64,000 nt of DNA from Procambarus clarkii (lineage: Eukaryota > Arthropoda > Malacostraca > Decapoda > Cambaridae), in contig NC_091195.1 of the NCBI RefSeq assembly GCF_040958095.1, positions 21,360,614-21,424,613 on the forward strand. The letters run 5' to 3'. A model generated the notes under the pieces. The model saw nothing but the letters and a program-made list of their open reading frames with translations, was not told where the DNA came from and did no database searches. Position numbers and translations under genes: made by a program. Numbering within the stretch: position 1 is the stretch's first letter; every line of letters begins with the position of its first letter. Below are positions 1-64,000 of this stretch, piece after piece.

Positions 1-160
1 TTGACCCTGGCTGGCCTGGTGGGCACTAGTCACAAAGCCCCGACCCAGGGCTGAGGCATCAGTGAAGATGTCGAGCGAGGGGCTAAGGAACCCAACCCTC
101 ATGAGCCTAAGGAGGAAGCTGGCAACACAGCTGCCAGGGAAGGGTCAACGATCGCGGCGG
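1..160 (-). mobile_element. DIRS retrotransposon fragment, RNase H part
   Basis: On the minus strand the frame reads PSLDIFTDASALGRGFVTSA, the RNase H start found in DIRS-group pol (F-T-D-A-S with the catalytic Asp). It has the same orientation as the reverse transcriptase piece at 780-1065 and is separated from it by a SINE. Cut by the window edge. Confidence 0.75.
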
Positions 161-196
161 CAGGGAAACAGGCTGCCCAAGATCGGGCAGCGGACA

Positions 197-434
197 GAGC
201 CGGTCGGCCGAGCAGACAGCACACTGTACTTGTGATCCTGTGGTCCCGGGTTCGATCCCGGGCGCTGGCAAGAAACAATGGGCAGAGTTTCTTTCACCCT
301 ATGCCCCTGTTACCTAGCAGTAAAATAAGTACCTGGGTGTTAGTCAGCTGTCACGGGCTGCTTCCTGGGGGTGGAGGCCTGGTCGAGGACCGGGCCGTGG
401 GGACACTAAAGCCCCGAAATCATCTCAAGATAAG
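197..434 (+). mobile_element. tRNA-derived SINE, family 1
   Basis: A tRNA-like head with box B gggttcgatcccgg, then the body shared with copies at 17354-17604 (minus), 48210-48458 and 54792-55035, ending in the tail aatcatctcaagataa. It sits inside the DIRS fragment that flanks it, so it is the younger insertion. Confidence 0.88.
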
Positions 435-469
435 AAGATACCAGAACAGCCACAAAAACCACACCTTGC

Positions 470-735
470 TTAGCCATTGCACTGAGTAAAGCACCTTAAA
501 GGCGCTCTGAGCGTTGTGTGATTGTTTTTTTAATTATGCCATATTTTAAGGTTTTTTAATGTTTTCATCGCTCTTTGTGATTTGAAATGAAAATGATTGA
601 GTTTGGAAACATTTTGACATTACCATTAGCTAAACATTTATAAAAACAACAAAAATATGTCCTTAACAACTGCACCATGAAATTTTTGCGAAAAACTGGT
701 GCGCAGTGCAGGGGCTAGAGGATAAACTTTGCAGG
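470..735. repeat. Unclassified dispersed repeat, copy 1
   Basis: This stretch matches, on the opposite strand, the sequence at about 57245-57500. Both copies share the blocks gtttggaaacattttgacat and cttataaaaacaac-like sequence with scattered differences. No coding capacity or terminal structure is visible. It accounts for most of the geneless stretch between the SINE and the next DIRS piece. Confidence 0.6.
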
Positions 736-779
736 CAAAGTTCAGACTAATAACCACTTGAGCAACAGTAAAGTTACCT

Positions 780-1065
780 GGGGGCCAACTCAACACTTAG
801 CAGATGATGGCGTGGCAACTAGGTGAAGGCGGCCAAAGGAAGGGAAAGCGAAGCCGACTGAGATTTCCCACATGAGGCCTAGCCAAGTCTAAACTTGGGA
901 CGGAACCAACCTGGTACTTCTGCCAGTTGCCCAGGTAATGAAACCTGGCGAGCTGGTAAAGAAGAGGTCCCTGGCCAGCAGACACGCTGGGAGGCTGGGA
1001 GCCCTCACCAGCCAGGCTCTGAGGTAGGCCTGTGGATGTCTGCCTCGTGCAGTGAACATAATAAC
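780..1065 (-). mobile_element. DIRS retrotransposon fragment, reverse transcriptase part
   Basis: Minus-strand frames give LVRAPSLPACLLARDLFF and then RSTRLVPSQV, which align with LVWAPSRSACLLAKDLVLS of the better element at 12.7-13.4 kb. The frame is broken, so this is a relic. Confidence 0.7.
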
Positions 1066-1674
1066 CAGCATCGTGTTCACTGATATTTGAATGTTGTACA
1101 TAGTCTGAGGCATCACACCCAGGAAGGGTGCCCACACTTTTTTTCCAAGATGGCCTTTGTTTACCAAGATGGCTTGAGAAAGCAAATGTGAGCCCTGTGT
1201 GTGTGTGCAGGATTTTAAATCTTATGCGGTATTTTAAATCATCCCTCGTTGACCTGTGCAGTGGGATCAGAATTGGCACTATCGTTCCTGGTTGACTCGC
1301 TCATTTGAAAGATTAAGTCTCTTCACATCTGTTTTTATTATGCATTTTAATAACATATGTTATTTTTGTTAATATTATTACAATATGCAGAGAATGAGTC
1401 ACAATAAACTACTACTGGTAGTATTGTGACTACCAATTTTTGTCAACTACCATTCAAGCTGTCATTGCAACCAATCTTATATTGTTTCTGCTGTATTATG
1501 CCTACCAATTTTTTTTTGTCAACTACCATTCAAGCTGTCATTGCAATCAATCTTAGCTACCTATGTGATTTAATATACTGTACCTACAATTTTCTCTCAT
1601 CTTTTTTTCATTTCATGTAATCTGTTATCATTTTTTGTCTATAATTTTGCAAGTATTTACCTCCTTAAAATTTT
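1066..1674. other. Noncoding AT-rich flank with a short duplication
   Basis: No gene seen. Bases about 1431-1480 are repeated at about 1501-1556: ctaccaattttt, a variable T run, then gtcaactaccattcaagctg and the following 20 bases. The two copies differ mainly in T-run length, so this is a small tandem duplication. Confidence 0.6.
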
Positions 1675-1800
1675 CTTAGATTAAGGACCTGCCCGAAACG
1701 CTGCACGTGCTAGTGGCTTTACAAGACTGTAATTACCATATTTGTATCCTCACATTCCTTATGTACATTCTTGTATATGCATAAATAAATAAAAAATAAA
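1675..1800 (+). repeat. 3' tail of a SINE/LINE-type retroposon
   Basis: The block gattaaggacctgcccgaaa, followed by ctagtggctttacaaga-like sequence, matches the 3' half of the SINE at 44250-44549 and is followed by an A/T-rich aaataaataaa tail. Only the 3' part is present. Confidence 0.65.
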
Positions 1801-1837
1801 ATAAATAAATACTAAGAACCTCACACATATCAAATGA

Positions 1838-1960
1838 AAGTGACAACGTTTCTATATATCCTGGACCCTGTTCTTGCAGTGTCATTCTTGATAAGGTCCA
1901 GGATGAACCGAAATGTCTTCCCTTTCATTTCATATTACTGTATATGTAAAGATTGGGATA
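1838..1960. repeat. Decayed fold-back repeat of the ggtccaggatg family
   Basis: Two opposed blocks (tatatcctggaccctgttct and gataaggtccaggatgaacc) flank a short spacer, bounded by aaatgaaagtgacaacg on one side and cctttcatttcat on the other. Related copies lie at 5888-5990, 27734-27882, 44720-44830 and 58060-58195. It ends about 40 bases before the gene A acceptor. Confidence 0.55.
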
Positions 1961-1997
1961 TTAATACACTATTTAATAGATATATTTATATTTACAG

Positions 1998-3138
1998 GGC
2001 ACACTCCTAATGGCAAGAATTTGACGCAAACACGAGAATGGCTGAGCCTGCTTCAGAGGCAGCTGGCTTTGCCCAAGACCTCTTCTCTCCTCTGCAGTTT
2101 TGTGAGGTGGTGCAGGAGGGTCAGGCAGGGCACCACCACGTTAAGGAGGAGCTGCCCCGGCCGCAGCCTCCGCAGCTGGCCACCACGCTATCCACCGCAC
2201 CAGTCACCTCCATGGTGAACATAACTGGGGTCACGACATCTGTACCCTCATCCACGTCCACTCAGCACATACACCTTCAAGCACAGCCTATCATGGCACA
2301 GATGGTGCAGCAGCATCAGCATGTACAGCATCAACACGTTCAACAACACCAGCAGCAGCAGCAGGGCCTTTCTCAGCCCAGACTACTTCAGCAGCAGATG
2401 ACTGTTCAACAGCCACCACAACCTATTGCTCAGCAGCAACTTCTCCAGCAGCACCAAGCTCAGCAACAAGCTCAGCAGCAAGCTCAGCAGCAAGCTCAGC
2501 AGCAAGCTCAGCAGCAAGCTCAGCAGCAAGCTCAGCAGCAAGCCCAGCAACAGGCCCAGCAACAGGCCCAACAACAGGCTCAGCAACAGGCCCAGCAACA
2601 AGCCCAGCAGCAGCAGCAGGTACTGCAGCAGGTGCAGCAGCAAGTACAACAGCAGTCATCACAGCAGCTAATACAAACACAACCACAGCAGCAGCAGACA
2701 AAACAACTTCAGCAACAATCAACTCCTCGGCAACCTCGGCAGCAAACTCCATCACAACAAATGCAATCACAGCAACAAATGCAACAGCAGCAAACACAGC
2801 ACCAGCAGCAGGCACAACAGCAACAGCAGCAGGCACAGCAACAAACACAACAGGTGCAACAGCCTCAGCAACAGCAACAAATACTGACATCTGTTAACAG
2901 TGTCCAGCTAGTTAATGGCCTACAGATGCCCATCACCGTTCATCACGCCGGCATATCGAAGACTCCGGCAACCGTGGCAGTGACCACTGGCACAGCCTCA
3001 CAGTCGCCCCCGATCATAGTATTGGCTGGAATTATGACTTCGAATAATAGTCCTGTAATTATCACGAGTAGTGGGGCAGCGGCTACGACTGCTGCTACTG
3101 TTGCAGCAACGACTAACGGAATTGTGAATAAAGAAGAT
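1998..3138 (+). CDS. Gene A exon with start codon and Gln-rich region
   Basis: The exon begins after tttacag at 1991-1997. The first 40 bases are untranslated and hold an in-frame TAA at 2008-2010, so ATG at 2038 is the first usable start (MAEPASEAAGFAQDLF). An acceptor before the start codon implies at least one upstream noncoding exon, not located. The coding part is 367 codons and ends in GAT before the donor GTGAGT at 3139. The Gln-rich part includes a run of the 12-base unit coding Q-A-Q-Q between about 2450 and 2610. After it comes a Thr/Val/Ala-rich segment with no obvious motif. Glutamine-rich regions of this sort are typical of transcription activators. The frame continues past the donor to 3279 only by read-through. 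Confidence 0.85.
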
Positions 3139-6100
3139 GTGAGTATCAATCATTTATTTTGTATTATTCACTTTATTTGCTGGGGGGGGGGGCCATTAGT
3201 GGCTCTGAGCTTAACCCTGATAGCACCAGGCGTTAGTCCAATACACCAGGCCTCCGAGACCTGGTGTTTGGGGAACTAGTAGCAGAATGTGGCTCCCGTG
3301 ATGAGGTGAGGGAATCAGAGATAAACCATAAAACCAGAAAAAAACAGAAAGCATAGGTACTTATCTATCAGTGACTGGGGGAGTGAGATCTAGTTCTTTA
3401 TGCCTCGCCTCCTACCAGTTTATACCTGCCATGTTAACACTTTCGCGCTCTCGGCGCTCAAAAAAAAAACAATACCCCAGATGCTTTCGGCACTTCGCGC
3501 GCCTACGCGGTAAGACCGAAAAGTGTACACTCTTTTGACTGTCCTGACAATAATTGAAGGCGCACGTATTTAAATTTGGTATCACTGTGTTCGCAATGAA
3601 ATTGTCTATAAGAGCATACCTATAAAATGCCGCCCAAGCATAAGGAGTATCAACACCAAATAAAAAACTATGCAGATCACTCGCCGAGAGCGCCAAACAG
3701 CAACAAAATGTTTCCACTCTCTTAATGGTTGCGAAGCCTACAGTTGTCCTACATCGCTAATTTTGGTATCATTGGAATCGCAATAAAATTCTCTACACGG
3801 ACATATGCATATGAATGTTTAATATAGGTAATTGCCCACCCGCAAGAGTGTGTGAAGTGGAGAGTAGTTAGCCGCGAGCGCACTGGCGAAAACACGGGGG
3901 AAATCATGCTTGGAAAGTTTATACGTTTCCTGACCCTACTTTTCTATGTATGTATTTCTTTTTTATACCAATGTGTTCGCAATAAAATTTTCTATAAGAT
4001 GAACTGTATAACATTTGTACAAAGCATGTGTAAGAGAAGCGCCAAATATAGAACCACGTCGCTCAGTATGCGTTCGCGGCAGAAACGAACGCATTATTTT
4101 CGTTCGTTTGATGTTTGTCATGTTTATACTTGTTGAAACATTTTATAATTTGTATGACAGTGATCGCAGTAAAATTCCCTACACAGACATATACATAACA
4201 CATACAAATATTTCCCACGTGTTGGATATATCAACGGCTAAAGGGAACCCACTGCCACACGCTCGCCACACCCCCAAACATACTTTGTGTATTTTTTTTT
4301 TTACTCATAGAAGTTTATGTGATATAATATTCATTCTGGTACCAAAACATTCGCAAATAAATTCCCTACAAAACAAAAGTATTCCCATCCATTTCGGTTA
4401 AAAAATGGAATTTATAGAAATATTTTTTCGATGCACGAGAAAACTCGGCTGTTATGCGGAATCGTAAGAGAAAACGGCGACGAGTTATCTCTAATCTAAA
4501 GCGCGAAAGTGTTAATTCTCTCTCGCAATGTTAAAAGTTTTCATCCTATTTCTTTTTAAAGTTGTGGATGGAATTGGCTTCAACAATCGAAGTTGTACAG
4601 CATCAACTGCAGCCAAAAAAGTTTTACGACTTCAATTGGCTTCAACAATTTCTTCCTTCGGTGCATTCCACCTGCTGACCACCCGTACAAGGAATAAGAA
4701 CTTTCTTACATTTCTTCGACTTAACTGTGTGTCCAGCTTCCACTAATAACCACTTTTTCTGCCTCTTGAATATAAATAGACTTTCTTTATCCACTTTATG
4801 AATTCACTTCAAGATTTTGTATGTAGTTATCATATCCCTTCTGTTTTGTTTCTTCTTTCCTCTAAGGTAGTGAGGGAGAATTCTCTCAACTTGTACTCAT
4901 AGTTGAGGCCTCTCAATTCTGGTACCAATCTAGTTGCAAACCTTTGAACTTTCTCAGGTTTGTGTTTCTGCTTCATAAGGTGTGTGGGTTCCATGCTGGA
5001 GCTGCATACTCAAGTAATGGTCTCATATAGGAAGTGTATGCCCACCAGAAATGTGCACAATTTTTGGATCCTAACTTCAGCCAAAAAAGTATTACAACTT
5101 CAAATACAAATACTGCAGTTAAGTTGTCACATATTTTATTTGACAGTTGATCCATGGGTCCCAACTTTAATTGAAATTGAAAGGGAACTATTGTTTCCAA
5201 ATTAATGTAAGGTAATTTGTGGTGCATTATTATGTAACACTGGACTTACTAAGACTTAACTTCTTCACATATATCCCTCCAATTGAGGGAGTTGTACTTG
5301 CCTATCTTACCATCTGTGATCATGACTCCAGACCCACGAATGTGTTGACTTGTAAATACTGGGTGCTTCAGATCCCTGTAATGTGATTGAGTAACATGCC
5401 CTTCTGCTCTTGCTAGGGTCCTCGCCCATTACCATAGTTGCCTATGGAATTACTGCTGTTGGTAAAGTAAAATGTTTACCTCCTCTCTCCTCCATTTGGA
5501 TTGGTCAATACAGCAACGGTCTCGCTTCTTGTAGGTCAGCACTCGATTCCAACAGTCCAAGTGGTTGGCCACCAGTCCTTTCATGTGCTGTATTGCTATA
5601 CTGGCTTAGCACTTTCCCTGATGTACCCCTCAGCCCAGCTCAAGTATTTCCAACTCAAACTGCCAACCTACGTTTTGGTTGTCCATCGAGAGTTCTGTAG
5701 TTTTCAAGTCGTTTGAAATATCTGGAGGTGTCTTGAAGGCTGAGGTATTTCCAGAGAAAACAAGACATTGTGTACCTTTACATAAATACAAATACAGTAA
5801 TGATTAAATTTGTTCATGTATTATTGAAAGAAGGATGGAATACTTTTAAATTTATACTGTCTTGGCGAGTGCATTTGGTCACGAATTCATCAGGGTCCAG
5901 GATAGACAGAAATGTCATCAGGGTCCAGGATGGACTGAAATGTCATCAGGGTCCAGGATGGACTGAAATGACATCACTTTCATTTCATATGTGTGGGTTG
6001 GGTTATATTTTTGTTCAGCCATGTTGTGATTTATTGTGTGTGTGCTAAATAATGTTTTACTCAGGTGAAACCTGTGCCTGTGAAGCGCACGTGGAGGAGA

Positions 6101-9100
6101 CCGTGGAAGAAGAAGAAGGAGAGAGAGAAAAAGCCGCCAGTGAAGAAGGCGCGAAGAGTGAAGAGAAAACGCATTGTTGTGCCCAAGAAATGTATTATCC
6201 ACATAGATCCAAGGAATGGTCCTATGGTAATGTATTATTGACATTCTTTATAGTACAGAAAAGCATTTGAGAAGTTAGTGATGAACACTTTTGTGTGAAA
6301 AAGGTCACGTTGAGACAACAATCAGGCTTGTGACCGATTAACCCCAATCCACTCGGTTATTTAAAGGGACTACATCAATCTACACACTTTTAAAAATAGT
6401 TAACAAATCAAATGGAAAAAAGCACATATGGCATTTGGAGGACAGGACGAAATCACATATAGCAATTGAGGCAGTGATTGGGTTAAAAGATAATTGATAT
6501 ATGGCAGTTCAAGTCTTTGAAGAAGCATATGCTGTGATAAACTAGAGAGGAGCTTTGAATTGTAATGCATATTATTGAAATTTATTAAATGGTACTTTAA
6601 GTTTTGCTAAGAGCTTCTATTTAGAGGGTAGATCATGTGTCAAAGGTAGTGATCACGTATAAGTTACTGATTTGATCACGTATAAGTTACTGATTTGATC
6701 ATGTATAAGTTACTGATTTGATCATGTATAAGTTACTGATTTGATCACGCATAAGTTACTGATTTGATCACGTATAAGTTACTGATTTGATCATGTATAA
6801 GTTACTGATTTGATCACGTATAAGTTACTGATTTGATCACGTATAAGTTACTGATTTGATCACGTATAAGTTACTGATTTGATCATGTATAAGTTACTGA
6901 TTTGATCACGTATAAGTTACTGATTTGATCACGTATAAGTTACTGATTTGATCACGTATAAGTTACTGATTTGATCACGTATAAGTTACTGATTTGATCA
7001 CGTATAAGTTACTGATTTGATCACGTATAAGTTACTGATTTGATCACGTATAAGTTACTGATTTGATCACGTATAAGTTACTGATTTGATCACGTATAAG
7101 TTACTGATTTGATCACGTATAAGTTACTGATTTGATCACGTATAAGTTACTGATTTGATCACGTATAAGTTACTGATTTGATCACGTATAAGTTACTGAT
7201 TTGATCACGTATAAGTTACTGATTTGATCACGTATAAGTTACTGATTTGATCACGTATAAGTTACTGATTTGATCACGTATAAGTTACTGATTTGATCAC
7301 GTATAAGTTACTGATTTGATCACGTATAAGTTACTGATTTGATCACGTATAAGTTACTGATTTGATCACGTATAAGTTACTGATTTGATCACGTATAAGT
7401 TACTGATTTGATCACGTATAAGTTACTGATTTGATCACGTATAAGTTACTGATTTGATCACGTATAAGTTACTGATTTGATTACGTATAAGTTACTGATT
7501 TGATCATTATAAGTTACTGATTTGATCACGTATAAGTTACTGATTTGATCACGTATAAGTTACTGATTTGATCACGTATAAGTTACTGATTTGATCACGT
7601 ATAAGTTACTGATTTGATCATGTATAAGTTACTGATTTGATCATGTATAAGTTACTGATTTGATCATGTAGGGGTAGTACATGAGAGTTGAGTAATGACC
7701 TCGTGGTATCCCCTGTGACCCATGGTATCCCTCTGTGACCCATGGTATCCTCTGTGACCCATGGTAACCTCTGTGACCCATGGTATCCCTCTGTGACCCA
7801 TGGTATCCTCTGTGACCCATGGTATCCCTCTGTGACCCATGGTATCCCTCTGTGACCCATGGTATCCCCTGTGACCCATGGTATCCTCTGTGACCCATGG
7901 TATCCTCTGTGACCCATGGTATCCTCTGTGACCCATGGTATCCCTCTGTGACCCATGGTATCCTCGGTGACCCGTGGTATCCTGTGACCCATGGTATCCT
8001 CTGTGACCCATGGTATCCTCTGTGACCCATGGTATCCTCTATGACCCATGGTATTCCTCTGTGACCCGTGGTATCCTCTGTGACCCATGGTATCCCTCTG
8101 TGACCCATGGTATCCTCTGTGACCCATGGTATCCTCTGTGACCCATGGTATCCTCTGTGACCCATGGTATCCCTCTGTGACCCATGGTATCCCTCTGTGA
8201 CCCATGGTATCCTCTGTGACCCATGGTATCCTCTGTGACCCATGGTATCCTCTGTGACCCATGGTATCCTCTGTGACCCATGGTATCCCTCTGTGACCCA
8301 TGGTATCCCTCTGTGACCCATGGTATCCTCTGTGACCCATGGTATCCTCTGTGACCCATGGTATCCCTGTGACCCATGGTATCCCTCTGTGACTCATGGT
8401 ATCCTCTGTGACCCGTGGTATCCCTCTGTGACCCGTGGTATCCTCTGTGACCCATGGTATCCTCTGTGACCCATGGTATCCTCTGTGACCCATGGTATCC
8501 TCTGTGACCTATGGTATCCTCTGTGACCCATGGTATCCCTCTGTGACTCATGGTATCCTCTGTGACCCATGGTATCCTCTGTGACCCATGGTATCCCTCT
8601 GTGACTCATGGTATCCTCTGTGACCCATGGTATCCTCTGTGACCCATGGTATCCCTCTGTGACCCATGGTATCCCTCTGTGACCCATGGTATCCTCTGTG
8701 ACCCATGGTATCCCTATGTGACCCGTGGTATCCTCTGTGACCCATGGTATCCTCTGTGACCCATGGTATCCCTCTGTGACCCATGGTATCCTCTGTGACC
8801 CATGGTATCCCTCTGTGACCCATGGTATCCCTCTGTGACTCATTGTATCCTCTGTGACCCATGGTATCCCTGTGACCCATGGTATCCCTCTGTGACTCAT
8901 TGTATCCTCTGTGACCCATGGTATCCCTGTGACCCATGGTATCCCTCTGTGACCCATGGTATCCTCTGTGACCCATGGTATCCTCTGTGACCCATGGTAT
9001 CCCTCTGTGACTCATTGTATCCCCTGTGACCCATGGTATCCCTGTGACCCATGGTATCCTCTGTGACCCATGGTATCCTCTGTGACCCATGGTATCCCTC

Positions 9101-12100
9101 TGTGACCTATGGTATCCTCTGTGACCCATGGTATCCCTCTGTGACCCGTGGTATCCCTGTGACCCATGGTATCCTGTGACCCATGGTATCCTCTGTGACC
9201 CATGGTATCCCCTGTGACCCATGGTATCCCTGTGACCCATGGTATCCTCTGTGACTCATTGTATCCTCTGTGACCCATGGTATCCTTTGTGACCCATGGT
9301 ATCCCTGTGACCCATGGTATCCTGTGACCCATGGTATTCCTCTGTGACCCGTGGTATCCTCTGTGACCCATGGTATCCCTCTGTGACCCATGGTATCCTC
9401 TGTGACCCATGGTATCCCTCTGTGACTCATTGTATCCTCTGTGACCCATGGTACCCCTGTGACCCATGGTATCCTCTGTGACCCATGGTATCCCCTGTGA
9501 CCCATGGTATCCCTGTGACCCATGGTATCCCTGTGACCCATGGTATCCTCTGTGACCCATGGTATCCCTCTGTGACTCATTGTATCCTCTGTGACCCATG
9601 GTATCCTCTGTGACCCATGGTATCCCTGTGACCCATGGTATCCTCTGTGACCCATGGTATCCCTCTGTGACCCGTGGTATCCCTCTGTGACCCATGGTAT
9701 CCTCTGTGACCCATGGTATCCTCTGTGACCCATGGTATCCCCTGTGACCCATGGTATCCCCTGTGACCCATGGTATCCTCTGTGACTCATTGTATCCTCT
9801 GTGACCCATGGTATCCTTTGTGACCCATGGTATCCCTCTGTGACCCATGGTATCCTCTGTGACCCATGGTATCCTCTGTGACCCATGGTATCCTTCTGTG
9901 ACTCATGGTATCCCTCTGTGACCCATGGTATCCCCTGTGACCCATGGTATCCCTCTGTGACCCGTGGTATCCCTCTGTGACCCATGGTATCCTCTGTGAC
10001 CCATGGTATCCTCTGACCCATGGTATCCCCTGTGACCCATGGTATCCTCTGTGACCCATGGTATCCCTCTGCGACCCGTGGTATCCCTCTGTGACCCATG
10101 GTATCCTCTGTGACCCATGGTATCCTCTGTGACCCATGGTATCCCCTGTGACCCATGGTATCCTCTGTGACCCATGGTATCCTATGTGACCCATGGTATC
10201 CTCTGTGACCCATGGTATCCCCTGTGACCCATGGTATCCTCTGTGACCCATGGTATCCTCTGTGACCCATGGTATCCTCTGTGACCCATGGTATCCCTCT
10301 GTGACCCATGGTATCCCTCTATGACTCATGATATCCCTGTGTGTCATGGTATCCCCTGTGACCCATGGTATTCTCTGTGACCCATGGTATCCCTCTGTGA
10401 CCCATGGTATCCCTCTGTGACCCATGGTATCCCCTGTGACCCATGGTATCCTCTGTGACCCATGGTATCCTCTGTGACCCATGGTATCCTCTGTGACCCA
10501 TGGTATCCTCTGTGACCCATGGTATCCTTTGTGACCCATAGTATCCTCTGTGACCCATGGTATCCCCTGTGACCCATGGTATCCCCTGTGACCCATGGTA
10601 TCCCCTGTGACCCATGGTATCCCCTGTGACCCATGGTATCCCTCTGTGACCCATGGTATCCTCTGTGACCCATGGTATCCTCTGTGACCCATGGTATCCT
10701 CTGTGACCCATGGTATCCCCTGTGACCCATGGTATCCCCTGTGACCCATGGTATCCTCTGTGACCCATGGTATCCCTCTGTGACCCATGGTATCCTCTGT
10801 GACCCATGGTATCCCTCTGTGACCCATGGTATCCTCTGTGACCCATGGTATCCTCTGTGACCCATGGTATCCTCTGTGACCCATGGTATCCCTCTGTGAC
10901 CCATGGTATCCTCTGTGACCCATGGTATCCTCTGTGACCCATGGTATCCTCTGTGACCCATGGTATCCTTTGTGACCCATGGTATCCATCTGTGACTCAT
11001 AATATCAACGTAACTCATGATATCCCTATTCCGGCTTCCCGCTGTTTCTATCGTCAAACCTGCAGCCTGACAACCCAAACGCCACTTTGAAAATATAAAT
11101 GTTTGCAAAACCAAAGTGTTTTTTTATGGAGGGAGCCCCTTCAGCTCCCTGGAGCTATCTGGGCTGATATGATTGTATTAGACTCCTGGCATCAATCAAT
11201 GCACATGGAGTTCTAGGCCTACTGGGGACCACGAGGCAGAACCTGGCCCCCCCTCAGAGAGGCACGAGGAGCAGTGGCCTATAGAAAGCCCCGTGTGGTT
11301 GAAAGCATTTTATGTCTGCCATCGACCGGGTCAGTCACCCCGAGAGGTAAGCATCCCAAAACAAACCCCTATTCCTGGTTAAAATATTGCTACTGAAAGT
11401 TGAACTAATTGACAGAACTCTCCAAATGAAAATGAGCAAACAAGCATCACGTCACCGCGTAACTGTCTGCGCCAACCCCCCCCCCCCCCCCCCCCCCACT
11501 CCACCCAACCTCACTCCACCTCCAGGAGGAGGAAGGGGGGGCCCCAGACCCCCATGCAGGCTATCCACCCTGCAGTTCTGTGGCTGATGTGAAACTGGCA
11601 AGGTCTTGCACCTCTGACCCTTTGGAGTCAGCTGGGATTTTTGTTGCCCTTGTTTGCCTCTGGGTTGGGGTAGTTTTTGCCTCTGGTTGGGGCACAGGGT
11701 ACTGTGCAGCTAGTTTTCAGCTCTTATAGTGGCCATCTCTGTTTTGCCTGGACACATTGTCCTCTTGCAGGGTTTTATTTTACTTTTTGTTTTCCTGCCT
11801 GGTGGGGGGTCTGCCTCTTGGTTTGGTCACACCTGTTTGTATCCTGGTGGTAATCTGTTTGGCCCCTGTGAATGTAAACTTCCCGGGGGGGGTTCAGCTT
11901 TAGCAGTTTGCTAGGTAGTTTTGGGTGCCGGATAGCAGGACCCGGCCTGGGCTTTCCTTAGCAAGATAACGCAACTAAGGGCCCTGGGAAACCCCAAGAG
12001 CGCTCTGTGGTCCAATGGATGTGACCCCTGGGGTCCCTTCTCACTTCGTGCAAGTTTAAAGGTTGCTCTGTCACCTTGTCTCAGGGTGACACTCACCAGT

Positions 12101-15100
12101 TGTGCCTCCGTCATGCAGCCTGTTGAGTTGGTGACACTTTCAACCCAGAGTCTTGCAAGTTTTGTTCCTTGTTTGTGCTCCAGTTCACCCAGTCCACTGA
12201 TCATGATATGTGGGTGCAGGCAGCTTCGGCGTTGCATGCTCGGTTTAGGATGCTGCAGTGCGCTAGGTTGGTTGCTACCCCGGATGCTCCAAGATTGCCC
12301 TGTTTTGGTTATAGGGACCTGGACTTGGGGGTGTTAGTTGCTCTGAATTTGGTTCTGTCCGCGTCCCCTTGTCCTTGCCCTTCTGTTGTTCGTCCCATTG
12401 ATGGGGCGATGGCAGAGGAATCCCTTGCTGTTTGCTCACACCTGGTCCCACAATTTGTGTGCTTCTCAGGTCGTTTCGTGTGGCCTGTAGTAGTGTTGGC
12501 TGGCCCCTTCTCCTTTGGGAGGTTCGGGGTTAGCAGGGCAGGCCTCTTCTCCTGCGCTCTGTTAGGTCATCTTGGAATGTGTTTGCCTGGGCATGGTCGA
12601 AATGATCTTGTCCCTCCAGTGGGTTTCCCTTCTGTTTCTGGTTCCAAAACGAGACTGGGTGGACATCTGGTTCATTCTGGACTTGTCCAGTCTGAACCCA
12701 TGGATTTATTGCCCCTCCTTTTAGATGACTACTGTCCCAGGTCCATCTTCTTTTGAAGCCGGGCGCTTGGAAGTGTTCCTAGACCTCAAGGATGCGTATT
12801 GGCACATTCCGATTCATCGGGGTTCAGGGACTGGCTAGGTTTTGTTGTAGGGCGTCAAGCCTACCGCTTTCATTGCCTTCCATTCGGCTTGAATCTGGCA
12901 CCTTGCATTTTCACACGCCCTCCTCAGGTCGTGGTGGCCTGTTTGTGTCTGTTAGTGGTTCAGGTTCTGGCCTACCTCGACGACTGGCTGGTGTGGGCTC
13001 CCAGCCGGTCTGCGTGTCTGCTCGCCAAGGATTTGGTTCTTTCCTAGCTCGCCGGGTTCGGGTTCCTGGTGAACTGGAGGGCACCCAATCTGGGCCCCTC
13101 TCCTGTTTGGTCTTGGCTGGGTATAGTGTGGAACTCTCGGACCGCTTTCTTGTCTCTCCCTCCGGCAGCTTTGCTGTGGTCTCGTCTTCGCCTGTTTCTG
13201 AGGGGCTGCTGGGTCACGGGGCAGTTGCTCGAGGGTTTGTGCGGGAGTTTGAACCTTGCTGTGATGGTCTACCTGCTGGGTCGGGTTTGGCTTCGTCGGC
13301 TGTTCTGGTTCCTTCGGGAACATCCCTTCCGCTTCTTTCACAATCACTGGGTTCGACCTCCGGAGGCCTTGCATCGGCTGCTGTGTCACCTCCTTCCTCT
13401 TCGGGTTTTTCGGGGTTCAGTGCCTTGTCGGCTACCCTAGCCCCTCGCTTGAGGTGTTCACGGTCGCGTCATCTCTTGGCTGGGACTTTGTGGCCTGTGT
13501 TTACTAGTTGTGTTTTTACGGGGGTTGAGCTTTGCTCTTTCGGCCCGCCTCTCAACTGTCAATCAACTGTTGTTAACTAGTTTTTTTTTTTTTTTTTTCT
13601 CTCTGCACACCACACACACACACACACACACACACACCCCAGGAAGCATCCCGTGACAGCTGACTAACTCCCAGGTACCTATTTACTGCTAGGTAACAGG
13701 GGCATTCAGGGTGAAAGAAACTTTGCCCATTTGTTTCTGCCTCGTGCGGGAATCGAACCCGCGCCACAGAATTACGAATCCTGCGCGCTATTCACCAGGC
13801 TACGAGGCTCCTATAGGCTGTGCTCACGAGGCCAGTCAGGGACAGTAGGGTTCCTCCTTCCGTAGGGCTCACGACAGTGCAGGAATTCGTGGCTGTGTGG
13901 CGGGCACTTCGGAGAATTCGGGTCACTCGAGGTTCGACGCTCCGGCTCCTTTCGGACTGCTCCCCAGTAGTTTATTGCCTGAACCGTTCGATGCGGTCCT
14001 TGGCTCTTTGGGGCTGGTCTCTTCGGGTGACTTGTCTGCTGAGTTCTCGGGGTTTGGCTCTCCTGACCGTTCACGTTCGGGGGTGTCCAATGTCCTGGTG
14101 GACAGCCTGTCTTGGTTCCTTCCCCTGTCTATGGAATGGACGGTCGATGCTGACTCATTCATTTGGCTCTGCCAGACATACGGGCCTCCAGAAGTGGACC
14201 TCTTCGCGTCAGCGGGGTCAAGGCATCTCTTGGTATATGTGGCGCCCTTCACCGACCGACTGCGAGATCGTTGGGGTCGATGCCTTCAGGCAGGACTGGG
14301 CAAGGTGGGGTTACCTGTACCTCTTCCCCGGTTCAACTGTTGCTCCAGGTCCTGGCTCGCTTGGAGACTTAACAAGGGAGAGTTGTCCTTCTGGCCCCTT
14401 GGTGGCCGGCCCAGCCTTGGTTTCAGGCGCTGCTTGCTCGGTGTCTGAACATAGGGTCTTCCTGCGGTTCTGCCTCTTTCAGCAGATCGGCCTGGTCTGT
14501 TGTGTAGCTTGTTCGATCTTTTCCTCAAGTCTTTGCGTCTGGTCTTTCTGATGCGGGTCTATCACCATTTGTATGGTGAGCAGGTGGCTTCATTGATGTC
14601 CCACCTGTTTGTCTCGTCTCGGTGGCAGTATGAAGTCTCCTGGCGGTCCTTTCTTTATTTCATGTCCCTTTGTAGGTTTTCTTCTGTTTCGGATCAGATT
14701 GCGTTATCCTTCCTGTCTTGGTTGTTTCAGGACCGTCATCTTATGACGAATACTGTCTCCTCGTATCGTACAGCACTGGCTGAGCCGCTTCAGCTTGCGT
14801 TCGAGGTAACTGTTACTTCTGCCCCATTCCGCAAGCTGTCTCATGCATTGTTTCACCTCTGGCCTGCTCATACGCTGCCTGAGCCATCCTGGTCATTGGA
14901 CCGGGTGCTTTCTTTTTTCTCTCTTCAACTCGGTTTGTTGGGACCCCTTCGGTTCAAGATTTTTTGTGAAGGCTCTTTTCTTGTTGGCATTGGCCTCTGG
15001 GGTTTGGGTTGGAGAGCTTCATGCTCTCCTCCAGCACAGAGGTTTCTGCTCTTTTGGTCCTGGTGGCTGGTTTGTTCGGTTGCAGCCATCTCCTTTTCTG

Positions 15101-18100
15101 GCAAAGAATGAGACTGCTGCTTTCTGGAGGGGTCCTTGGGTTGTTGATGCTTGGTTGGTTTGGCCAGGGGTGCATCATATGTGTTGTGTCCAGTTGCGGC
15201 TGTTCGCCATTACCTGTGCGCTAAGCCTCAGTGGCCAGGGATGCGCTTTGGATTGAGCCGGTTTCCCTTCTTCCCTGTTCCAAGGCTCGGGTCTCCCAGG
15301 TTGTCCCCAGAGTTATTCGGTCCAGCCAGCCTGCGGTCTCTCCTCGTGCCCATGACGTTCGTAAGTTTGCTGATTTGGCTGCCGTCTTCGGTAACATGGG
15401 CTGACATTTGGGCACAGGGTTTTTGGAGGTCGAACAGGGTCTTGGCCGCTCGCTACCTGGTCAATGTTCCTGGGCCCTAGTTGGGTATGTGTCGCATTGG
15501 GTCAGCAGCTGCAGCCAGTTATCGCGACTTCGAGTTGAGGAGCGAGTGACGACCGCCTACCGGGTAAGTTCCTCTTGTTTTGTCTTTTGTTAAGTTGCTC
15601 CGGAGAGCCAAAGGGACTCCCGCCAGAAAACCAGCGTTGAATGTAATGAAATGTCATTTTCTGGCTGAGACCCGAAGACTCATCGGCATCCCTCCCTCCC
15701 TCCGGTCAGGGTTTTTTTTTTTTTTGAGAGAGAGTTTTTGATATCCACCCTCAGAACTGATGGTATGGATTGCCGGCGCAAGGGAATGGGGGGAGCTGTG
15801 TAGACAGCGGCGCAGGGACTGTTGTGATGTCATGATCGTTTGCTTTTTTTCATTTGGGGGAGTTCTGTCTAACAGTTCGGCTTTCAGTAGCAATATTTTA
15901 ACCAGATAGGGTTTGTTTTGGGGCGCCTACCTTTCTGGGTGGCTGACCCAGTTGATGACAGACATAGGCTGCTTTCAACCACATGGGGTTTTCTATAGGG
16001 CCATTTCTCCTCGTGCCTCTCTGAGGGGGACAGGTTCTGGCTCGTGGTGCCCCGGTAGACCTAAGAACTCCCTTTCCTTTGATTGATGCCAGGGTCTAAT
16101 ACATTCATATCAGCCCGGATAGCTCCGGGGAGCCTCCGGGTCTCACCCAAAAAATGACGTTTCATTACATTCAACGCTGGTTTTTTCAGATTGACACTGC
16201 TCTGAATCGAATTAAGAGAGAATCGGAGGAAGCCATCAATCAGCTAAAGCAAAAAAGACAGCGGATAAAGCTGAATCGGAATTCTGGCCGAGAGTATGTG
16301 AATCGTCTAGGGAAGGTGAGTATTCAGCAAAGACCAATTATATATATTTTTCATTCACCTGGGCACTAGGAGACTCGTACCACCGATCCCCCCTCCTACT
16401 TTGTGCTATGGATAGCCATAATAAGGAAGGATTACTGTGGAAGGAATTTCCACTGCATTTCATGAGAATAATTATCCTGTATAATGTATTGAGGGATTGG
16501 AGAACAGCGCATTAGTAAGACCTAATATTTTATGGTTCTGTTCTACTTCAAATGTGTTATAAGTTTGTTTGGGATTTTATTTATTTATTTTTTATTTTCT
16601 CCTAGTGATCCTTAACTTGTGAAAGAATTGCTTTAAGTGTGGTGTCTGTGTACACGTCTTCACATAGAACTGGTTTATATTTATGTTATAAGATATTCCA
16701 GTTATAAGAGGGAGAATATGTCCTTCTATTTCCATAGTGCGATAGGACAAATATCTAGTTTTCGTATTCACTTCAGACATGTTTATATTCAGTGGGTATT
16801 ATTTAATGATTTTTGCATGTTTCATTAGTGATTTTCAAGAAAGGTTACAACCATTGGACATCAATCAGAATTTCACCCTAGGTTGTCGGAGCGAGGATAA
16901 TTGGTCCACCTTGTCACTGCCCTTTGAAGTGTTGGGAACGGATGGGTTCCAAAATATTAGAAATCTTCAACAACTTTTGGGATCTGAGTGACTTCAACCT
17001 TCAGAATTCGTATCTATTTACCTGCCTTAAGCTCTGTGATGTGAAACGGCGATACACCAAGAAGGTAAAGGTAGTTAATTGCATAACTATGTTTATTTAA
17101 CTAGAATTAATTAGTATTAATTTGTACTCCTTTAGTTCCTAATTGTTTCTTAAGTTCGATTTGTTAGGATTGAGCTTCACACAGGGTTTTCAGTAACGTA
17201 ACCCCTGTAGTGTTTGTAATGTGGTATGTAGCAGCGTGCTCATTGTGGAGAACCTTCCCTCTGTATCTCCCTGAGTGATCCCTCTGGAAACCTTCAAACC
17301 CAGGTGCTATTATGCTTGGTAATCAGAATCATATGGGTCCCCACTCACATTCAAGTTATCTTGAGGTTATCTTGAGATGATTTCGGGGCTTTAGTGTCCC
17401 CACGGCCCGGTCCTCGACCAGGCCTCCACCCCCAGGAAGCAGCCCCTGACAGCTGACTAACTCCCAGGTACCTATTTACTGCTAGGTAACAGGGGGCATC
17501 AGGGTGAAAGAAACTCTGCCCATTATTTCTCGCCAGCGCCCGGGATCGAACCCGGGACCACAGGATCATGTGTCCAGTGTTCTGTCCGCTCAGCCGCCGG
17601 CTCTCTTTAGGTGAATTTCTTGCCAAGAGTGTCCAAAAATCTACATATTCTAAATTTTTTGCCTCTCAAGATGGTTACCTACACATTCCCATGATTTACA
17701 TTGACTCTAAAACAATGAATGCAAATATTTTTGGATTACCTGAAGATTTGGTTACCTGAATTTGGATTAGCGCACTCTTGCAGTACCATAGCACACACTA
17801 ATGAATCACAAGTGCCTACTGGAAACCACAACTTGAGTGTGACCCCTACAGTAGAGGGAAGAAGGTGAGTGTACACGATCAGCCACATTACCAAAGGATA
17901 ACCACTGGAAAGGTAGCATGCACCAAAAGAAGCAACTGCTTGGACAACTACAGTATTTATACAGTAGTAGACAACTACAGTATTTATACAGTAGTAGACA
18001 ACTACAGTATTTATACAGTAGTTGTTTGTGTCCAACTGCCAGTTGGCTCCCCTCACTTGCCACCTGCTTGATGGGGTTCTGGGAGTTCTTCTACTGCCCA

Positions 18101-21100
18101 AGCCCGGTCCGAGGCCAGGCTTGACTTGTGAGAGTTTGGTCCACCAGGCTGTTGCTTGGAGCGGCCTGCAGGCCCACATATACCTGGTTGATGGGGTTCT
18201 GGGAGTTCTTCTACTGCCCAAGCCCGGTCCGAGGCCAGGCTTGACTTGTGAGAGTTTGGTCCACCAGGCTGTTGCTTGGAGCGGCCTGCAGGCCCACATA
18301 TACCTGGTTGATGGGGTTCTGGGAGTTCTTCTACTGCCCAAGCCCGGTCCGAGGCCAGGCTTGACTTGTGAGAGTTTGGTCCACCAGGCTGTTGCTTGGA
18401 GCGGCCTGCAGGCCCACATATACCTGCTTGATGGGGTTCTTGGAGTTGTTCTACTGCCCAAGCCCGGCCCGAGGCCAGGCTTGACTTGTGAGAGTTTGGT
18501 CCACCAGGCTGTTGCTTGGAGCGGCCCGCAGGCCCACATATACCTGGTTGATGGGGTTCTTGGAGTTGTTCTACTGCCCAAGCCCAGCCCGAGGCCAGGC
18601 TTGACTTGTGAGAGTTTGGTCCACCAGGCTGTTGCTTGGAGCGGCCCGCAGGCCCACATACCCACTATACCCCAGTTGGTTCGGCACCTGTTTTTAGAAT
18701 CAATCTAGTTTTCTCTTAAAGATGTCCATGGTTATTCCGGAAATATTCCTTATAGTCGCTGGGAGGACATTGAACAACCGCGGACCTCTGATGTTTATAC
18801 AGTGTTCTCTGATTGTGCCTATGGCACCTCTGCTCTTCACTGGTTCTATTCTGCATTTTCTTCCATATCGTTGACTCCAGTATGCTGCTATTTTACTGTG
18901 CAGATTTGGGACCTGGCCCTCCAGTATTTACGGTATATATATAAGTATATACAATACAGTACTGTATTTACATACAGTACTGTATTGTAGCTACTTGATG
19001 GTGAAGGGTCCCAGGTAGCTACGCCAGTCATTCACACACACACGATGCCTCATTACTCTATGGACACCAATACTTCACCAAAGTGTTGGCCAGTCCTTGG
19101 ACTCTGTCCTATGCAGGTGTCTGTGCTTGTGTTTGTTCGTTTACTGCTTTGGGTGCACATTATAACTCAAGAAATAACTGAGAAAGCATGAGGTGATTTT
19201 ATTCATTTTTAAGCATTGCTAAGCAGGAACTGCCAAGTATGCAGGGTTTATGTTCTGCAATTTGCAGAGATGACTAAAATCTATTACAATTACACTTTTG
19301 GTTTTGTATCTATTCTATTTGACAGATCATTTGCAATCATTTTGACACCAAATTTATTGTTTCAACCCAAAAAATAAGTTAGAAAACATTCAATGAGTGT
19401 AAACATTTTTTGCACCATTGAGGATCCACCCAGGGGATATCAGAAAGCTTACAGTCTGGAATGCACAGAGAGGCTGGACCATAAAAGTTTTAATATAGTC
19501 AGTGGTTTAATATAGCCTTTACAGTCATTGGTTCCCAACAAATGAGTCGCCAGACATGGATGAGTGAGTTTAGACGTATGGGAACAAAAAATGTCAGCAA
19601 AGCATTTGTAAACACCCTTAAAGATTATTAGTCTCCCTGCTACCATGTCCCCATAATATCAGATCTTATTGCTTAGCGGTGCCTTAGAAACGAGCTGACA
19701 AACACTGGGATTACTAGTGCCTGCCTTTAAACACACCCCGAATACTGATCTCCAACAACTCACGAGGCTGAAGATCCGGTAATCAGGTTTAATATTCTAG
19801 GAGTATTGCCTAAAAGAATGAAAACGAAGTGAGTTATAATCAAGCATGCACTATATGTATGTATGTATTGTTTTACTGGTAAAATTCTCATGCAAGTGGT
19901 TGATATGTCTCTGTCTTGAGATAGGCACTAGTGCACCCAGAGACTTTGTTTTGTGATAAATCTGGATATGCTGCCATTTTTTGTTAGCGCTCTAATGTTC
20001 CAACTCAATGGTGCATTCCTGAATGTAAGCAATCGAGGTATCTCGGGGTCCTGCTCAGTCACACCCAAAATGTTCATACTCTTAAAGTTTTTCTCAGTTT
20101 TTGGGTTATTAATATAGTTGTCAAAATGTTTGAAATTGAATGTGCGAGAATTGCAGCACCACTGCCAGTGTTGGACAGCAATGTCCAACACTTTTAGCAC
20201 CGTGGGCTACTTCAACACTTAACTTATGAGTCCAGGGTCAAAAATTATGCAATATATATGCAGTTAGAGCTCGTTAACTTGCACTCTGGTAACCTGAATC
20301 TTCGAGTAATCAATAAGATTTTTTTCTGGGGTGGGAGGGGGGGGGTTAAAAAATCCATAATTTTTATGGGGGGGGAGAGGGCTCTTTGAGGCTCTCTGAA
20401 CTATTACACTGATTCAGTGCCATACTACTCGGTGCCATCAGTCACAGGGTTCTTATTGGCCTACAGGGAACCACCAGCCAGAACCTGGCACCCTCAGGCA
20501 CAGGGAGCTATGAACTATGAACACCTTACATCTAAAGTTAATCATGTCTGCCATCAGTCAGCGAAACAAAACAGACTACTGTATGGTTAAAAGGAGACGC
20601 AGCCTCAAAAATTGCCAGAACAACTCCCCAACAGTGAAAACAAAGCTCCAACATTTAGTTAAACTAATGCGAGCTAATTTGCCCCACCTCCCCTCTTCGT
20701 TTGTGGGGTGGAAGGAGGCGGACCTGGTCAGCCGGCTCACCTCAACCTCAGTTCTTATACTGATGTAACATGGTGCAGGTTGCCCTCTCAGTTGACTCTG
20801 GCTCCAGGCTCCAGTTTTCACTAAGTGTTGGTTGCCTTTGAGGCTGTTCTTACACACGTTTGTGTAGTGTGAGCCGGGAGTTATAGTGTGTTAGGAGTTG
20901 CCTGTCATCAGGGTTATCTTCCCTGTGTGCTCCTTAAGTGCTTCTCTTGCACAGTCAGGGTTATCTTAACTGTGTGCTCCTTAAGTGCTTCTCTTGCACA
21001 GTCAGGGTTATCTTAACTGTGTGCTCCTTAAGTGCTTCTCTTGCACAGTCAGGGTTATCTTAACTGTGTGCTCCTTAAGTGCTTCTCTTGCACAGTCAGG

Positions 21101-24100
21101 GTTATCTTAACTGTGTGCTCCTTAAGTGCTTCTCTTGCACAGTCAGGGTTATCTTAACTGTGTGCTCCTTAAGTGCTGCCCTTGCACAGTCAGGATTATC
21201 TTAATTGTGTGCTCCTTAAGTGCTTCTCTTGCACAGTCAGGGTTATCTTAACTGTGTGCTCCTTAAGTGCTTCTCTTGCACAGTCAGGATTATCTTAACT
21301 GTGTGCTCCTTAAGTGCTTCTCTTGCACAGTCAGGATTATCTTCCCTGTGTGCTCCTTAAGTGCTGCCCTTGCACAGTCAGGATTATCTTAACTGTGTGC
21401 TCCTTAAGTGCTGCCCTTGCACAGTCAGGGTTATCTTAACTGTGTGCTCCTTAAGTGCTGCCCTTGCACAGTCAGGGTTATCTTAACTGTGTGCTCCTTA
21501 AGTGCTGCCCTTGCACAGTCAGGGTTATCTTAACTGTGTGCTCCTTAAGTGCTGCCCTTGCACAGTCAGGGTTATCTTAACTGTGTGCTCCTTAAGTGCT
21601 GCCCTTGCACAGTCAGGGTTATCTTAACTGTGTGCTCCTTAAGTGCTGCCCTTGCACAGTCAGGGTTATCTTAACTGTGTGCTCCTTAAGTGCTGCCCTT
21701 GCACAGTCAGGGTTATCTTCCCTGTGTGCTCCTTAAGTGCTGCCCTTGCACAGTCAGGATTATCTTCCCTGTGTGCTCCTTAAGTGCTGCCCTTGCACAG
21801 TCAGGGTTATCTTCCCTGTGTGCTCCTTAAGTGCTGCCCTTGCACAGTCAGGGTTATCTTCCCTGTGTGCTCCTTAAGTGCTGCCCTTGCACAGTCAGGA
21901 TTATCTTAACTGTGTGCTCCTTAACACTTTCGCGCTCTCCGCAAAGGTCACTCAGCCAACCGAATGTTCGCGCTGCGTTTTTATCGCTTAAGCGTAAAAA
22001 CAAAAATGTGAATACTCTTTTTACTCTTCTGACCTTAGTTCTCATGCTACGTATTTCATTTTGGTACCAACGTGTTCGCAATAAAATTCTCTAGAAGAAC
22101 ATTAGTAAAATAAGACACGAAACATATAGGGATACCAGCACCAAATAAATAACTACGAAGATGACTCGCCGTGAGCGCCCATCAGCAACAAAATGTTTTT
22201 ACTCTTGGGATTGTAATCACCTCCACACTTGTTCTACAGCGTTAATTTTGGTATCAATGGACTCGCAATGAAATTCCCAACACGGTGATATGAATATAAG
22301 CGTAGAATTATGATGCAGCCCGCCCGCAAGAGTGTGGGAAGTGGTGAAATTGTTACCCGGTATCGGTGACGGGACGACGCACGGCGCTTTGAAAGTTTAT
22401 ACTTATTTCACTCTCATGACATTAATTTTCTATGTACGTCATTCATTTTTATGTCAATGTGTTCGCAATAGAATGTTCTATGTGCCCATAGGTAAAAAAT
22501 ATCAACAAAGCGTAAGTTAGAATAGCGACAAATATAAAACAACGCTGGAACATATCAGTGAGCGTCAAACACACACGAAATATTTTTACTTTTGTTATGT
22601 TTGTCAAGATTATACTTGTTGCACACAGTTATTTTTGGTTGTATATTGATCGGAATAAAATTCCCTAAACAGACATATGCATATAATACATGATATGGGG
22701 GAAGAATTACCAGTATAAACGGCTAAAGTCACCCACCTGCAACCCGTTTGGGACAAAATACATTTTGATCGAAGTTATCCACACCTTTCATGAACTTATT
22801 GTACCATGCAGCCTAGTGGTGAGAAAGAGAGCCTCATAGCGCGCAGTTTGAAACAAACCCAAAGTAAATCGGATAAAAATTGAATTTTATACAAATATTT
22901 TAAAAGTAGACATAACTTTATGTCCACTATGCGTTTACGTTAGACGAAACCGAACGCGCCAGCGCGTCCAGATAGCGCGAAAGTGTTAAGTGCTTCTCTT
23001 GCACAGTCAGGGTTATCTTCCCTGTGTGCTCCTTAAGTGCTTCTCTTGCACAGTCAGGGTTATCTTCCCTGTGTGCTCCTTAAGTGCTTCTCTTGCACAG
23101 TCAGGGTTATCTTCCCTGTGTGCTCCTTAAGTGCTTCTCTTGCACAGTCAGGGTTATCTTAACTGTGTGCTCCTTAAGTGCTTCTCTTACACAGTCAGGA
23201 TTATCTTAACTGTGTGCTCCTTAAGTGCTGCCCTTGCACAGTCAGGGTTATCTTAACTGTGTGCTCCTTAAGTGCTGCCCTTGCACAGTCAGGATTATCT
23301 TAACTGTGTGCTCCTTAAGTGCTTCTCTTGCACAGTCAGGATTATCTTAACTGTGTGCTCCTTAAGTGCTTCTCTTGCACAGTCAGGGTTATCTTCCCTG
23401 TGTGCTCCTTAAGTGCTTCTCTTGCACAGTCAGGGTTATCTTCCCTGTGTGCTCCTTAAGTGCTTCTCTTGCACAGTCAGGGTTATCTTAACTGTGTGCT
23501 CCTTAAGTGCTTCTCTTACACAGTCAGGGTTATCTTAACTGTGTGCTCCTTAAGTGCTTCTCTTGCACAGTCAGGATTATCTTAACTGTGTGCTCCTTAA
23601 GTGCTGCCCTTGCACAGTCAGGATTATCTTAACTGTGTGCTCCTTAAGTGCTTCTCTTGCACAGTCAGGGTTATCTTAACTGTGTGCTCCTTAAGTGCTG
23701 CCCTTGCACAGTCAGGATTATCTTAACTGTGTGCTCCTTAAGTGCTTCTCTTGCACAGTCAGGATTATCTTAACTGTGTGCTCCTTAAGTGCTGCCCTTG
23801 CACAGTCAGGATTATCTTAACTGTGTGCTCCTTAAGTGCTGCCCTTGCACAGTCAGGGTTATCTTCCCTGTGTGCTCCTTAAGTGCTGCCCTTGCACAGT
23901 CAGGATTATCTTAACTGTGTGCTCCTTAAGTGCTTCTCTTGCACAGTCAGGATTATCTTCCCTGTGTGCTCCTTAAGTGCTGCCCTTGCACAGTCAGGGT
24001 TAGGGACACTCCCATTTGGGGGGGGGGGTGCGAGGTCTTCATGTTCGGCATGGTCCTTTCAGGTAAACCAAAGGGTTTACCTGAAAGGGTTGGGTTAGGG

Positions 24101-26725
24101 GGGTTTTTGCCTGTGGGGCACATTATGGTCTGGCCATCCTGCTACTCTGCTAACAGTCACCGACGTTTCTCCCCTGCATGTGTTTCTGATCATTTATAGC
24201 AATTATGATGACTTTACCTAATATAGTATAATAGAAATTGTATGGAACCTGAAATATATAAATGTTCTTGAAACTATGCTTCCTACAAACAATTGTATCT
24301 CTCATTTTATGTCCCCAGCCTGCAGAAGAATCACGACGGCAGAATACGTTTGAATATTTTGTTCGCATCAGCGGCAAGCATCTTCGAGTCTGCAAGAGGG
24401 CCTTTATGAGCTCCCATGGACTGACGAGTGATAAAAGGCTTCGAACTCTCTTTCATCAGATGAAGGTTAGTTGTGTTATGCTTCTGTTTTCTCTCATTAT
24501 GCTCCAGTAGTACTCGAAATCCAGACATGTTCAGGTCTCAGTTGCTATTATTACTAAATAACTGTACCTGATTTTCATTGCATTTCTTGGGCTCAATACA
24601 CTCCCTGTAAACATTTCGCTCTCTGTAAACATTGCTTTCCATGTAATCATTACCCCTCCCTAACTATTGTTATTGCACAGAGAAGCTGTTGTAGCACACC
24701 TTTTGTGTCCCCGAGTAATGACAGATCAGGGATACGTTTCCTCACTCAATATCCTAGTGGCAGACCATAGTAGTTTGGTATTGGCATGCTCACTCAAGTT
24801 CTAGTTGGTTCCGTCTGAGGTTCAGGCCTGGTTGGGCCTAGTTTGGGATAACTGGTCGTGTCTCTTTTTCCCCCCCCTCCTGTGGCTCTGCTTCATTGTA
24901 ACTGCTCTCCCAGTGGTTCATTCCCTGAGCTGCTGGAGGATTGCTTTCAGATCTTCTTTATCTGGAGCTGGACTCTTGTGTAGCTTGGCTCCTGGATTCT
25001 TGGGGTTTGATTCTCTGCACAGCTTGTGTGTGTGTGTGTGTGTTTGTCTGCCATTCTTGCAGATGGTTTATCTTGGTTCCATCCCATTTCCACAAAGTAG
25101 ACCATCAATGACTAGTCCTTCTGCTGGCTTTGAGAGATGTTTGGTTTCCCCTAAGGTGGATCTTTCGGCATCAGTTTGAAACTATCAGCTTCCCTCTTAC
25201 GTGGCTCCATTCCCAGATCATAAGGCTCGGATAATAGATGCCTTTCTACTGGCCTGATTGAGGTGGAGGTTCCTCTATCTCTTCACCCGATTTAGTTGTT
25301 ACTCTGGACGTTGCCTCGTGTGTGTCTGCAACCTGGAGAAGGTATTCTTCTGGCTCCTTGGTGGCCGGCTCAGCCATGGTTTTCAGCTCTTCGGGCATGG
25401 TGTGTGAACCTGGGCATTTATACATGGGTCTGCCTCTTTCAGCGGATCAGCCTGACAAAATACATTGCTGGTTTGACTTCTCCACCGACCTACACATCTG
25501 GATATTTCATTTTTTTTTAACTGGTGTTTACCACTATTTATGGTGCATGGGTGACTGAATTGTAGGTGGTGTCCCGCCTACAAGTATCTTTCATCATGGC
25601 AAGAGTATGAAGTTTCCTGGTGCTCCTTTTGCCACATTGTGTGTTTGCATCATTTTTCATTGGCATTTCTTCCAGTAGTTCTGTCCCTTTTTTGTCCCGG
25701 TTATTTTTTGATCGGCATCTCATGCCCAATACTGCCACCGCCACGTCTTATCACTCGGCTTTGGTGGAGCTGCTCTTACTAGTGTTTGGCATCGATATTT
25801 CCTTGGCACTGTTTCACAAGTTGTCTTAAGCTTTCTTTCACCTTTGGCTTTTGCTTTCCTCATCTCAGTGAGATAGTTTTAGGGAACCACTGAGGCTGTA
25901 CCAGAAAGAAACATTCATTACATTCATTGCTGTTTTTTTCTATGCAGGTGCATACAAGAACAGCCAACTTCTGATTCCTGTTAACAGGCCGAGCTTTCCC
26001 TTCTTATCGCTCAATGTAAGCCTTACCCTACTGGTTTTCTCTGAAACACGACCTGTGAATTGGTTAACAACTAGGTAAACAATTGGTGTTGGGCAAACAG
26101 GGGTGAACAGGAAGGCTATGCTCCCAGTCGGTCATCCCTGGCAAGGACTTGAACACAGACCAAATCACTCTCAAGGCAAAGGCTGAGTGTGTTGCCACTG
26201 CTGTGTAAATGTACAAATACTTGTTAAAATATAGTAAGCATAAAAATTGTTATCGTTTTGTGTTATGTTCTTAAGTGCTCAATGTTTATTTTCTAGGATG
26301 GTGCTCTGGTTCCTGAACCTGACCGACGAGGGAAGCACCTAAGACCAATCAAGTCTCCCAACCAAATGAGCCCTACCCATAATATTGAAACGTACAATAC
26401 TCATAAAATTAAGAAGCCTCGCTCTACAAAGAAGAAACAAAACAACAAATTGGAAAACAAACCCATGTACACCCCACCACCTCCTCCAATGGGTCATATT
26501 CACCCTCACTGTACCCCCCCGCCCCCACCTGCCCACGCCACCACCATGCAGGAGCCCCCCCACGCGTACATCCCCAACGGAGACATATACTTTCCCGGCC
26601 ATTACCTCGAACCTCATCAATCCATGGCACCGCCCCATGTGAACCAGATCCCATCGTGCCAGAAGATGTTGGAGGCTCCCGCGTACTTCATGGCCGGCAT
26701 GAAGGAGAACACTTTCCACCAGTAG
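2038..26725 (+). CDS. Gene A: Q-rich nuclear protein with a transposase-type Cys/His module (six coding exons)
   Basis: Joined coding exons are 2038-3138, 6065-6226, 16190-16315, 16882-17064, 24319-24465 and 26297-26725. Every junction has an AG acceptor and a GT donor, all introns are phase 0, and the 715-codon frame is open to TAG at 26723-26725. Domains in order: acidic/neutral N-terminus (1-80), Gln-rich region (about 81-285), Thr/Ala/Val-rich stretch (286-367), basic nuclear-localisation-like segment (368-421), short helical segment (422-450), Cys/His module (about 451-590) and Pro/His-rich tail (600-715). The module contains RNSGREYVN, IGPPCHCPLKC, FWDLSDFNLQNSYL, RVCKRAFM and DRRGKH. 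From family knowledge, this order is seen at the N-terminus of transposase-like multicopy proteins of arthropods, upstream of a nuclease-like domain; that domain is absent here. Inference: a host transcription or chromatin factor using a domesticated DNA-binding module. I do not recognise a named orthologue. Confidence 0.82.
2450..2612 (+). repeat. 12-base coding repeat (QAQQ)
   Basis: About 13 copies of caagctcagcag and close variants (caggcccagcaa), inside the Gln-rich exon. The two sub-blocks differ at synonymous positions, which suggests expansion in two phases. Confidence 0.85.
3139..3437. other. Gene A intron 1, left part
   Basis: Donor GTGAGT, then a run of G at 3182-3192 and the block aggcctccgagacctggtgt, which faintly resembles the DIRS right-end region near 36000. 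No gene. Confidence 0.4.
3438..4511. mobile_element. piggyBac-type nonautonomous element, copy 1
   Basis: Terminal inverted repeats CACTTTCGCGCT, flanked on both sides by TTAA (3434-3437 and 4512-4515), the target duplication expected of the piggyBac superfamily. The interior (1074 bp) has no transposase frame but holds about five spaced copies of a motif like gttcgcaataaaattctcta. Homologous to the element at 21925-22985. Confidence 0.85.
4760..5230 (-). mobile_element. LINE fragment, reverse transcriptase C-terminal region
   Basis: Minus-strand translation includes YTSYMRPLLEYAAPAWNPHT, the block found after the reverse transcriptase domain of CR1/jockey-like LINEs (compare FVRPKLEYAAVVWCPYLEKH in other copies here). 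Frames are broken. From 5231 to 5887 I see nothing further. Confidence 0.65.
5888..5971 (+). repeat. 28-bp unit in three tandem copies
   Basis: Three copies of catcagggtccaggatggac followed by tgaaatgt, next to catcactttcatttcatatg and a gggttgggttat end. The unit is the half-site of the fold-back family seen at 1838, 27734, 44720 and 58060. Confidence 0.8.
6065..6226 (+). CDS. Gene A exon: basic segment
   Basis: A 54-codon phase 0 exon between ttttactcag and GTAATG. Its translation starts VKPVPVKRTWRRPWKKKK and continues with many Lys/Arg, ending IIHIDPRNGPM. About half of the first 42 residues are basic, consistent with a nuclear localisation signal or nucleic-acid contact. The longest open frame printed over this stretch is in another frame; phase with both neighbours supports this one. 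Confidence 0.8.
6648..7672. repeat. 23-bp minisatellite
   Basis: About 44 head-to-tail copies of a unit starting gatcacgtataagttactg and ending attt. The variation is nearly all one C/T change (gatcacg/gatcatg) concentrated at the two ends, with a uniform centre. It lies in the third coding intron region of gene A (6227-16189). Confidence 0.97.
7703..11010. repeat. 19-bp satellite-like array
   Basis: Roughly 170 copies of tcctctgtgacccatggta, mixed with 18- and 20-base variants that differ in the number of C/CT bases. Because unit lengths differ, long open frames appear on the minus strand (repeats of MGHRGYHGSQ and IPWVTEDT). They shift among frames and are not genes. Minor variants carry gactcat or cccgtgg. 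Confidence 0.97.
11930..12725 (+). pseudogene. DIRS gag-like remnant
   Basis: The clearest stretch reads MWVQAASALHARFRMLQCAR then LVATPDAPRLPCFGYRDLDL. Its position before the reverse transcriptase fits the first frame of DIRS elements. Stops and frame shifts interrupt it, and I assign gag mainly from position. Confidence 0.5.
12730..13440 (+). pseudogene. DIRS reverse transcriptase (broken)
   Basis: Motifs are present across shifting frames: VFLDLKDAYWHIPIHRG, YRFHCLPFGLNLAPCIFT and the catalytic block VLAYLDDWLVWAPS (the YLDD box). The order and spacing match DIRS reverse transcriptase. A stop follows LLAKDLVLS, and the frame changes at least once before 12800. Confidence 0.85.
13444..14450 (+). 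pseudogene. DIRS RNase H region (broken, SINE-interrupted)
   Basis: EVFTVASSLGWDFVACVY matches the RNase H start, but the catalytic Asp is replaced (FTV instead of FTD). A SINE then interrupts the coding region. After it come LLSDCSPVVYCLNRS, VSNVLVDSLS, EWTVDADSFIWLCQTYGPPE and VDLFASAGSR, in two or three frames. Confidence 0.75.
13580..13812 (-). mobile_element. tRNA-derived SINE with alternative head, inside the DIRS element
   Basis: Read on the minus strand: a tRNA-like head (13811-13738) with box B gcgggttcgattcccgc and a possible CGT anticodon, then the same body as family 1 (aggtacctgggagttagtca type), ending in (GT)n and A-rich sequence. The head is clearly different from the family 1 head, while the body is shared. 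Confidence 0.85.
14480..15480 (+). pseudogene. DIRS tyrosine recombinase (broken)
   Basis: The N-terminal core-binding region reads YEVSWRSFLYFMSLCRFSSV, SDQIALSFLSWLFQDRHLMT and NTVSSYRTALAEPLQLAFEV. The catalytic region has LASGVWVGELHAL, where the usual Arg is Trp (GVWVGE for GCRVGE), then AHDVRKFADLAA with the H-x-x-R pair, and FWRSNRVLAARYLVN with the nucleophile Tyr. Frame changes separate these blocks. Confidence 0.85.
16190..16315 (+). CDS. Gene A exon: helical segment and start of the Cys/His module
   Basis: A 42-codon phase 0 exon, acceptor ttttttcag at 16181-16189 and donor GTGAGT at 16316. It reads IDTALNRIKRESEEAINQLK and ends NSGREYVNRLGK. The first half is predicted helical and charged. 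The last 14 residues match the usual start of the transposase-associated module (R-N-S-G-x-x-Y-V, then G-K). Unusually, the polypyrimidine tract and acceptor lie at the right end of a DIRS retrotransposon. Confidence 0.82.
16316..16881. other. Gene A intron between the 42- and 61-codon exons
   Basis: About 566 AT-rich bases, donor GTGAGT, acceptor ccctag. No repeat or gene recognised. Confidence 0.6.
16882..17064 (+). CDS. Gene A exon: Cys-rich part of the module
   Basis: A 61-codon phase 0 exon from the acceptor ccctag (ending 16881) to donor GTAAAG at 17065. Translation begins VVGARIIGPPCHCPLKC and continues with FNNFWDLSDFNLQNSYL and VKRRYTKK. Cysteines at protein positions 474, 476, 480, 511 and 515 are candidate zinc ligands. 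The exon was identified by frame and motif. An upstream alternative acceptor at aatcag would break the frame. Confidence 0.82.
17065..17353. other. Gene A intron, left edge before the SINE
   Basis: Donor GTAAAG, then AT-rich sequence without recognisable content. Confidence 0.4.
17354..17604 (-). mobile_element. tRNA-derived SINE, family 1 (minus)
   Basis: Reverse complement of the family 1 copies: tail ttatcttgagatgatttcgg, body, then a head with box B complement cgggatcgaacccggg. Near full length. Confidence 0.9.
17940..18030. repeat. 27-bp unit in three copies
   Basis: Three copies of acaactacagtatttataca followed by gtagtag. Simple tandem duplication in a gene A intron. Confidence 0.85.
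18065..18920 (-). mobile_element. LINE 3' end with internal 120-bp amplification
   Basis: Read on the minus strand, the part at 18920-18680 encodes INIRGPRLFNVLPATIRNIS and then MDIFKRKLD, the C-terminus of a CR1/jockey-like LINE. Next comes the 120-bp unit (18660-18065) with NSLVDQTL-like coding, repeated five times. A single copy of the same junction exists on the plus strand at 59650-59865. Confidence 0.8.
18069..18660. repeat. 120-bp tandem repeat, five copies
   Basis: The unit is exactly 120 bases, starting atggggttctgggagttctt. The first three copies are almost identical. The last two share changes (tggagttgtt; cggcccgcagg), so the array grew by duplication of two subtypes. 120 is divisible by three, which gives a long artefactual open frame on both strands. 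Confidence 0.97.
18921..20384. other. Intron sequence without recognised features
   Basis: Part of the 7.2-kb gene A intron. It contains a short palindrome-like run of acagtactgtatt near 18955-18990 and a G-rich run at 20330-20345. No gene or transposon identified. Confidence 0.5.
20385..20860 (+). mobile_element. DIRS left terminal repeat fragment
   Basis: Shares, in the same order, ggcctacaggg-, cagaacctggcaccctcag and tgtctgccatcagtcag with the left terminal repeat at 11160-11340, at lower identity. No coding part follows; the 47-bp array begins instead. Confidence 0.6.
20925..24000. repeat. 47-bp minisatellite, split by a transposon
   Basis: About 21 copies on each side of the element at 21925-22985. 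The unit begins cagtcagggttatcttaact and contains gtgctccttaagtgcttctc. Subtypes alternate (cttctcttgc/ctgcccttgc; cttaactg/cttccctg; cagggtt/caggatt) in blocks, showing segmental duplication. It lies within a gene A intron. Confidence 0.97.
21925..22985. mobile_element. piggyBac-type nonautonomous element, copy 2
   Basis: Termini CACTTTCGCGCTCTCC and, reversed, CACTTTCGCGCTATC, flanked by TTAA at 21921-21924 and 22986-22989. The flanks join to restore a normal repeat unit (gtgctccTTAAgtgcttctc), so the empty site and the 4-base duplication are directly visible. 1061 bp, no transposase frame. Confidence 0.92.
24055..24088. repeat. Perfect 15-bp inverted repeat
   Basis: Arms cctttcaggtaaacc and ggtttacctgaaagg with a 4-base spacer, just after the 47-bp array and a G run. 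Could form a hairpin; function unknown. Confidence 0.85.
24319..24465 (+). CDS. Gene A exon: RVCKRAFM part of the module
   Basis: A 49-codon phase 0 exon between gtccccag and the donor GTTAGT. It encodes NTFEYFVRISGKHLRVCKRA followed by FMSSHGLTSDKRLRTLF. The V-C-K-x-x-F-M motif followed by a short Ser/His/Gly stretch is the second conserved block of the transposase-associated module. Cys 549 and His 557 are candidate metal ligands. Confidence 0.83.
24466..24789. other. Gene A last intron, left part
   Basis: Donor GTTAGT, then AT-rich sequence. Nothing recognised before the DIRS fragment. Confidence 0.45.
24790..25945 (+). mobile_element. DIRS fragment: RNase H to recombinase and right end
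   Basis: Relics in order: SPKVDLSASV (compare PPEVDLFAS), ILLAPWWPAQPWFSALRA, then recombinase blocks HLMPNTATA and SYHSALVELLLLVFGIDIS. It ends with ttacattcattgctgttttt, like the right end of the main element. Many frame breaks. Confidence 0.75.
25990..26215 (-). mobile_element. Decayed tRNA-derived SINE
   Basis: The minus strand begins acagcagtggcaacacactc with a degenerate box B (tgttcaagtccttgcc), then a body with aacaactaggtaaacaattg on the plus strand. Resembles the body of the SINE near 56500. Confidence 0.5.
26297..26725 (+). CDS. Gene A terminal exon: RGKH motif and Pro/His-rich tail
   Basis: A terminal exon of 142 codons plus TAG, acceptor ttctag. It begins DGALVPEPDRRGKHLRPIK, where D-x-R-G-K-H is the closing motif of the module. 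In multicopy relatives the nuclease-like region follows; here a Lys-rich stretch, two runs of five prolines, a His/Pro/Met-rich segment and the end MKENTFHQ follow instead. Base composition is more GC-rich than the flanking introns. Confidence 0.85.
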   Translation, partial: DGALVPEPDRRGKHLRPIKSPNQMSPTHNIETYNTHKIKKPRSTKKKQNNKLENKPMYTPPPPPMGHIHPHCTPPPPPAHATTMQEPPHAYIPNGDIYFPGHYLEPHQSMAPPHVNQIPSCQKMLEAPAYFMAGMKENTFHQ

Positions 26726-28095
26726 AGTTCGTATTCACTCTTATCGTTGGTTAAGTTGCTGATCTACCTTTTCTTACTCTTACTTGCCAGTGTTTGGAGG
26801 GAGTCATGGTAATGACAGGAATATTTATTAAAAAGGAAATTCATATGGACTTTTTGAGAAAATGTTTTAGGGGACAACCCATTTAGAGGTTTTCTGTGAT
26901 AAAAAAAAGGCTTTGCTATTGCAGTAATTTAAAGAGCTTCCATTGGTGTATGAAAAAAAAGAACTTGTATCAGTAAACTGATAGTTAGAAGAGGAGTGAC
27001 TGCTGCATTATCAGAGGCTTCAGATAAATATTTATATTTGCAATTAATTTTTTCCCAAAGCCTCTGCAAAAAAAAAAAAAAGCCTTACCTTTGGCAGCTA
27101 TAACTTTTTTTTTTTTCATAATTTTTAATACATTTCACTTGAAATATATCAGGGCATTGATTCATCATAAGATACTTCAGTACTGTATTTATAGAGGGTT
27201 ACTTTAAGGACTAAAATTAGGTATAACTGAGAATGGTTGCCATGTATTTACAACTTTAAGGCTTGTATAACTACCCTTCCTATTGACGACAAGCTTTAGG
27301 TGCTGCCTCTCGTCCTCGTCTCAGGCACGTCATGTGGACATTTGGTTTGACCTTAGAAGAAGTAGTGTTGTGTTTCCACTTAACATTCCATAGGCTTAAG
27401 TATATTTTTAAATGAAAAGGAGAGCAGATAAATGTTTTAATTGGCTACAGTTTTAGATTATAAAACAATGAAAAATGAATTTATACAGTACTACTATTAA
27501 TTATTTATTTCATGATTTTCTGAATTATAAATCAAATTTATTTATTTTCTTAGTTTAGAGGCTAGGGGTAGCTTTAACCACAAGTCCAGCACAAGAATTA
27601 CCTCCCCAAGTTTATGCTTTACGTTTTAATTAGTTCACGACTTGAGATCATTGCAAGAGGTCCTATGCAGGATGCGGCCAAAAGTGTGTCATACACTGCG
27701 GACTATGAGTCACAATAACGGAGCTGAAGATATGATAACCAAACTGCACGTGAGAAGAGGAAGAAACGATGACGTTTCGGTCCGTCCTGGACCATTATCA
27801 ATTCAACATATGACTTGATAATGGTCTTGGATGGACCGGAACGTCGTCATTTCTTCTGCTTCTGATGTGTGGTTTGGTCATCATTGTCATACACTAGTGG
27901 GACAAATATTTGGGTTTTCTTAAATATGGTCTTTTCCAGAAAATTTAGTTTATGGTATTTTGCTTAGATGTGCGTCATTACGATGATAGTTAAGCACTGG
28001 AGGGGACCTGTCACGATAAATTATTTTTGTGCACGAAAATATAATTTATAATTGTACTGTGATTTGTCTACTCAAGTACTTTTAATTATAATAAA
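26726..28095 (+). other. Probable 3' untranslated region of gene A
   Basis: AT-rich sequence with homopolymer A and T runs and no coding signal follows the stop. Candidate poly(A) signals are ATTAAA at 26827-26832 and AATAAA at 28090-28095. The region contains one fold-back repeat at 27734-27882. Which signal is used cannot be told from sequence alone. Confidence 0.45.
27734..27882. repeat. Fold-back element
   Basis: Inverted arms: gataaccaaactgcacgtga with atgacgtttcggtccgtcct on the left, and aggacc-like, gaacgtcgtcat and gtgtggtttggtcatc on the right. A central ttatcaattcaacatatgac forms the loop. Probably a miniature inverted-repeat element; four related copies lie in this window. Confidence 0.75.
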
Positions 28096-28244
28096 TTTCA
28101 GGCAGTAAGTTGCTGTCTTATGGGAAGTCATGTTGCTGAGGACGGGAGAAGGGAAAATGTTTGGTCTAGGTTGTGGGGTAAGCATCCCATAGGCAACTGA
28201 ATTACTGTATTGTTTAGCTTGTGCCGTGTATCCTACTTATCCCT

Positions 28245-28630
28245 CGTGTGGGCATCCCTTGTGTGGGCATCCCTTGTGTGGGCATCCCTTGTGTGGGCAT
28301 CCCTCGTGTGTGCATCCCTCGTGTGGGCATCCCTCGTGTGGGCATCCCTTGTGTGGGCATCCCTCTTGTGGGCATCCCTCATGTGGGCATCCCTTGTGTG
28401 GGCATCCCTCTTGTGGGCATCCCTCATGTGGGCATCCCTCGTGTGGGCATCCCTTGTGGGCATCCCTCGTGTGGGCATCCCTCGTGTGGGCATCCCTTGT
28501 GTGGGCATCCCTCATGTGGGCATCCCTCGTGTGGGCATCCCTCTTGTGGGCATCCCTCTTGTGGGCATCCCTCATGTGGGCATCTCTCGTGTGGGCATCC
28601 CTTGTGGGCATCCCTCATGTGGGCATCCTG
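28245..28630. repeat. 15-bp minisatellite
   Basis: About 25 copies of gggcatcccttgtgt with cttgt/ctcgt/ctcat/ctctt subtypes. Open in several frames because 15 is divisible by three. Not coding. Confidence 0.96.
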
Positions 28631-29254
28631 AGTGATCTCTAGGAAATTGTGAATTATCTGAGACTTGCATAGCATCATGTCGCAATAATTGCTTAGCACT
28701 TTCTTGTGATCACTAGACACCATTATAGAAAATATGGTTCGTGATGAAATTATTTTTTATCATATTCAGCAGGCTGCATGTAAACAAATCAACTGGACGT
28801 ATCTTGTAGGATGTGATGAATGTTTTATTTTAATATTTTTATTTATTTAAATTATAGTCTTCATTATGTGATTTTATTATTATGTCCATTTGGGAGATTT
28901 AATGTAAATTCATTTTTATATTGTGTGTGTGTATGTGTTTGTGGCTTTGGCCAAGATGTCCAGGTTAATTGTAGCTTAAATATTTTTGTCAAAGTAGAGT
29001 TGATGCATTTGTTGCAGCCGGTTCTTATTTTTTGTATTTGGTTCTCATTACCATTGGCATTGAAACAGCGTACTCAGTTAAAGGTCTTCTCCCCAGTTGA
29101 AAATGAATATACAGGTATGTGGAATATCTGCTATTGTAAGGTTTATGATTTTTTATGCCATGGTAATAAATGATGTTATTAGAAATGCAGATTGCATTAT
29201 AATTGTGATGGAACAGTTTGACAACGGGTTGAAGAGTGCGGAAACTTTAGTGCT
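28631..29254. other. Intergenic AT-rich segment
   Basis: An AT-rich stretch with a short TG run near 28920. The longest frame (117 codons at 28820) has no homology or splice context that I recognise. Confidence 0.5.
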
Positions 29255-29262
29255 GTGATAGT

Positions 29263-30655
29263 AACACGACCACACTCGCAGGTGGTGTTCCCAGTGCTAA
29301 CACGACCACACGCGCAGGTGGTGTTCCCAGTGCTAGCACGACCACACGCGCAGGTGGTGTTCCCAGTGCTAACACCACCACACTCGCAGGTGGTGTTCCC
29401 AGTGCTAACACGACCACACTCGCAGGTGGTGTTCCCAGTGCTAACACCACCACACTCGCAGGTGGTGTTCCCAGTGCTAACACCACCACACGCGCAGGTG
29501 GTGTTCCCAGTGCTAACACGACCACACTCGCAGGTGGTGTTCCCAGTGCTAACACGACCACACTCGCAGGTGGTGTTCCCAGTGCTAACACGACCACACT
29601 CGGTGGTGGTGTTCCCAGTGCTAACACCACCACACTCGCAGGTGGTGTTCCCAGTGCTGACACGACCACACTCGCAGGTGGTGTTCCCAGTGCTAACACG
29701 ACCACACTCGAAGGTGGTGTTCCCAGTGCTAACACGACCACACTCGAAGGTGGTGTTCCCAGTGCTAACACGACCACACTCGAAGGTGGTGTTCCCAGTG
29801 CTAACACGACCACACTCGCAGGTGGTGTTCCCAGTGCTAACACGACCACACTCGCAGGTGGTGTTCCCAGTGCTAACACGACCACACTCGAAGGTTGTGT
29901 TCCCAGTGCTAACACGACCACACTCGAAGGTGGTGTTCCCAGTGCTAACACGACCACACTCGAAGGTGGTGTTCACAGTGCTAACACGACCACACTCGCA
30001 GGTGGTGTTCCCAGTGCTAACACGACCACACTCGCAGGTGGTGTTCCCAGTGCTAACACGACCACACTCGCAGGTGGTGTTCCCAGTGCTAACACGACCA
30101 CACTCGCAGGTGGTGTTCCCAGTGCTAACACGACCACACTCGCAGGTGGTGTTCCCAGTGCTAACACGACCACACTCGCAGGTGGTGTTCCCAGTGCTAA
30201 CACCACCACACTCGCAGGTGGTGTTCCCAGTGCTAACACGACCACACTCGCAGGTGGTGTTCCCAGTGCTAACACAACCACACTCGCAGGTGGTGTTCCC
30301 AGTGCTAACACGACCACACTCGCAGGTGGTGTTCCCAGTGCTAACACGACCACACTCGCAGGTGGTGTTCCCAGTGCTAACAATACCACACTCGCAGGTG
30401 GTGTTCCCAGTGCTAACACGACCACACTCGCAGGTGGTGTTCCCAGTGCTAACAATACCACACTCGCAGGTGGTGTTCCCAGTGCTAACACGACCACACT
30501 CGCAGGTGGTGTTCCCAGTGCTAACACGACCACACTCGGTGGTGGTGTTCCCAGTGCTAACAATACCACACTCGCAGGTGGTGTTCCCAGTGGTAACAAT
30601 ACCACACTCGGTGGTGGTGTTCCCAGTGCTAACACCACCACACTCGAAGGTGGTG
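29263..30655. repeat. 36-bp minisatellite, open on both strands
   Basis: About 38 copies of aacacgaccacactcgcagg followed by tggtgttcccagtgct. The unit is 12 codons, so the plus strand reads repeats of LTRPHSQVVFPV and the minus strand reads SVVVLALGTPPA or GRVSTGNTTCEC. The first half holds aagg variants, the second mostly cagg. Confidence 0.96.
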
Positions 30656-30689
30656 TTTCTCGTGTTTCAAGAATCTCGAACCTCTTGAA

Positions 30690-32100
30690 AAGTTTCATGA
30701 TGGCAGGACATTTCCAGCGACCATCACAGTCAGTTTGATCTTTGTGCCACATTAGATTAAGATTAGACCATGTAAGATGAAAGCCACCCATGATCTTTTT
30801 TAGTACAAATTTATTCAGCTTAGGTGTTGCTTGTTCATCTTTACTTGGCGATGGTAAATGTTAAGTCCTCCTGGCTACACAATTTATCTTAACAAATTGT
30901 GGGGATAAATAATGATTACTGTTTGACTCGGAACTAAAGTGTATTTAATGTGTAAGGAAGCAGGTAGGTTCATGGGATATATTACATACTTGTGTACCCA
31001 TCTTATTGTGTAACGGGGATGTCTAAATGTATCTTTTAAGAAACTTCATCGTTTGTGGAATAGGGTTGTGAAAAGGCTTTATTTTTAGCAGTAATTTACT
31101 ATTGTCTTACAAGAGGTGTTCTATATTTATTTGTGTGTTTTATGATTCCCGATGAGAAGTAATATGGACAATGTCATCAAACTACAATATATGGAGAAAG
31201 AGTGAAATATGCAATAAATTTAATTAGACTGATAGGTTACTCAATTTGAGTATGGTATATATAATAAATTATTCCAAATTATATTATATTAAATATATAC
31301 ATAAACAAATCATTAAATACAAAACAATTTTTTTTAATTTGTGTTTTTTGTGTGAGGGAGGAAGCGAGAAGGGACACCAGGGCTGTGAGACACATCCAGC
31401 AGCCACTTGGAGCCAGGCTCAGAGTTGCCTCATGTGTTAAGACTTAGGTTACAGTATCTTACATGCCAGCAGAGCTACCTGTTGTGAGGGAAGGTGGGCT
31501 CCCTCCCTTACCAGCACACTCCTCGCCAGTCACCCAGGCTTCTCAACACTGCATGAGACTTCGTTTTCCCTGTAGGAGCTGTTTATGTGGAGACACAAAC
31601 TTCTTAACTTAATAAAATAAAAATAAAATATTAATGTTGGAGAGATTGTGACTACTTGTCCACGTTAAAGCTCTGCTTATCATGCTGGCCTTGCTCCTCT
31701 TGAATATTGAGCCTTGCACCTTAGCCAATTGCACGCTTGATGAGCGCACGTGACCTTGGTGATCAAGGGTTGCTCCTTTCCTCACCGAGTGTTCAAGGTC
31801 AGGGTTCGGTGTTTGCGTTGATGACACTTTTCTTGTGTTCTGCTCTCCTGTCTGTGTGACGTTTTGGTTTGCTGTCGTCCTTTGTTCCTATGGGGTTATT
31901 GCTTGGTATGTGTATTCAGCCAAGTTTTTGTGGCTTCCCCATCTGACACTATACCTGGTTCTGCTATTTGCAGCTTTTATTATGTCTCTAAATGTTTTAA
32001 GATGTATATGACCTTTCCTGTTACCTCCATAACGTGGCATGCTTGGTCCTGGGATTTTCTGGAGGTTGGAATAGTGGTTTGTTGCTAGCCGCACTGAAAT
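30690..32100. other. Intergenic segment without recognised features
   Basis: AT-rich, with poly(A)-like tracts near 31610. No gene, RNA or transposon recognised. Confidence 0.5.
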
Positions 32101-33018
32101 AGCTCCACACTGTTACAAATCAACACTTTGAGTAACTAAAAGCCTACTGGGGACCAGAGGCCAAAACTCAGGCCCCAGGCTCAGAGAGCAGGGTACGCAT
32201 GATCATCCTCATCAAGAAATCAACCCCCAGAAATGAGAAAATAAAGATAGACAGCAGCAAGGTAAAAAAAACAGTAAACATTCTGTCCTGTAATTAGGTC
32301 ACACCCCCCTTTAGTTACCACTGCCCACCACCAGGTTGCAGCACCACTGCAGTTTCTGGCTCCCATGTCAACAAGCCTTCAGCCATTCACCTAATGTCAA
32401 CTACTGTCAACAGCTACAATGAGTTGCCAGGTCTTTGAGTCCTAGACTTTCCCTAGATAAGTGTTGGCTATTCTTTGCACACTATTGGGCCTATTTTGCT
32501 TTGTACTGTTCCAATCTTTAATATTTGCATCCCTGGAGTGTTTGGGTGTTTGTCCCTTAGAGGCCAACCTCTTGTGCAGGGTGACTTGCAGGAGTCTTTG
32601 ACTCCTCCATGAGGATCTGAGGATGGGGGATGTTCTGGGTGAGGGGTTTGCCAAAAGCCAAACACAACCATGGGTGGGGTGTTCTGGTTCCTCTGGTACC
32701 ATCCTTTTTACCACAGCTGGGATCATCTGGGCATGAGCTCTGTCGAGGCATCATCGAGGCATGGGCTTCGACTAGCTTTTAGTGTGCCGGCTTTTCCTCT
32801 ATTATTAATGGTTTGGTTCTGTGGTGCCTTCCTCCTCCATCTCTTGATGTGCATCCAGATACCTCAACCATGATTTTGGGCTTTGTAGTCAGCATTCCCC
32901 AAACTTCTCAGGGTTATTGGGCATGTCCCCTCCTTTGGATGTGAATTGCAGTTCATGATTTTGTGGCAGGTGCCAGGCTCTGTGGCAGTTTTGTTTCTCA
33001 CTGGGCTCTGTTTTCCAA

Positions 33019-33055
<37 letters not shown>

Positions 33056-34880
33056 CCACCTGTTCCTTGTTGGTTCATTGTCTGAACCGTGGAGGGTCAC
33101 ATTGGTCCTTACCTGTTTAGAGCTGATCTCTGCATGTAACTTGTCTCATGGATTTTGGGGGTTTTATTCTGCTTGGCTCATGTGCAGTGTATATCCTATG
33201 CTTTTGCAAATGGTTTCTTTTCTTTCCACCCTATTTACCAAGAGTGGACTGTTGTCGACATGTCCCTCCAGTGGGTCTTGTAAGATGGTCGGGCATCCTG
33301 AGATGGCCCCTCTTTGTGTCAGCTTGGGACAAATGGTTTCCATCCTACGTGGCTCCATTCCCAGTTCACATGGCTCATGCAGTTTTAGCCTTTTGACTGG
33401 ACTAATCAAGGCAGGGTTTTCTTTATTTTTCCCTCCAGTTCAACTGTTTCTCCTGATGCTACCCGGGTTGGAAACTTAAACTGACGGTGATCCTGTCAGT
33501 GTGTCCAAACCCGAGTGTCTCCTGAGCTCAGTTTCTTTCACTGGGTCGGTCAGGAGACCTTCCTTGATGGTTTCAGCCTTCCTCCACTCATAGCACGTAG
33601 AGCTTCTGATAAAGGTCTGTCATCACCTGGTGATGTAGCTATTATTATCCCACCTGCATCTTTTGTTACAGTGGCAGTATGAGGTTGTTGGTGCTCTTTT
33701 CGTCTTTTCATCTCTCTCTCTCAATCATTTTTCCTCAGTTTCGGTTTCAATGTTTCTGTCCCTGTTTTGGCTATTTTTGGAGTGACATTTTATGATGAAT
33801 ACTGTCACCTTTACATGTTTGGCTCTGGTGAAGTTGTTTTTGTTGGCATTTGGCATCGATGCTGGCCCAGTGCCAATTTGCAAGCTTTTTTCGCCTCCTC
33901 GATTCTCGGTTGTCCCTTTGGTCCATGAATTTTTTCAAAGGGATTTGTTGTTTTGTGGCCCTTGCTTCTGGTTGTTGGGTTGGGGAGTTTCAAAATCTCC
34001 TCAGGAATTGTGGGGTCTTTAGCCCTGGAAGGCTAAAAGACCCATCAGGGCTAAAGGGTCTTTAGCCCTGATGGGCTAAAAGAACACAAAACTGGTTTCT
34101 TTGTTTGCAGCCTCCTCATTCTGGCTAAAAATGAGATGGGTAGTTTCCGAAAGAGTCCTTTGATTATTGATTTGCAGTTCATTTGGCTGTGGTGCATCAT
34201 TTGTTGTGTTTGGTTGCAGTTGTCCATCAATACCTGCATGCTCCGCAGGCTTTTTCTGGTATTGCATTATCTGTTGATCCAGGCCTCTTTCCTTCAGGGG
34301 TTTGGTATTTTGTTCTCGCCAAACAGGATGAGAACAACAGGGTGTTGCAACAGAAAGCTACAATTTTTGTCGTCCAGAAAAAGAGTGTTGAATGTAATGG
34401 AACACCTCTTTTTTTTTTTTCATGGGTTGAGGGGAGGGGACTTGTGGTTCCCTGGGCCTTGTGGTTCCCTGGGCCTTGTGGTTCCCTGGGCCTTGTGGTT
34501 CCCTGGGCCTTGTGGTTCCCTGGGCCTTCCCTTTCTTCCCGATGCATTGGTGGCCTTTTGTTTGGCTTATGACTAAAGATTTGTTGACACAGGAGCCAGC
34601 AGCTCCATTGGTATTGCCACCTGGTGGTGGGTAGTGGTACCTGTAGTGGTGTGACCGAACTAGTGGGTGGATTGCTTGCAGTGTTTTGTTTCCTTAACTT
34701 TAATATTTTTACCTTGTTGTTATTTTCTGTTTTGCTTCACTTCTTTCTGTGGACATGATTTCTTGGTGATGGTGAGCTGCCCACTATGCCTCTTTTAAAG
34801 GGGTGCCAAGTTCTGGTCCCCATTAGGCTTTTAATGAGTCTGGTGTGGCACTACTGGTGTGGCAACCCTTCCTCGACTCA
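32100..34880 (+). mobile_element. Decayed DIRS element with inverted ends
   Basis: The left end (aaaagcctactggggaccag, near 32140) pairs with the right end (ggtccccattaggctttt, near 34815-34835). The interior has FVSAWDKWFPSYVAPFPVH, RVSLFFPPVQLFLLMLPGLE (RNase H tail) and FLLAFGIDAG, PPRFSVVPLVHEF (recombinase). An oligo-T run of over 40 sits at 33005-33053. All frames are broken. Confidence 0.75.
34436..34530. repeat. 17-bp tandem repeat
   Basis: About five copies of cttgtggttccctgggc inside the right part of the DIRS relic. Confidence 0.9.
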
Positions 34881-35289
34881 AGTCCATTATATCCAGCGAT
34901 CAACCCCACAGACGCATTCATAAATTTGTACATGCTGTTCATTCAAAATGGGAATTTTCTCAAATATAAATTAATATTATAATAGCATATTGTGCTTATA
35001 TAGGCATATGCTATTGTGCATATATAGGCATAGGTTCTGTTGGCGATTATTTGTATTTGTAGTATGTTGGTAAAGCATTTACAGCATTGTGGTTCGAACA
35101 AAATTCGTCAGTGAAGCACTTGTTCTGGAAGTGTTCGAACGTCATCAGTTGTGAGTCGTGTGTAAACCGTTTTTCATTCCTAAACAGCTGGGGGTTTGGC
35201 GGGTGCATGGAATCACTTTTAGGTCTTTGCCTGGAGGACAGGCTGAGTGTAGAGCTATCTCAGTGGAACTAGCAACACAGAGCCACCAA

Positions 35290-36118
35290 GGCCCCTCAGA
35301 AAGAGACTTTATATTACATTCATTGCTATTTTTCTTACATGCGGGTGTGTGCCGTTGATTAGGACTAGACTTTGCTTTTTGCAAAGCCATCTTCTTGGGC
35401 TGCCGCCTGATTGCACAATGTTGGTAACAAGAAGTCAGAGGCCGATTCCTCCATTTCTGAGGAGAGCCCCTTGTGGCTCCCTGAAGGAACATCCCAGTTT
35501 GGTTCCTCCAGGTCTGACTGGTACTCTGCTCTTCTTCAACAAATCGGTCCAGTTCCCCTTTTCTTTTCTTTTTCTTTTTCAGAAAAAGAGGTTTGCATTA
35601 TTGAGGCATCATGAGTAAGGTCGAGGAACTAACTACTGAGGGGGTCCCTCAAAAAATCAAGTGTTGAATGTTATGAAGTGCCCGTTTCTGGTGGAGCCCG
35701 TTAGTTCCCCATCTCCTCCTCCCCGTAGAGTTTTGCACAAGCAGGTGAGAGGACAGGCTGGCTGAGATCTCAGTTGTCCTGGGCTGCTGTCTTTTTAGTG
35801 ATCAGGTATTTTTACATCTTGGCAAAGATCATTTGATTTGTTTACCTAGGCATGTCTACTTTCCTTCATGCTTGTTTTACTTTGTTGCACATATGTTTTC
35901 TAATGAGTTTTCCTGTTTATCTCTGACTTATTCCCCCTCACCTCATAGAGTGAGCCAGGTTATGGTCCTGGCTCCCTGCAGGTGACGGATGGGTCTTGGA
36001 GACCTGGTGTGTTTGGCTAAGGTGTGACCTGGTGTGTGGTACTAGAGCTAATCTCGGGGAGCTGCCGGGGCACACCAGAAAAGTGCGCTGGATTACATTC
36101 AACACTTGATTTTTCAAG
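35290..36118 (+). mobile_element. DIRS right-end fragment
   Basis: The block caaaaaatcaagtgttgaat at about 35650 is inverted at 36090-36116 (cattcaacacttgatttttc), the same arrangement as the right end of the main element. It lacks coding motifs. Confidence 0.65.
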
Positions 36119-36536
36119 TTACCTTACAAGAACCGCAATTCAATTTCTTCTTGAAGATTTTTTTATTTGCTGCGATTTATAAGGGTCAGAAAACTGTTTA
36201 GCCTCTGATATTTGGCCTGCAGGCCAAGAGCAGTCTCCAGAATATATAAAAGGATATTAAATGTAGCTAAGCAGGAAGTGAATTCTGTAAATACCTGTTA
36301 TTTTTATCAATAGAAAAGTAAGTGAACTATGTTCATATAAAGACTAGCATGTAGGGTCATATTTCTTTTAATGTGTGTTATTGATATCTTCAAAAACAGC
36401 CATGGCATATTCAAATTTGAGACAGGTGAGCCAACATTGTGTGAGTATTATACCTGTATTCCCAGCTTTGTGGCAGATGGTTGACAGTCTGGGGTGCAGG
36501 ACACAACCAAACATTAGCCAAGCACACGACTATATA

Positions 36537-37547
36537 CATTGGACCCTTGGTTTACGAATTTAATTAGTTTCAAGAGACGGTTTGTACACCAAAAATTTGT
36601 AAACCGAACTGAATCTTCCCATAAGAAATAATGTAAATTGAATTGATCCGTTCCACACGCCCAAAAAATATTAATTTAAAATACATTTTATACAATACTA
36701 CTGATTTTTTACTATACCTTACCTTTATTGGGGAGTCTTTGTTGGAGTATGATAGATAGTGAGGAGGAGGAGAGGTGTCAGTGTTTGGAAGGGGAGTTAT
36801 AACATCAGGCAGTGATGACATTTCTGGGGTTACTCTCCCTCCTACATTTTGCAGGCATACCACGAGGACGTGGTTGTGGCTCACTGCTTGCTTGTCTTAC
36901 TAAGAATCTGTCTAAAGACTTGTTTTTCCCTACAATTTAACACTTGTCTGTAGTGAGACATTACATTTTCATTAAAAAGATTAATGCAACGGCCTGCTAC
37001 AGCTTTATCTGCTTGTCGTTTATCCAAATTAATAATAGCTTTTCAACATCCTCAAGTATTTGTGTTCTTTGTTTCGTGATTATTGTTACGCCTTTTGCCA
37101 CTTTAGTACTCATAATGTCCTTTTTCTTAGCAATTACTGTGCATATCGTTGACATAGATTTGTTGTACTGCCTAGTTAGATCAACAATCATACATAGCAT
37201 ACTATCCAGCATACCATCTTCATGTTTACAAATGATCTCATGTTTTTCCTCTATCGTCAACCTCGCAACTATTTTCTTAGGTTGAACTTTACCACTGACT
37301 TTCTTGGGACCCATGGCATGATATATAATAAGAACTTTTAGAAACCAAAAAAAGCAGAAAAACAATAAAATTCTTCACAAAGAATTGAAGTGCGATCGTC
37401 ACTAGGCAAGAGACACTGGTAAACTGAGCGTGCCTCGTCCTGTGCCCAGCAGAGCCCAGGCACTCGACCCCATACATGATCAACAAACACTCGTATTCTG
37501 AGGCAAACTTCGTACACTTAAAACATTCGTAAACCGAGGTTCCATTG
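36537..37547 (-). mobile_element. Tigger/pogo element, internally deleted
   Basis: Terminal inverted repeats (cattggacccttggtttacg and its inverse ending gaggttccattg) flanked by TA on both sides, as for the Tc1/mariner superfamily. 1011 bp, far shorter than an autonomous Tigger. Confidence 0.85.
36997..37314 (-). pseudogene. Tigger transposase N-terminal remnant
   Basis: Starts MGPKKVSGKVQPKK and contains RLTIEEKHEIICKHEDGM, LTRQYNKSMSTICTVIAKKK, VAKGVTIITKQRTQILEDV and LLLIWINDKQ. These are the CENP-B/pogo-type helix-turn-helix blocks. The frame ends at 36997, before the DDE catalytic domain, which is deleted. It could still encode a short DNA-binding peptide. Confidence 0.85.
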
Positions 37548-37552
37548 TACAT

Positions 37553-38560
37553 TATTTTTTAATGCTCATGTATGCTTATAATTTAGCACAAGAACGTGTG
37601 TTCTGTGCTGATACAGTTATTTATGTTCCCAGAGTAGTCACGAAGTAACAAAAGTGATTTACCGAATATGAACCATCGTATTTTTAATTTTTTTACGTGA
37701 CATATCACAACATGATGTGTGTTGTTTTGGCACCTTGATGCATATTTCATATTTATTGGTGTGAGGATCGCATGTGTCCATTGTAGATCTCTTAATTTTA
37801 GGCTGCTTAGTTGCTCTTGATGCAAATGTTTTTATATGGTGGCACTGTGGCTACAATATATTTTTCATATACTGTATTGTACATGACTTTCATGCTGATT
37901 AACTGTATTGTACTCTTTCTTTAGCATCAAAGCTTGTGTGCCAAGTAATACTCTATGTGATGAGCCACAAATGTAATCAGCATTTTGTACTTTCCATCAC
38001 TTATTTGATTTATAAGAAATATGAGCAACATATCAAGGGAGTACTATGCATTTTTTGTGATAAGTTTGAGATGGCTTTTCAGAGAGCAGATTTACGGAAC
38101 AAAGTACTGTACTGTACAGTACTTTCACTCTTGACTCGTGAACATCCATAATATATTTCTTACAAGAGCATGTTAAGGTGGAATGTTTAGAAGCAAGACA
38201 ATACGTGTATATGGATACCCTTATGCTGTGTCATATTTATTAATGTAATTCCAGCTGGACTGATGTTGGCTGAATGAAAGTGCCCCCATGTTGATGTGAT
38301 GTAAAAGGCTTCTCATGGTTCTTTAGATGCAGAGCTCAACATTGTAATAGAATGGCCATCAAAATTGCTTCTTTTATTCCTGTCACAGGAAGTATCCTCA
38401 TAAAGTGTGTGTGGGGAGGTGGGGGGGGGGGGGTTACACTGTACAAAGACTTATAAAAGTGGTACAATAGACTCTTGTAATACAATACTGTATTACAAAA
38501 AAATACTCATGTGTGAACAACTCCAAGGAACACCGACGGCCAACATAGGCAAGGATATTA
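37553..38560. other. Intergenic segment without recognised features
   Basis: AT-rich, with a G run at 38420-38432 next to gtggggaggt. No gene found. Confidence 0.5.
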
Positions 38561-41500
38561 AAAAGAGAAACTTTATTGACAACTCACATAGAGGAGGTTA
38601 ATAAAGAACTAGCAAAGTACAAAGAGGAAATAAAAAAAAAAAAGATGTATGCACAAGTTGTAAAAGAGAGAGAGAGGATGAAGGAAGTGTGTTTGGAAGT
38701 CAAAACCAGAAATGACCAACAAGAAGCAGAAATTAAAAAAACAATTAGGAAAGAACTGGTAACCAACAGTAAATTAGTACAAAACACTGCAGACAGAAGT
38801 ACCTGTACGTCCATAATAATGTTTTGAGTGTTTAAAAAAGGAAGTATCATCTAGGGTGGACCGAGCAGCAGAAGAGATGAAAATCATTGAGAAAATAGTA
38901 GGTTTAGGAGAAGGTCTCAATACAAAGGAAAATGTCAGTGATTTTAGGATAGAAAAATATGAGAAAGTAAAAAGTTGCCCCTTAGGGGTGACATTGATGG
39001 AGGTAAACAAATGATGAAAGTGCTTAGAAATGCCAGGAAATTGCAGTGATGTGGAAGGCAAACTGGTCAATAAGACAAGAAAGGAACGCACACAAAAGCT
39101 GAAAACAAACCTCGATGAAGCGAAACGTCTAAATGGGAATAAAAATGAAGAATTTTTTTTTTCTTTTCAACAGTGTTAGGGACTGGAAAGCTTGTGAAAT
39201 GGTACAAAAAACAAAGCAACAAATCATTAGAGAACGGGGAAGTAAAGGACAAAGAGAAAGGGAACAGGTTCCTGAAAATTATATATACAGTACAAACATG
39301 GAGATAAAAAAAAAATACTGGAGCTAAAAGATATAATTCAGCTTAAGGTCCCAGATATAGTCACACTAACAGACAAAACTTGAAGAAAATATTTTAAATG
39401 AGGTGTATTCCCAAGGGGCTACTTAGTTTGGAGAAGTGACAAGGAAAACTAGGAAGGAGTGGCTGTGCTGGTGAAAGAACTGAAGATAAGAGAGTTAATA
39501 ATTGACAACCCTCAAGAAGTTGACATAATGGCATAATCAGGACAATAAACTGATAGTCGTAAGTGCCTACAGCCCACCAGCAAGCAACCCACGGACAAAG
39601 TAGGAACTAGATGACAAACGAGAGGGCCTCATAATGGTCAGGAGAGAGATTATAGTAAAAGAAGATAAAAGATAAATCACACTTGTTGTTACTGGGGGAC
39701 TTCGACTTGAAAGCAATAGACTGGGAGGCCTATGAGGCAAGAACAGAACATTTGTGAACCTCATTTTGGAGACATTAATGTATCAACACATCAAGCAGGC
39801 CACAAGAATGAGGGAAGGGGATGTTCCATGATCCATCAATAATGGATCTAATATTCACCAGGAAAGAAGAAGAGATTTGACATCCAGCACCTCCCTCCCT
39901 TGGGAAAGTGTGTTCATGTCCTGTTGGAAATTAAATATGCTTTGCCATGTAATTAGAAGAGAATGGGGACATTAAAACAGTTGACAAACTCAAATTTCAA
40001 GAGAGGAAAGTGTGGGAACTTATAAATTTTTTAACGAGTTTAATTCGACTTGTTGCCAGGCAAGAAAGTAAACGAGATGTATGCCAGATTTTGTGAAATA
40101 TACGATAAAGGAACACAAACATTCATAAGCCGGACCAGGAAACAGGATTAGTTCAACAGAAATTGTGAGACGGCCAGAGAGGATAAGACATTACACAGCA
40201 GTGAGGAGAGAGGCAGAAAGATATAGTGGACAAATGTAAAACAGATCCAGGCCTTTTCTACAAATTCATTAAAAGCAAGCTGCATGTAAAGGATAAAATC
40301 CAGAGAGTGAGAACGGGAAATAGGACTACTGAGAATGAAAAAGAAATGTGTGAAATGCTAATTGATCAGTTCCAAAGTGTGTTTGTACAAAATGAGGATT
40401 TCAGAGAGCCAGTCAAGCCAGGCCAGGCCAGGCCAGGCCAGACCAGTTCCATAGCACGCCACAGAATACAAAGGTATCTCAAAACGAAATGAAAAAATTA
40501 CTCAAGGGGATAGAAAGAAATAAAGCAGTTGGACCTGATGGAGTTACACCTTGGGTGCTGCAAGAATGTGCAACTGAGCTTAGCATTCCACTCCAATTAA
40601 TATTCCAGACGTCCTTGTGCACAGGAATATTAGCAGATATTGTATATGGAAAAAAGCAAACATAGCACCAATCTATAAAAATGGTAGTTGAGCGGAACCT
40701 CTAAATTATAGACCAGTGTCACTAACAAGCGTGGTAGTTAAAACACTAGAAAAAATAGTTAAGCCAATTTGGGTTGAACATCTAGAGTAAATAAATAATA
40801 ACGGACAGACACTGGTTTTCGAACAGGAAGATCCTGTGTAACAAATCATCTTACTTTTTATGATAGATCCACAGAAATACTACAGGAAAGAGGTGGTTGA
40901 ATTGACTGTGTCTATCTAGACCTAAAAAAGGCTTTTGGTAAGAGTCCCACACAAGAGGCTGTTCAGGAAATGGGAACATGCTGGAGGGGTGACAGGGAGA
41001 CTTCTGATGTTGGATGGAAAATTTGCTAACTGACAGACAGATGAAGGCAGTAATCAGAGACAATGTATCAGACAGGAGGAGTGTTACTAGCAGAGTACCA
41101 CAGGGTTCAGTTCTTGCACCAGTAATGTTCATCGTCTACATAAACGATCTACCAGAAGGAATACAGAATTATACGAACATGTTTGCAGATGATGCCAAGA
41201 TACTGGGAAAGATAGGAGGTGCAGACGATTGTAATGCCCTTTAAATTGATCTAGATAAAATATGTGCTTGGAGCGACATATGGCAAATGGAATTCAATGT
41301 GAATAAATGCCATGTTATGAATGTGGAATCGTAGAAAATAGACCACACACAACTTACAAATTATGTGGAAAGGAATTACAGAACTCTAATAAAGAACGAG
41401 ACCTGGGGGTGGTTTTGGATAGCAAGCTGTCACCAGAGGAACACACAGAACATTGTGAGAGGACACTTTTAGTTATAGGGACGGTTAAATACTGAAGAAA

Positions 41501-41990
41501 CTGTTTATGACTTTTGTGAGACAAAAATTGGAATACGCAGTTGTATGGTGCCCAAATCTCAAGAAGCGCATAAATAAACCAAAAAAGGTTCAACAGCATG
41601 CTACAAAATTACTTCCTGTACTGAAAAATAAAGAGTTACGAGGAGAGACTAGAGGTGTTAAACGTGCCACAACTAGAAGATAAAAAAAGGGAGATATGAT
41701 CATCACCTACAAACTACTAGCTGGACTTAACCAAATTGACAAAGAGGAATTCCTGAAACCAGCAACTTTGCAAACAAGAGGACACGGATTCAAGCTAAGG
41801 AAACAATGGTGTCAAAAAAATATTAGAAAGTTTTCTTTTGCAAACAGTGGGGTAGGCAGTTGGAACAAGCTGAGTGAGGTGGTGGTGGAGGCCAAAACCA
41901 TCAGTACAGTAGTTCAAAGTATTATATGAGTACTGGGAAGACGGGACACCATGAGCGTAGCTCTCATGTAACTACACTTAGGTAATAGAA
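38560..41990 (+). mobile_element. Decayed CR1/jockey-like LINE, nearly full length
   Basis: Order: a coiled-coil Lys/Glu-rich ORF1-like start (38576-38827), endonuclease relics (about 39340-40020), reverse transcriptase relics including VTSRVPQGSVLAPVMFIVYI and NMFADDAK (41070-41205), and the C-terminal block with RQKLEYAVVWCP-like sequence. The 3' end reads gacgggacaccatgagcgta near 41940. Frames are broken throughout. Same family as the element at 60660-64000. Confidence 0.85.
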
Positions 41991-43250
41991 GTGAGAGAGA
42001 AGAAGGAATTGGTTATCCGTGGAAGGATAATGTGGTGGCCGAGAATTTAGGTAATGGCAGGTAACAGAAAGGACTACACTTTCCCCCTTTGATAATTATT
42101 ACATTGCTGATGGTGATCGTGGCAAGTCAAGAGAACAGTTGGTTTCCGCACAAAACTTCTATAGTATGCTTAAGTGGAAATGTGATACACTTCTATTCAT
42201 AGGCAAGAACCGATCCTTAAATATACAGAGGAGACCTTGTATTTGATTAGGGTCTTGGTAACACCATCACTAATGGTAAATCTCTTAAACTTCCCCTCTC
42301 ACCTCATCAAGTGCTGTAATAATCCTAAGAGCAGTTAAGGATAGTTTATAAAGTTCCTCTTCTGACTTAAGGTGGAGAGAGGCTTCCCCAGCAAGCAAAA
42401 TATATGCTGAAGTAATGTTTAATCAATGTTTTCAAAGTTGATTCATTGTTACATCAATGTCATTTGACTGGGGCTAAAAAGGTGTGGGAAAGGGGGGGGG
42501 GGGGACTTACAATACATAATTGTATTTGCTGTGCAAGGATAACCGTATATTTCCAGTTTTCCTTCATCTTTGAATTGTGCCCAGGAAGCTGCAGCTCATA
42601 TGGGGCAATACACTCCTGCGGTGGGGGGGGGGGGGGTTAGGGATAAAACAGGTTCGGTAGAGCCCCTGCTGGAGGTCAGGCTTATCACCAGTTGACCTCA
42701 CCCCCCTTGGTAGGGGGGGGGTGAAGGTGCATGTGAATATTATTGTGCTTTTTTTCTCTTAATTCTTTATCTCCCTGGGGCTTGTGTCAGTGACCAGACC
42801 TGTTAGTCTACCCTCTCCTAAAGTCCTGACTCCTTGCTGCCACTTACCCAGTACCCGGAAGTCCCCAAATTTATCACAATCTTACCATTTTTGAAACTTG
42901 CTCTTGCTTATGTAGGCCTGTTGTGGATTTAATATTTTGTTAACCTAAAATTATACCTTCAAATTGGTTGGTGCACTGCAAGTTCTGGTGTGTACACAAC
43001 AACACATCATGTCAAGAGAGCTTAAGGGTAACTGCATTACCACGGTAGTAGTCAGGGATGAGATGTCAGCAAGTGGGTCTTGGTATAGTATAGTAAGCAT
43101 AAGATCAGTTACAGAAGCTGGAGCGGCGACCGTCTGAAACAAGATATACAAACTTGGGAAAGTTTGTGGGCGGTGTCACACTGAGACCGATGAATCGGAA
43201 ACAAAATGGTCGCTCCCACAGACACTGATCAGCCAACATAAGACAAATGT
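41991..43250. other. Intergenic segment with G-rich runs
   Basis: G runs at 42495-42504, 42620-42635 and 42711-42720. Otherwise no recognisable gene or transposon. Confidence 0.5.
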
Positions 43251-44249
43251 AGAGAGATTTACTAAGAGAGAGATAAGAAATGGAGGTCTTATGGGCAGGT
43301 TACTAAAAATTGAGGTGGTGATAAATATTTATGAAGAAAACCCTATATTTCAACACCGAGAGGAAATTAAGAGCTTGACAACCAAGATCAAAGAACAGGA
43401 GTTGTATATCAAACAATTTAGATAGATAACGAGATATGGAAATTGATGGGTTGAATTTGAAGAAATTAACAGGAAAATAGATACATACATATGGTGAGGA
43501 ACTGAAGAGAATCCCCAACAGGTTAGAAATAATATGGAGTTATGTAAGGACAGACTTAAGGACACTTCATGAACATATCAAGTACAGGAAGTTACTTGGG
43601 GATTGCTGAAGTATAAAGAGGAACTGAAACACATGCACAAATTGTAAAAGAAAAAGAAATGATCAAAGACGTGTTTAGAAGTCAAGAAAGGTAATGGGCA
43701 GCAAGAATCAAAGATTAAGCAATTAGAAAGGCGCTTGTCACAAGCAGTAAATTAGTACAAAACATTGTAGATAAAAAGTGTCCATAATATTCTTTGGGTG
43801 CTTGGAACAGGAGATAACATCTAGGGTGGACAGAGCACCAGATAAAATAATTGAGAAAATAGTAGGGCTATGTGGCAGCCTCACATCAAAGGAAACTGTC
43901 AGTGGTTTTATGATAGGTAAATACGAGAAAGATTACATTTAATGGAGTAAAATAAGTAACAGAAATGCTTAGGAATCCCAGATAATTGAAAAATTATGAC
44001 CAGGGCAAACAATGGTCATTAAGATGAGACCTTTCACAGGAAGTTAGAAAAGTTAAAAGTAAACATTGTCAAAGTAAAGCGTCTACATGAGGGAGAAATC
44101 ATTTTTTATATATATATTATGGGTCATAAGAATCAGAAGCTTATAAAATGGTATATAAAAGCAAAACAAAATCAGAGAAAAGGGAGGTGCAGGACAAGGG
44201 GTGTAAATGTGTTCTAAGAGAACAGTCTCTTAGAACAAACAGTATTTAG

Positions 44250-44516
44250 CAGTCTCCGTGGTGTAGTGGTAAGACACTCGCCTGGCGTTCCGCGAGCGCT
44301 ATGTCATGGGTTCGTATCCTGGCCGGGGAGGATTTACTGGGCGCAATTCCTTAACTGTAGCCTCTGTTTAACGCAACAGTAAAATGTGTACTTGGATGAA
44401 AAAACGATTCTTCGCGGCAGGGGATCGTATTCCAGGGACCATAGGATTAAGGACTTGCCCGAAACGCTACGCGTACTAGTGGCTGTACAAGAATGTAACA
44501 ACTCTTCTATATATCT

Positions 44517-44549
<33 letters not shown>
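44250..44549 (+). mobile_element. tRNA-derived SINE, family 2
   Basis: A tRNA-like head (gtctccgtggtgtagtggta, box B gggttcgtatcctgg), then a body with taaggacttgcccgaaacgc and a poly(A) tail of about 31. The long pure A tail suggests recent insertion. Confidence 0.88.
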
Positions 44550-44552
<3 letters not shown>

Positions 44553-44719
44553 AGAGAGAAGCAACCCGTTGTCCTGTTTAGACAGTACCTATCATGACCA
44601 TCGTCAATAGTCACAATTCATACATTTTGACCATAATAAACTAGTAAGGAATTCTTTTTAAATAGATGAAGCTAAAAAACAAATATTCCTAGGCCTAGGA
44701 AGGTTAGGTTAGTTTGCAG

Positions 44720-44830
44720 GCGATGAGTCACAATAACGTGACTGAAGTATGTTGACCAATTGACTTGAGAATGGTCCAGGACGCATCAAAACGTCATCGC
44801 CCCTTTATTTTCTAGTGTGGATTGGTCAAT
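44720..44830. repeat. Fold-back repeat copy
   Basis: gatgagtcacaataacgtga, atggtccaggacgcatcaaa and acgtcatcgccc match the family member at 27700-27882, with the right side ending gtgtggattggtcaa. Confidence 0.6.
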
Positions 44831-45904
44831 GTTAGGTTATTTTAGTCTGTCAAATGTAACACAAGTAAAAAAAAAAAAAAATGGTTTTCCAGTTTGTCCA
44901 ACTCAATAGTTCAGATTTCTACTTTCTAATTTTATTGCACGTCGGTATATATAGTATTGTACTCATTGTTACTATAAGTACTACCAAAACAGGAGGCTGG
45001 GCTGCCTAAAAATCTTATATATTAGCAAATAGATATAAAATACCAGAGCTAAATGACATAATACAACTTAGGATGCCAGAGATTGTTGCATTAACAGACG
45101 AAACTTGAGGACAATACTTTAAATGTGGTTGTATTCCTGAGGAACTATTTACAGTTCAAAATGTGACAGAAAAAATAAAGATATTCTAAAATCATTACTA
45201 ATGGTTCTGCTAATTCTACTAATAGTAAAGCAGAGCAGCAGCATTCATAATTTAATCACCTCGAATATTTTAACAGTCTGGGAAGGACAATTTAAGTTCC
45301 AGTGGAAATGAATGAGCGAGTGTTGAAGGGAATGTGTTGGGTGCTGAAGGAAACTCTTATCAATTTTAGGTCACATCAAGGAACAACATGACAAGGTGAC
45401 CATCTATGGCAGGTGACAACTTGACCATCTATGGCAGGTGACAACTTGGCCATCTCTGGCCTGGTTGGTAGGACGACAGACAATCTCACACTTTTGAAAT
45501 TAAGTGAAACATTACCCCACAATTAACATGGAACATGGACGAAGAGGTAGATTATCTCCCGATACCTTAGTGGTGCACCAGGGGGGAAGGTTTAAAGTCT
45601 CAGTTGGGTACCAGTTAGGTACTTCGGAGATTTTTATTTTATGCATGCCACGTCCCTCGGTAAAATCGTGCGAATCTTGTTCATTAGACATTCTTCATCT
45701 TGTGTCTTTTTGTTCTTGTATTAACATCCTGAATATCTAGAAACCTGAATATCCTGCAAGACAAATAGCGCTACATTTTATAGTCATCGTGGCTTGCACT
45801 ATACCAATCTGTAAGTGTGAAAAATATTGGTCATTCATCACCTTTATGTTTTCAAAGTTCTAGAGTTACCGGAAAATAAACCAAGAATGATAAATAATGC
45901 ACTT

Positions 45905-46867
45905 TTACTAACATATAATTTTAGGTTTATTTGATACAAGCATCAACACATGCACATCAATATCATTTACAAACTTAAAAAATAGACACCACTTACTATG
46001 CAAGAAGTCTAAGTCAAGACTTCCAAGAAATTATCATTTTTTCTTTTTACACCTGATATTTGTACAATATATCAACAATTGTAAACGTTTCTCAATGATG
46101 GAGGTTAAGTACAATGAGTATGAACTCGATATGAAATCTAATATCAAGTCTAGGTATCAACTATGAAGTTAAAAGTTAATGAATGAATTCATGAATTTCC
46201 TCACAATAAAACGTTATTAGGTAGGCAGGTCTGCTTCCAGGGCTCTACCCTGTATGAACTTGATCAGTTAGAAAATAATCAAGAATGGAATAAAGTCTTG
46301 CTGCCACAGATGGCAATTCACTTAACTGGAGAAAAAATATAGTAGAGTATGTCTCTCTAATTAGAGCAATAATACACGTACAACAGGAAGTCTGGTCTAG
46401 CCAATGGCAACTGTTGCTTGCTTTGAGTAAGTGTTGCATTCGTTGTCACCCTCCACGTGTCCAATATTTTCACCGCACGCCTGCCACAGTGCCGAGGCAA
46501 AACCCCCCCCTCTCTCGGGATGGCTATCCTGCTAGGCATTAACACTCCACTTTAAATAAGTTTCTTATAAAGTATCACACACACTATACAGTTGTAATGA
46601 TGCAGCCATAATTTTAACCAACTATAGTTCTGCCCTTGTCATACCTCAGAGATATGACCTACTGTAGTTAAACTTGTAATGTTCTCTTCCTTTGGTCTCA
46701 AGATCAAATAAATTATATAAAGTGCGAGAATTATTGAAAGGCATCAAAAGTGATAGAAATGTAGGTGAATACACAATGGTTTAAAACAATAGAAGAAGCA
46801 AGACGTGTTGTAACAAAATGTTAATTTTAAAATGACACGCAGCTTGCGAGAAGATATATAGTCGGAC
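45905..46867 (-). other. ATF7IP: Probable 3' untranslated region of ATF7IP
   Basis: About 960 AT-rich bases after the stop with no coding pattern. A minus-strand AATAAA lies at 45931-45926 and is the first canonical poly(A) signal I see after the stop, placing the end near 45905. Confidence 0.5.
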
Positions 46868-46972
46868 TTATTTCTTGTCCAGTCTGATGCTTCGAGGTTC
46901 GGAAAATGGTCCTAGGCGACTTTTGATGTCTACTGCTCTTACTGCAAAGTGATACACATGGCCAGGCATAAA
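46868..46972 (-). CDS. ATF7IP: ATF7IP terminal exon
   Basis: 34 codons plus TAA: FMPGHVYHFAVRAVDIKSRL then GPFSEPRSIRLDKK. It completes the last two strands of the type III domain (Y-x-F-A-V-R-A-x-D, then G-P-F-S-E-P). The acceptor is tttcatttcag on the minus strand. Confidence 0.92.
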   Translation of the reverse strand, partial: FMPGHVYHFAVRAVDIKSRLGPFSEPRSIRLDKK

Positions 46973-49900
46973 CTGAAATGAAAAATGAGAATACAAATAC
47001 AAATACAATACAGTCTAAATATAATAAAAACTTTAATTACAAATTTTACTTACAAAAAACTAATAAATCTGAAGCATGTATTTACATGTATAATGTATAA
47101 TTTAAGGAGTTTATAGAATACAACACTACTACCAATAATGCAACCACTTTAGTTTCAGTCACAGCAACATCATTAAACCCCAACGTATAACCCTCACCTG
47201 TGTCAGAGTACAAGCCATAGGGAGTTCCAAGGCTTTTACACTGCCCACTTTTTTCCATAAGTTTGGGCTGGGGGCCGCGGCACCTTCCTGATAAGCGTAC
47301 AGCTGGTAACTTGCAATGGTCTCATGGTCTTCTGTCTTGGACATGGTCCATGAAAGAACAATACCTGAAAACATATAATGTTATTTAATGGAAGACAATA
47401 TCATTATTTTGTTTGACAAGTACAGTAGAATACTACAAATATTTAATCAAACTTCATCTTGGATTACACTTGCGTAATTTTTGTACAAGGTAGACTGCTT
47501 TATTTTACGCCGTGGTAAATGCCGTCGTCCTATCACAAAATACATGCAACGTGCTCCCTGAACACATTATTCCAGTTCGAAGTGTAGCAAATATTGACTC
47601 AAGTTTGGAAAGGTTTTCCACTTTCAAAATGTCTTGATGCACGTGCAAGGTCAAAAAGATATGAACCAGGTCTGCTCTAGAAATTCATTTAAAGCAAATT
47701 GCAGGAAAAGGATAAAAATTAAGAGGATGAAAATGGGAATTAGATTTATAGAAAATGAAAAGGAAATGTGTGAAACACTAAATGAACAGTTCCAAAGTGT
47801 GTTTGTGCAAAACAAAATTTTCAGAGAACCCAAACAATAAGAATGCCAGAGAACATAGAGGTGTCTAGAGACAAAATGGAAAAAATGCTCAAGGAGCCAA
47901 TTAGGAATAAAGCAGCGAGCCCAGATGGAGTTTCCCCATGGGTTCTGAGAGAATGTGCACCCAAGCTCAGCATTCCACTTCAATTAATTTTTCAGTCTTG
48001 GCAGTTTTCAGTCTTTCTGTGTATAAGTCTTGGCAGATATTTAGAAAAGGCTAATATATTACCAATGTACAAAATTGGCAGTAAGGAAAACCCTCTTAAT
48101 AATAGACCTATATTGCTGACAAGTGTAGTAGTTAAAATATTGGACAAATAATTCAAACCAAATGGGTAGAATACCTAGAGAGAAATGATATAACAACAGA
48201 CACACCAGGGAGCCGGTCGGCCGAGTGGACAGCACACTGGACTTGTGATCCTGTGGTCCTGGGTTCGATCCCAGGCGCCGGCGAGAAACAATGGGCAGAG
48301 TTTCTTTCACCCTATGCCCCTGTTACCTAGCAGTAAAATAGGTACCTGGGTGATAGTCAGCTGTCACAGGCTGCTTCCTGGGGGTGGAGGCCTGGTCGAG
48401 GACCGGGCCGCGGGGACACTAAAGCCCCGAAATCATCTCAAGATAACCTCAAGATAACACAGTATGGTTTTAAAGAACACTGAGAACATAAAGAACATTG
48501 TGCGAGAAGCCTATGCTATGCTTCCCAATTTCAGAATTGCTTTTCAATACACAGATTGTGAAATACTAAAGAAATTGTTCACAACCTTTGTGAGACCAAA
48601 GTTGGAATATGCAGCAGTTGTGTGGTGCCCATATCTTGAGAAGCACATCAACAAACTAGAAAAGGTGCAAAGACATGCAACTAAATGGCTTCTGGAACTG
48701 AAAGACAATAGCTATAAGGAGAGGTTAGAGGCATTATGCCAAAGCCCAAAAATATAAGAGGCGATATGATCACTTTATACAAAATAGTAACGGGAGTCAA
48801 TAAATTTGATAAAAGAAAGATTCTTGAGGCCTGGAACTTCAAGAACAAGATGTCATAGATTTAAGCTAATTAAACAAAGCTATCGAATAAATATCAGAAA
48901 ATTCACTTTTGTTAACAGAGTGGTAGACTGTTGGAATTAATGAGGAGTTGGTGTAGACCAAAACCAACAGTAGTTTCAAAGCATCTCATGACCAGAGTGC
49001 AAGGAAGACGGGACACTGCAAGTGTAGTCACAGGACGAGAGCTACACTCGCGGTGTCCCGTGATCATTTTCGTAATTACCTATTTCCACCAGGTGGGTGG
49101 GAGGCATCAACTCAGATATTTACAACATAGACCAATGCAGTGATAGGTTATTTGCATTAATATATACCTGGGCTATAAGAACACTTGTCTGTTGCTAACA
49201 TTCACACTACATCAGTGACACGCACCACCATACTCCCCACAAAGGCACCTACATTGTTTTGTTTACTATAATACATATTTGTTAACTCCATTTTATTTAA
49301 AACTTCTTCCAGACTAAATTAATTAATTAATTAATTAGTCTACACGCACGTGTGCCCACCAGTCCTCACGCTCATCTGCCCACCAGTCCTCACACTAGTC
49401 TGCCCACCAGTCCTCACACTAGTCTGCCCACCAGTCCTCACACTAGTCTGCCCACCAGTCCTCACACTAGTCTGCCCACCAGTCCTCACACTAGTCTGCC
49501 CACCAGTCCTCACACTAGTCTGCCCACCAGTCCTCACACTAGTCTGCCCACCAGTCCTCACACTAGTCTGCCCACCAGTCCTCACACTAGTCTGCCCACC
49601 AGTCCTCACACTAGTCTGCCCACCAGTCCTCACACTAGTCTGCCCACCAGTCCTCACACTAGTCTGCCCACCAGTCCACACACACTAGTCTGCCCACCAG
49701 TCCACACACACTAGTCTGTCCACCAGTCCACACACACTAGTCTGTCCACCAGTCCACACACACTAGTCTGTCCACCAGTCCACACACACTAGTCTGTCCA
49801 CCAGTCCACACACACTAGTCTGTCCACCAGTCCACACACACTAGTCTGTCCACCAGTCCACACACTAGTCTGCCCACCAGTCCACACACACACTAGTCTG

Positions 49901-52900
49901 TCCACCAGTCCTCACACACTAGTCTGTCCACCAGTCCTCACACACTAGTCTGTCCACCAGTCCACACACACTAGTCTGTCCACCAGTCCACACACACACT
50001 AGTCTGCCCACCAGTCCACACACACTAGTCTGTCCACCAGTCCACACACTAGTCTGCCCACCAGTCCACACACACTAGTCTGTCCACCAGTCCACACACA
50101 CTAGTCTGTCCACCAGTCCACACACACTAGTCTGTCCACCAGTCCACACACACTAGTCTGTCCACCAGTCCACACACACTAGTCTGTCCACCAGTCCTCA
50201 CACACTAGTCTGCCCACCAGTCCACACACACTAGTCTGCCCACCAGTCCACACACACTAGTCTGTCCACCAGTCCACACGCTCCTCTGTCCACCAGTCCA
50301 CACGCTCCTCTGCCCACACCTTAATCTACTCATCTGCCCACACCTTAATCTACTCATCTACCCACACTTCTACTTACTGCTGTCCTTGTGGGAAAGTTTC
50401 AAGGTTGGCTGAGGAGGCAGCTTTTTAGACAAGCCACCCACTTGCTGGAATGGTGTTTTCGGCAACTGAGCCGGATGTCTCATCTACGGGAGGGAAAAGT
50501 ACACTAATAACCAAGACTAAATATACAGACATTATCAGCACACACACAAAAACAGTAGGGCGGATAATTAAAATGAAACGGTGAAAACTAGGATACAGTA
50601 TTACATTAGGATAAATTATTTTATTAGACCTCATAATGATCATTTTATATTAGCCATTGTCTATAATACTTCGTTTAATGACCACATCATTCTCTACAAT
50701 GTAATCTTCATTACTTACTAATACGTTACTACATATATATATTCACATTCTTCTAGCAGTTGCACCGTTTGAGAATGGCAAAACTTACTATATAATTCAA
50801 GAGTAGAACTTACCTGATTAGCTTGGGGTAGAGTAGAGGTGGTGGTTCTGTGTGTAGTGTTTACAACGGACCCCATAACACGCGAGTTAGTTGTATGACT
50901 TCCAAGTGAACCAATGCGGGCCTGAGCTACCGTCGGGCTTGTCATACTGTCCAGCGTCGTCATTCCAGTTGACTAAAATAAATGGCCATTTATTAATATT
51001 TATATTTTGTGGAGGGAAGCATAAGCAATCAAGAAACCAAACATGATGCTCCAATGTCAACAACAGTATCATTATGAACACAAATCCACAAGAGCCGTGA
51101 CGAGGGTTTGAACCTACATCCGGGATGATCCCAGACGCGCCTTAAGTCGACTGTGCCACGACCCTCGTGGATTTGTTCATTTGACGTATCACGCCATTGT
51201 GATTTGTGTGTGTATTATCAACAGTGTTTTATGTTAGATTACTTCATCTTGGTGAATGTTGTACTGATACGTGAGGGATGTGAGCAACTTACCACCTGAC
51301 TGACAATAAGAGCGGTCGTAGGCTGACCGCCGGACATTTGAGGCAGCAGTACGACCTGCCCAACGCCACCCGCCTGCTGAAAACAATCAAACCTCTTTAG
51401 TCAAGTTTTCAAGTTGTCATGATGCCACACTCGCTAAATTACACAAAAATTAAACTTATAGCTAAAGATGGAGATTGATTGGAATCCAACATTGAGTCAA
51501 AGTTTTGTTGTACTCCCATTGTTTCAGTACATTACAACACTACTGTAATTGTGACATGCCACAGACATGTAGCAACATCCTACAGCCCTTCATGTGTCAT
51601 GAATACACAGGCTCTTCATGTGTCTGAACACACAGGCTCTTCATGTGTCTGAACACACAGACCCTTCATGTGTCATGAACACACAGGCTCTTCATGTGTC
51701 TGAACACACAGACCCTTCATGTGTCATGAACACACAGGCCCTTCATGTGTCATGAACACACAGGCTCTTCATGTGCTATGAACACACAGGCCCTTCATGT
51801 GTCTGAACACACAGGCCCTTCATGTGTCATGAACACACAGGCCCTTCCTGTGTCATGAACACACAGGCCCTTCCTGTGTCATGAACACACAGACCCTTCC
51901 TGTGTCATGAACACACAGACCCTTCATGTGTCATGAACACACAGGCTCTTCATGTGTCATCAATACACAGGCCCTTCCTGTGTCATGAACACACAGGCCC
52001 TTCATGTGTCATGAACACACAGACCCTTCCTGTGTCATGAACACACAGGCCCTTCATGTGTCATGAACACACAGACCCTTCATGTGTCATGAACACACAG
52101 GCCCGTCATGTGTCATGAACACACAGGCCCTTCATGTGTCATGAACACACAGACCCTTCCTGTGTCATGAACACACAGGCCCTTCATGTGTCATGAACAC
52201 ACAGACCCTTCAAAGACTCAAGATGTCCAAAATACATTACGGAACATTGAATTCAAGTGGTTTTACTGTACAAAATTCCCTAAAGCCATCATCGGTATTT
52301 TCCTTTAGATAAAAATCTGTCGTGAGGCAAAATTGTTCAAGATAATGAAATGTTTAAACTATGCCCATAATGGCACCGAATGACTTTATGATGCATTCAC
52401 AAATTATAGTGAAATCCAAATATTATATTCCATTGAGTATAACTGCATTTAATTTAAAAATACAAACAGGTAAAGTAAATAAGTATTCAGTACTGTGCAG
52501 TACTTCTCAACTGGCCTGTTGAGAGGTGCGGCCTCGGTTGGCAACACTGTTTCGCTACAATGAAACAATGTATACAATGTCACAACAAATCAAGTGACGT
52601 ATCAATACAATGTGTTACACAATTATACCATGACATTTATGACATGGTTATCATAATTACCAACAATGTCAAATTTAATCTCTGCAATTCTTGTCTTCGT
52701 GAAAATTACCTCGTGTAGTTCCATAAAACTGTCGAGAATAACAACTTAACTGGCATTGATGCCAATTTTATTATCCTGCGGCTTTGCAAACAAGTTAATA
52801 ATCATCACTTTTGTTTGCGAAAGTCATTCAAATACATTTGAATTTATTTCTGAGAAAAGATCAAAACTTTTTGAGATATCAATTGTTGATTTAAACTTTA

Positions 52901-55291
52901 ACGATAAATCATAACTTGAACTTGCCTGTAAAGGAAGAAGCTGGGCAGTGCCTGATGTTGGCACCTTGACAAGAGTGCCAGGCTTAGGAACCATAGCGGT
53001 GGGTCTTTTGGTGCCTGCAAAAGTAAACAAGACATGTTTAGTGTCTCAAGATAACCTCAAGATTTGAGAAAGATGGAATTCACAGGTGTTCAAGGAGGAG
53101 CCATTTTACTCCATTACCTGTAAACGAAAATACGTTCACAGACTTGTGTCGTAAACCCCGCCATCAGAACGGCGACTCGGCATCTTATGACTAGTGTACC
53201 AACTCTATGTAAATCACAGTAAATTGATTACATACTGCACCTAATATAAAAATCCATTAAATACTATACTGTATACTGTAATCTATATTATCGTATTTAT
53301 TACTCATTGTAAGTAATACTGTGATGGAGGTCCACATATGTCCTCAGCACCCAGGACTACAAGAAAGAAAAATTAAAAGAGAAGGTAAAGAAACAAAGAT
53401 TACCGAGTGGAAAAAGATTGAATGGAAATAAGAGGTTACAGGGACAGCTGTTGGTGCAGGAGCGGGTGTCGCCGGTGTTAAAGTCATCAATGCTGGGGCA
53501 GCATGCACTGCATCAATGTTCCTGATGCAGTGCTTGTTGCCCCAGGACTGACCACTTCAACATTGGTGACACCTGCTCCCACACTATCCACCATCCCTGT
53601 AGGGTGAGAAGCACACAAACGTGCCTTCCACACCACCCATCAGTTCTCACTCTTGATAGTAGGTTTCCCTAACATAAGAGACCTACTATCAATGTTCCAT
53701 CTGACATGCTTGCAGATACGTATATACTGCCTGTGCCCACTGGCAGTACCACCAACGTTCTTGCTGTAGCTGCAACCCTCGCTCCACGGCCTCGGGGAAA
53801 CCACTCCTGCTCTACCTACAGAACCTAAACCTTGACCAGGCACCACACTGGATATGGAAGACTTGTCTGAATCGTCGGATGAGGATGTCTCGGTGGGAAG
53901 AACATCCCCTCCACCCCACCGACAAAATACCTACAGCCCTGAGGACTTCCTACTCTATGCCTCTCCTGCACACTTGAATGACAATACCATCATGAAAACA
54001 AGAAGCAACACAGAGAAGATATATAGAAATGAAGAACCATGCCTGAAGAAGACCCAAGAATGAAGAAGAAGCAGTGTACTGTAGCCAGGTGAGCAAGAAC
54101 CAAGCCCCAGTGTGATGTGTGTGGGATATCACCAACTCTCTACTCAGCCTTACTCTAACACAACCAAGTTCAAATCTAAGGTGGTTGGGCCACTGCTCTG
54201 TGCCTCCCCTTTCTGTCTCTTCACCAGTTCCTAGCTCAACATTTCTGCATCCTTGTCCCCCCATTCTGCCATCCCCTGCTTACCAATTCTATGGTCTTCG
54301 AAAGTTGAAAAAAAGACAAAAAGAATAAGAAAAACATGATAAAGAAATAGAAGAAACAAGTAAAGACTTTACAGCTAATCTGTACCCATTTCCATTACAC
54401 ATTTAAATATTTTATTTGGTATTCACTATTATTTTGTCTAACTCCTACACTTGGAGCTGTGAATGCTCATATTTGTCAGCACATGTCCTGTGCCAGATGA
54501 GTACAATGGGCTCACTATAGCCCGGGCTGCTTGCAACTTTTTGGTTCCTAGTAGCTGAAGCTAAAGCAATAACAACAACAACAGCTCATTTTGTTAATGT
54601 AGTGTCCTTGTGTATTACCATCTTAACCAGTCTATTAACTCTCTTCAAAAATATTTATTTACACTAGGGCACCAAAGTCCACTCCTTTAAAACGTAATTT
54701 TGTACTTTTTTGACATACTTCTTTGCAGCTATTCCCTTTTTTTATATTTTTTTAGTCACTCTTATCATCGAGAAAGGGATTTGAACTTATTAGCCGGTCG
54801 GCCGAGCGGACAGCGCGCTGGACTTGTGATCCTGTGGTCCTGGGTTCAATCCCGGGCGCCGGCGAGAAACAATGGGCAGAGTTTCTTTCACCCTATTCCC
54901 CTGTTACCTAGCAGTAAAATAGGTACCTGGGTGTTAGTCAGCTGTCACGGGCTGCTTCCTGGGGGTGGAGGCCTGGTCGAGGACCGGGCCGCAGGGACAC
55001 TAAAAAGCCCCAAAATCATCTCAAGATCACTTCAAGAGATTCACTGAAAACCTTTTTCTTTACCTTCATCCTCATCAGTGAGGTCAATGACGCCACTGCC
55101 TCTGCTGCTCAATGGTGTTTGAAGTGCTGCTGTGGTGCCCGTCACCGCTTTGTCACTCTGCACCAACATTGGTCTCTGACCATTTAATAGTGTTCCTGTA
55201 GCTGAAACTACCGACGTCAGTCCACCCAAAGGTGCTCGCACGACCCTTCCTTGAGCAACGGGAAGAACTGCTGTTGCAGCATTCACCACAC
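46868..55291 (-). CDS. ATF7IP: Gene B: ATF7IP/windei homologue, C-terminal part (seven exons)
   Basis: Exons in coding order: 55291-55064, 53014-52926, 51376-51293, 50972-50814, 50483-50378, 47364-47198, 46972-46868 (stop TAA at 46870-46868). Phases agree at every junction and give about 310 residues. Diagnostic pieces are the SUMO-interacting motif GSGVIDLTDEDE, a Thr/Ser/Gln-rich linker, RHPAQLPKTP with LPPQPTLKLS, and a complete C-terminal fibronectin type III domain (IVLSWTMS, YQLYAYQE, WKKVGSVKALELPMACTLTQ, HFAVRAVDIKSRLGPFSEP). In animals ATF7IP (MCAF1; windei in flies) partners the H3K9 methyltransferase SETDB1 in the nucleus, and its type III domain contacts other silencing factors. 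The SETDB1-binding N-terminal region is not in the window. One intron has a GC donor. Introns are packed with minisatellites and retroelements. Confidence 0.9.
47198..47364 (-). CDS. ATF7IP: ATF7IP exon: main part of the fibronectin type III domain
   Basis: 167 bases: two bases then 55 codons. It reads IVLSWTMSKTEDHETIASYQ, LYAYQEGAAAPSPNLWKKVG, then SVKALELPMACTLTQ. The tryptophan in strand B, the YxLYAYxE strand and the PMACTLTQ segment are strongly conserved in ATF7IP. The acceptor is gttttcag and the donor GTGAGG. Confidence 0.92.
47640..49080 (+). mobile_element. LINE remnant in an ATF7IP intron
   Basis: Left part encodes ENEKEMCETLNEQFQSVFVQ and ASPDGVSPWVLRECAPKLSI (reverse transcriptase start). 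After the SINE, the right part encodes IAFQYTDCEILKKLFTTFVR then PKLEYAAVVWCPYLEKHINK. The catalytic middle is deleted. Antisense to the gene. Confidence 0.82.
48210..48458 (+). mobile_element. tRNA-derived SINE, family 1
   Basis: Head gagccggtcggccgagtgga with box B gggttcgatcccagg and possible TGT anticodon, then the full body and tail with aagataacctcaagataac. Inserted in the LINE remnant. Confidence 0.92.
49350..50300. repeat. ATF7IP: 24/26-bp minisatellite in an ATF7IP intron
   Basis: The left third is a uniform 24-base unit (ctagtctgcccaccagtcct plus caca). The rest is a 26-base unit with tctgtccaccagtccacaca. About 38 copies in total. The array ends about 75 bases before the donor side of the exon at 50378. 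Confidence 0.96.
50378..50483 (-). CDS. ATF7IP: ATF7IP exon leading into the type III domain
   Basis: 35 codons plus one base: RHPAQLPKTPFQQVGGLSKK then LPPQPTLKLSHKDS. The R-H-P-A-x-L-P motif and the L-P-x-x-P-x-L-K-L block just before the fibronectin domain are hallmarks of ATF7IP proteins. The acceptor is cccgtag and the donor GTAAGT. The final A joins GT of the next exon to make Ser. Confidence 0.87.
50814..50972 (-). CDS. ATF7IP: ATF7IP linker exon
   Basis: A 53-codon phase 0 exon from tattttag to GTAAGT. It starts STGMTTLDSMTSPTVAQARI and ends TSTLPQANQ. The composition is Ser/Thr-rich, without a named domain, as in this region of family members. Confidence 0.8.
51072..51182 (-). repeat. 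tRNA-like element with inverted ends
   Basis: Minus strand: aatccacgagggtcgtggca then a box B-like ggttcaaaccctcgtc. The outer ends are inverted copies (acaaatccacaagagccgtg and cacgaccctcgtggatttgt). Probably a short SINE or tRNA pseudogene in an ATF7IP intron. Confidence 0.65.
51293..51376 (-). CDS. ATF7IP: ATF7IP exon with tandem CAGCAG acceptor
   Basis: A 28-codon phase 0 exon, QAGGVGQVVLLPQMSGGQPT then TALIVSQV, donor GTAAGT. The acceptor is a CAGCAG tandem, so the first glutamine may be included or skipped. The segment is part of the low-complexity linker between the SUMO-interacting motif and the type III domain. Confidence 0.8.
51593..52212. repeat. ATF7IP: 26-bp minisatellite in an ATF7IP intron
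   Basis: About 24 copies of cacaggcccttcatgtgtca with tgaaca, alternating ggccc/gaccc/ggctc and catgtg/cctgtg. Some units lack two bases (gtgtctgaac). Confidence 0.95.
52926..53014 (-). CDS. ATF7IP: ATF7IP exon, followed by a GC donor
   Basis: An exon of 89 bases: two bases then 29 codons, TKRPTAMVPKPGTLVKVPTS then GTAQLLPLQ. The acceptor is acttttgcag. The downstream donor on the minus strand reads CAG then GCAAGT, a GC-AG intron. No GT nearby keeps the frame with the next exon, while the GC site does. Confidence 0.8.
53459..53579. repeat. Long imperfect hairpin
   Basis: Arms 53459-53515 and 53523-53579, about three-quarters complementary. The inner 11 bases pair perfectly (gcactgcatca / tgatgcagtgc) around a 7-base loop. 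A second inverted pair (53653-53666 with 53679-53692) follows. Sits in an ATF7IP intron. Could be an inverted duplication or a precursor-like hairpin; no evidence of expression. Confidence 0.6.
53693..54790. other. ATF7IP intron, unassigned
   Basis: Contains a 69-codon frame (53854, MEDLSESSDEDVSVG) with no splice context matching the gene and no homology I recognise. Possibly a decayed transposon. Confidence 0.4.
54792..55035 (+). mobile_element. tRNA-derived SINE, family 1, next to an ATF7IP exon
   Basis: Full head (agccggtcggccgagcggac) and body, tail tcatctcaagatcacttcaa. Antisense to the gene; its end is about 29 bases from the exon at 55064. Confidence 0.92.
55064..55291 (-). CDS. ATF7IP: ATF7IP exon with SUMO-interacting motif
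   Basis: Acceptor cttccacag (minus strand) at the 55292 side, donor GTAAAG at the 55063 side. It starts with two bases completing a codon, then 75 codons, and leaves one base. The translation runs VVNAATAVLPVAQGRVVRAP to GSGVIDLTDEDE. The V-I-D-L-T-D-E core flanked by acidic residues is the SUMO-interacting motif found in ATF7IP. A SINE ends about 29 bases from the donor. Confidence 0.88.
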
Positions 55292-55564
55292 CTGTGGAAG
55301 TGAAATGGCAAATCTTGAGCAGAGATATGGTACTGTATTTAATTGCAATACTATAACACACACTTTCACACTGACAACTTTCATAAAATTAAATATTTTG
55401 AGATTTGGCTATAGAGAAATGGTCATGCCAGCTTATGCACAAAAAAAAAATTTAAAATGCAACAAATCAGTTTTTGTTATAGAAATATTAACTTGTTTGC
55501 AGAATGAAAGAAAAACATGAAAATAAGTGAATATTTATCGTGTGACTGGGTGGCGGCACTCTGC

Positions 55565-55655
55565 AAGGCTGCGTCTGACACTTGTCAATGCCTGTAAACT
55601 TGACACTTGTCAACGCCTGTAAACTTGACACTTGTCAACGCCTGTAAACTTGACA
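55565..55655. repeat. 25-bp tandem repeat
   Basis: About three copies of cttgacacttgtcaacgcct followed by gtaaa. Confidence 0.85.
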
Positions 55656-56279
55656 CACTTGTATCCACTGCCTCACGTTCTTTGTGTTCATATATTGTTA
55701 TACTGTACTCATAACATTTCTTTTGTTATACAGTACTAGTAATATTCCCCTTTCATATTATTAATTACTATAATTTATATCCCCATATAATTCACATTTC
55801 ATACAATTTAAATTCTAAAGTGTATAACAAAAAATGAAACAGATTAACCATAAAACCTAACCTCTCTTAGGCCCAAATAGACAATCCTAGGCTTAACACA
55901 TGCAGTCTGGGGTCTATTTTAAGGGATATATGTACTATACTAGGCCTAGGAAAAGTTATGTTTGGTTTTGCCTCTTTCTTCACCCTTCTACAAAATGAAT
56001 AGTACAAAGCATGAACTTCTTTCAACAGTCCATATTTTGTAGTACCATTTATAGTAGCTTTAGGTATTATCATTAGTGGGGAAGCCCTAATAACTTCATG
56101 GAGCCACCAGGGCGCTCCAGAGCAACCCGTTCTCGCACTTTCTTACAGTCAATATTGACTTATTAAATACGCGCATATGTGACATACTAAACATACTAGT
56201 TTACCTTGAAAAAATTCATAGAAAACACCGACCTTACCTAACCTTCTTAGTATGTTAAGATAAGCATCTTATTGCTTCG

Positions 56280-56336
56280 TAATTACAATTATTACTTAAC
56301 CTATACCTATAATAAGTTAAGTAATAATTGTAATTA
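56280..56336. repeat. Perfect 21-bp inverted repeat
   Basis: Left arm taattacaattattacttaa plus c, right arm its exact complement, 15-base spacer. AT-rich; may be a cruciform-forming relic. Confidence 0.85.
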
Positions 56337-56404
56337 TTACAATTCGCTCGACAGGTCGACGTGGTCGTGTTTACTCTACAACAATGAAATTAAACAGTGT
56401 TAAT

Positions 56405-56645
56405 ACAGCATCTCTGTGGGTAAGGTGCGTGTCCTCAACTCGCCATCGAGGGACCCCCGAGTTCAATTCCTAGGCACGACAGAAACAGTTGGGCATGTTT
56501 CTTACCACCCAGTGCCTCTGTTCACCCAGCAATAAATAAGTACCCGGGACTTGGGCAACTGTTGTGGCCTGCATCCTGGAGATGGTCAGTAACTAGCCTA
56601 AGGAAGACACCGAGCAGCCTAAATACAGGCTGCTTGTCCTCGACA
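56405..56645 (+). mobile_element. tRNA-derived SINE, family 3
   Basis: A tRNA-like head (gtgggtaaggtgcgtgtcct, box B gagttcaattcctagg), then a body with cagcaataaataagtacccg, ending in tgcttgtcctcgacaac. A different head from families 1 and 2, but the body resembles family 1 in layout. Confidence 0.75.
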
Positions 56646-57244
56646 ACAGGAATAATATTAACCTAGGATTCATGTCTCCAAACATTCAAGGGAGGTAAGC
56701 CATTCCTCCCAAGGCTATAGGACTTGGATGGAATACGAAGATAAGGATTTGGGGAAGGATGAAGGGAAGGAACTGTGCCCAACCACTGGGATGTTCAAGA
56801 GCATCTATGGCCATTCTCTAGTACGTATAGTGCCCAAATTTGAAATGCACAATCTAAATGGGACCTAATAAGGGCAAGATATAAAGTTGAAGAATAACAA
56901 TAGATTTTTATTGCTATAGCTCGGGGTGAATCCCAGAAAATCTATTTACTTTATTATGACCATATTATTACATTTATTTCTTGGCTCGAAGATGTTTACT
57001 AATTATGACTCATTGACCTCTTTCACATTCGGATTTGTTAATTTCAATAATGTTAAGCCAATATCTGACTTATGTTAAGCCATTTTCTAGGCCAACACTC
57101 CCTATATTTGTTAAATTTAAAACACATAACCTGATCATTCCTCTATATTAAAAGTCCAACTTGTCCTGTAGTGATTTTGAGGTCTCGTCTAAATTGATTT
57201 CCTCTTTATTTTAGTGTCTTCGGAGTATGTGGTAATGTTGGTGC

Positions 57245-57500
57245 TTAACCACCGCATTTTACACCTGGTTTCTACAAAAACTTCACAGTGCAATTATCAA
57301 GGACATATTTGTGTTGTTTTTATAAGTGTTTAGGTAAACATAATGTCAAAATGTTTCCAAACTCAACCATTTTCATTTCAAAACACAAAGAATGATGAAA
57401 ACATTAAAAAAACATTAAAATACTGTATAGCCTAATTAAAAAACAATAGCACAACTCTGAGCGCCTTAGGGCACTTTGTGCAGTACAGCGGTCAAGTCTT
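57245..57500. repeat. Unclassified dispersed repeat, copy 2
   Basis: Reverse complement of the repeat at 470-735, with about four-fifths matching bases by eye. No frame, no clear ends. Confidence 0.6.
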
Positions 57501-59640
57501 TTACATAGTGTGTATAGTAAACAAGAGAGGCCTCTTGTGCTAGAGAAGTTTCTCTTTGTTGTGAACCATAACAACTCATTATGTGACAGTCCCTTACACT
57601 GGGAAGAGTTGTGATGCTTCACAACCTTCAGCAGCACTGTTAGCAATACCAGCATTATGATCGTTCCCCCCCCCCCCACCCCCCCATCCCATTCTCAGTA
57701 CACACACACACCCGAGTGCATCCTTAACCATTTCTTCCTTCTTCCATCTCCATTCCTTCAAGAAGCATTTAAAAGTGAGATCTTTAAATAATAGTCAAGA
57801 TTTTGTAATACTGTATTTTTGCATTTTTTGTTAGAAAGCTTAAAATAAAAATTTAATAGTAACACAAAATCATAAGTATCACTGAAAACATTTGGCCAAA
57901 TAAGATGGAACACACAAGTTTCAGGTTTATTGTGCAGCAGCCCAGAACTTAATTCTGGTAGTAAACTTTCTCATTAGAGCACACCACCAGAATTCCAGCA
58001 CTGAAAACATTCCCCATTACAGTACTGTTAACACCTGTAATAAATAACCTAACAAACGCATATGAAAGAAAAACGGGACAACATTTTGGTCCGTCCCGGA
58101 CCCTCGTCAAGTCATGACTAGGAACGGGTCCAGCATTGACTGAAATGTCATCACTTTCATTGAATTTAATGTGTAGGGACTGGGTTATTGGTTTGACTGC
58201 AAGACTACGTTGTCAGTCTTACTTATTCTCTGCAAGAGCCATAATCTCCGGTAAAGTCTCCTAAACTGGAATGGCTTAATTATGAAGTCATATTAGGAGG
58301 CAGGAAATTTTATGGTCAGGTGTAAGTTTAAGAGACCTGGGAATGTTGTCAACCAATGTCCAAATCTTCTTATTTAGGTTTTTCATATACTAGTAATATA
58401 TATTCCCATTGATGCTTAGGTTCAGTGCTGCAACCCAATGTTTTGAAGGAAGGTGGTTTGTGGTGAGAGCTCATATCACACCTGACTTGCCTAGCAGTGT
58501 CAGTACACATTTATGTATGCTCCCATACCCAAGAAAAGCAATGCAAAACTCACATTTTTTCGTAATCTACAAATATTATTTTTCTTTTGTTACCCTCGGT
58601 ACAAACTGAAAATTTCCGAAAGGTGCTACAGGTGACAGTTATCAAATGACGGGAGATTTATGTATCTCGAGTGAACCCTTATACATTATATTATTCAAAC
58701 TGTCGTTTAAGAGTTATCCAAGAGAATTTGTTAAGACCCGTCAAGGGTAATATGTCATTTGTAGAAATTATACACAAAAAATGATAGATTCCAACTCATG
58801 AGTGGTGTTACAAATTTTTGGAGCAAATGTTAACTACTGATACTGTTTACAAGAAACTACAGGGGTTAAAACCATTGAGCAGTGCCACTTCTACCTAGAT
58901 TAACAGATGTGCCAAGTTGACAGGTCAGAACCCAGATAGATCTACAAAGGTTACTTCTAACTGGCTTGTATAGCATCCCATTGATAAGTGGAGTGGTATT
59001 AAAAAAAAAAAACAGAGCAGTGACTGACATGGAGTAGGTCATTATTCTCATCCTGTCATGGGTGTTCAGCCAAGGATTACGTATTTTTCACTCAGACCGG
59101 CTCTATAATACATTATGCAAACCTACAAGCATCAAGTTATTACAGTACCTCCGAGTGGGAAGTTACTAGTAATCACACAATTATATACCATATTAACTAT
59201 ATTATTCATACAAGATTTTAGAGCAAGTCAGTACTCATTGAAGACGATTGTGCTCCACACTGCTGTTAGTACACGGTGGACCAATTGACGAATAACTAAA
59301 CTCCTTTAGTATATTTTCCACTTCATCTCGAGACATCCTGTGTGCTGCAGTTACTTCAGAAGGCCATCATCACCTGTGTTGAGGCAGCTACCAGTGTGTG
59401 TGTGTGTGTGTGTGTGTGTGATGCTCCATTTACTAGCAGGACTATTCTGGGTACCCCCATAGTTTACATCAGCAGTAAACATCACAGTGGCATTACACAT
59501 TTGGGGTGACATGTACTCACATTTGGGGTGACATGAGTACATGTCACTCCATTCTTTAAGTACCTGTGTGTGTGTGCGAGTCAAAAGTTTTTAAGTACAG
59601 TACATGGAGTAAGTTCAGATATAACTTGTATGTCTTCAGA
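57501..59640. other. Upstream intron or flank of ATF7IP
   Basis: No exon found. Contains a C run at 57666-57675, a fold-back copy at 58060-58195 (ttttggtccgtcccggaccc; ctgaaatgtcatcactttca) and a TG run at 59396-59421. Confidence 0.5.
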
Positions 59641-59649
59641 GTTGTTGTA

Positions 59650-59865
59650 CATGTGGAACCCAGTGGACAACCGTAAACATCTTCAAGGGAAAACTAGATA
59701 GTTTTCTTCAAGAAATGCTGGACCAACTGGGCTGTGGTGGAAATGTGGGCCTGTGGGCCGCTCTAAGCAACAGCCTGGTGGACCAAGCTCTTATAAGCTG
59801 GCCTCAGGCCGGGCTTGGGGAGTAGAAGAACTCCCAGAACCCCATCAAGCAGGTATCAGTGTTAC
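59650..59865 (+). mobile_element. LINE 3' end, single copy of the 120-bp unit
   Basis: Reads NIFKGKLDSFLQEMLDQLGC and then ALSNSLVDQALISW, followed by gggcttggggagtagaagaa and ccccatcaagcaggta. The second half is the reverse complement of the unit amplified at 18069-18660. Confidence 0.8.
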
Positions 59866-60655
59866 CAGCCTTCAACCCATTGTGTCATGTACTTCATGCA
59901 ATATGGGTTTTCAAGACAAGGAGTATACCATACTTCTCTTCATGATTATATTGCCAAGAGAAGCTAGAAGCTCCTCCCAGTGAGAATAGTTGCATCAAGT
60001 TATCTAATTACACGCAGATACATTTATATACTGTACAGGAATTCCAGGTGTGCTACGTGTATCTATGTGCAACTTATGCAGAGAAGCCACAAGGCTATAC
60101 TGTATTATACAGTGCTATGCAATTGACAAATCAAGAAAACTTACATTATATACAGAACAATATATCTAAATAGGAGTAGAATCTTTGAGCCTCATTCACT
60201 GAGGACTGTTATGTTTGGGTTAAGGGAACATTTGGGAAGCAAATTTTGTATCATTCTAAACATCTGGGAAATTTGGACAGCAAGAATACAATTCATTATT
60301 CCACCATGGGTTCAAAAGTCGTTCGTGTAGCCAATACATAATTGTGCTTACGAACATTCCCATTCCCTTCACAGTATGGTGAAGAATAGTACACATTGAT
60401 ATCATGTTATTAGGCAAAGGTCTAATGTAGAATGGGTGTTTACTTGATGCTAAATGTTGCACTGGCTTCTGTATCTACTCGTTCATTTGTGGCAACACCG
60501 ACACGAATCCATATCTGGCAAAGTTCTACTTATCTTATATTTGCTAATGAGGAGATACAACCATTGAGGAATTTTCATTACTGTACTGTGAAATTATTAA
60601 TGATTGTTGACTTTTTAAAATTAATGATCTCAAAAGTAAATACAATTCCATAGTT
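59866..60655. other. Unassigned segment
   Basis: AT-rich, no recognisable content between two LINE pieces. Confidence 0.45.
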
Positions 60656-60785
60656 CTACTGTAATTACCTAAGTGTAGTTACAGGATGAGAGCTACGCTC
60701 GTGGTGTCCCGTCTACCCAGCACTCTTTGTCATATAACGCTTTGAAGATACTGACGGTTTTGGCCTCCACCACCTTCTCACTTAA

Positions 60786-61493
60786 CTAGTTCCAACCGTC
60801 TACCACTCTGTTTACATAAGAGAATTTTCTTATATTTCTCCGGCAGCTTTGTTTTGTTAGTTTAAATCTATGACCTCTTCTTCTTGAAGTTCCGGGTCTC
60901 AGGAATTCTTCCCTATCAATTTTATCAATTCCTGTTACTATTTTGTACGTAGTGATTATATCGCCTTTGTTTCTTCTATCTTCTAGTTTTGGCATATTTA
61001 ATGCCTCTAACCTCTCGTAGCTCTTGTCCTTCAGTTCTGGGAGCCACTTAGTGGCATGTTGTTGCACCTTTTCCAGTTTATTTATGTGCATCTTAAGATA
61101 TGGGCACCATACAACCGCTGCATATTCCAGCTTTGGTAAAACAAAAGTCGTGAACAATTTTTTTAGTATTTCGCCATCCATATATTTAAATGCAATTCTG
61201 AAGTTAGAAAGTGTAGCATAGGTTCCTCGCACAATGTTCTTAATGTGGTTCTCAGGTGACAGTTTTCTATCCAGAACCACCCCTAGATCCCTTTCTTTGT
61301 CAGAATTCTTTAAAGATTTCTCACATAATTTATAGGTTGTGTGGGGTCTATGGTCTCCTATTCCACATTCCATAACATGGCATTTATTCACATTAAATTC
61401 CATTTGCCAAGTGGTGCTCCATATACTTATTTTGTCCAGGTCTCCATGAAGGGCATGATAATCTAAGTTTCTTATCCTTAGCATCATCAGCAA
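60786..61493 (-). pseudogene. LINE C-terminal region
   Basis: 235 codons after the frameshift: KISIWSTTWQMEFNVNKCHV, KERDLGVVLDRKLSPENHIK, FVLPKLEYAAVVWCPYLKMH and HRFKLTKQSCRRNIRKFSYV. Same block as in the copies at 41307-41930 and 48464-49000. Confidence 0.88.
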
Positions 61494-62184
61494 ACATGTT
61501 CATATAATTCTGTATACCAACTGGTCGATCATTTATGTAGACAATAAACATCACTGGTGCAAGAACTGAACCCTGTGGTACTCCACTAGTGACATTTCTC
61601 CAGTCCGATACATTGCCTCTGATTACTGCCCTCATTTTTCTATCAGTCAGAAAATCTTTCATCCATGTTAGAAGTTTACCTGTCACCCCTCCAATATTTT
61701 CCAGTTTCCAGAACAACCTCTTATGTGGAACTCTGTCAAAAGCCTTTTTTAAGTCCAGATAGATGCAGTCAACCCAACCATCTCTTTCCTGTAAAATCTC
61801 TGTGGCTCGATCATAGAAACTGAGTAAATTTGATACAGAGGATCTTCCAGATCGAAAACCATACTGTCTGTCTGATATTATATCATTTCTCTCCAGGTGT
61901 TCTACCCATTTAGTTTTCATTATTTTTTCCAATACTTTCACTATTACACTTGTCAGTGATACAGGTCTATAATTGAGGGGGTCTTCCCTGCTGCCACTTT
62001 TGTAGACTGGAACTATGTTAGCCTTTTTCCACACATCAGCTACAACTCCTGTATACAGGGATTCCTGAAAGATCAGGTGAAGTGGAATGCTGTGCTCCGG
62101 AGCACATTCTCTCAGAACCCATGATGAAACTCCATCTGGGCCAACTGCTTTGTTCTTACTAAGCTCCTTTAGCATATTTTCCAC
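61393..62184 (-). pseudogene. LINE reverse transcriptase
   Basis: 263 codons: KNKAVGPDGVSSWVLRECAP, VPVYKSGSREDPLNYRPVSL, RQYGFRSGRSSVSNLLSFYD, CIYLDLKKAFDRVPHKRL, VTSGVPQGSVLAPVMFIVYI and the catalytic NMFADDAK. All seven core motifs are intact in one frame; a frameshift follows FADDAK. Confidence 0.92.
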
Positions 62185-62296
62185 TTCATCTCTAAAACAC
62201 CTCTATATGCTCTATGTTGTTATGTATCTGGAATTCTTATTGTGTCTGGTTCTCTGAAGATTTCATTTTGTACAGACACACTTTCAAACTTTTCGT

Positions 62297-62683
62297 TTAA
62301 TGTTTCATATATTTCTTTTTCATTTTCGTGAATCTCTTTCCTATATTCAACCTCTGGATATTAGTCTTTACCTGCAATTTGTTGTTTATGAATTTGTAGA
62401 ATAGGCCCAGTTCTGTTTTATATTTATCCGCTATCCCTTTTTTAAAATTTCTTTCTGCCACTCTCCTTACTGCCGTATAGTTGTTTCTTGCATCTTTGTA
62501 TCGCTGGTATGTTTGGGGGTTTGGCCTCTTCTTATACTGATTCCATTTTTGTGTCTTTTGGTCTCTGGCCCTCTCGCAATTTCTGTTGAACCAATCCTGT
62601 TTTCTGACCCCTGCATCTCTGTTTTGGTATGAATGTTTGTGTGCCTTCATTGTATATTTTGCAAAATTTGGCATACATTTCAT
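62297..62683 (-). pseudogene. LINE linker between endonuclease and reverse transcriptase
   Basis: 128 codons, KQDWFNRNCERARDQKTQKW, YTAVRRVAERNFKKGIADKY and GLFYKFINNKLQVKTNIQRL, the basic linker that precedes the reverse transcriptase in this LINE family. Joined to its neighbours only by frame shifts. Confidence 0.8.
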
Positions 62684-62735
62684 TTACTTCCCTGCCTAGC
62701 AACAAGTCTGTCCAATTACACTCATTATAAAATTG

Positions 62736-63392
62736 TTAAAGTTCCCCATAGTGACCTCTCTTGAAATCGAGTTTATCAACTGTTTCCATGTCCCCATTTT
62801 CTTCTAGATGATATCTTGAAGCATATTTAATCTCTAACAGGACGTGATCACACTTTCCCAAGAGAGGAAGGTACTGGATGTCATATATCTCTTCTTCTTT
62901 CCTGGTGAATACTAGATCCAATCCTGACGGTACATCTACTTCTCTCATACTTGTGGCCTGCTTTATGTGTTGATACAAGAATGTCTCCAGAATGAGGTTC
63001 ACAAATCTGCATGTCCAAAAGTCCTCCATTCTTGCTTCATAGGCCTCCCAGTCTATTGCTTTAAAGTTGAAGTCACCCAGTATCAACAGTCGTGATTTAT
63101 CTTTATCTGCTTGTACAATAATATCTCTCATGACCATTATGAGGCCCTCTCGTTTGTCATCCAGTTCTTCCTTTGTCCATGTGTTGCTTGCTGGTGGGCT
63201 GTAGGCATTTAAAATTATCAGCTTATCATCCTGAATCCAGACCTGCAATGCCATTATATCAATATCTCGAGGGTTTTCAAATATTAACTCTCTTACCTTC
63301 AGGTGTTCTTTCACCAGTACGGCCACTCCTCCTCCTCCCTTCCTAGTTTTCCTGTCACATCTCCAAACTGGGAATTGGGAATACGACTTCAT
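62736..63392 (-). pseudogene. LINE endonuclease (APE type)
   Basis: 218 codons containing GGGGVAVLVKEHLKVREL, IMALQVWIQDDKLIILNAYS, LLILGDFNFKAIDWEAYE and the end block KCDHVLLEIKYA. The G-D-F-N and D-H motifs are the catalytic pieces of apurinic-type LINE endonucleases. The N-terminal strand with the first catalytic residues lies upstream in another frame. Confidence 0.88.
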
Positions 63393-64000
63393 TTAATATA
63401 TTTCCGTCAAGTTTTGTCTCTGATAATGCGACAATATCTGGGACCTTGAGCTGAAGTAAGTAATTATCAAAAGAAGGCACCAAACCGGGAAGGCTATGTA
63501 GCACCATCAAATGCGCAAAATAATCAGAGGGCGCTAAATATCACCAAGGATGCCAATAAGAGAACAAAAACGCATAAGGCAAATGATATCAAAAGTATCC
63601 AAGTCACCAAGAATTCTATTGAGGGACAGGTGACCGCGAGGGGCGGTCGGAACCTTGAGCTGAATTATATCTTGCAACTCCAAAGTTTTTGACCTCACTC
63701 CGTCCATGTTGGTATATAGAACTTTCAGGTACATGTTCCCTTTCCCTCTGCTCTTTACTCTCTCTTCCATTAATGATTTTCTTGCCTTGTTTTTATGTAA
63801 GATTTCACAAGCTTTATAGTTCCTGACACTTTGTACAAAAAAAGAATTTCTGTCTTCTTTATTTCTATCCCTATTTAGACATTTTGCTTCAATGACGTTC
63901 ACTTTCAGGTTTTCTCTGTCCTCCTTAGAGAGGTCTTGTCTTATTGACCAAAGTTTACCAACCTCATCACACTGCAATTTCCTGGCATTTCTAAGCGCTT

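Follow-up and report, generated by a model that had tools for sequence, protein, structure and literature searches.

A predicted six-exon host gene of Procambarus clarkii with a Cys/His module found at six genomic loci

The window, a stretch of 64,000 nucleotides from Procambarus clarkii, holds a predicted gene of six exons on its + strand (2038-26725). Judged by profile and pairwise comparisons, this gene is a member of a family of six loci that have a Cys/His module in common. The results support a host gene with an activator-like region and a Cys/His module, and the most plausible interpretation is that it belongs to a small, undescribed group of nuclear regulators. With moderate confidence we take it to be a functional host gene, present in single copy, whose product is a nuclear regulator; the module would act as a zinc-binding unit that contacts DNA or chromatin.

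The six exons join into 715 codons plus a stop codon. Exon 1 opens with ATG and exon 6 closes with the stop, the five introns are all of the GT...AG type, all joins are in phase 0 and the length of each exon is divisible by three. Exon 1 (2038-3138, residues 1-367) has a low-complexity start after the ATG, followed by a Gln-rich stretch and a Ser/Thr/Ala/Val-rich end; 134 of its 367 residues are Gln, its donor is GTGAGT, and a 12-bp tandem repeat of 13.4 copies inside it (2449-2609, + strand) encodes Gln/Ala repeats. By eye, positions 1998-2037 on the same strand may be the 5' untranslated part of this first coding exon, with an acceptor-like ATTTACAG ahead. Exon 2 (6065-6226, residues 368-421) encodes a Lys/Arg-rich linker, possibly a nuclear-localisation or AT-hook-like segment. 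The module starts in exon 3 (16190-16315, residues 422-463) with the motif RNSGREYVN at residue 451, continues in exon 4 (16882-17064, residues 464-524) with IGPPCHCPLKC at residue 470 and the FWDL and QNSYLF segments, and in exon 5 (24319-24465, residues 525-573) with RVCKRAFM at residue 547 in an RVCKRAFM...HGL segment. Exon 6 (26297-26725) runs to the stop codon and comprises the module end (26297-26353, residues 574-592) with DRRGKH at residue 582, a short segment to HNIETY (26354-26395, residues 593-606), and a Lys-rich, then Pro/His-rich tail with the stop (26396-26725), all on the + strand. Splice sites, frame and residue positions thus confirmed what the original prediction had proposed, namely six phase-0 exons in one 715-codon frame with four ordered motifs; the predicted Pro/His-rich tail is likewise present, in the same exon as DRRGKH.

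The Cys/His module and its family in the genome

When the spliced protein was aligned with the intronless open reading frame (ORF) at the C30 locus, a local score of 350 was obtained, and 300 shuffles of the C30 ORF reached at most 60. Apart from a gap of three residues close to the join of exons 4 and 5, the alignment, which stops at HNIETY, runs through the joins of exons 3/4, 4/5 and 5/6 and thereby supports all three. A held-out profile was made by aligning seven modules, removing the row of the window gene and building from the remaining six paralogous modules. It was searched against 5,044 ORFs from the window and the five other loci, to which the spliced protein had been added. The spliced protein scored 139.4 bits (E 3e-41) over profile positions 2-149 of 153, with the match reaching residue 592; this value is not fully independent, because the alignment used for training had included the window row as well as proposed splice joins in C18 and C20. 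Among single ORFs, those holding exons 4, 5 and 3 scored 50.0, 46.8 and 10.8 bits (E 0.12 for the last). ORFs of the C25 locus, which is not in the profile and whose scores are independent of the model of the window gene, reached 37.5 and 27.7 bits, with 11.7 bits for an uncertain third piece, and the top ORF outside the family among the 5,044 scored 8.2 bits. By these comparisons the module is real and more than a chance resemblance. Its predicted spread over four exons was borne out, since exons 3-6 hold one of the four motifs each and the profile and the C30 alignment agree with this.

Seventeen columns are invariant in the seven aligned modules, including C36, K39, C40, V108, C109, K110, F113, D142, R144 and G145 (numbering of the first row). 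The putative His ligands (in HG and RGKH) are kept in five of the seven modules and so is the first Cys column, which weakens the case for a fixed zinc site. The fold predicted for exon 4 alone consisted of two helices (mean pLDDT 52, pTM 0.28) and was too poor for use.

The whole genome (4.03 Gb in 2308 contigs) was searched with protein queries. The 144 module residues of the window protein gave 14 matches at E up to 10, of which four were exons of the gene itself; the others lay in C30 (one), C89 (two), C18 (two), C20 (three), C25 (one) and C11 (one). The C30 match is intronless over query residues 3-140, with 45% identity and an E value of 7.4e-33. The C11 match (E 2.0; at best 4.1 bits against the profile) was dropped as chance. 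With 210 residues of the C30 ORF, including the second domain described below, 11 matches were obtained: C30 (one), C89 (two), the window (two), C18 (two), C20 (three) and C22 (one), with C25 absent. A C25 query gave eight matches, all within the same six loci and with C30 absent. Together the three queries yielded six loci with eight modules (one each in the window gene, C30, C20 and C25, two each in C89 and C18), and these counts are lower bounds. The C22 match (C22:11202067-11202288) is weak (E 7.5; 5.3 bits against the profile), has stop codons inside and resembles a worn module; it is perhaps a chance match or a relic of another subfamily.

None of the five other loci holds a near-identical copy of the window module, and the six aligned rows from C30, C89, C18 and C20 are 27-45% identical to it. 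Many near-identical copies with nuclease domains, which would speak against a host gene according to the original prediction, were thus looked for genome-wide and not found. A fourth query combined exon 1, its Gln run left out, with exon 2 and the tail; of its 12 matches four lay in the gene itself, one was a fragment in C1 (E 5e-4) and seven were weaker rows (E 0.47 to 9.65). No convincing counterpart of exon 1 (Gln run left out), exon 2 or the tail was found in the relatives by this genome query. As far as these searches can tell, the gene is single-copy and host-like. The gene is less isolated than had been supposed, with five relatives by its module, at least two of which (C18 and C20) have low-complexity sequence as well. 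The C1 fragment (C1:53635233-53635409) corresponds, in decayed form, to 141 bp of exon 6 (window 26451-26591). Of the 159 columns in their alignment, 137 are identical, 4 are mismatches and 18 contain gaps, which lie mostly in C runs.

All five paralogous loci have the same module with its parts in the same order, and they differ from the window gene in architecture. At C30 a single module is followed by a second domain and then a stop. C89 has two modules within one 727-codon ORF. In C18, one uninterrupted frame (39721202-39722173) covers a low-complexity N-terminus together with the beginning of the first module, so that this fusion does not depend on the splice guess. From there on, proposed splicing gives the rest of the module, the second domain, a second module and the second domain again; the last ORF is either read through to its terminal stop or left by a splice just before it. 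Proposed splicing of C20 results in a 503-residue protein whose module occupies the first three exons; its Pro/Gln/Gly/His-rich tail lies in the last exon, which is itself joined by proposed splicing. At C25 the module is represented by two exons and perhaps by a third piece.

To score the second domain, each of six post-module segments was compared with a profile of the other five and with shuffles. Those of C30 (14.0 bits), C89 (22.3 and 15.7 bits for the first and second module) and C18 (33.5 and 35.1 bits) beat every scored shuffle. The C20 segment scored 1.0 bits, a value reached by 18 of 282 scored shuffles; a second domain common to C30, C89, C18 and C20, as the alignment had suggested, was therefore rejected for failing this left-out test in C20. 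The 19 residues tested after the module of the window gene scored 0.6 bits, no less than which was obtained with 62 of 299 scored shuffles, and the profile gave no support for a remnant of the domain at residues 593-606, which the C30 alignment had hinted at. Thus, unlike C30, C89 and C18, the window gene appears, as far as tested, to be without the second domain, and it has one module where C89 and C18 have two.

Origin of the module

Module introns were mapped in the window gene, C18, C20, C30 and C89, with C25 left out. They lie after alignment columns 27, 91 and 146 in the window gene, 112 and 155 in the first and 113 and 155 in the second C18 module, and 66, 119 and 167 in C20; C30 and both C89 modules have none. 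The positions in the paralogs thus differ from those in the window gene, none of whose module introns recurs in C18 or C20. The two C18 modules agree within one alignment column, which suggests that the C18 module was probably duplicated after its introns were in place. Over 175 codons of the window gene and C30 (45% identical), pN was 0.38 and pS 0.84. Saturation thus affects the synonymous but not the amino-acid differences, which indicates that the module lineage has long been under purifying selection, as seen in one distant paralog pair and not in the gene's own species group. A tree of the seven modules grouped the window gene with C30 and C20 (94/93); its branches are long and it was not relied on.

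Database searches gave no known DNA-binding domain in the window protein by Pfam, NCBIfam or PDB. Residues 368-715 had no Pfam match up to E 1, the protein had none in NCBIfam and the module profile none in PDB, and the tested proteins of C20, C89, C25 and C30 had no Pfam match up to E 0.5. Among the seven aligned members, two had a Pfam match that no other member shared (E 0.024 and 0.053); both were taken as chance, and a match of exon 1 to Vps55 (E 0.12) was rejected for the same reason. No description of the module was found in the literature searched.

Multicopy transposase-like proteins of arthropods have the N-terminal motif order GREYVN / C-rich / VCK..F / RGKH, and PF25273 (DUF7869) is presumably the C-terminal part of the arthropod proteins with this order. 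The motif order of these DUF7869-type proteins would be like that of the window gene; the gene itself has no DUF7869 match, and its family counts six loci, a lower bound. PF25273 had no match in the genome at E up to 0.001, a weak negative since none of 14 control genomes matched either. A nuclease active-site pattern gave no match in the genome, the reversed control gave none as well, and a positive control was lacking. In a scan of viral contigs six stretches matched a pattern and none was confirmed as a relative. Altogether, the three whole-genome protein queries and the nuclease searches revealed no mobile relative in this genome. The predicted absence of the nuclease part therefore stands, as none was found by Pfam, PF25273 or the active-site pattern, the last two being weak negatives. 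The terms transposase-type and domestication fared differently: nothing that was measured supports them, the loci are six and of low copy number, no mobile relative was found in this genome, and the link to arthropod transposase-like proteins is a presumed one. The gene does have features of the domestication type, as it is single-copy, split by introns and, by one distant paralog pair, under constraint. A domesticated transposase fails no decisive test and passes no positive one, and is not supported.

Two accounts of the origin were weighed. The module may belong to an old host family that was never a transposase, i.e. an ancient domain of nuclear proteins that mobile elements borrowed elsewhere. 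The low copy number, the strong divergence of the paralogs (25-43% identity to the window row in another alignment), the proposed multi-exon structure of the window gene, C18, C20 and C25 and the failure to find a nuclease all fit this account; against it, the nuclease searches are weak negatives without a positive control, and one genome was searched. We regard an old host family as possible, though less likely than not.

Alternatively, a lost intronless transposon may have donated its N-terminal DNA-binding module several times, with introns gained independently after each event. The intron data speak for this, as the three module introns of the window gene match none in C18 or C20 and the C30 and C89 modules are intronless, and so does the like motif order in arthropod transposase-like proteins. 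However, no mobile or nuclease-bearing relative was found in the genome, intron turnover also occurs in old gene families, and the shared positions in the two C18 modules imply that introns can persist through duplication. The unlike intron positions fit separate origins from an intronless ancestor and fit intron turnover in an old family too. Repeated domestication, which concerns origin as the old family does and is compatible with the reading of the gene as a nuclear regulator, is in our judgement rather unlikely. Its boldest form is doubtful; here the module would be an undescribed DNA-binding domain that regulator genes took up on several independent occasions from an intronless mobile element now lost. 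If this were true, each of the six loci would stand for a recruitment of its own within one genome, with the module doubled in two of them. Whether there was one old family or several recruitments becomes testable with other genomes through the unlike intron positions.

A mobile-element origin has been reported for Imagin, a domesticated Ginger1 integrase gene of malacostracans which is reported to keep an integrase core and an H2C2 finger (PMC12863088). Imagin and the window gene are both single-copy host genes of several exons; for the window gene, however, a mobile origin is a proposal, and where Imagin has its integrase core and H2C2 finger, residues 368-715 match no Pfam family.

Extent of the gene model and proposed function

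The Gln-rich region had been predicted to lie in front of the module. Exon 1 is indeed Gln-rich, open and in phase 0; its putative join to the rest, like that of the basic exon 2, is based on splice signals, the open frame and analogy with C18. It could be that exon 1, and perhaps exon 2, come from another gene and that the module gene starts at exon 3 or at an unseen exon. The 13 kb between exon 1 and the first module exon, which contain a retroelement and large tandem arrays, would agree with a partly wrong model, as would the failure to find a relative sharing exon 1 or 2 and the 10.8 bits of the exon 3 ORF taken alone. We nevertheless find such an error improbable, as the splice signals are good, every join is in phase 0 and C18 has its low-complexity N-terminus in the same exon as the start of its module. 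A decayed or untranscribed relic without function is hardly credible, given that all six exons are open with canonical splice sites and conserved motifs, and that pN is low against a saturated pS in the comparison with C30.

We infer that the gene is expressed as modelled and that its product, a putative nuclear regulator, acts in the manner of a transcription or chromatin factor. In this reading the Cys/His module, at residues about 443-592, would form a zinc-supported fold with a basic surface binding DNA or chromatin, and the Lys/Arg-rich exon 2 would serve nuclear import and non-specific contact with nucleic acid. The Gln-rich exon 1 and the Pro/His-rich tail may recruit transcription or chromatin cofactors; low-complexity Gln/Pro/His stretches are also found in proteins other than transcription factors. 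Zinc binding, DNA binding, activation and nuclear location are all proposed properties of the protein. With no Pfam match, six low-copy loci and low-complexity activator-like sequence in at least three of them, the module may well be a DNA-binding domain not yet characterised, for which it is a good candidate. The plant transcription factors FHY3/FAR1, which reportedly derive from a Mutator transposase (PMC13306707), can be likened to the window gene by function only, as transposase-derived regulators, and were compared by description.

Other features of the window

The introns of the gene hold long tandem arrays at 6650-11000, 20908-21924 and 22986-24002, made up of a 23-bp unit in 44 copies, a 19-bp unit in 172 copies and, in two arrays, 47-bp units with 21.6 copies per array. 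A broken retroelement (12757-15500, + strand) lies in the intron that separates exons 2 and 3; it has a weak RVT_1 match of 24.0 bits, below the cut-off of 29.6, which we take to be DIRS-like.

Exons of another host gene were recognized on the - strand at 47380-46871 and 55388-55044. Two joined pieces of this gene carry an fn3_4 domain (PF16794, E 3.5e-26), and an ORF upstream in it contains VIDLTDEDE and has no Pfam match; a PDB sequence search with the gene gave no match. We assume it to be a heterochromatin factor of the ATF7IP/windei type. Also on the - strand, an ORF resembling CENP-B_N (37000-37374; 19.9 bits against a cut-off of 21.2) is perhaps a Tigger-type remnant, and a LINE-type element occupies 60789-63998, with matches to RVT_1 (E 3.3e-25) and Exo_endo_phos (E 3.6e-8).
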